The notes beneath the pieces are model-generated. The model worked only from the letters and a program-made list of their open reading frames with translations, made no database searches and was not told the DNA's origin. The position numbers and the translations under genes are program-made. Below are positions 1 to 35,221 of a stretch of 35,221 nt of DNA, one piece after another (within the stretch, counting starts at the first letter, position 1; every line of letters begins with the position of its first letter). Origin of the DNA: Rhodobacterales bacterium RIFCSPHIGHO2_02_FULL_62_130 (GTDB lineage: Bacteria > Pseudomonadota > Alphaproteobacteria > Rhodobacterales > Rhodobacteraceae); contig MHZT01000042.1 of assembly GCA_001828855.1 (NCBI GenBank), positions 1-35,221 of the forward strand, in the 5' to 3' direction.

Positions 1-152
1 GAGGTGCCAGAGAACGAATCACGGACGATTCCTGTGGGTCAAGCCTAAATATGCCACCGCTTCCGCCTCGAACCCCAACTTGTGGGTAACTTCAAGCCGG
101 TTGGCACCGCCTGCCTGATGGGAGGGTGATCGTTTAAGGCACGTGCATAGCG

Positions 153-168
153 ACGTCGTTAACGACGT
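153..168. repeat. 16-bp perfect palindrome
   Basis: The sequence ACGTCGTTAACGACGT is its own reverse complement. It lies 20 bp upstream of the IS66-type tnpA start and in frame with it, so it may be part of that element's control region. Its function is unknown. Confidence 0.6.
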
Positions 169-187
169 GTCTTATGCGGGGCTGGTG

Positions 188-295
188 ATGCGTGGCGATA
201 TTCTGGGGCTGGAGCGGCGTCGTCGTTGGTACGACGAGGAGAAGCTTGAGATCGTTTTGTCGGTCGGCGTGGGCGGCGCGACGGTGACGCAGGTC
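188..295 (+). pseudogene. IS66-family TnpA (OrfA) N-terminal remnant
   Basis: From the ATG at 188 the translation contains ERRRRWYDEEKLEIV followed by GGATVTQV. This is the start of the small helix-turn-helix OrfA (TnpA, HTH_Tnp_1 type) of IS66-family elements. The match stops near base 293, where the reading runs into unrelated sequence that leads to a second, IS256-type remnant. The rest of OrfA, TnpB and TnpC are absent, so this is a dead fragment. The family call rests on remembered motif similarity, not a search. Confidence 0.6.
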
Positions 296-332
296 TGGTT
301 GCTGACACCAACCTGGACCGGAGATTCCACCG

Positions 333-413
333 GTGACCACCGATATGATGAACCTGCGCGACCTCGTCGAGAAGACGCCTGACGCTGAACTGTTGCGCGA
401 GATGATCGGCTTT
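333..413 (+). pseudogene. IS256-family transposase N-terminal remnant
   Basis: A GTG at 333 opens a frame containing MMNLRDLVEKTPDAELLREM and then IGF. This closely resembles the extreme N-terminus of alphaproteobacterial IS256/ISRm3-type Mutator transposases (the family usually continues AAxRLMELEVxxxTGA). The match ends at about 413, about 20 bases before the stop codon of the minus-strand operon. The breakpoint is therefore almost flush with the end of the defence-like operon and may mark the edge of an island or a deletion. Confidence 0.65.
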
Positions 414-432
414 TCCGACCCAATCGGCTTTC

Positions 433-1446
433 CTAATCGTCCCAGCGCATTTGGTTGGCCAAGGCGAAATCGCGAACGTTAATAGGTTTCCGGTGGGCCA
501 GATCGTTGCGCAAGTTTGCCAGCGCCGCAACCTGGTCCGCTTGCTCTCGAACCAAGACCCGGGTCAATTGCCGTCGCAGGCCACCCAGTTCGATATCCTC
601 GACGTTGACGACCCCAAGGCCCCTGAGATGCTCGTCCAGATAGAGATGCTTGCGATAGCGTTCGATCAACTTTTGACGGTGGCCCTCAATCCAGGGGAAA
701 AGAACCGACAGCTGGGACTTCCAGATACGATGTTTCAACTCGGTGACGTTTCCACGGTTAAGAAGATCTAGCGGACAGGCAAATGGACCTTTGCCGAAGG
801 TGGGCGTCGTCGCGACCGCTTCATCGGCGCGGCGCCGCAACCAGCCGAGCGGATCCAGGATGTCTTCGTCCCGCTGGCTGACCAAATCCGCCACCAAGTC
901 CAACCGCCAGCCGCAGAGCTCGACAGCGAGGTCCACGGCCATGCGCTGCAACAGATCGTTGCGTTCCGACGGTACGGCATATTCTGCCCAGATCATGGAG
1001 TCGGCCCGTCGCAGCCGCTTGGCCCAAGTCAATTGGCCAATTCCCGGAACTCTTGCATCGCCAAGGAACAAGATGGCCCCGCCTTCGCCTGCTTTGGCGA
1101 AAGAGGTCGCGAAATCGCTTAGCGCATGGGCCCAGCGCGCCAGATCGGCCGGGGCTAGGTGCTGTGCCTCGACCAAAAGCACGCGCCCCGAGGCCACGAG
1201 CTGCGCCATGGGCGCGCCGGCCAGCCCACAGGCCTCGCCCAGCGCGGCCAGGGGAAGCTCACCGGGTCTGGGCGCCAGCCGCTCGACAGTGACCGTGTCG
1301 CGCAGATGCGACACCAGCCGATCAGCCAATCCGGAAGGGGTCGAGGCATCGCTTGTGACGATGGCCCCGCCCTTCCAGACGAGGGGCTCGACCTCGGCCA
1401 AGAATTGATGCGCGGCAGGCAGCAACCAAGGGTCGGCCCCACGCAT
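433..1446 (-). CDS. 337-aa protein with HEPN-like C-terminal motif and degenerate ATPase-like N-terminus
   Basis: This is the last gene of the minus-strand operon. Its ATG overlaps the stop of the giant ATPase gene as TGATG, so translation is probably coupled. Residues about 25-200 look like a P-loop fold that has lost its Walker A: the expected loop reads SDASTPSG, while residues 88-97 (RVLLVEAQHL) sit where a Walker B strand would be, with VE in place of DE. The C-terminal ~110 residues are helical and charged. They carry R313-N-D-L-A-H318, the R-x4-H pattern of HEPN RNase domains, preceded by helices rich in Leu and Arg. HEPN domains act as RNases or NTP-binding modules in many toxin and abortive-infection systems. 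The inferred role is effector or regulatory subunit of the system. I do not recognise the full-length family. Confidence 0.7.
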   Translation of the reverse strand: MRGADPWLLPAAHQFLAEVEPLVWKGGAIVTSDASTPSGLADRLVSHLRDTVTVERLAPRPGELPLAALGEACGLAGAPMAQLVASGRVLLVEAQHLAPADLARWAHALSDFATSFAKAGEGGAILFLGDARVPGIGQLTWAKRLRRADSMIWAEYAVPSERNDLLQRMAVDLAVELCGWRLDLVADLVSQRDEDILDPLGWLRRRADEAVATTPTFGKGPFACPLDLLNRGNVTELKHRIWKSQLSVLFPWIEGHRQKLIERYRKHLYLDEHLRGLGVVNVEDIELGGLRRQLTRVLVREQADQVAALANLRNDLAHRKPINVRDFALANQMRWDD

Positions 1447-4400
1447 CAGGACCGCCTGGGTTCGTTACAAACCCGGTAGAGCAAGGCCCCTAAGGGCGCG
1501 AGGGCGATGGCAGAGGGTTCGGGCACCTGAAAGAGCCCCAGATCTGCCATCCGCGCGATCTCTTGCCTGGCGTCGGGGCTTTCGGCGGCCAAGAGGTTGA
1601 TCAATTCCTCTTGGTCTTGCAACTCATCGCCCTGCAGCAATTCGGCCGCGTTGCAGAACAGGGGCACGAGGCGGTCGGGCAGACCCACCTGGTTGGCCGA
1701 GAGGGTGACGCTCGCCCCTAGGTCGCGCAGCCGCGCCGCAAGGCCCTCGCGCCGCCCCTCGGCGATCAGGGGATCAAGCCTCGGGCGCAGTTGCCCTAGG
1801 ATCGCCGAGGCCCCGCCCGAGATCTCGAGCAAAGCCTCGCGCACTTCGGGCGTGTCAAGGAGAGGCAAGCCGCTGTCAGCAAGCCAGGCCCGCAGCATCG
1901 TGCGCTCCCACGGCTTGGCGCGAAAGACCCGGATCTCGGCCGGGATGCCGCGCGGCCAGACACGGGCCGCGACATCAGGGCCACCGACGATGACCGGAAG
2001 GAGCCGCCCTTCGCGGACACTTGATTGTGCAACAAGCCAGGTCAACCAATCCGGTTTGACGCTCTGGGCTTGCAAAACCAAGACCTTGCGCCCCTGCACC
2101 CGATCGACGAGTCGGCGTAGATCGGCCTCTTGACCACGGAAGACCTCGCCAGACAGGCGCCCCTTGCCGTCATGCCATCCTTCGGCCAGATCGGCCAGGA
2201 TCTGGGCCTGGTCGCCCCCGAGGACGGCCGGAGCTGCAATGACCAGCCGCAGCCCGGGAGCCTCGGTGTCGAACAGCGATGCCATCGACCGATCCGGCAA
2301 GGGGGAGCGGCGGTCGATATGCGGATCAGGGCCGACCCGCCGGTGATAATGGCTCGGGTCATAGTCGACCCGAGGCTCCTTTTCTGCGATCTGCAGGATC
2401 TCTTCGTCCAATTGCGCAAGTTGCCCCAGCATCTGCGCCACCTGGGCACCGCGCAGACCGTAAAGCCCCCGCGGACCTGGCAAGCGGATCAGGACGCCAA
2501 GATCGACCATTTCGTCCAGAAACGCCGGGAAATCGGCGCGACTGAGCTTTTCCTGACCCGCCGGCCACCAGATCTCGGCCTCACGCTGCACTTCATCGGC
2601 GGCCATCGCCCCGCCATCGGCATCGGCCGACAAGATTCGGTGCCGACCGAGGACCTTCGCGATCAGCTCGTAACGCGGGTCGAGGTTAAGCGTCCACTGG
2701 AACCGCTCGCGGATCTGGGCGTTTATTCCTTCGGAGGAAGGCCCTCGGAAGAGCTGTTCTTCCTTAAGCACCCAACGCGGCCCAGGCCCCTGCGGGCGGG
2801 ATTGGTTGGACAGCCCCTCGAGCAGGGCCTTCAAGAAGACCTGAATCAGCGAGGGATAAAAATTCACCCGCGTTAGCAGCGAATGGACGAGTTCGGGCCT
2901 TTCATAATCGAACCCGGCCGCCCGCATCGGCTCGACCACCAGGCGGCGCGCCTGCTGGCTGCTTTCGGGAGAGGTGTTCAAGGGCCCGATACAGATCGGT
3001 TTCGAGAGATGGACCAAGGGCGAATTCGGTGCCTTGGCCATCCGCTGAACATTGTGCAGGCCCGCAAAGACGACCTTGAAGCGCCGCTGGGTTTCTTCCA
3101 TCAGGTCTTTCAGGGGGTTCAGGTTCGGAAAACCACTGCGTGCCTCCGAGCTTAGGAAGAGGTCGGCCTCGTCGACCAGCAACAGGATCCGCCGCTCGCC
3201 GCTCTTATTCAACCAAGCCTTTATTGCGGCGCGGATGTCATCGAGGTTCTCGGCTGTCTTGGGAAGCACTTCGTCATCCAGGAGAACGCGACGGATTGCC
3301 GACCAAATCTGCGAGGCGGGTTGCACTGGGCCGCCGAATTCGTCGATCTTCAGATAATATGCGTGGCGCCCGGTGAGGGGTTGGTGGGAACGCTTGCGAA
3401 CGTGGTGCAAGAGGGCCGATTTCCCCAATTGGCGCCCGCCGTAGACGAGGCAACCGTCGGCGGTGGTGCTTTCTATCTGGGCAATCTCGGATTCGCGACC
3501 GAAGAACATCTCGACGGGGATATTGCCAGCACTGGTCGTGTAGGGCTGCAGATAGCCAAAGGGTGTGGCGCAGGCAAAGAGCCGCTGCAGCCAATTGCCG
3601 CCAGTGGTCAAGTACAGGACCTGGGCCTCGTCGATCAGCAGGACCGTCTGCTTGGCTTTGCGCATGGCAAGGCCAAAGCTTTCTCGCCGCGCCTTCGACA
3701 GGCGACCGAATACCAAGAGGACACAGGGGGAATTACGGCCGATCTTCGCCATCTCGGCGACCAATTGGGCATCTTCGACATGACGATGTGCCAAGAAGAC
3801 CGGGTAGCTGCCATTGGCTTCGCTGCCGAAGGCCGGAGGCAGGAACCAATCCCGAGCCGCCAGGCGGTCGGATTTCATCCACATCCAGCGCAATTGCGCC
3901 GAGAGCTGAGTCTCGCGCTCGATTACTACCGACGTGAAGCCCAGGCGCTCCATGAAGGACCTCAGGGCCGGACCGATGTCGCGGCTTCGGTCAAAGGAAT
4001 TTCGTACTGCCCTCCAATTCTCGTCCAACTCGACCGCGCGCTTGACCTCATGCTCTTCGAGCCCCCGGTAATTCAGCGGCCCCGCCTGGCCTCCGGCCTT
4101 CATTGCCGCCTGGATCGCCATGGTCTCGATATCGGAGGTCAGGGCGGCAACGAATCCAGGGTAGAAGGCGGCGAAATGATCCTCTTGGGCCTCGCCCGTC
4201 AGGGCGAAGCTCTGACCGTTCTGCAAGCGGATCAGAATGTCCTCGACCGCGATCGGGTCGCGGTCCTCCAAGGTCTCGGCCACATGTGCCGCCTCGGCCG
4301 AGAGCTGCAGATTACCGCGCTCGTGCAGACTGCGCGTCAAGCGCTCCAACGTCTGACGCTGGGTGGCGCGGATGCCCTTGCGGACACGGTCACGCAGGTG

Positions 4401-7139
4401 GCCGGCCTCGGACAGGGCCCGGGCCAGATGCGGAAAATCGGGCGGGATGACCGGGCTGCGCTGGTTCTCCTTCATCGGCAGCGCGAATTCCCCGTCGCAC
4501 TGCAGTGCCGCGTCGATCATGCCAAGGCGGTCGAGCCAAATCTGGATCTCTTGCGAGGTGGCGAGGTCGATGCTTTGCAGGGGCTCGAGATCGTGTCGCA
4601 GTCCGGTGATTTCCAACCGGGCCGCCTCGCGGGCTGTGTAACGCGCATTGTCCAGATCATTGCGGAAGCCTTGGACCTCGGCCGCAGTCAGGCGTCTCTG
4701 GCGTTCCAGCCGATCGAGCAACATCTCGACGGGCAGGATCGCGTTCTGCCCCAGGTGAAAGGCCAAGGCGCGGACCTCGTCGCGTTCGAAGTCGTCGGGC
4801 TGCTGCAAGGCACGGAAGAGGGCGAGGCGTTGCGCCTGGCGTTCTTCGAAGAAGGCCGCCCCCTCGGGCGCATAGGGCTGGCAGGGTCCCGGCAGGCGCA
4901 AGAGCGCCGCCTCCAACACCTCGGAGGGCCGGACGACGACCTGCGCGGCGCGTCCTTCGACCACGGCCAGGAAATCCGCCATCGCGCGGTCCAAAAGGCG
5001 CTGGACGGCGGCATCCACGCCGACCTCAGTGCCTGCCTCGCGCAGGGCCTTCGCGACTACCTTCTTCAGTTCGTTCACCGATGGTGCCAGTCGGGCCTTC
5101 TGGCTCATGTCGCCGTCCTGCTCGTCCAACCATGCCGCGCGCCAATCCAACAGCAATTCGGCCGCCTCGCGCAGCTTTCGGACGATCCAGTCCAAGGCCA
5201 TCCCCTTGATGGCATCGCGCTTGGGGCGACCGATCTCTTTCTCGGCGGCCACGACCTTGTCTTCGGCCGCCTTCTTGTCGGTTGCCAGGGGCAAGAGCCA
5301 GCCGAAAGCCTCCTCGACCTCGGCGATCCCGCCAACCTGGGCCGCCTCGAAGAGACGACCCAGGTCGCCGTGGGGATCGAGGAGCTTGTGCAAGATCAAC
5401 CCCGTCGGCGCATGCATGGTCTGGGCCCGGCGTGCGCCCGGAAGCCATTCCTGGATTGCTGAGAGCGCGCCCGGCAGGCGGCGCTGCTTCTCGACGCCGG
5501 CTAGGTCGGCCAAATCGGCAAGGCTCGGCTGCAGGTCGCGGCGCAGGTCGCGCAGCGGCGCCACGACGGAGGCAAAGCCCTGCAAGCCATCGGCCAGCGA
5601 CAGGGCGCCCAGATGGTCGCGCGCGTTGGTGTCGCGCGCCATCAAGGCAGGGCGCAAGAGCGCGGCCAGCGCCACCGACCGCGCCCGAAGCCCGGCTGCG
5701 GCTCCGCGCGCCTCGGCCGCCTCGACCTCGGCCATGGCCGCGGCGAGCCATTCGCCCAAGGTTTGCGCGGCGGCGTCGTAAGGTCCGGTCAAGACCTCGC
5801 TGGCGACCAAGGACTTGAGTAGACCCGAAGGCACAGGCGGCGTGAGGCCATTCGCCTCGGCAAGGTCGGAAAGATGCCAAGCCAAAGCCAAGTCGCCGCG
5901 GTCCAGCAGCTGCGTCATGACCTCGTCGATGGGCAGCCGTCCAGTCCAGCTGGCGGCTTGGGCCTCGGGTTCAGGTTGGGGATCGGTTGCGGTTTGAGGC
6001 TCGGGCAGCAGTATCCCAGGAGAGAAGGCGGCCTGAGCCTCAGCCGGTTCGGAGATGCGAGAGGCCTGTTCGACGGTCGGAGGAAAGTGGCGGTCGGGCT
6101 CGACGAGGGCAGGTTGGGCTTCGGGTTCGGGGGCGGCGGGCGCCAGCGGTTCGGGCTCTTCGGGGACGGGGTCGATGGCCTCTGGCTCAGTCTGACCGCA
6201 AAGCCCATGCAAGAGCGCTGCAAGCTCTTGAGTCGCCCGTGCCAAGTCCCCTTCTGCAGCGGCGGCTTCGCCTGCGCAGACCTCGGTGCGATCCAGCGCC
6301 TCGCCAGACCGCCGATCTCGCTCACGCCTTTCGGCAACGGTCGTAGCGGGGGTGCTGCGGATCGCTTCTTCCCGCGTCTCGGCTTGCGTCAGCCGCTCCT
6401 GTGCCGCGGCGGCCTGCGCCGTGCGTGCCTCGACCTCGGCGACCTTTGCCTCGACCTCGTGCAGGGCCGCGTCGTCCAGCCCGGAGAGATCTTCGCCCAG
6501 GTCGAGGTGGGAAATCGCCAGCCCAATCGCCGAGCGGCGCTGGTCAAGATCCGCTGCGCGTTCGTCTTCGGCGGCGGCGGTCTCGCAAGCGACCATAAGA
6601 TGCTCAGCCAGGACGACCAAGGCCCGCGCCCGTCCGGGATCGGGATGGTCCATCGCGGAGAGCACCTGTTGCATGCGCGCAACCAAGGCCAGCCAGTCCT
6701 GGCAATCGGCCGATTCGGGCTCTGCCTGGACCTCGGGCGTATCCGCCGTCAGCATGGGGGCGGCCCAAAGCTGGAAGACCTCACGCTCCAACTCAGGCCA
6801 GGTCGCGAGATCGGGCTGGATCGTCTTGCTGTCCTTGTCCCACAGCAGGCCCTTGATCCGCTCGTCCATCCAGCGCCAGGCGCGGTGGCTGAACGAGCGT
6901 TGATCCTTGGGCTTGGGAAAGGCCTGGAAGGCTGCGAAGAGAGCACGGCAAAAGGACGGGTCCGTCCGCATCCTCTCGAGCATCGCCGAATAGAAGACCT
7001 TGTCGTCGCGCAGCCCCGCTTTATCCAGCAGATCGACCTTCTCGGCCAAGCGTTTGCGGTCCGTCACGGCCAGTTGCCAGATCTCGGCAAAGATCTCCCA
7101 AGTCAGCTTGGGCTCTGCGCTGCCTACGTCGTCATGCAC
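1446..7139 (-). CDS. Giant (1897 aa) P-loop ATPase with coiled coil and Pro/Glu linker
   Basis: I start it at the GTG at 7139, which has GGAG eight bases upstream and lies 14 bases after the helicase stop; an upstream TTG at 7175 is less likely. Domains in order: an alpha-helical N-terminus; an Ala/Glu coiled coil (about 225-300); a low-complexity Pro/Glu/Ala linker (about 310-400); a long helical region (to about 1000); a segment with VLLIDEAQVLYL, then PFGYLQPYTTSAGNIP leading into FFGRESEI; and a P-loop domain with Walker A GGRQLGKS (about 1234-1241) and Walker B LLLVDEADLF. A winged-helix-like stretch follows, then a second ATPase-like but degenerate unit (VLVLQAQSV where Walker B would be). 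The order ATPase, winged helix, large helical arm recalls STAND or ORC-like signalling ATPases. I do not recognise the full-length family. It sits between the helicase and the HEPN-like gene, so it may be the sensor or scaffold of the system. Confidence 0.75.
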   Translation of the reverse strand: MHDDVGSAEPKLTWEIFAEIWQLAVTDRKRLAEKVDLLDKAGLRDDKVFYSAMLERMRTDPSFCRALFAAFQAFPKPKDQRSFSHRAWRWMDERIKGLLWDKDSKTIQPDLATWPELEREVFQLWAAPMLTADTPEVQAEPESADCQDWLALVARMQQVLSAMDHPDPGRARALVVLAEHLMVACETAAAEDERAADLDQRRSAIGLAISHLDLGEDLSGLDDAALHEVEAKVAEVEARTAQAAAAQERLTQAETREEAIRSTPATTVAERRERDRRSGEALDRTEVCAGEAAAAEGDLARATQELAALLHGLCGQTEPEAIDPVPEEPEPLAPAAPEPEAQPALVEPDRHFPPTVEQASRISEPAEAQAAFSPGILLPEPQTATDPQPEPEAQAASWTGRLPIDEVMTQLLDRGDLALAWHLSDLAEANGLTPPVPSGLLKSLVASEVLTGPYDAAAQTLGEWLAAAMAEVEAAEARGAAAGLRARSVALAALLRPALMARDTNARDHLGALSLADGLQGFASVVAPLRDLRRDLQPSLADLADLAGVEKQRRLPGALSAIQEWLPGARRAQTMHAPTGLILHKLLDPHGDLGRLFEAAQVGGIAEVEEAFGWLLPLATDKKAAEDKVVAAEKEIGRPKRDAIKGMALDWIVRKLREAAELLLDWRAAWLDEQDGDMSQKARLAPSVNELKKVVAKALREAGTEVGVDAAVQRLLDRAMADFLAVVEGRAAQVVVRPSEVLEAALLRLPGPCQPYAPEGAAFFEERQAQRLALFRALQQPDDFERDEVRALAFHLGQNAILPVEMLLDRLERQRRLTAAEVQGFRNDLDNARYTAREAARLEITGLRHDLEPLQSIDLATSQEIQIWLDRLGMIDAALQCDGEFALPMKENQRSPVIPPDFPHLARALSEAGHLRDRVRKGIRATQRQTLERLTRSLHERGNLQLSAEAAHVAETLEDRDPIAVEDILIRLQNGQSFALTGEAQEDHFAAFYPGFVAALTSDIETMAIQAAMKAGGQAGPLNYRGLEEHEVKRAVELDENWRAVRNSFDRSRDIGPALRSFMERLGFTSVVIERETQLSAQLRWMWMKSDRLAARDWFLPPAFGSEANGSYPVFLAHRHVEDAQLVAEMAKIGRNSPCVLLVFGRLSKARRESFGLAMRKAKQTVLLIDEAQVLYLTTGGNWLQRLFACATPFGYLQPYTTSAGNIPVEMFFGRESEIAQIESTTADGCLVYGGRQLGKSALLHHVRKRSHQPLTGRHAYYLKIDEFGGPVQPASQIWSAIRRVLLDDEVLPKTAENLDDIRAAIKAWLNKSGERRILLLVDEADLFLSSEARSGFPNLNPLKDLMEETQRRFKVVFAGLHNVQRMAKAPNSPLVHLSKPICIGPLNTSPESSQQARRLVVEPMRAAGFDYERPELVHSLLTRVNFYPSLIQVFLKALLEGLSNQSRPQGPGPRWVLKEEQLFRGPSSEGINAQIRERFQWTLNLDPRYELIAKVLGRHRILSADADGGAMAADEVQREAEIWWPAGQEKLSRADFPAFLDEMVDLGVLIRLPGPRGLYGLRGAQVAQMLGQLAQLDEEILQIAEKEPRVDYDPSHYHRRVGPDPHIDRRSPLPDRSMASLFDTEAPGLRLVIAAPAVLGGDQAQILADLAEGWHDGKGRLSGEVFRGQEADLRRLVDRVQGRKVLVLQAQSVKPDWLTWLVAQSSVREGRLLPVIVGGPDVAARVWPRGIPAEIRVFRAKPWERTMLRAWLADSGLPLLDTPEVREALLEISGGASAILGQLRPRLDPLIAEGRREGLAARLRDLGASVTLSANQVGLPDRLVPLFCNAAELLQGDELQDQEELINLLAAESPDARQEIARMADLGLFQVPEPSAIALAPLGALLYRVCNEPRRS

Positions 7140-7153
7140 TGCAATTTCTCCGT

Positions 7154-10100
7154 TCAATTCTTGCCCCCATCCCAAACCAAGGGCTCCTCGCCCCCTTCGA
7201 TCCAGAACTCGGCTCGCGCCAATCGGCGGGCCTGCATTTCGGGATCGGCACGGAAATCATGGCGAATTTCCGACCCGACGGCGCGCCAGGCGCCGAAACC
7301 TTGGTCGAAGAGCAGGCGATAGCGCCGCCCGTCGGTCAGCGTGAAGGCCAGCTCTCGACGGTGGACCATCTCGGCTTTGTGCGCGGCGAGCATGACCCGG
7401 GCCCGAGGCAGCATGGCCTGCAGCACCGCACTGCGGTCGCGGTCTTGGGCAAAGCTGTCATAGACGCGCCAAGGGTCAACCCCCCGCTCGAGTTTGGGGG
7501 CAAGCTGGACCGAGATCGAGGCCTTGCGCGCGCCGGGCATCGCATCCAGGACCTCGGCCAAGAGCAAGAGGGTCACGGGCGTCAAGAGGTAGCGGTCGCA
7601 GTAGTCCAGCGCGGCCACTCCATTACTGCGCATCGCCGCCACTTCCAGGGGCAAGGCGGCCGCGATCCACGACCAGAATCGGGCGCCGAAGCCCTTCGCC
7701 GGGCCGTGCAGCTGCGCCCCAGGGGTCAGGACATGGCTCGTCCCGCTGGACAGGGCGACGAGCCGCTCGGTCGAGATCGCCACCTTGCCGACCTCGAAGG
7801 TCATCGGCCCGATGACGAGGGGAGCCTCGGCCCCCTGCCCCCAATCTTCGCCAACCAAGCTCTCGGGCCCCAGCGCCCCGGCGATGCCGCGCCTTTCGCC
7901 CAAGCGTAGTTCGAGCTCGGCCAGGACGGGCTGTCCCCCCGCCATGGGCAGCACGGTCAGGCGGAAGATCCGGGCATGCTGGGCCAAGCGGTGCAACGAG
8001 AGGCGCGTCGCCAGGTCGAAGCCCGCATGGGTCAGCGCGGCCTCGGGCAAAGCGATCTCGACCTTGACCCCGCCCGCGGCCAGGGCGGCCAGGCGCTTGG
8101 CGAGCGGCCACTCGGCAAGGTTCCACTCCGAGGGGGCACCATGGAGGAAAATACAGAGGCGCCCCAAGTTGCTCGAGCGCGCGAGGTCGTCGATGACTCG
8201 CGCCAGAGGACTGCCGAGATAGCGCGAACCCGCGCCCCAGACCTTCGCTTCCTCGGGCAGGTTCAGCCGCCCTACCAGGACGCGTGCCAGCTCCAACCCG
8301 CGGATGCGGTCGATCGCCAAGTCCCTTTGGCTTAGATCGGGTTGCAGGATGCAGGCGGGGCAGCCAAGCGCACAGACCTCGGGGCAATCGAGGCGAAGCG
8401 CGGCGGCCTCCAGCATCCCAGCAAAGACATCGGGTTCCGCCAGCCTTGCGACCAAGCCGGCGCCACCGGCCGCACGGTCATGCAGCCACAGCGACACGGG
8501 CGCCCGCCGCCCGGCGCCGGTAGGCCCCGACGCCCCGGCACCGACCGCAATTTCGCGGGCCTCCACGCCCAGCGTTTCGGCCAGGCTCTCGCGCAGGGCG
8601 GCAGCCAGAGCCACAGCAGCGGGCGACGTCGCCTCCACAAGCTGCAATTCGAAGACGTCGGTGCGGGTAGATTGCGCCAGGTGGACGTGGCGCTGAACCC
8701 GATGGACCGCCGTGTAACCGCCCGCGCAATGGCCATCCTCCGCCGTTTTGCCTGACCGGACAAGGGGGAAATGCCGCTGGATCGCCCTGGGCAAAGGCGC
8801 ATCGGCCCCAGCTTGGGGTTGCTCCATCGGCTCGGCCCGTCCGCAATCGAGGCAGATGGCAAAGCCGCCGCCGTGCTTTCCACTGGCTCTTGTCACGATC
8901 TGGCCCGCCGGATCGTGTCGGAAGCGACCCATAGAGGGGTCGGGGAGAGCCGACCAGCCGACGCCCGCTGCACTTGCCCTTGGAGCGACGAAGGGGCTGT
9001 GGGCAAGGGCTTCGTAGCCCGTATGGGGCGCCTTGGCCGTCACGAAGCCCGCCGGCCGCAAAATTTTGACCCAGGTCACCGAAGTGGCGCCGCAGTCGGG
9101 ACAGTTCTCCGGGGCCTGTGCAGTCGTCACCCCGAAGCCATGGCAAGCCGCACATTCCCAAAGTGTGCGCAAATCCTCGAGTCGCGAAGCGTCCTTGTCC
9201 GCGCTCCAGGCCGGAAGTACGCCCTCCGACTGCCAGACCAGACCGTCGATGACCACCTCTGACCCCGGAGCGTATTCACGGATCGCCTGATGCAACTCCC
9301 GTGAGGCACCTTTGGGCACGAAGCTCTTTCGGTCGTCCTCGTCATCCTTTGCCTGGTGGGCGGGGATAAAGCTGACGACATCCGTCGGAAAGCCATAGGC
9401 TGGGGTAAAACCTCGCCGGGCCAGCTCTCCCAGAAGGAACTCACCAGCAAGCCGTTTCGCCCGACGCGTCAGGGCTTGGGCCAGCTCTTCGGAGGCCCCA
9501 TCTCGGCGACCAATCAGGGCATCAAACTCACGGCGCCAGGCCGCATCGAGCCGCTCTAGCGCCTGAGTGGTCTGGGCCACCAGCTCGGCGGCCGGTTGGT
9601 CTTGGAGGATCGTGCCGCGCGTCAGTTCGCAGAGAGAGGCGATTAGGTCGGCCTCCTCGGCCCAAGCGCCGCGCAGGTCGGCGAGGAAAGCCGAGATCGG
9701 AGCCTCGCCCGGGTGGGGCAGCCCATCGACAACCACGCCGAAAAAATCCCCGGCCTCCGCCTTCAAGGTCATACCGCCAGCCAAGCCGATCCAGCGTGCC
9801 AATAGGGCTGCATTGACGTGACGCTGAACCAGACTGGCCGAATTGAGCCAGACCTTAGGCGCAGCGATGGGCCGGGTTAGGAATGCGCCGGGGTCAGAAA
9901 AGGCTTTTGCGTCCAATGGCAGGTCGCGGCAGAAGGTCAGGCCGAATGCCCAGGGCTCGCGCCGCCGCCCTGCCCGGCCGACCCGTTGGCGATAGTTCGA
10001 CAGGGCTGGGGGCACGTTGGCATTCACCACAAGTTGGACGGCGGCCAAGTCCACGCCCATCTCCATGGTCGTCGAACAGTTAAGCAGGTTGATTTCGCCC

Positions 10101-13100
10101 AGGTTGAAGCGGGTCTCGTAGGTCTTCAGCACTGCACGGGAGATTTGGGCGGAATGTTCCTGCGCGCGAATGAAGGCCGGGAAAGCGGCTATACGGTCAT
10201 GCAAATCGCTCCATAACCCTCGCCGACGCAGGTCTGCCACCGCGTGATCGGCCCCGGTCCAATCGCGCAGCGCAACGCGCTCGGACAAAGTCAGGCCCGA
10301 GGCGCGGGCCAAGGGCAGGCGCGGGAAGCGCAGCCGGGTCATCGGCCGCCCGGGTTCGAAGGGCGATGACCCGCCAACGGAATGGGCGATAGGACGACGG
10401 GTCAAAGGGCAGAACCAGACCTCGCCCACCCGCGCGAGGGCGGCCTTCGAGAAGTCCAGCCGGAAGCCCGCATCGACGCGTAAGCAGGCCTTCGACGTGA
10501 TGGCTCGCCACAGCCAATCTAGGACCTCGGCCGCGCGGTCCTGGTGAAGCGGCTGGCTGGGATTCCGGCCGATGACGGTCCAGACATGCGCGACCAGGCG
10601 CCGGAAGGCGCGGTTCTCGGGCCGGGCGGTCGGCCAAGTGCGTGCGTACACGCTCCGGCGATCCTCGGCCGATATGCTTGGCGCATAGATCGTGTTCACC
10701 CGCCCGAAGCGCGGCGAGACGATGGCAACCATCCAGTCGGGGATCTCGACGGCCAAGGTGTCGCGAAATACCATGTCCACGGCGGTCATGGCCAGGCCGA
10801 TTCCGGTCTCGGCATCGATGCCTTCGGGCCGTTGTCCCTGCCGGATCAAGCTTTCCAACGCGGGAAAGACCAACCGAACGAGGCCCATGGTCTCGGGGTT
10901 GTTCTGGACTTTCGGACGGCGGAACATCTCGCGGAACAGGAAGGTCCGGGCCAGGTTCTCGGGCTGGTCCCACAGCCGGTTGCCCTCAGCGCGCGGGCGC
11001 CAGACCTCGCCCGCAAAGGACTTGAGGTCGCCATGACCGGCAAAGCGCTGGACGGCGTCGGGCCAGGCGATAGGACCGGAGGCCATTGCCAAAAGCGCAT
11101 CTCTCTGGTCCCGGAAGGCGGCTAGGGGTCCCGCGACGGCCGGAGCCAGGTCTAGGGCAGCCTGGAGTTGGGCGATGTTGCGGTCCAGATCCCGCAGTTT
11201 GTCCGGGTCCGCGCCTTGGCCCTCTTCCTGCACTAGGTGATAAAGGAAGGCCCGCGTAAGGTTGCGCTCGGCCTCTTGCTGCAGCTTGGCGGCCAGGCGA
11301 GCGACGCCTTGGCGGCTGTCGGTGAAGCTGATGGCTTTGCGCCCGCCTGCCGGAAGACCGGGGCGATCTTCGGGCGGGGTCAGATCTTCCAGCGCCTGGG
11401 GCAGGGCATTAGCCAAGAAGAAGGCCGGGCCGAAACGCAGATCCTGCAGGGCTTGCGTCGCGCCCTCGGCGCAGCAGCGGCGGTCGGCCGGGTCCTCGAT
11501 CAGGATGACGGCGACGGTCGTCAGGCCATCAGGCGGGGCGTTGTCGAAGATCCGTCGGTCATGGGCAATCCGGACCCGGGCACCCTGGGCACCAGGCGCA
11601 GCGATCAGGGACGGGCCGGTTTGGGAGCCTGCCTTGACGGCTTCCTCAGGATCATCGGGTTCGGCGTCCAGGGCGAAATCGTCGCCCTCGGCGGACTGGA
11701 TGGCGGCGAGGCGGGGCTCGGCCCCCGGGATGACCTCGGTGCGCAAATAGGGCAGGCCACAGCTGCGACAGGTCACGACCTCGGCCATGGGCGTGCCGCA
11801 GCCGCAAGCCGGACGGGGCACCAACGAGAGAGCGCCGAAGGGCCAGGCCGCGCCCTCGGCTGTCAGCTGGACGCTACGCTCAGGGCAATCGGGGTCGATG
11901 CAGGCCCATACCCCGCTTTGCGCTCTGTGGAAGAGATGGGCGCGCCAGGGCAGGAGGCTCTGGCTGCCCGATCTCGCGAGAGCGACGGCGTCGAGCACCT
12001 GCTGCGCCTCGGCCAAGGCCGTGGCGTCGGCCCAGAAGTGCTGGGCGACGGCGCCCAGGCTTACGTGGCCTGTTGACATCGCCTGGCGCAGGCTTTGCAC
12101 CCGGGGGTGAGGTGCCAGCTTAATCCAAAGGGCTGCCGGATCCATCCCGCCCAACGTCGCCGCGTCGATCGGCTCATCCGGGCCGCGCTCCCCGAAATCC
12201 GGGGTTTGCTCGCGGCCCGAAACCACCTCGATCCGCCCCAGGTCCTGCCCGGCGAGAGCCGCGGCGAAGGCGGTCAACTGCTGCCGCGTCTCGGGTCCGC
12301 TGCCGATGGTCGCCGAGGTCGCCATCAGCCGCGTCTGGTCGGCGGCCGCGCCGAAGGCTTCGCGCACCCGCCGCAGCAAAAGCGCCATCTCGGCCGCCTG
12401 CGAGCCGACATAGCTATGGGCCTCGTCCAAGACGATCCAGCGCAGCGCACCCTTGCTCTTGTCCAGGATCTTCCGGTCACCCTCGCGCAAGAGCAAGTAT
12501 TCCAACATCGTGATGTTGGTGACCAGGATATCGGGCGGGTTGGACCGGATGTCGGCGCGGTTGGTAAGCTCGACCTTGGTCGAGCGTCGACCCGCCTTGA
12601 AGGCCGTCTCGGGTGTGTCGCCGTTGTAAAGCGCAAAGCGGACCCGCCCTCCGAGGCCCTCGGCCCAAGCCGCAAGCCGCTCACGCTGACTGTCGATCAG
12701 GGCGTTTAAAGGATAGAGCAGGATCGCCTGGACCCCTCCGCCCGGGCGGCGATGACGCAGGATGTCGTTCAAGATCGGGATCAGGAAGCACTCGGTCTTG
12801 CCCGAGCCTGTGCCCGAGGTCACGAGGACGGATTTCTGCTCGGCGATGCTGGCCTCCCATGCGCGGTGCTGATGCGCCCAAGGGATCATCTCGCTCGGCA
12901 TCTGGTAGTCTTCGGCTGTCGCCAGTGCCGTCACGAGGTCAGGCTCCAGCAGCTTACCGGACAGGGCGCCGAGCGATTTTGGCCCGGGTTCCCAGGCCTT
13001 GGCCGCCTCGAAGACCGGATCGGCGAGAAGCGAGCCCTCCTGACCGGGTGGGACCGAAAGGCGCGCCGCCAGAGCCGCGTTGAAGCCGGGGCTTGCCACC

Positions 13101-13177
13101 CTTGCGCGTGAGATGACTGCCGCAGCGCCCCGCTGGGACAGGCGGATCAGGGCTTCGTTAAGATGCGAAGCAGTCAT
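7154..13177 (-). CDS. DUF1998-type DEAH-box helicase, DruE-like (2007 aa)
   Basis: A superfamily 2 helicase expected to translocate on DNA in the cytoplasm. The start chosen is the ATG at 13177, with AAAGGA just upstream and 10 bases after the preceding stop. Visible motifs: Walker A TSGTGSGKTE (120-129), DEAH box VLDEAH (D251), SFTDSRQG, and motif VI QRVGRAGRR (1064-1072). Between motifs II and VI lies an insertion of several hundred residues with a Cys-rich zinc-binding patch (about 456-480). A second Cys pair set starts at C1342. The DUF1998-like four-cysteine cluster is C1598, C1602, C1606, C1609, preceded by GGAGLV. The last ~350 residues may be a phospholipase-D-like fold. Size and architecture match DruE of Druantia better than DrmA/DrmB of DISARM. 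It is tightly spaced with its neighbours. Helicase identity is certain; the Druantia label is inference. Confidence 0.9.
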   Translation of the reverse strand: MTASHLNEALIRLSQRGAAAVISRARVASPGFNAALAARLSVPPGQEGSLLADPVFEAAKAWEPGPKSLGALSGKLLEPDLVTALATAEDYQMPSEMIPWAHQHRAWEASIAEQKSVLVTSGTGSGKTECFLIPILNDILRHRRPGGGVQAILLYPLNALIDSQRERLAAWAEGLGGRVRFALYNGDTPETAFKAGRRSTKVELTNRADIRSNPPDILVTNITMLEYLLLREGDRKILDKSKGALRWIVLDEAHSYVGSQAAEMALLLRRVREAFGAAADQTRLMATSATIGSGPETRQQLTAFAAALAGQDLGRIEVVSGREQTPDFGERGPDEPIDAATLGGMDPAALWIKLAPHPRVQSLRQAMSTGHVSLGAVAQHFWADATALAEAQQVLDAVALARSGSQSLLPWRAHLFHRAQSGVWACIDPDCPERSVQLTAEGAAWPFGALSLVPRPACGCGTPMAEVVTCRSCGLPYLRTEVIPGAEPRLAAIQSAEGDDFALDAEPDDPEEAVKAGSQTGPSLIAAPGAQGARVRIAHDRRIFDNAPPDGLTTVAVILIEDPADRRCCAEGATQALQDLRFGPAFFLANALPQALEDLTPPEDRPGLPAGGRKAISFTDSRQGVARLAAKLQQEAERNLTRAFLYHLVQEEGQGADPDKLRDLDRNIAQLQAALDLAPAVAGPLAAFRDQRDALLAMASGPIAWPDAVQRFAGHGDLKSFAGEVWRPRAEGNRLWDQPENLARTFLFREMFRRPKVQNNPETMGLVRLVFPALESLIRQGQRPEGIDAETGIGLAMTAVDMVFRDTLAVEIPDWMVAIVSPRFGRVNTIYAPSISAEDRRSVYARTWPTARPENRAFRRLVAHVWTVIGRNPSQPLHQDRAAEVLDWLWRAITSKACLRVDAGFRLDFSKAALARVGEVWFCPLTRRPIAHSVGGSSPFEPGRPMTRLRFPRLPLARASGLTLSERVALRDWTGADHAVADLRRRGLWSDLHDRIAAFPAFIRAQEHSAQISRAVLKTYETRFNLGEINLLNCSTTMEMGVDLAAVQLVVNANVPPALSNYRQRVGRAGRRREPWAFGLTFCRDLPLDAKAFSDPGAFLTRPIAAPKVWLNSASLVQRHVNAALLARWIGLAGGMTLKAEAGDFFGVVVDGLPHPGEAPISAFLADLRGAWAEEADLIASLCELTRGTILQDQPAAELVAQTTQALERLDAAWRREFDALIGRRDGASEELAQALTRRAKRLAGEFLLGELARRGFTPAYGFPTDVVSFIPAHQAKDDEDDRKSFVPKGASRELHQAIREYAPGSEVVIDGLVWQSEGVLPAWSADKDASRLEDLRTLWECAACHGFGVTTAQAPENCPDCGATSVTWVKILRPAGFVTAKAPHTGYEALAHSPFVAPRASAAGVGWSALPDPSMGRFRHDPAGQIVTRASGKHGGGFAICLDCGRAEPMEQPQAGADAPLPRAIQRHFPLVRSGKTAEDGHCAGGYTAVHRVQRHVHLAQSTRTDVFELQLVEATSPAAVALAAALRESLAETLGVEAREIAVGAGASGPTGAGRRAPVSLWLHDRAAGGAGLVARLAEPDVFAGMLEAAALRLDCPEVCALGCPACILQPDLSQRDLAIDRIRGLELARVLVGRLNLPEEAKVWGAGSRYLGSPLARVIDDLARSSNLGRLCIFLHGAPSEWNLAEWPLAKRLAALAAGGVKVEIALPEAALTHAGFDLATRLSLHRLAQHARIFRLTVLPMAGGQPVLAELELRLGERRGIAGALGPESLVGEDWGQGAEAPLVIGPMTFEVGKVAISTERLVALSSGTSHVLTPGAQLHGPAKGFGARFWSWIAAALPLEVAAMRSNGVAALDYCDRYLLTPVTLLLLAEVLDAMPGARKASISVQLAPKLERGVDPWRVYDSFAQDRDRSAVLQAMLPRARVMLAAHKAEMVHRRELAFTLTDGRRYRLLFDQGFGAWRAVGSEIRHDFRADPEMQARRLARAEFWIEGGEEPLVWDGGKN

Positions 13178-13187
13178 GGTTTTCCTT

Positions 13188-13485
13188 TCAGGCCAGCGCG
13201 AGGCCAAGGGGGAGGGCTGTATCGAACCAATGCGGATCGGCGTGGCGCAAGGCCAAGAGGTTCAGCGTCTCGGAGGGGGACAAAGCCGGGCGCAGACCGC
13301 TGACGACCTCGGCCACGAAGAGCGGGGCGACCAAGAGCGGCGCGAGGACCTGCGCCACCGTGCCAGGCGGCACGAGGTGACGGAGCGGAAGCGGCAGAGC
13401 GCCCTGCGGCACCATGGGACCGCGCGCGGCAAGCTGACGGGCGGCCTCTTCCAGGCGCTTAGGATTGCTGGGTGCGCCGAGGGGG
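13188..13485 (-). pseudogene. C-terminal fragment of the IS-split YjiT/DruH-like gene
   Basis: This open frame of about 98 codons ends in TGA at 13188, 10 bases before the helicase start. It begins at the left end of the IS3 element. Read with one copy of the GGGG target duplication removed, it joins in frame to the gene fragment on the other side of the IS: ...GKQL, then PLGAPSNPKRLEEAARQL. It is therefore the original C-terminus and not a separate gene. At present its only upstream in-frame ATG lies inside the IS end (13512-13514), and an internal ATG follows about 30 residues in, so it may be poorly translated or not at all. Confidence 0.85.
13482..13485. repeat. IS3 target-site duplication (GGGG), left copy
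   Basis: GGGG at 13482-13485 matches GGGG at 14822-14825 on the other side of the element. A 4-bp rather than 3-bp duplication is supported because only removing 4 bases restores the split gene's frame; removing 3 gives a stop after about ten residues. Confidence 0.75.
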
Positions 13486-13509
13486 TGAACCGCCCCGGGT
13501 TTACCGGAG
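13486..13509 (+). repeat. IS3 left terminal inverted repeat
   Basis: A 24-bp sequence that is the perfect reverse complement of the right end at 14798-14821. Confidence 0.95.
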
Positions 13510-13536
13510 TGCAAAACTCTCGGAGAATTGCCCGTT

Positions 13537-13878
13537 ATGGAACAGACATCAAAGAAGAGAACCGCGAAGCCGTATTCACCTGAGTTCCGCGAACGCGCGG
13601 TGCGATTGGCGTTGGAACACCGCGATGAGTATCAAAGCGAAGCTGCGGCGCTGACGGCGATCGCGGGTAAATTGGGCTGTTCGCCGGACAGCCTTCGCGT
13701 TTGGATGCGACAGGTCCAGCGCGATGGCGGCGAACGGCCGGGACCTACCAGCGTCGAGATCGCGCGGATCAAAGAGCTTGAACGCGAGAACCGTGAACTT
13801 CGACAAGCCAACGAGATCTTGCGCAAAGCCTCCGCGTATTTTGCCCAGGCGGAGCTCGACCGCCCGTTTCGCAAATGA
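13537..13878 (+). CDS. IS3-family transposase OrfA
   Basis: A 113-aa helix-turn-helix protein (HTH_Tnp_1 type). It binds the IS ends and supplies the N-terminus of the OrfAB transposase. The ATG at 13537 is preferred over a TTG at 13528; CGGAGA lies upstream. The pattern YSPEFRERAVRLALE is followed by a C-terminal leucine-zipper-like helix (IKELERENRELRQANEILRK). Its stop overlaps the orfB start as ATGA, and orfB lies in the -1 frame, as expected for OrfAB made by programmed frameshifting. No classic A6G slippery run is visible in the overlap. Confidence 0.93.
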   Translation: MEQTSKKRTAKPYSPEFRERAVRLALEHRDEYQSEAAALTAIAGKLGCSPDSLRVWMRQVQRDGGERPGPTSVEIARIKELERENRELRQANEILRKASAYFAQAELDRPFRK

Positions 13879-14780
13879 TGGATTTCATTGAGGAAAGCCG
13901 AGAGGCACACGGGGTCGAGCCGATCTGCAGGGCGCTGCAGTTTGCCCCTTCCACCTATTATGACCGGCGGGCGATCATGCGTGACCCCGACCGGGCCTCG
14001 GCCCGGGCCAAATCGGATGCGGCCATGAGCGTCAAGATCGACGCTGCCTGGGATGCCAACCGCAAGCTCTATGGCGCGCGGAAGATCTGGCATGTCTTGC
14101 GACGGCAGGGTGAAGACGCCGCCCGCTGCACCGTGGAACGGTTGATGCGCCGCCTGGGGATCAGAGGGGTCGTCCGCGGCAAAAAGGTGATCACAACCAA
14201 CCCGGACACCTCTCTGCCATGCCCCGATGACAAGGTGAACCGCCTGTTCATGGCGGATCGGCCGAACAAGTTGTGGGTTTCAGATTTTACCTACGTGCCC
14301 ACATGGTCGGGAACAGTCTATGTGGCGTTCGTGATCGATGTGTTTGCACGGCGGATCGTCGGCTGGCGCGTCTCGACATCGATGAAGACCCAGTTCGTGC
14401 TCGACGCGTTGGAGCAAGCGATCTGGCAAAGAAAGACGCCGGATAACAAGAGCTTGGTCCATCATTCTGACCGCGGATCGCAATATCTGTCGATCAAATA
14501 CACCGAGCGCCTGGCCGAGGCCGAGATCGACCTTTCCGTCGGCACAGTCGGCGACGCCTATGACAACGCCTTGGCTGAATGCGTCATCGGTCTATTCAAG
14601 ACCGAGGTGATCAACCAGATCGGGCCGTGGAAATCGATGCGCGAAGTCGAGTGGGAAACCCTGAAATGGGTCGATTGGTATAACAATCGACGCCTGCTCG
14701 GCCCTATCGGATACATCCCACCCGCAGAAGCAGAGGAGGCGTTCTATGCAAATCTGAACACGCTTGATATGGTCGCATAG
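13875..14780 (+). CDS. IS3-family transposase OrfB (DDE integrase)
   Basis: A 301-aa catalytic part of the transposase, with an HTH_21-like region followed by an rve integrase core. The catalytic triad is visible as D137 (WVSDFTYV), D199 (HHSDRGSQY) and E235 (NALAECVIG), with the exact DD(35)E spacing of the family. Full length and uninterrupted, so likely active. It ends 41 bases before the right end of the element. Confidence 0.95.
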   Translation: MMDFIEESREAHGVEPICRALQFAPSTYYDRRAIMRDPDRASARAKSDAAMSVKIDAAWDANRKLYGARKIWHVLRRQGEDAARCTVERLMRRLGIRGVVRGKKVITTNPDTSLPCPDDKVNRLFMADRPNKLWVSDFTYVPTWSGTVYVAFVIDVFARRIVGWRVSTSMKTQFVLDALEQAIWQRKTPDNKSLVHHSDRGSQYLSIKYTERLAEAEIDLSVGTVGDAYDNALAECVIGLFKTEVINQIGPWKSMREVEWETLKWVDWYNNRRLLGPIGYIPPAEAEEAFYANLNTLDMVA

Positions 14781-14797
14781 TCGTTGAACAAATCACC

Positions 14798-14821
14798 CTC
14801 CGGTAAACCCGGGGCGGTTCA
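14798..14821 (-). repeat. IS3 right terminal inverted repeat
   Basis: A 24-bp perfect reverse complement of 13486-13509. It supplies the premature stop codon (14819-14821) of the interrupted host gene. Confidence 0.95.
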
Positions 14822-17593
14822 GGGGAGTTGTTTGCCGTCGCTTCCGAGGGCGAGGGGGGCAAGACCATGGGCGTGCATGCCAAGGCCCAGATGGCCTGAC
14901 AATTCGGGGCGCAGTTCGACAATCCGCCCGGCGGTCCGGGCGATGCTGGATTGGGCTAGGTCACGCGTTGCCGCAGGGTCGAACCCTGCGAGGGCCAATC
15001 CGGCCTCGACCCAGGCCAGTCCCGCGCCAATGCCTTTCGCCCAGGCCGAGATAGGAACGGCTGGCCACCAGATCGGGGCCTCGGTTTCTAGCTCGAGCAT
15101 GGCGGCGACCTCCGGAAGCTGGCTTCGAAGCAGCAGGGCGACTGCGACCTCCGGGGCCGCACCCAGGGCCTGGACCTGATCCAATGAGCCACAATCACCC
15201 CCCGCCCGCGCGGCCTCCATAACTTCGACCAGATCCAGCCAGCCCGGATGCCCGGGCTCCTTCATCATTTGCGCCATCTGATCCAGATAGCCCGCGATCC
15301 TCTGGTCCCGATGGCTAAAGGGCCGGGGCTTGGCACAGAAGGGGAAGGGCCGCATCACGCCCCGCGCCGAACTGCCTTGGACGAACCAGAGCGCCTCCCC
15401 CTCTACCAACCAGGCTGCAAGGTCGAAGAGCCCTTGCGCTGTGACCTGCCGTCTAAGCACCGGCGCGGCCAGGGTCGAGGCATGCAGCTGGACCGGCGCA
15501 TCGCCGAGGTCGACCCGCAGCCCATTAGGTCGCACTTCCCAATCGTGGCGCGAGATCTTGAGCAGCGGAGTGGGACGATCGGTCGCCAGGGTCAAGTCCA
15601 CCCTCCCATCTGCCCCCGTCAGCGCCTGAACCTGGGCAAGCAGGGACCGCCAGGCCGCCAAACGGATCATGCCGCTCTCGACGAAGGCCAAGGACCGGGG
15701 CGCCTTCGGCATCCGGAGCTCAACGGCCCCCCTGCCTGGCAGGATCCCATACCAGCCCGGCAAGGCGCGCAAAGACAGCTGACGCGGCGCGGTCAAGCGC
15801 CGACCGGCCGGGTCCAAGAGCAAGGGCTCGCGCGAGGGCCAAGGTTTCCGCAGGCGCAGAAGGCCCCCTTGGGGGTCGAAAAACTCCAGCACCACCTCGC
15901 CCCGGTCGGAGCATGTGGCATCCAGCGTGATCGCGGCAGCGCCTTGGGGCAGGACATGGCGGCTCCCATCGAGCAGGACGGCAAGGCGCCAGTTGAGGGG
16001 CAGACCTCGCACCTCGATGGCCAGGTTCTGCCCCGCTTCGCGCAGCGTCACATCAAGATCTGCGGGCAGAAAGACCGCCCGAGTCGAGGCGATCCGCTCG
16101 CCCCCCTCGACCCAATCGAAACGCCGAATCCCTAGACCGCGCCCCTCGGCGACTTGCACCGCCGCCGTGACATCGCGCATGGACAGCTCGGCCCGCGCGC
16201 CAAGGAAGCGCGGCGTGCCGATATAGGCAGGCAGGCCGCCCTCGACCCGCACCAATCGCGCCAGCTCGGCCAGAACGAGGAACCGCGCACCCGGCTCGTC
16301 TTCTTCGGAACCGGTCACGATGTCGACCAACTCATTGCCGACGATGACGCGCCCACGGCCCGAAATCGGCCAAACCTTTCCGCCCGGCCCCGGAAGTGGA
16401 GGGTCCAGTTGCAGACCATCGCTCACGACTGGCTCCACGGAGGATAGGAGCCACAACCGGTCGCTTCGAGTGCGCCCGCCGACGGAGGGAACCAAGGCCC
16501 GGACCTGCCCCGAGCCCTCGCTGCGCCAGAGGAGGGCGGATTCGCCGGGTTCTGGCAGGCCGGGATCGATGACCACCTCGCCCAGGGCCCTGCCGTCGGC
16601 ATAGGCCGACAGGACCGCGGGCGCCCACGGGTACAGCGCCAGCTTAAGATCGCGCGCGGCCTCGACCCGCCAGCCGCCCAGATCGGGATGGGCCCGCAAG
16701 GCCGAGCCATCCGCCGCCACAAGTCGCAGAACAAACCCCCGGTCCACCTTCGGCAGAAGACCATAGGGCAAAAGCCCGCCACGCAGGATCCGCAAGACTC
16801 CGGTCCAGGCCGTTCCCCCGGCCGAGGGAAGTAAGAGCCGCTGCGCTAAGGCTCCGCTTACAGGACGTTCGATCTGCCGCGCCAGGGCCGGCAAGAGAAG
16901 CGCCTGGCGCGCCTCCTGCGAGAGGCGCAAGGGCAACTTCTCGGCCCAGCCCGAGCGATTGCGGTCTAGCCAGAGCAGGGCGGCATCAATATCAATTCGC
17001 GCGGGAAGGTCGCGGCGCAGATCGACGAAGGCCAGTGCGAGGTCGCGCAGCAAGGCGCAGCTTTCCTGTCCTTGCAAGGCTGCGGGCAGCCCACTGCTTC
17101 TGAAGGCCGCAATCCGGTCTAAGCCCGCGACGTCAGTCAGACCCAGGGCCTCGCGCTCAATGTCGGCGATGGCACCCAACAGCGCGGCCGCATAGCCGCT
17201 GTCGCGCGACAAAAAGGCATCAGGCAAACCACCCTCGGCCAAGAGCGAATAAAGAAACAGCGTCTTGCCGTCGCTGGCACGCCTGCGTAGCGGGCGCTTC
17301 CAGAAGTCCAGTCCCTCCGAGACCCATTGGCGGCCCAAGTCTTGGCGATGCTGAATACCGAGATGCTCGAGCAAAAAAAACCAAGACAAGTTTCCAGCCC
17401 CATGATTGCGCCTGATCTCCTCCGAGGCCCAAAGGACGAAGAGGGGGGCATAGAGGGCCAATGGCCGGTCAGACCCTACAGCGGCGGCCAAGTCGGCAAA
17501 TTCGGCATCGGTGGCAGCATACGCATGCAAAGGACGTCGATCCGGAGCCGTAAGCCCGTGTCGCTTCAAAATTAGGTAGATCGGCGACGTCAC
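14819..17593 (-). pseudogene. YjiT / STY4851-ECs_5259-like protein (probable DruH), N-terminal 924 aa, split by IS3
   Basis: The GTG at 17593 is chosen as start because AGAGGG lies just upstream and it follows the 127-aa gene by 22 bases; a longer frame from 17683 would overlap that gene. The N-terminus (LKRHGLTAPDRRPLHAYAATD, then EFADLAAAV) is what I recall for the YjiT/STY4851-ECs_5259 family, which lies beside a DUF1998 helicase in enterobacterial genomic islands and probably corresponds to Druantia DruH. The body is a mix of helical and beta-rich segments with no catalytic motif I can name. The IS3 end provides the stop after ...GKQLP. The undisturbed gene would have continued for 98 more residues (13188-13485), giving about 1021 aa. 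Possible residual function of the truncated protein cannot be judged. The family call is from memory. Confidence 0.75.
14822..14825. repeat. IS3 target-site duplication (GGGG), right copy
   Basis: Matches 13482-13485 on the other side of the IS3 element. Confidence 0.75.
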
Positions 17594-17615
17594 TGCCGCC
17601 CTCTTTGGCCAAGAA

Positions 17616-17999
17616 CTATCTTTGATTGCAACAACATCCCTCACACGACGAAGAGCTGACCGCCCAAATGTTCGCGAAACCAAGCTCTATTCCGGATAAG
17701 CCTTCAAGAATCTTGTCCAGAAGGCAATAGGCGTTGTTGGTCACCCTTCGCGGAGACAATTCTGAAAAGGTCGGCTCCCAGATAGTTTCCAGCCGACCGA
17801 TGCCCGTGTGCAGAATTTTGGCCAGCGTCCCGGCCTTTGGCCCGTCGAGCAACAGGATGACCGGCCCATCCCCCAACAGGGCAAGGACGGCACGGCTGCC
17901 TCGGTCAACAATCCGGCCACCCCGCACAAGCACATGCGCCTCAATCTCAGTGGCTTCAGAACGGTCATCCTCGAAATCAAACGGGAAAAGATATGACAT
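17616..17999 (-). CDS. 127-aa uncharacterised protein, first gene of the minus-strand operon
   Basis: The ATG at 17999 is the only start before an in-frame stop seven codons upstream. The ribosome-binding site is weak. The protein opens with an acidic stretch (FDFEDDRSEATEIE) followed by alternating short hydrophobic strands (AHVLVRGGRIV, AVLALLGDGPVILLLDG), suggesting a small beta-rich fold. It ends in an unusual Cys-rich tail (SSSSCEGCCCNQR) that could bind metal or could be the product of a frameshifted end. It overlaps no neighbour if the next gene starts at 17593. I do not recognise the family. Position suggests a small accessory or regulator of the system. Confidence 0.6.
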   Translation of the reverse strand: MSYLFPFDFEDDRSEATEIEAHVLVRGGRIVDRGSRAVLALLGDGPVILLLDGPKAGTLAKILHTGIGRLETIWEPTFSELSPRRVTNNAYCLLDKILEGLSGIELGFANIWAVSSSSCEGCCCNQR

Positions 18000-18011
18000 G
18001 GGCGGGCTATC

Positions 18012-18043
18012 CGGGGGAGTTTAAGCTTGCCCCCGAAGTTTAA
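18012..18043 (-). promoter_or_regulatory. Leader hairpin and direct repeats before the defence-like operon
   Basis: CGGGGG (18012-18017) pairs with CCCCCG (18030-18035) around a 12-base loop. Two copies of AGTTTAA (18018-18024 and 18037-18043) lie 19 bases apart. Both lie between the probable promoter and the first start codon, so they could be an operator or a translational control element. Confidence 0.4.
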
Positions 18044-18056
18044 CCTCCGCCCCGGG

Positions 18057-18086
18057 ATACAAGAATACGCTGCCTGCAGTTGTCCA
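18057..18086 (-). promoter_or_regulatory. Candidate promoter of the defence-like operon
   Basis: On the minus strand TGGACA (18081-18086) and TTGTAT (18057-18062) are separated by 18 bases, a moderate match to a sigma-70 promoter. It would give a leader of about 50 bases. There is no independent support. Confidence 0.3.
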
Positions 18087-18767
18087 CAGGCTTGACGGCA
18101 CAGACAAACCTGTCCCTCCATTTCTCATCGACCAGTGAACCAGCCGCTCGGTCGCATCGATCCTGAGATCACTTCATCCCTTTCTCTTGGGAAGATGTCC
18201 CTGTTTTCTGGGCCACGGGCCTGAGGCCCAATGCCGAAGTTCAGGAAGCTGGTGCTCAGGTTCCTTGCGATGAAGGCCCCCACGAGGAGAGCGGCGTGTT
18301 GCCTCCGATATCCGCAGCGGTCAGGCGTCGGCACCACTACCTGCGGCGAAGTGGGCAAGGACATTGCCCACACAACGTTGAGCGTTTCCGCAACAGTTTG
18401 GTGACGAGGATGCGGGGTCGCACGGCATTGCCGACGCTGACCCTGTGGATGCCCTCTGCACTCGGCGCCCCGGAACTTCACCGCAACTGGCGGGCTCGTG
18501 CTGGGAACTTCAGGCAGCCCAATCGCTTTTGTGGTCGGAACCGGACTTCTTGCCGATGGTCGGTTTCTGGCTCGCAGCATCGGGATGGGGGGCACGACGG
18601 AGGCCGCCATCTGGTCACCCGGGTACGAGCGATGGCGGCGATTGGCCGCGACCGGGACGACCGCGGCAGACACACAATGCAGTTCGGGGCCGTCGCCGAC
18701 CTGATCGTCGGACGGGGGATCTTCACCGCACTCCGTCGGACCGGGTACCAAATCTGTCAGGCCATGG

Positions 18768-18856
18768 ACATCATCGAAGAGCGCGCAGCCGGTCTCGGAG
18801 ACAGTTCCCGCCCCATCCCAGCCAAACCGGTCCGAGAGATGAACATCGTCGAAGAG
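18768..18856. repeat. 14-bp direct repeat, two copies 75 bp apart
   Basis: ACATCATCGAAGAG (18768-18781) and ACATCGTCGAAGAG (18843-18856) differ at one base. They could be relaxosome or partition-type binding sites, or a trace of a small duplication. Confidence 0.5.
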
Positions 18857-19039
18857 TGAACAGGTATCGCCATACATGATCGAGGCCCTTCAGTTTGCCT
18901 TTCTTCAAGATGCGCCCCCTCCCTGAAAACGCCAAACACACATCCGAACTGCTGATCTCCTCCTCAAACACGGCCCATCTTCTCGGCCCGGAAAGGGGGT
19001 CGCGGGTGCAGAGGCGCGGGCTTGCGCGTGACACATGAC

Positions 19040-19052
19040 GCATCGGTGATGC
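19040..19052. repeat. Small inverted repeat upstream of the relaxase pair
   Basis: GCATC-GGT-GATGC forms a 5-bp stem with a 3-base loop, about 120 bases before the small upstream gene. It is short enough to be chance, but its placement fits an oriT-proximal hairpin or an operator. Confidence 0.3.
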
Positions 19053-19175
19053 TTGAAGAAGAAATGCGGCCCATCCTTGGCCCGTTTACCGGTCAGGAAA
19101 TATTACGCCGCGCGTTTTGTGTTTTCACGATGATCCCGGACACTGAGTGCAGAAAACCTCGCCCGGAGCCTTGTT

Positions 19176-19445
19176 ATGCCACTGTCCGACCGCCAGTCTT
19201 CAATTCCTGAATTCGCCAGAACGCTGCACGACCTGAAGGATTTGATGGGGACATCCTCCCAAGAGATTATTGAAGAGCTGGCGTTCCAGATCCTGATGAA
19301 CCGTTTTCCCGGTCTTGCCTCCGGCACCCTGTCGCCTGCCGAAGAAACTCGGCTCCGGCGGGAGGCGGATGAGCTGACTGACTTCCTCTGTGAAGCCATG
19401 GATTTGGCCCCTTCTTTGGAAGGAGGCAAAGATGCTCAGCATTAA
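19176..19445 (+). CDS. 89-aa unknown protein coupled to the relaxase
   Basis: ATG at 19176 with GGAG upstream. The protein is soluble, helical and acidic (DLKDLMGTSSQEIIEEL; RLRREADELTDFLCEAMDL). Its stop overlaps the relaxase start by 14 bases, indicating translational coupling. By position it could be a relaxosome accessory protein, but no DNA-binding motif is clear and I do not recognise a family. Confidence 0.6.
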   Translation: MPLSDRQSSIPEFARTLHDLKDLMGTSSQEIIEELAFQILMNRFPGLASGTLSPAEETRLRREADELTDFLCEAMDLAPSLEGGKDAQH

Positions 19446-22400
19446 TAAGGTGTCCACTGACGATTATTACTCTGACCAAGACGATCCGGCGGGATCGACG
19501 GGCAAGGGCTACGAGGGCTATGTCGCTGCCGGGCTCAATACGACAGCCAGAGCCGTTGGCCATGTCTTCGGCCAGCGGCCAGATGTGTCAGGGATACGCC
19601 TTGATCTCGGCAGCTTCGTGCGTGATGGCGTCCAGCCGCAGGATTGTCTGTCCCAGCTTTTGGCCGGCTGCGATCCCATTACTGGGAAAGTGGTGGCAAA
19701 CCTGAAGAGGCTGAAGAAGGGTGAAGCGCCCTGCCCGCCTGGTGGCTATGACATTCAAGCGAGCCTCCCCAAATCCGTCAGCATCTATGCTGAACTCGGT
19801 GACATCCTGCGCCCCGGCCTGAAATCCCGCATCGTCGACATCCATCGACGCGCAATGATCACCGGGCTCGCACATGCCATGGATCTCGGTCTGATCGCCA
19901 CTCGTCGCGACGGGCGATATGTGCCGGTCGCACAATGCGCCATGGTGTTTTTCCCGCATGATACAAGCCGCGCCGACGACATGCAGTTCCACCATCACGG
20001 GGTCTTGGCCAAAACAGCACTCGCTGCGGACGGCAAGGTCGTGCAGATCGACAACTTCTTGTTGACGCGGCACAAAGGTGCCATCGCAGCCCTGGTCCGG
20101 GCGGAGGAGGTGCGGCTGCTGCGCAAAGAATTGGGCCTCTCTGTCGAGCCGGATCGGCGTGGCTATCGTCTGGCGGGCGTCCCTTTTGAACTTGAAAAAA
20201 CCTTTTCAAAACGTCGTGGAGAAATCGAGGCGTCCCTTGCGAAATCCGGCAAGACCACCAAAAAAAATCGTGTCGCAGCACAGCGCGCCGCTTACGAGAC
20301 CCGTCTGGCCAAGAGCCACGCTGCAGCGGCAGATCTGAAGGATCTCTGGATATCTGAAGCCGCCGCGGTCGGTTGGTCTCCGGAAGACCTGACCTTGTCC
20401 GTCGCGGCGGCTGTGCAGACCGTTTCGGCCGACGGAACCGACGCCGGATCTTCTGCGCTTGTGGCAGCGCGGCAGGCTGTTTCCGAACTGTCGGCCAATT
20501 CGACGACCTTTACGAAGGCCGACTTCTTCAGAGTGGTTTTCGAAGCTGTGCAGTGTCACGGGATCGGTGCTGATGCGGCTCTGACCCTCGCCCAAGGCTT
20601 GATCCAGAGTGGGGATGTCCTGCCAGTCTCATCCCGGCGGCGTGAGCAGATCTTCACCGATCGTAAGGTCTATGAAGCTGAGAAACGCATCATCCGGTCC
20701 GCAGAAAAGTTGATGGGACAAACCCCGATCTTTTCGAATACGACGGAAGATGCACTGACGAAGACGGCTTGGAAGGCAGGAGCGACGGAAGAACAGGCGG
20801 TCGCTTTTGCGGACATCATGACCGGGCCGGCATTGAACTTGCTGCAGGGCGCGGCGGGGACAGGAAAAACCTATCTGACGCGCATGGTGCGATCTGCCCT
20901 GGTCAGAAAAGGCTATCATGTCCTCGGCACCGCCCCCTCGCACAAGGCGACAGGGGGCCTGCAGGCGGAGGCTGGCTTTGACAAGAAGGATTGCCGGGTA
21001 CTGGCAAAGCTGCTCATCGACATCGACTCGGGGAAGCTTGCCCTCGATGAGCAGACCCTGATCATCGTGGACGAGGCCGGCATGATTGGCACGGCTGACA
21101 TGGATCATTTGCTCTCTGCCTGTGTCGAATCCGGGGCTCGGGTGCTGCTGCAGGGTGACGCTGCACAATACCGCCCGATCGCGGCGGGGGTGCCGTTTGC
21201 GTTGTTGCAGCGGCTCAAGACGCCAGCCCGGCTTGACAAGATCGCTCGCCAGAAGGGCCGAACCGATCTTGATGGTGCGTGGATGCGAGCTGCCTCCATC
21301 GATTTCAGCCGAGGTCAGACCCAGCGCGCGCTGGAAGCGTATGACAGGATGGGCCACATTACTTGGGAGCCCGACCGGAAAGCTGCGATCGAGCATGCAG
21401 TCTCTGCCTATGTGAGCCACCGGATCAAACATCCGGACGAAACGCGAGCCATGACCATTCAATGGAACCAAGACGCGGAAACCATCGCCAAGGAAGTGCG
21501 CATCCGGTTGAAAGCTGAGGGATTGATTGCACAAGCCGAAATCCACATCGACGCCTTGCCGCGGGGCAAATCCTTGATGGTCTCGCCTCTGGCCCTGTCC
21601 ATCGGCGATGAACTGATTTTTGGGGAGACCATCAAAGGCCCGGGCTGGCAGGTCGACAACGCCGATGTAGTCCGTGTGGTAGAAATCGAAACGTCGTCCG
21701 CCAAAGATCCTGTCATGCTGTTTGAAAAGCTCGGCCAGGGTGATCCGCCCCAGCGAATTCGTGCGTCATTGTCGCAACTGGTCGGCTGGCGGGAGGAAGG
21801 AGAACCGAGCGTGCCTCGCCTCCAGCACGCTTATGCGGTCACTGGGCACGCCGCGCAGGGCATCACGGTCGATGTCCATTTCGATGTCGCCCTGCGGCCG
21901 CGCGGACAGGAAGGAACTTACGTATGCGCTACCCGGCACCGGCGGGACTTCCAGATGTTCGTCGATTTCGGTCGCCTCGAAGAAGATCGGCAAATCGTGG
22001 CGCCGACGCGTATCGTCACCAAGCGTAGAGGAACAGATCTTGTCGATCCACAGCCCAACGCCAAGCTGGAAATTGACGATCTGAAGCGCCTCTATTACGC
22101 CGAGTGCGGTCGGGAAGATGGCCAAGGCAACATATCTGACGACATTCCCGTGGATAGCCTGTCTGCTTGGGCGCGCGGCGAACTTCCTGAAGCTCCTCTG
22201 ATTCCCACAGGCCCGACAGATCAATTCCGGCAAGTCTCGCTGCCCCGCAGAGCCGACCTGTCGCTCACGCCCGAGAACTTGAAGGCTCGTATACGCCAGC
22301 GGATCGCGGCACCCAAAGGCCACCGCCATATCTGGCGAGCGCTGAAGCGCAATGCCGAGGACGGGAATGTCGGGGGGATCAACGCACTGCTTGAAAAGGC

Positions 22401-22722
22401 GCGCGCCTTGATCGACGCTGCGATAATGGGTCTCAAGATGACCTTGGTACAACGCATGAAAGCAGGCGAAACGGCGGATCGCACAAAGGCGACGGCAACT
22501 GCATCCCTGGTCAATGATGACACAACGGGCGTCGGGGCGAACACCGGCTCAGATCGCGTGACAGCAGCCGGGCAAGAGCCACTTACCGGGGCGGGCCGAA
22601 AAATGGAGATTTTGGAGGGCTTCGTACAGTCACCAGCAACTCCGGAATTTCTGGAACCGGCGCAAGATCATGGTCTCTGGAACTGGGAGGACAGCGAAGA
22701 CTTGCGTCTGTGGCCAGACTGA
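19432..22722 (+). CDS. MobF-family conjugative relaxase-helicase (TrwC/TraI-like, 1096 aa)
   Basis: The ATG at 19432 follows a strong GGAGG; the frame is open further upstream but lacks such a site. This enzyme nicks oriT, becomes covalently attached to the 5' end and unwinds the strand during conjugation. The N-terminal relaxase domain (about 1-300) shows the tyrosine pair Y12-Y13 (DDYYSDQDD) and the metal-binding triad H187-H188-H189 (MQFHHHGVL). The C-terminal half is a RecD/TraI-type SF1 helicase with Walker A GAAGTGKT (473-480), Walker B IIVDEAGM (544-551) and a late HAAQGITVDV motif. The length is usual for plasmid-borne MobF proteins. No other transfer gene (coupling protein, type IV secretion) is in view, so mobilisable versus self-transmissible cannot be told apart. 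Confidence 0.93.
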   Translation: MLSINKVSTDDYYSDQDDPAGSTGKGYEGYVAAGLNTTARAVGHVFGQRPDVSGIRLDLGSFVRDGVQPQDCLSQLLAGCDPITGKVVANLKRLKKGEAPCPPGGYDIQASLPKSVSIYAELGDILRPGLKSRIVDIHRRAMITGLAHAMDLGLIATRRDGRYVPVAQCAMVFFPHDTSRADDMQFHHHGVLAKTALAADGKVVQIDNFLLTRHKGAIAALVRAEEVRLLRKELGLSVEPDRRGYRLAGVPFELEKTFSKRRGEIEASLAKSGKTTKKNRVAAQRAAYETRLAKSHAAAADLKDLWISEAAAVGWSPEDLTLSVAAAVQTVSADGTDAGSSALVAARQAVSELSANSTTFTKADFFRVVFEAVQCHGIGADAALTLAQGLIQSGDVLPVSSRRREQIFTDRKVYEAEKRIIRSAEKLMGQTPIFSNTTEDALTKTAWKAGATEEQAVAFADIMTGPALNLLQGAAGTGKTYLTRMVRSALVRKGYHVLGTAPSHKATGGLQAEAGFDKKDCRVLAKLLIDIDSGKLALDEQTLIIVDEAGMIGTADMDHLLSACVESGARVLLQGDAAQYRPIAAGVPFALLQRLKTPARLDKIARQKGRTDLDGAWMRAASIDFSRGQTQRALEAYDRMGHITWEPDRKAAIEHAVSAYVSHRIKHPDETRAMTIQWNQDAETIAKEVRIRLKAEGLIAQAEIHIDALPRGKSLMVSPLALSIGDELIFGETIKGPGWQVDNADVVRVVEIETSSAKDPVMLFEKLGQGDPPQRIRASLSQLVGWREEGEPSVPRLQHAYAVTGHAAQGITVDVHFDVALRPRGQEGTYVCATRHRRDFQMFVDFGRLEEDRQIVAPTRIVTKRRGTDLVDPQPNAKLEIDDLKRLYYAECGREDGQGNISDDIPVDSLSAWARGELPEAPLIPTGPTDQFRQVSLPRRADLSLTPENLKARIRQRIAAPKGHRHIWRALKRNAEDGNVGGINALLEKARALIDAAIMGLKMTLVQRMKAGETADRTKATATASLVNDDTTGVGANTGSDRVTAAGQEPLTGAGRKMEILEGFVQSPATPEFLEPAQDHGLWNWEDSEDLRLWPD

Positions 22723-23137
22723 AGCCGGCGAGGGCGAGCTGTGAAAGTATGTGGTCAAATCAAAATCTGGAATCTCGAGCGACGACGGACCGGCTTGCCC
22801 GGTGCCAAGTTTCCGGATTTCTGATGACGCTGGCAAAATGCGGATTTCAACGGGTGCCCGCGTGGGCAAGGCGCGACATTCCCGCATTTCTGGACATTCC
22901 TCAAAGCAAGGCCGCGTTGGAACACGTCATATACGTGAACGGCCCTGAGCGGACGTTCGGGGCTTTTGCTCGTGCGGCACCTTTTCGTGCCCAGTCCGAC
23001 CTAAGCGTTGCCCCGGTTAATTGAATATTTTCACAGGGAGTTCGGCAGAGGTTGACGACGATTTATGGCGCAACTACACGCCCAAGCATTGTTTCAAGCG
23101 AGTGCCCGGAGCCCGGGAATGGCCTCGGCGGAAACAA
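22723..23137. other. 415-bp junction between mobility and glycerol modules
   Basis: It lies between the ends of the convergent relaxase and glpR genes. Open frames are short and unlike any family I know. No T-rich terminator hairpin is obvious for either gene. It may be residue of an older recombination joining the two modules. Confidence 0.5.
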
Positions 23138-23902
23138 TTATTCGCGCACTATGGTAACCTTGGTTCCCCAGTCGGCGCATCTGCGGGCGAGATCCGGTGG
23201 AAGGGCTCGATCGGTAAACAAAGTATCGATTTCCGCCAGGGAGGCCAGTCGGGCTGGTGCCGATCGGTCGAGTTTGGAGGCATCGCAAACCAAGAACACC
23301 TTGCGCGATTGCCGAATGATCGTCTTTGAGACCCGGACTTCTGCCAGATCAAAGTCAAGAATGTCGCCGTCATGATCAAGCGCCGAAGCGCCGATCACCG
23401 CATAGTCAACCTTGAACTGCTCGAAGAACTGGGTCGTCAGCTCTCCGACCAAACCACCGTCGGAACGGCGCAAAGCGCCACCTGCGACCATGATCTCGCA
23501 GCCCGGATTGGCGGCCAGCGTATTGGCGACATTCATGTTGTTGGTCACGACGGTGATATTGCTGTGGGTGAGTAATTCCTGCGCAACAGCCTCGGTGGTC
23601 GTACCAAGGTTCATGATAAGCGAGCAGTTCTCGGGGATCGCTGCCGCGCAGGCCCGCGCGATGGCTACCTTGCCATCCTGATTCATTCGTCGCCGCTGTT
23701 CATACCCAAGGTTGGCGGCCCCGGTCCGTGGCACAGCCCCGCCATGCACCCGGTCCAGATGCCCCATGTCGGCAAGTTCCGACAGGTCGCGGCGAATGGT
23801 TTGCAGCGTGACGTCAAACTTTTGCGCCAGATCGTCGACCATCACCCGGCCTTCAAGGCGGGCTATGTCGAGGATCTCGCTTTGACGAAAGCTGAGCGCC
23901 AC
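23138..23902 (-). CDS. glpR: DeoR-family repressor, glycerol-3-phosphate regulon (GlpR)
   Basis: GTG start at 23902 with AAGGA eight bases upstream; 254 aa, the normal length for the family. The N-terminal DeoR winged helix (about 6-57) shows VTLQTIRRDLSELADMGHL followed by RVHGGAV. The C-terminal DeoRC sugar-phosphate sensor domain contains NLGTTTEAVAQEL and GGALRRSDGGLVG. It is divergent from glpD and probably represses the glycerol genes, with glycerol-3-phosphate as inducer (known for GlpR; inferred here). GCGAAA half-sites lie in the shared intergenic region. Confidence 0.93.
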   Translation of the reverse strand: MALSFRQSEILDIARLEGRVMVDDLAQKFDVTLQTIRRDLSELADMGHLDRVHGGAVPRTGAANLGYEQRRRMNQDGKVAIARACAAAIPENCSLIMNLGTTTEAVAQELLTHSNITVVTNNMNVANTLAANPGCEIMVAGGALRRSDGGLVGELTTQFFEQFKVDYAVIGASALDHDGDILDFDLAEVRVSKTIIRQSRKVFLVCDASKLDRSAPARLASLAEIDTLFTDRALPPDLARRCADWGTKVTIVRE

Positions 23903-23919
23903 GTCTTATTCCTTGGTTT

Positions 23920-23942
23920 GCGAAAGATATCGTTGATATTCG
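23920..23942. promoter_or_regulatory. Candidate GlpR site next to glpR
   Basis: GCGAAA (23920-23925) is followed by ATATC-GTT-GATAT and TTCG, an imperfect inverted arrangement just upstream of the glpR ribosome-binding site. It shares the GCGAAA half-site with the stronger palindrome near glpD, which would fit autoregulation. Confidence 0.35.
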
Positions 23943-23982
23943 TTCAAGTTCCTTTGTTGCACAAGAGGGAAAAACAGGCGGC

Positions 23983-24032
23983 GCAATCGCCTCCAGCCCA
24001 TGCCGCGACGCAGCGCGAAATTGTGCGATTGC
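23983..24032. repeat. 8-bp inverted repeat in the glpR-glpD interval
   Basis: GCAATCGC (23983-23990) and GCGATTGC (24025-24032) are perfect reverse complements with 34 bases between, and a third GCGAAA (24015-24020) lies inside. This could support looping or a second operator; it may also be chance. Confidence 0.35.
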
Positions 24033-24096
24033 AGAAGAATGTCGGAACTTGAGGCACGGGTAAGATAGAAACATCCGCATATATGCCCGTTCGATG

Positions 24097-24127
24097 TTCG
24101 CTTTTGGAGGTATCGCGCAAAAGCGAA
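24097..24127. promoter_or_regulatory. Candidate GlpR operator upstream of glpD
   Basis: TTCGCTTTTG and CAAAAGCGAA form a perfect 10-bp inverted repeat with an 11-base spacer. This fits the TTTCG-rich operators of DeoR-family repressors. It ends 9 bases before the probable -35 box of glpD. Confidence 0.6.
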
Positions 24128-24136
24128 AATCACTGA

Positions 24137-24165
24137 TTGACTCAGGACGTTCTTTAGACTTGTAT
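24137..24165 (+). promoter_or_regulatory. Candidate glpD promoter
   Basis: TTGACT (24137-24142) and TTGTAT (24160-24165) are separated by 17 bases. Transcription would begin near 24172, leaving a very short leader before the GGGGGAG ribosome-binding site and the GTG start. Confidence 0.45.
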
Positions 24166-24188
24166 CTCGGCATCTGGGGGAGATTGGC

Positions 24189-25784
24189 GTGCCAATGATA
24201 AGCGGGACCAACCCGACCGACCTGTTCATAATCGGCGGCGGCATCAATGGATGTGGCGTCGCGCGGGATGCGGTGGGTCGTGGTCTTTCGGTTGTTCTGG
24301 CTGAGCAAGGCGATCTCGCTCAAGCCACATCCTCGGCATCGACCAAGCTGTTTCATGGCGGGCTACGCTATCTTGAATATTTCGAGTTCCGGCTAGTCCG
24401 TGAAGCGCTTGAAGAGCGTGAGACGCTGCTGGTCGCCATGCCGCATATCTCTTGGCCCATGCGGTTTGTCCTGCCCTATTCTCCCGACATGCGGTTTGAA
24501 GGCGATACGCCGACAGGGCGGCTTTTGTCGCGGGTGATGCCTTGGATGAAGGGGCGGCGACCGGCTTGGCTGATCCGGCTTGGCTTGTTTCTTTATGACA
24601 CGCTGGGGGGCCGCAAGATCCTGCCCGGCGCGCGCACGCTGGATCTGACGCGCGATCCTGCGGGCGCGGCTCTGCAGCCGAAATTCCGCCATGCCTATGA
24701 ATACTCGGACTGTTGGGTCGAAGATTCGCGGCTAGTGTCGCTGAACGCTCGCGATGCCGCGCAACGTGGCGCGGTGGTTTTGACACGGACCCGCGTCACC
24801 TCTGCCACCCGAATGGGGGATCTGTGGGAAGTTGTGACCGAAGGGCCGAACGGCACGCACACCCATACGGCGCGCGCGCTGGTCAATGCGGGCGGGCCTT
24901 GGGTCGAAGATGTGATCCGCAACGTCGTTCGGATCAATACCACCGAAGGCGTGCGGCTGGTGCGCGGCTCGCACATCGTCACCCGCAAGCTTTACGACCA
25001 CGACCGCTGCTATTTTTTTCAGGGCACCGACGGCCGCATCATCTTTGCCATTCCTTATGAGCAAGACTTCACCTTGATCGGCACCACCGACCAAGACCAT
25101 CAGGGCGCGCCCGGCGAGGTGGCCTGCACCGATGGCGAGCGTGACTATCTCTTGGATTTTGCCAGCCGCTATTTTGCCAAGTCGGTCACTGCCGAAGATG
25201 TGGTCTGGACCTATTCCGGCGTTAGGCCGCTGTATAACGATGGGGCCAAGTCGGCCACGGCGGCGACGCGGGACTATGTGCTGTCGCTGGACACCAACGG
25301 CGCGCCTTTGTTGAACGTCTTTGGCGGCAAGATCACCACCTATCGGCGTTTGGCCGAAAGCGCGCTTGCAAAGCTGGCGCCGTTCTTTCCGCAAGCCTCG
25401 GGTCGCTGGACAGCGCGTGTGCCCTTGCCTGGCGGGGATTTTCCGCATGATGGCGTGGCCAAATTGACCGATGATCTGAAGGCGCGGTTCCCGTTCCTGT
25501 CGGATTACTGGGCCGGGCGTCTGGTGCGCGCCTATGGATCAGAGGCGGCAACCCTGCTGGGCGATGCGCAGGCTGCAGCCGATTTGGGCCGCGACTTTGG
25601 CGCGACCATGACCGAGACCGAAGTGCGTTGGCTGATGAGGCGCGAGTTTGCCCGCCGCGCGGCAGATGTGGTCTGGCGGCGCACCAAGCTTGGGCTGCGG
25701 TTAACGGCGGACCAGATCGCCGCGCTGGACGTGTACATGATCGCAGCCGCACAAGACGGGGCGCTTAGCCCCACTGCCGAATAG
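24189..25784 (+). CDS. glpD: Glycerol-3-phosphate dehydrogenase, FAD-dependent
   Basis: Oxidises sn-glycerol-3-phosphate to dihydroxyacetone phosphate at the inner membrane and passes electrons to quinone. The GTG at 24189 is preferred because GGGGGAG lies six bases upstream; an ATG two codons on is possible. The 531-aa length is typical. The FAD-binding dinucleotide fold is at residues 14-23 (IIGGGINGCG), followed by SSASTKLFHGGLRYLEY, a family signature. YSGVRPLYND and NVFGGKITTYRRLAE mark the C-terminal half of the fold. It is first in the operon, 9 bases before glpS. Confidence 0.97.
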   Translation: MPMISGTNPTDLFIIGGGINGCGVARDAVGRGLSVVLAEQGDLAQATSSASTKLFHGGLRYLEYFEFRLVREALEERETLLVAMPHISWPMRFVLPYSPDMRFEGDTPTGRLLSRVMPWMKGRRPAWLIRLGLFLYDTLGGRKILPGARTLDLTRDPAGAALQPKFRHAYEYSDCWVEDSRLVSLNARDAAQRGAVVLTRTRVTSATRMGDLWEVVTEGPNGTHTHTARALVNAGGPWVEDVIRNVVRINTTEGVRLVRGSHIVTRKLYDHDRCYFFQGTDGRIIFAIPYEQDFTLIGTTDQDHQGAPGEVACTDGERDYLLDFASRYFAKSVTAEDVVWTYSGVRPLYNDGAKSATAATRDYVLSLDTNGAPLLNVFGGKITTYRRLAESALAKLAPFFPQASGRWTARVPLPGGDFPHDGVAKLTDDLKARFPFLSDYWAGRLVRAYGSEAATLLGDAQAAADLGRDFGATMTETEVRWLMRREFARRAADVVWRRTKLGLRLTADQIAALDVYMIAAAQDGALSPTAE

Positions 25785-25793
25785 GAGAACCGG

Positions 25794-26882
25794 ATGACGC
25801 TTGAACTGAAATCAGTCTCACGGTCAGTTCAGGGGCGCGCGCATATTCGCCCGACCGACCTGATGCTGGAGCGCGGCACGATGAACGTGCTGTTGGGGCC
25901 AACACTGTCTGGCAAGACCTCGCTGATGCGCCTGATGGCCGGGCTGGACGTTCCCACCACAGGCCAGATTCTTTGGAACGGCACGGATGTGACCGGTCAA
26001 CGCGTGCAGGACCGCAAGGTCGCCATGGTCTATCAGCAGTTCATCAACTACCCCGCGATGAGCGTTTATGACAACATCGCCTCGCCCTTGCGTCTAATGG
26101 GCAAGTCCAAGGCCGAGATTGACCGCGCGGTGCGCGAAACCGCTGAGCTGCTGAAACTGACGCCGATGCTGGCGCGCAAACCGTTGGAGCTGTCGGGCGG
26201 CCAACAACAACGCTGTGCCTTGGCGCGCGCCTTGGTCAAAGGCGCGGGGCTCGTGCTGCTGGATGAGCCGTTGGCCAACCTTGACTATAAGCTGCGCGAA
26301 GAGTTGCGCGTCGAAATCCCCCGGATTTTCGAGGCTTCTGGCGCAATCTTTGTCTATGCCACGACAGAACCCGAAGAGGCGCTTTTGCTGGGGGGGAACA
26401 CCGCCACCCTGTGGGAAGGCCGCGTCACGCAGTTCGGTCCAACGCCCAAGGTTTACCGCCTTCCCGCTGATGCCACCACGGCACGGGTCTTTTCCGATCC
26501 GCCTATGAACTTTGTGCCGGTCGTAAAGAGCGGCCATCGGCTAGATTTTGGTGGGCTGGCCAAAGCCCCCGCCGAAGGCGCTCATGCAGCCTTGCCCGAT
26601 GGCCGCTATCTGGCAGGCTTCCGCGCCAATCATGTGACGCTTGACAAGCATTCGGGCGATGCCGTCGAACTGCCCTGCACTGTGGCCGTGACCGAAATCA
26701 CCGGGTCAGAGTCTTTCCTGCATCTGCGGCACGGGGCCGAGAAATGGGTGGGCCTTGTGCATGGGGTGCAGGATCTCGCCCCCGGCACGGCGGTCAATGT
26801 CTATCTGAACCCGACCCGTATCTATCTTTTCGACGCTGATGGCGCGCTTGTCGCACCTGCGTCCTATGCATTGGCGGCCTGA
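25794..26882 (+). CDS. glpS: Glycerol ABC transporter ATP-binding subunit GlpS
   Basis: A 362-aa MalK-type ATPase powering glycerol uptake, paired with GlpT. Walker A GPTLSGKT (35-42), a canonical signature LSGGQQQR (133-140) and Walker B with D157-E158 are present. The H-switch position is T191 (ATTEPEEA instead of VTHDxxEA), so its own ATP site lacks the usual histidine. A C-terminal TOBE-like regulatory domain follows residue ~240. The partner GlpT has the opposite pattern (weak signature, histidine present), which points to one working and one degenerate composite ATP site. Confidence 0.93.
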   Translation: MTLELKSVSRSVQGRAHIRPTDLMLERGTMNVLLGPTLSGKTSLMRLMAGLDVPTTGQILWNGTDVTGQRVQDRKVAMVYQQFINYPAMSVYDNIASPLRLMGKSKAEIDRAVRETAELLKLTPMLARKPLELSGGQQQRCALARALVKGAGLVLLDEPLANLDYKLREELRVEIPRIFEASGAIFVYATTEPEEALLLGGNTATLWEGRVTQFGPTPKVYRLPADATTARVFSDPPMNFVPVVKSGHRLDFGGLAKAPAEGAHAALPDGRYLAGFRANHVTLDKHSGDAVELPCTVAVTEITGSESFLHLRHGAEKWVGLVHGVQDLAPGTAVNVYLNPTRIYLFDADGALVAPASYALAA

Positions 26883-26885
26883 CCC

Positions 26886-27962
26886 ATGGCACAGATCACG
26901 CTTTCAAAACTCGCCCATTCCTACGCCGCCAACCCGAATGCCGAGTCGGATTATGCGCTGAAGGAAATGGATCACGTCTGGCAAGACGGTGGGGCCTATG
27001 CTCTGCTGGGGTCGTCGGGCTGTGGCAAGACCACGCTTTTGAACATCATCTCTGGCCTTGTGCGGCCAAGCCATGGGCGGGTGCTGTTTGGCGATCTGGA
27101 CGTGACCGATCAGGAAACCGCAGCGCGCAACATCGCGCAGGTGTTTCAGTTTCCGGTGGTCTATGACACGATGACGGTGCGCGAAAACCTGTCCTTCCCG
27201 TTGCGGAACCGCGGCATGGATGCGGCCTATATCGCGGGGCGGGTCAACCAGATCGCCCAGATGATCGGGATGGAAGACATTCTGAACCGCAAAGCGCGCG
27301 GGTTGACCGCCGACGCCAAGCAAAAGATCAGCCTTGGCCGCGGCATGGTGCGCGAGGATGTCAACGCGATCCTGTTTGACGAACCCCTGACCGTGATCGA
27401 CCCCCATATGAAATGGGAATTGCGGACACAGTTGAAGCAACTGCACCGCCAGTTCGGCCATACGATGATCTATGTGACGCATGACCAGACCGAGGCGCTG
27501 ACTTTTGCCGACAAGGTTGTGGTCATGTATGACGGCCGCGTCGTGCAGATGGGTACGCCAGAGGAATTGTTCGAAACCCCGGCCCATACCTTTGTAGGCT
27601 ATTTTATCGGCTCGCCTGGGATGAACCTGCTTGATGCCACCGTGTCGGGAACCATCGCGCATCTGCAAGGGGCCGAGATTGCCTTGGGGGCGGGCTATGG
27701 CCCACTGAAGGGCCGCACCCAGATCGGCATCCGACCCGAATACTGCAGCCTGACCGATGGGGCTGGCCTGCCCATCACCATCCGCCGGGTCGAGGATGTG
27801 GGCCGTCACCGTATCGTCCGTGCCGATCTGTTCGGCCAACCCTTCAACATCATCGCCGCCGAAGGCGCAGGTATAAGCCCTGAAATGACCCGTGTTGCCT
27901 TTGCGCCGGGCAAGATCAGTGTCTACGCCGATGACTGGCGCGTTGCAGGAGGTGCCGTCTGA
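26886..27962 (+). CDS. glpT: Glycerol ABC transporter ATP-binding subunit GlpT
   Basis: A 358-aa partner of GlpS. Walker A GSSGCGKTT (42-50) and Walker B ILFDEPL are normal and the H-switch H199 (YVTHDQTEA) is present. The signature motif, however, is LTADAKQK (140-147) instead of LSGGQxQR, and the D-loop reads TVIDP. It begins three bases after glpS ends and its stop overlaps the glpP start (ATGA). This is the alphaproteobacterial glycerol importer gene, not the unrelated enterobacterial GlpT antiporter. Confidence 0.92.
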   Translation: MAQITLSKLAHSYAANPNAESDYALKEMDHVWQDGGAYALLGSSGCGKTTLLNIISGLVRPSHGRVLFGDLDVTDQETAARNIAQVFQFPVVYDTMTVRENLSFPLRNRGMDAAYIAGRVNQIAQMIGMEDILNRKARGLTADAKQKISLGRGMVREDVNAILFDEPLTVIDPHMKWELRTQLKQLHRQFGHTMIYVTHDQTEALTFADKVVVMYDGRVVQMGTPEELFETPAHTFVGYFIGSPGMNLLDATVSGTIAHLQGAEIALGAGYGPLKGRTQIGIRPEYCSLTDGAGLPITIRRVEDVGRHRIVRADLFGQPFNIIAAEGAGISPEMTRVAFAPGKISVYADDWRVAGGAV

Positions 27963-28834
27963 TGGAAAAGACCCAGAACAACAGGGCATGGTTTCTTGTA
28001 CTGCCGGTCCTCGTGATCGTGGCCTTTTCCGCTGTGATCCCGCTGATGACCGTCGTGAACTATTCGGTAAACGACACCTTCGGCGAGAATGAATTCTTCT
28101 GGAACGGCCTTGGCTGGTTTGAAGAAATGATCACCTCGGACCGCATGCATGACGCGCTTGGCCGTCAGGTGCTGTTTTCCGCCATCATTCTGGCGATCGA
28201 GGTACCCTTGGGTATCTTCATTGCGCTCAACATGCCGAAAAAAGGCTTCTGGGCCAGCTTTGGTCTTGTGCTGATGGCGCTGCCATTGCTGATCCCATTC
28301 AATGTGGTTGGCACGATCTGGCAGATCTTTGGCCGGGTGGACATTGGTCTTTTAGGCCACGCTTTGGCGGCCATCGGGATTGATTACAACTACACCAACG
28401 ATCCTTTGGATGCTTGGATTACCATCATTGTCATGGATGTCTGGCACTGGACGTCACTTGTCGCTCTTTTGTGCTATGCTGGCCTGCAGTCCATCCCGCA
28501 GGCCTATTACCAAGCCGCCCGCATTGACCAAGCCAGCCGGTGGAGCGTGTTCCGCTTTATCGAACTTCCCAAGATGGCTGGCGTGCTGCTGATTGCTGTG
28601 TTGTTGCGGTTCATGGACAGTTTCATGATCTATACCGAGCCTTTCGTCGTCACCGGCGGAGGCCCTGGAAACTCGACCACGTTCCTCTCCATCGATCTTG
28701 TGAAAATGGCCGTCGGCCAGTTCGACCTTGGCCCTGCCGCCGCCTTTTCGATCATGTACTTCCTAGTGATCCTTCTAGTGTCATGGGCCTTTTACACCGT
28801 CATGACCGCCCTTGAAAAAGTGGAGACGAAATGA
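27962..28834 (+). CDS. glpP: Glycerol ABC transporter permease GlpP
   Basis: A 290-aa inner-membrane protein with about six hydrophobic spans; with GlpQ it forms the channel. The first span follows a short charged N-terminus. The EAA-loop that contacts the ATPase is visible near residue 183 (QAARIDQASRWSVFRFIELP). AGGAGG precedes the start, which overlaps the glpT stop. A truncated paralogue lies at 34708. Confidence 0.93.
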   Translation: MEKTQNNRAWFLVLPVLVIVAFSAVIPLMTVVNYSVNDTFGENEFFWNGLGWFEEMITSDRMHDALGRQVLFSAIILAIEVPLGIFIALNMPKKGFWASFGLVLMALPLLIPFNVVGTIWQIFGRVDIGLLGHALAAIGIDYNYTNDPLDAWITIIVMDVWHWTSLVALLCYAGLQSIPQAYYQAARIDQASRWSVFRFIELPKMAGVLLIAVLLRFMDSFMIYTEPFVVTGGGPGNSTTFLSIDLVKMAVGQFDLGPAAAFSIMYFLVILLVSWAFYTVMTALEKVETK

Positions 28835-29637
28835 TGCGTATCCGGTCCTCTGCCATCGTCATGACGCTGTACCTCTTGTTCCTGATGATCCCGATCTATT
28901 GGCTGGTCAACATGAGCCTGAAGACCAACTCAGAAATCACCTCGACCTTTACCCTGTTTCCCGACAACCTGACCTTTGCCAACTATGTCACCATCCTGAC
29001 TGACCCGTCATGGTATATGGGCTATGTCAATTCTCTGATCTATGTGGTGATGAATACGGTGATTTCGATCACCGTTGCATTGCCTGCCGCCTATGCCTTT
29101 TCGCGCTACAGCTTCATGGGCGACAAGCATCTTTTCTTCTGGCTTCTGACCAACCGGATGTCGCCGCCCGCGGTCTTTGCCTTGCCGTTCTTTCAGCTTT
29201 ATTCGTCAGTTGGGTTGTTTGACACGCATATCGCAGTAGCCTTGGCGCATTGCCTGTTCAACGTGCCGCTGGCGGTCTGGATCTTGGAGGGCTTCATGCG
29301 CGGCGTGCCCAAGGAAATAGACGAGACAGCCTATATCGATGGCTATTCCTTTGGCCGCTTCTTCACCCGCATCTTCATGCCGCTGATCGCATCGGGCATC
29401 GGTGTGGCTGCGTTTTTCTGCTTCATGTTCTCATGGGTTGAACTGCTGCTGTCGCGCACGCTGACAAGCGTCTACGCGAAATCCATCGCCTCGACCATGA
29501 CCCGCACGGTGTCTGCCAGCGGGATGGACTGGGGGGTTCTGGCCGCCGCAGGTGTCCTGACCATCATCCCCGGCGCCTTGGTAATCTACTTTGTCCGCAA
29601 CTACATAGCCAAGGGCTTTGCCCTAGGGAGGGTGTGA
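28831..29637 (+). CDS. glpQ: Glycerol ABC transporter permease GlpQ
   Basis: The 268-aa second permease subunit with about six transmembrane segments. The EAA-loop lies near residue 164 (DETAYIDGYSFGRFFTRIF). The start overlaps the glpP stop, with ATG at 28831 and another at 28834. The name follows the rhizobial glpSTPQUV operon; it is not the glycerophosphodiesterase GlpQ of enterobacteria. Confidence 0.93.
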   Translation: MMRIRSSAIVMTLYLLFLMIPIYWLVNMSLKTNSEITSTFTLFPDNLTFANYVTILTDPSWYMGYVNSLIYVVMNTVISITVALPAAYAFSRYSFMGDKHLFFWLLTNRMSPPAVFALPFFQLYSSVGLFDTHIAVALAHCLFNVPLAVWILEGFMRGVPKEIDETAYIDGYSFGRFFTRIFMPLIASGIGVAAFFCFMFSWVELLLSRTLTSVYAKSIASTMTRTVSASGMDWGVLAAAGVLTIIPGALVIYFVRNYIAKGFALGRV

Positions 29638-30038
29638 TGACTACATCGCGCTGGAACGGCATTTACGTGGGCACCCTTGCCCTGATGGCCACCATCCTTG
29701 GTTTTCTAGTCTGGTCAGTGCCGCGTAACGAAGAGGGGATGGCGTGGTTTGACCCGATGATCCCCGGGGGCTGGATGGCGTGGACCTTTCCTGTCGCGCT
29801 GTTCTTCTTCATCATCGCCTGCCTGCTGATCCTCTTCACCCTGCTGGCGATCCGCTTTCCCGAAACACCCCGTCGTGGCGTGCTGCGCATTGAAACCACG
29901 CGCGGCGACCGGTTGTTCATCACACTCTTGGGCTCGGCCTTCATCAATTTGGGCTGGCTCTTTTTCTTCGGTGCGCCACTGACTTGGCCGCTGATCCTAT
30001 GCCTGCTTTATGCGGCAGCGGTGTTTCGCTGGGTGTAA
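29637..30038 (+). CDS. glpU: Small membrane protein of the glycerol transporter operon (GlpU, DUF2160-type)
   Basis: A 133-aa protein starting at the ATG that overlaps the glpQ stop (TGATG) with GGGAGGG upstream. It has about four hydrophobic segments (IYVGTLALMATILGFLVW; FPVALFFFIIACLLILFTLL; two near the C-terminus). It is found in this position in alphaproteobacterial glycerol ABC operons; its exact role is unknown. Confidence 0.82.
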   Translation: MTTSRWNGIYVGTLALMATILGFLVWSVPRNEEGMAWFDPMIPGGWMAWTFPVALFFFIIACLLILFTLLAIRFPETPRRGVLRIETTRGDRLFITLLGSAFINLGWLFFFGAPLTWPLILCLLYAAAVFRWV

Positions 30039-30129
30039 GGGGGAAAAGACGCCGAAGGGCAGGGATTGCACCCCCGTCCTCCGGCTGAACTGCAAAGAAC
30101 GGACGTCTCACAATCTGGGAGGATACATA

Positions 30130-31854
30130 ATGAGACTAAGGAAAACCGCAACCGCCATGGCGCTTGTGCTGATGGCCAGCGGTCTGCCCGCCTGGGCAGA
30201 TATCGAGGCGGCGAAAGCCTTCCTTGATTCGGAAATCGGTGATTTGTCCACGCTAGATCGCGCAGGCCAAGAAGCCGAACTGCAATGGTTCATCGATGCC
30301 GCCAAACCCTATGCCGGCATGGAAATCAAAGTGGTGTCGGAAACCATCGGCACCCATGAATACGAATCCAAAGTCCTCGCTCCGGCGTTCGAGGCCATCA
30401 CTGGCATCAAGGTCACCCATGACCTGATCGGCGAAGGCGACGTTGTCGAAAAGCTGCAAACGCAAATGCAGTCGGGCGAAAACATCTATGACGCCTACAT
30501 CAACGACAGCGACCTGATCGGCACCCACTGGCGCTATCAACTGGCCCGCAACCTGACCGACTGGATGGCTGGCGAAGGTGCTGCGGTGACGAACCCAGGC
30601 TTGGACATTGCCGACTTCATCGGCACGTCCTTCACGACCGGTCCGGATGGCAAGCTCTATCAGCTGCCCGACCAGCAGTTCGCCAACCTTTACTGGTTCC
30701 GTTATGACTGGTTCAACGATCAGAAAACCAAGGACGATTTCAAGGCCAAGTATGGCTATGACCTTGGCGTTCCGGTGAACTGGTCGGCCTACGAAGACAT
30801 CGCTGAATTCTTCACGGGTCGCGATATGTCTTACATGGGCGGGCCGGCAACCGGCGTCTATGGCAACATGGACTACGGCAAGAAGGACCCCTCGCTTGGC
30901 TGGCGTTACACCGACGCGTGGATGTCGATGGCCGGTATGGGCGACGTGGGCGAACCGAACGGCCTGCCGGTTGACGAATGGGGCATCCGCGTCAACGAAA
31001 AGTCGCAGCCCGTCGGGTCTTGCGTGGCGCGCGGTGGTTCGACCAACGACGCAGCAGCCGTTTACGCTGTGACCAAGGCTATCGAATGGCTGCAAAAGTA
31101 CTCGCCGCCTGAAGCGGCCGGTATGACCTTTGGTGAAGCTGGCCCGGTTCCTGCTCAGGGCGCGATTGCCCAGCAGATGTTCTGGTACACCGCCTTTACC
31201 GCAGCCTCGGTCGAGCCGGGCACGCCCGTGATGAATGAGGACGGCACGCCCAAGTGGCGCATGGCCCCCTCGCCGCACGGCGCTTACTGGACCGAAGGCC
31301 AGAAGATCGGCTACCAGGACGCCGGTTCCTGGACCCTGATGAAGTCGACCCCGGTCGACCGCGCTCAGGCGGCTTGGCTTTATGCCCAGTTCGTCACCTC
31401 GAAGACCGTGGACGTGAAGAAGGCCCACGTCGGCCTGACCTTCATCCGCGAAAGCACGATCCAGCACGAATCGTTCACCGAACGCGCACCAAAGCTTGGC
31501 GGCCTGATCGAATTCTATCGCTCGCCCGCCCGCGTTCAGTGGTCGCCTACCGGCACCAACGTTCCTGACTACCCCAAGCTGGCACAGCTGTGGTGGCAGA
31601 ACATTGGCGACGCCATGTCGGGCGCCAAGACCCCGCAAGAGGCGCTGGATGCGCTTTGCGCGGAGCAGGAAAAGGTCCTGATCCGTCTGGAGAAATCCGG
31701 CGCACAGGGCGAACTTGGCCCGGTCATGAACGAAGAGCAGGACGCGCAGGTCTGGCTTGATGCCCCCGGCGCACCGGTGGCGAAACTGGAAAACGAAAAG
31801 CCCATGGGCGAAACGGTTTCCTATGACGAGCTGATCAAGTCCTGGCAGAACTAA
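30130..31854 (+). CDS. glpV: Glycerol ABC transporter periplasmic binding protein GlpV
   Basis: The ATG at 30130 is preceded by GGGAGG; an open frame further upstream lacks a signal peptide. A Sec signal peptide is clear: MRLRK, a hydrophobic core, and cleavage after A23 (PAWA|D). The 574-aa length is large for a binding protein but normal for this glycerol-specific group (extracellular solute-binding family 1). It delivers substrate to GlpP/GlpQ. A 91-base gap before it allows separate translation, and a terminator follows 10 bases after its stop. Confidence 0.93.
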   Translation: MRLRKTATAMALVLMASGLPAWADIEAAKAFLDSEIGDLSTLDRAGQEAELQWFIDAAKPYAGMEIKVVSETIGTHEYESKVLAPAFEAITGIKVTHDLIGEGDVVEKLQTQMQSGENIYDAYINDSDLIGTHWRYQLARNLTDWMAGEGAAVTNPGLDIADFIGTSFTTGPDGKLYQLPDQQFANLYWFRYDWFNDQKTKDDFKAKYGYDLGVPVNWSAYEDIAEFFTGRDMSYMGGPATGVYGNMDYGKKDPSLGWRYTDAWMSMAGMGDVGEPNGLPVDEWGIRVNEKSQPVGSCVARGGSTNDAAAVYAVTKAIEWLQKYSPPEAAGMTFGEAGPVPAQGAIAQQMFWYTAFTAASVEPGTPVMNEDGTPKWRMAPSPHGAYWTEGQKIGYQDAGSWTLMKSTPVDRAQAAWLYAQFVTSKTVDVKKAHVGLTFIRESTIQHESFTERAPKLGGLIEFYRSPARVQWSPTGTNVPDYPKLAQLWWQNIGDAMSGAKTPQEALDALCAEQEKVLIRLEKSGAQGELGPVMNEEQDAQVWLDAPGAPVAKLENEKPMGETVSYDELIKSWQN

Positions 31855-31863
31855 GCAACAATG

Positions 31864-31894
31864 GGGGCGGCATCCAATGGGTGCCGCCCCTTTT
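31864..31894 (+). terminator. Rho-independent terminator after glpV
   Basis: GGGGCGGCA (31864-31872) pairs perfectly with TGCCGCCCC (31882-31890), followed by TTTT. It separates the glpD-glpV transcript from glpK. The 168 bases after it are AT-rich (TTAAAATGGAAACATTAA...) and probably hold the glpK promoter; no clear boxes are seen. Confidence 0.85.
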
Positions 31895-32062
31895 CCTTGC
31901 CCCTTCCGTGGCGCGCCTTGCGTGCCAGAAGGGTAGGGAACGTGGCGTGTTCACGGCGCGAAGTGTAAACAAGTGGTTAAAATGGAAACATTAAGCCATT
32001 GAAAAACAACAACTCTAAAAATTTCCCAACGTGGGACATCGCAAAGACGGACCAACGCTTCC

Positions 32063-33547
32063 ATGACCCATATTCTGGCCATTGATCAGGGCACCACCTC
32101 ATCCCGCTCCATTCTGTTTGATGGCAACCTGCGGGTCGTGGCCACGGCGCAAGAGGAATTTCCCCAGCACTACCCCGCCTCGGGCTGGGTTGAACATGAC
32201 CCGTCTGACCTGTGGTCCACCGCCGCCGGAACCGCCCGCGCTGTGATCGAAAAAGCCGGGATCAACGCCACCAATATCACCGCCATCGGCATTACCAACC
32301 AGCGCGAAACCACGCTGATCTGGGACCGCAAAACGGGCGAGCCAATTCACAACGCCATCGTTTGGCAAGACCGCCGCACCGCCGACACCTGTGCCGCCTT
32401 GAAGGCTGCCGGGCACGAGCCGATGATCACCGCCCGCACCGGGCTGCTGCTGGACCCCTATTTCTCGGGCACCAAGATCAAATGGCTGCTCGACCATGTC
32501 CCCGGCGCAAGGCAGCGGGCCGAGGCCGGCGAACTGGCTTTCGGAACGGTTGACACCTTCCTGATCTGGAAGCTGACCGGCGGGCGTGTTCACGCGACCG
32601 ACGCCACCAACGCCGCCCGCACCCTGATTTACAACATTGCCAAAGGCGAATGGGACGCCGAGATTTGCGGCCTTCTGGACATCCCGATGTCCATGCTGCC
32701 CGAGGTCAAGGACTGCGCCGCCGATTTTGGCACCACCCGCGCCGACCTTTTCGGTCGCGAAATCCCGATTCTTGGCGCCGCCGGTGACCAGCAGGCGGCG
32801 ACCATAGGTCAGGCCTGTTTTCAGCCCGGCATGGTGAAATCGACCTACGGCACCGGCTGCTTTGCGCTGTTGAACACCGGGGCCGACATGGTGCCCTCGA
32901 CCAACCGTCTGCTGACCACCATCGCCTACCGTTTGAACGGCCAAACCACCTATGCGCTGGAAGGGTCGATCTTTATCGCCGGGGCCGTGGTGCAATGGTT
33001 ACGCGACGGGTTAAAGATCATCCGTGAGGCGCGCGAAACCCAACCGCTTGCCGATGCCGCCGACCCCACGCAGGATGTCGTGCTGGTTCCGGCCTTTACT
33101 GGTCTTGGTGCGCCCTATTGGCGGCCCGATTGCCGCGGCGCGGTCTATGGGCTGACCCGCAATTCCGGCCCGGCTGAACTGGCCCGCGCCGCACTGGAAA
33201 GCGTGGGCTACCAGACCCGCGACCTGCTAGAGGCGATGCGGTCAGATTGGGGGGCCGCCGCCGATGGCATCCTGCGCGTCGATGGCGGGATGACGGCGTC
33301 GGATTGGGCGATGCAGTTTCTGTCCGATATCTTGGGCGCGCCGGTGGACCGGCCCGTCGTGACCGAAACCACCGCCCTAGGCGCGGCCTATCTTGCGGGG
33401 CTGCAAGCGGGCATCTACCCGCAGCCTGACGAGTTTCAGAAAAGCTGGGCGCTGGAGCGGCGTTTTACGCCCGCAATGGACCCCGCCACACGCGATGCAA
33501 AATACGCCCGCTGGGGCCGCGCCGTTGCCGCAACCATGGCCGTGTGA
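32063..33547 (+). CDS. glpK: Glycerol kinase
   Basis: Phosphorylates imported glycerol to glycerol-3-phosphate, the substrate of GlpD and likely inducer of GlpR. 494 aa, usual length. FGGY-family motifs: DQGTTSSRS (8-16, phosphate 1 loop), TNQRETT, WQDRR, and GAAGDQQA (238-245, adenosine/phosphate 2 region). The ribosome-binding site is weak. Its stop overlaps the start of the next gene (TGATG). Confidence 0.97.
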
Positions 33548-34692
33548 TGGGATTTTCCATTCAGACGCCAACGCAGATCCTGTTCGGCCGGGGCATGAAG
33601 GACCGGGCGGCGGAGGCCATTGCCGCATTTGGCCCGCGCGGGGTGTTGGTGCACGGCGCAAATCCCGCCCGCGCCGAATGGCTGTTGCAGGCTTTGCGCG
33701 CCAAGGGCTGCACTTTGATGACCCTGCCTTGCGCCGAGGAACCCACCCTGCCGATGCTGGAAGCGGCGCTGGCGACCGCCCGCCCGTTTGCCCCGGATTG
33801 GGTTGTGGCCTTGGGCGGCGGCGCGGTGCTGGACATGGGCAAGGCGCTGGCGGCGCTGATCCCGTCGGCCACGCCCCTAATGGACCATCTGGAGGTCGTC
33901 GGGCGCGGCTTGCCGCTGTCCACCGCACCCCTGCCGCTCATCGCCTTGCCCACCACCGCCGGAACCGGGGCCGAGGTGACCAAGAACGCCGTGATCGGCC
34001 TGCCCGACCATCGCCGCAAGGTCAGCCTGCGCGATGACCGTATGCTGGCGCGGCTGGCCATCGTCGACCCGGCTTTGACGGATCACTGCCCGTGGAAGGT
34101 CACGCTTGCCTCGGGGCTGGATGCCGTGGTGCAGGTGATCGAGCCTTACCTGTCCGCCCGCGCCAATGACTTTACCGACGCGCTTGCCCGCCCCGCCATC
34201 GCGCGCGGCCTGACCGCCTTGCACCGCCTGTCGCAGGGCGAAGACGCCACCGCCCGCGATGAACTAGCATGGGTCAGCCTGTGCGGCGGCCTTGCGCTGG
34301 CCAATGCCGGGCTTGGGGCGGTGCATGGGTTGGCCGGACCGATTGGCGGCATGTGTCCCGCGCCGCATGGTGCCGTCTGCGCCGTGCTGCTCGGGCCGGT
34401 TCTGCAGATGAACCGCAACCGTGCGGATCAAAACGCCCAGGCCGCCCAACGCTTGGCCGAGGTTTGTACCCTGATTGCACAGGTGCTTGGCGGCATCGCT
34501 GAAACTGCGCCCCAGACCACCGCAGATTGGGTCCGCCGCGCCGGGCTTGAGGGTCTGAGCGTGCAAGGGCTTGCGCCTTCCGATCATGCGGACGTGGCCG
34601 AAGCAGCGCTGCAATCTTCATCGATGAAATCAAATCCGGTGCCTTTGACACATGCAGACCTGATGTGGATCCTGTCGCAGGCCGCCCCATGA
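33547..34692 (+). CDS. Iron-containing (group III) alcohol dehydrogenase
   Basis: 381 aa, ATG at 33547 overlapping the glpK stop. NAD-binding GGGAVLD (90-96) and ALPTTAGTGAEVTKNAV are typical of Fe-ADH / maleylacetate reductase-like enzymes. Metal ligands by alignment to the family are D192, Q196, H260 and H274; the second ligand is normally His, so Q196 is a substitution. By context it may oxidise glycerol or a related polyol or alcohol, but substrate cannot be read from the sequence. Confidence 0.88.
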   Translation: MGFSIQTPTQILFGRGMKDRAAEAIAAFGPRGVLVHGANPARAEWLLQALRAKGCTLMTLPCAEEPTLPMLEAALATARPFAPDWVVALGGGAVLDMGKALAALIPSATPLMDHLEVVGRGLPLSTAPLPLIALPTTAGTGAEVTKNAVIGLPDHRRKVSLRDDRMLARLAIVDPALTDHCPWKVTLASGLDAVVQVIEPYLSARANDFTDALARPAIARGLTALHRLSQGEDATARDELAWVSLCGGLALANAGLGAVHGLAGPIGGMCPAPHGAVCAVLLGPVLQMNRNRADQNAQAAQRLAEVCTLIAQVLGGIAETAPQTTADWVRRAGLEGLSVQGLAPSDHADVAEAALQSSSMKSNPVPLTHADLMWILSQAAP

Positions 34693-34707
34693 CCAAACGG
34701 GGGGACG

Positions 34708-35151
34708 ATGGATCGTTGGCCCGATAACCGCGCGTGGTTCCTGCTGTTGCCCGCCCTTTGCCTGCTTGCGCTGGTCGGGGGATTGCCGTTGCTGGCGGTC
34801 GTCAACTATGGGCTGCACGACATTTTTACGCTGGACCAACTGCATTGGGTCGGCTTGCAATGGTTTGAGGATATCCTGCACAGTGACCGCTTCTGGGCCT
34901 CGCTTGGGCGCAGCCTGTTGTTTTCGGCGCTGGCCTTGGGCGTGCAGATCCCTTTGGGCATTCTGGTAGCCAAACTCCTGTTGTCACTTGGCCGCCGCGC
35001 GGTTTGGGGGCTGGTGCTGTGCGCGCTGCCGCTGGTGGTGCCGTGGAACATGATCCCGATGCTGTGGCTGGGCATGATCCAGCCGCAGACCGGGCTGTTC
35101 GGCTTTGTCGCGGCTTGGGGGTTTGATGGCTTTGTTGCGCAAATCCCCTGA
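34708..35151 (+). pseudogene. Truncated second GlpP-like ABC permease
   Basis: ATG at 34708 with GGGGGA upstream, 15 bases after the dehydrogenase. The first ~140 residues align well with GlpP (both begin with NRAWFL.LP, then VNY, GW/LQWFE.., LFSA, PLGI). The match ends at codon ...GFD, exactly where an IS-like end begins (35128), and a stop follows at 35151. The EAA-loop and later membrane spans are missing. It marks the start of a second sugar/polyol ABC operon, now broken. Confidence 0.85.
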
Positions 35152-35221
35152 AGGTCGGAGTGCCCCTTCCCTTGGACAGACCTATCCTGCGCGTTGCGTA
35201 ACGGGTGTTCCGAGTGCGGTG
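35128..35221. mobile_element. Probable end of an IS5-family (IS903-like) element
   Basis: GGCTTTGTTGCGCAAATC at 35128-35145 closely resembles the 18-bp terminal repeat of IS903-group IS5 elements (GGCTTTGTTGAATAAATC). It begins exactly where the permease homology ends. The remaining bases are non-coding in the + frames. Transposase and the other end lie outside the window, so identity is unconfirmed. Confidence 0.6.

What the first reader, a model, noticed from the sequence alone, without database searches (positions are those of the whole stretch)
433..17999. Five-gene operon: Druantia-III-like core plus a giant ATPase and a HEPN-like protein, a candidate extended or new defence system
All five genes face the same way with overlaps or gaps of about 25 bp or less. 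The helicase (DUF1998 type, 2007 aa) and the YjiT/STY4851-like protein look like the DruE/DruH pair. The downstream 1897-aa ATPase and the 337-aa HEPN-like protein, coupled by TGATG, and the 127-aa leader protein are not parts of Druantia type III as I know it. The neighbouring MobF relaxase and IS scraps fit an accessory island. The combination of DNA helicase, signalling-type ATPase and putative RNase is a plausible sense-and-kill design.
Basis: partly seen in the sequence, partly recalled or inferred. Interest (0 to 1): 0.8.

Follow-up and report, generated by a model that had tools for sequence, protein, structure and literature searches.

The report
Druantia defence operon with RNase module
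A bacterial anti-phage operon of a known kind (Druantia III) carries two further linked genes, a giant ATP-driven switch and a probable RNA-cutting toxin, which travel together as a pair and recur beside related defence helicases, although in this genome one core gene is cut by a jumping gene.

Summary
The core observation holds. The helicase is DruE of Druantia III and the YjiT/STY4851 protein is DruH. Downstream lie an intact 1.9-kaa STAND/ORC-type AAA+ ATPase and a 337-aa protein with an AAA+-like half lacking a P-loop and a probable HEPN half with a conserved Rx4H motif. Corrections: DruH is split by an IS3-family element (13486-14821), and no relatives of the 127-aa leader were found. DruH-DruE-ATPase-HEPN recurs, e.g. 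in Rhodobacter capsulatus, Haematobacter and Tabrizicola. The ATPase-HEPN pair also follows a Druantia II locus and sits beside DruH-DruE in other orders; more often it has no Druantia beside it. A sister ATPase clade is tied to another YprA-type helicase without HEPN. Gene trees agree best within DruH/DruE and within ATPase/HEPN, with at least two re-joinings, so this is two modules, partly co-inherited. Best reading: Druantia attacks DNA, and the STAND-like ATPase gates a HEPN RNase as a fail-safe. The pair's window proteins hit no PADLOC 2023 model and no NCBIfam 2026 model above cut-off, and my paper searches showed no description. New variant of a known kind; function is inferred, not shown.

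The parts
433..1446 (-). HEPN protein (337 aa): N-terminal AAA+-like region without P-loop, C-terminal probable HEPN domain with R313NDLAH318
   Evidence: Rx4H in 53 of 55 family rows, the other 2 are gapped there; 0 of 45 rows have GxxxxGK[ST]; AF2 model pLDDT 95.1; PDB and viral-library neighbours are ORC, RuvB and clamp-loader AAA+ proteins at low TM; Pfam HEPN_Swt1 in 21 of 45 members, best E 3.1e-4, none for P0001 itself
1446..7175 (-). Giant STAND/ORC-type AAA+ ATPase (1897-1909 aa): long N-terminal region, GRxxE, Walker A GGRQLGKS, Walker B DEAD, further C-terminal domains
   Evidence: AAA_22 8e-11; motifs across 47 rows; AF2 of residues 1000-1909 pLDDT 91.6; Foldseek neighbours p97, ORC/Cdc6, TnsC, Avs3, Apaf-1, NRC4 at low TM
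7154..13207 (-). DruE, Druantia type III helicase (about 2007 aa), with MrfA Zn-binding domain
   Evidence: PADLOC PDLC00037 1818.7 bits; DEAD, Helicase_C, MZB
13188..13514 (-). C-terminal piece of DruH cut off by the IS
   Evidence: matches residues about 946-1050 of intact DruH of L054, L055, L056
13486..14821 (+). IS3-family element splitting DruH (orfA 13528-13878, orfB 13875-14780)
   Evidence: 24-bp inverted repeats; HTH_Tnp_1 and rve; 90% identical full-length copy elsewhere in the genome
14819..17683 (-). DruH (YjiT/STY4851 family), main N-terminal piece; similarity to intact relatives begins at residue 35-43, so the true start probably lies downstream of the listed TTG
   Evidence: NF038336 170.1 bits; PADLOC DruH3; 41-43% identical to DruH of L054-L057
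17616..17999 (-). 127-aa ORF upstream of DruH; not judged a part of the system
   Evidence: no significant relatives

Best explanation
A Druantia III system (DruH sensor/nuclease plus DruE helicase-nuclease) operonically joined to a separate two-gene fail-safe module. The giant STAND/ORC-type AAA+ ATPase would be the switch: on infection, or when Druantia is engaged or overwhelmed, it binds ATP and changes state. Its partner would dock through an AAA+-like region that lacks a P-loop and be released or dimerised so that its HEPN domain cleaves cellular or phage RNA, stopping growth. Shown by sequence: family identities, intact ATPase and HEPN motifs, pairing, gene order, recurrence and re-joining of the modules. 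Inferred: docking, RNase activity, what triggers the ATPase, and that DruHE feeds it. In this genome the Druantia arm is probably impaired, because DruH is split by an IS.
For: DruE and DruH assignment. HEPN directly downstream of the ATPase in 50 of 93 ATPase loci, gaps -238 to +19 bp by longest ORF. ATPase and HEPN trees agree, r 0.92-0.95. Rx4H present in every family row that covers it, 53 of 53; ATPase motifs conserved. DruH-DruE-ATPase-HEPN in relatives. Joined to Druantia in other ways: L058 DruF2-DruG2-DruE2-ATPase-HEPN; L006 and L132 ATPase-HEPN-DruH-DruE; L092 convergent. The modules are partly co-inherited: cross-module r 0.58-0.64 within clade A without L058, 0 or 1 of 2000 permutations as high. 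Sister ATPase clade fixed behind another YprA-type helicase (subtype tested in one locus, L077). In the family sample 3 of 4 genomes with a strong HEPN hit have DruE3 linked, one of them (G715) across a contig break. Analogy: HEPN with ORC/STAND-type ATPases and helicases in BREX-related systems (passages of PMC12839542; PMC3710099).
Against: No activity was tested. In 31 of the 47 surveyed loci with HEPN no DruE-like gene stands in line with the pair. DruE3 loci often lack the ATPase: absent in 4 of 7 assessable loci of the family sample, and in 3 of 4 assessable loci of the class sample (G229, G138, G107; G133 is cut on that side). In the class sample DruE3 occurs in 5 and HEPN in 2 of 385 genomes and only the window has both. 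Trees conflict between the modules for L056 and L058. DruH-DruE is described as a two-component system that defends without such genes (PMC13316683, start of abstract and passages).
Confidence: 0.55

Rival explanations
1. Two independent defence systems that merely share an operon in a defence island: Druantia III and a free-standing ATPase-HEPN abortive-infection system, each with its own trigger.
For: The pair often has no DruE in line (31 of 47 loci with HEPN); DruE3 loci often lack the ATPase; trees agree better within than between modules, and L056 and L058 conflict.
Against: Juxtaposition in more than one order and with Druantia II as well as III; 4-bp overlaps of DruE and ATPase in L061, L062, L064; partial co-inheritance; the sister ATPase clade is fixed to a helicase.
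Confidence: 0.3
2. Guard or addiction arrangement: the ATPase normally restrains the HEPN toxin, which is freed when phage proteins disable Druantia or host functions, PrrC-like.
For: ATPase and HEPN are tightly paired; HEPN RNases that back up restriction enzymes are a published theme (passages of PMC3710099; PMC12839542).
Against: Nothing here shows that HEPN is toxic alone; the pair often stands with no Druantia gene in line in the stretch seen.
Confidence: 0.12
3. A decaying relic: the window locus no longer works because DruH is split, and the other ORFs persist by chance.
For: IS inside DruH with both pieces left, one at each end.
Against: True at most of this copy; its DruE, ATPase and HEPN ORFs are open throughout and relatives with four unsplit genes exist, L054-L057.
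Confidence: 0.03

Closest known systems
Druantia type III (DruH-DruE)
   Same: DruE3 and DruH models hit; same gene pair and order
   Different: two further co-directional genes; DruH split in this copy
Druantia type II (DruM-F-G-E; composition recalled and from passages of PMC8565338)
   Same: locus L058 has DruF2-DruG2-DruE2 followed by the same ATPase-HEPN pair
   Different: the window has DruH and DruE3 instead
BREX-related type 1 / Hma systems (DUF499 ATPase, often with HEPN, helicase, methylase), after passages of PMC12839542
   Same: helicase plus ORC/STAND-type ATPase plus HEPN RNase
   Different: no DUF499 hit, no methylase among the operon proteins, YprA-type helicase; HEPN on a separate chain
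STAND NTPases such as Avs3 and Apaf-1
   Same: GRxxE motif, Walker A/B, among Foldseek neighbours at low TM
   Different: effector encoded by a separate gene
CoCoNuT systems (PMC11090510, passages)
   Same: NTPase with HEPN effector; can share superoperons with Druantia III
   Different: those use McrB-type GTPases; no such domain among the Pfam hits here

Membership tests
Druantia type III | DruE of subtype III | tested here: met
   PDLC00037 1818.7 bits, residues 14-2006
Druantia type III | DruH (YjiT family) beside DruE | tested here: met
   NF038336 170.1 bits, cut-off 150; family present, gene split
Druantia type III | Intact DruH gene | tested here: not met
   split by an IS in this copy; unsplit in L054-L057
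Druantia type III | Only two genes | tested here: not met
   ATPase and HEPN follow in the same direction
Druantia type III | Anti-phage activity | not testable with these tools
   -
HEPN RNase superfamily | Rx4-6H motif | tested here: met
   RNDLAH; 53 of 55 rows, the other 2 gapped there
HEPN RNase superfamily | Recognition by a HEPN profile | tested here: inconclusive
   HEPN_Swt1 in 21 of 45 members, best E 3.1e-4; P0001 itself none
HEPN RNase superfamily | HEPN fold by structure | tested here: inconclusive
   confident helical C-terminal half, but the best whole-chain matches fell on AAA+ proteins
STAND / ORC-type AAA+ | GRxxE, Walker A, Walker B | tested here: met
   47 of 47 rows keep G1226, R1227, GGR..LGK and DExD; E1230 in 45 of 47
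STAND / ORC-type AAA+ | C-terminal repeat sensor and fused effector | tested here: inconclusive
   no repeat domain in the Pfam hits; residues 1-999 were not folded
BREX-related type 1 (Hma) | DUF499 ATPase | tested here: not met
   no DUF499 among Pfam hits of P0002 at E up to 1
BREX-related type 1 (Hma) | DNA methylase in the operon | tested here: not met
   no methylase hit among the operon proteins

The most novel reading that the evidence does not exclude
The ATPase-HEPN pair is an uncatalogued, widespread defence module (the pattern scan of one genome per species found 491 stretches encoding ATPase relatives, some perhaps the same gene twice) that plugs into different helicase systems (Druantia III, Druantia II, and by its sister clade an unnamed three-gene system), turning DNA-restricting helicases into triggers of RNA-cutting cell arrest.
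Probability: 0.45. Interest if true: 0.82.

Novelty: new variant of a known kind. Interest (0 to 1): 0.68.

Why it matters
Druantia III is described as a two-gene DNA-targeting system. A recurring ATPase-HEPN module behind it, and behind Druantia II, would mean that Druantia can come with a built-in RNA-targeting or suicide arm, and that a large family of giant STAND-like ATPases has a probable role. It gives a direct test: whether a HEPN active-site mutant changes Druantia protection from abortive to non-abortive. The sister clade also points to a candidate three-gene helicase system with no name that I found.

Tried and rejected
The 127-aa leader as a component: no relatives. The ~1040-aa protein of the sister clade as a distant DruH: hhalign probability 0.1, rejected. 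Co-occurrence in the class sample: only the window has both DruE3 and HEPN. L102, where one ORF holds ATPase and HEPN parts, looks like a deletion chimera (the ATPase runs from its core into the middle of the HEPN protein), so I do not use it as fusion evidence. L129 was flagged as DruE upstream, but this is a 347-aa match of 223 bits overlapping the ATPase ORF and I do not count it. Known structures by sequence: only chance-level hits, apart from a sigma factor brought in by one row, L008. Low tree agreement between DruE and ATPase/HEPN (r 0.20-0.35) is mostly due to the DruE2 of L058; without it r is 0.58-0.87, so I dropped a first reading of near-independent modules. Phylogeny caution: the ATPase tree is a quick search with long-branched deep rows, and the positions of L006, L092 and L132 are unsure. 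Some bins may be mislabelled (L073, titled Chloroflexi, is nearly identical to Salipiger L074).
Full report
What is there. On the minus strand, in order of transcription, lie a 127-aa ORF (17616-17999), DruH (14819-17683 plus a C-terminal piece at 13188-13514), DruE (7154-13207), a giant ATPase (1446-7175) and a 337-aa protein (433-1446). DruE is full-length Druantia III (PADLOC PDLC00037, 1818.7 bits). DruH passes the NCBI YjiT/STY4851 model (170.1 bits, cut-off 150) and hits PADLOC DruH3 models. P0001 and P0002 hit no PADLOC 2023 model at E up to 1 and no NCBIfam 2026 model near its cut-off (best E 0.14 and 0.03). Of the relatives scanned in PADLOC, the HEPN proteins of L054, L005 and L010 and the ATPases of L054 and L005 hit nothing at E up to 0.01; the ATPase of L077 has one weak hit (PDC-M57B, 0.0054).

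A 1336-bp IS3-family element (13486-14821, opposite strand) has 24-bp perfect inverted repeats and GGGG on either side; its two ORFs hit HTH_Tnp_1 and rve. It lies inside DruH. The main piece matches intact relatives up to about residue 930-953 of about 1040-1060, and the 108-aa piece matches the last ~100 residues. A 90% identical full-length copy sits on contig C8. The 127-aa leader has no relatives and I exclude it.

The ATPase. Pfam finds AAA_22 at 1241-1378 (8e-11). In 47 aligned rows Walker A (GGR..LGK), Walker B (DExD) and a GLHxVxR stretch are invariant; a GRxxE motif just before the P-loop keeps G and R in all 47 and E in 45. That GRExE is a STAND signature is recalled knowledge. The AlphaFold2 model of residues 1000-1909 has pLDDT 91.6. 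Foldseek lists p97, ORC/Cdc6, TnsC, Avs3, Apaf-1 and NRC4 among its neighbours, all with low TM-scores, which fits an ORC/STAND-type AAA+ but proves no closer kinship. Residues 1-999 are uncharacterised.

The HEPN protein. The model has pLDDT 95.1. The six PDB chains at E <= 0.001 are AAA+ proteins, among them ORC and RuvB, query TM 0.26-0.35, and clamp loaders are among the best hits in the viral library; none of 45 relatives has a P-loop pattern, so the N-terminal half is probably an AAA+ domain that cannot bind ATP in the usual way. The C-terminal half carries RNDLAH. R313 and H318 are present in 53 of 55 family rows, the other two being gapped there. In a 45-row alignment only E254, R257, R313 and H318 are invariant. 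Pfam HEPN_Swt1 is matched by 21 of 45 members (best E 3.1e-4) and DUF4145, listed as a HEPN family in a passage of PMC3710099, by 7 (best E 0.011); P0001 itself matches none. So HEPN is well supported by motif, moderately by profile and not by structure match.

Neighbourhood survey. A pattern scan of one genome per species gave 491 stretches encoding ATPase relatives; the best 80 were returned (L054-L133), plus 2 viral contigs (L134, L135). I labelled ORFs with profiles built from the window proteins; PADLOC subtypes of DruE were checked only for the window, L058 and L077. In all, 47 of 82 hold a HEPN-labelled ORF. From plasmids, Methylocystis parvus (L006) has ATPase-HEPN-DruH-DruE, whereas Thiodictyon (L005) and Salinibacter (L007) have the pair with no DruE in the stretch fetched. 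By automatic gap count 50 of 93 labelled ATPase loci (plasmids, some G loci and the window included) have HEPN directly downstream; split ORFs make this a lower bound. Record titles of loci with the pair and no DruE include Acidobacteria, Cyanobacteria, Myxococcota, Planctomycetes, Gemmatimonadota and Mycolicibacter; bins can be mislabelled.

Module structure. In the ATPase tree (91 rows) the window sits with L054-L057 (support 100), inside a 17-row clade (98) that holds all 11 placed DruE3-operon rows, L058 and 5 others (L060, L066, L068, L075, L102), sister to a 20-row clade of the 1646-aa helicase type. Tree distances agree strongly for DruH-DruE (r 0.95-0.98) and ATPase-HEPN (0.92-0.95). 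Across modules r is 0.82-0.87 with L006, L092 and L132 in and L058 out, and 0.58-0.64 with all four out (0 or 1 of 2000 permutations as high). With L058 in, DruE against ATPase or HEPN falls to 0.28-0.35 with all 15 rows (327 and 251 of 2000 permutations as high) and 0.20-0.32 with 12, because L058 has DruE2. So the pairs are partly co-inherited, with clear exceptions: Haematobacter L056 groups by ATPase and HEPN with L055/L057 (100/100 and 100/99) but by DruE with L061/L064 (100/100); L058 (Druantia II) and L062 (Druantia III) are ATPase and HEPN sisters.

How often. In 345 sampled genomes of the family, 21 have a DruE-model hit at E <= 1e-60; by my reading 10 are DruE3-type, whole, split or partial. 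Next to these the ATPase is present in 3 (window, G686, G715), absent in 4 (G634, G545, G717, G027) and not assessable at contig ends in 3 (G621, G034, G043). HEPN hits: 6 of 340 (a nearly equal sample), of which 2 are 18-21-bit scraps; of the 4 strong ones, 3 are DruE3-linked (G715 across a contig break) and one, G498, is not. In the class sample DruE3 at over 1600 bits occurs in 5 of 385 and HEPN at E <= 1e-8 in 2 of 385, and only the window has both; of the other four DruE3 loci, three show no ATPase and G133 is cut on that side. So the union is real but a minority form of Druantia III.

Literature. PMC13192584 (abstract, sections 5 and 13, passages): DruH a likely sensor with nuclease activity, DruE a helicase-nuclease; HEPN 0 times. 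PMC13316683 (start of abstract, passages): DruH-DruE as two components, HEPN 0 times. PMC12458937 (abstract, sections 5, 8, 9, legends, passages): YprA helicase classes ARMADA, BRIGADE, TALON; HEPN and AAA 0 times in the main text. PMC8565338 (passages): PADLOC's neighbour screen gave Druantia IV (DruE, DruF, DruL). Searches listed no paper that I recognised as describing this pair; I judged most entries by title and abstract start. Figures, supplements and papers outside the library were not seen. Closest parallel: DUF499 ATPase with HEPN and helicase (passages of PMC12839542 and PMC3710099).

Mechanism. DruHE acts on DNA, as published. The ATPase is inferred to be a nucleotide-driven switch, and the HEPN protein its RNase output, docked by its AAA+-like half. 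The trigger is unknown: DruE-bound DNA, a phage protein, or failure of Druantia. That the pair often stands without Druantia argues that it has its own sensing ability, perhaps in the ATPase's large N-terminal region. I put 0.55 on a coupled fail-safe and 0.30 on independent systems sharing an operon.

Noticed in passing
L008:10489-17694: A cyanobacterial relative of the giant ATPase (Brasilonema plasmid) carries a sigma-70 factor (regions 1.2, 2, 3, 4) at its N-terminus, followed by a gene annotated as helicase; a possible transcription-linked version.
   Followed up: partly
L065, L067, L069-L074, L076-L085, L099: Recurring set of ~1040-aa protein, ~1646-aa DruE-like helicase and ~2030-aa ATPase, no HEPN; in the one example scanned (L077) the first protein has no PADLOC, Pfam or NCBIfam hit, and an alignment of 10 of them is not DruH by hhalign. 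A candidate unnamed defence system.
   Followed up: partly
L044:16977-18587, L009:17841-19748, L010:17379-18968: HEPN-family proteins with a C-terminal AAA_33 kinase-like domain (below cut-off in L010); possibly RNA end processing.
   Followed up: partly
L147 (G000:C37) 8412-14351: The same genome has a second DruE-like helicase (1979 aa) with a 1086-aa gene upstream and no ATPase or HEPN label in the 20 kb held.
   Followed up: partly
L137:9986-13015, L138:7205-10210: Two DruE3 loci without the ATPase carry instead a ~1000-aa gene with a weak type III restriction enzyme match.
   Followed up: partly
19390-22722: TrwC/MobF-type relaxase next to the operon, then, by my reading of the translations only, a glycerol uptake and catabolism cluster (23138-34692).
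   Followed up: partly
L102:10037-15262: One ORF joins the ATPase core to the middle of a HEPN protein; looks like a deletion chimera.
   Followed up: partly
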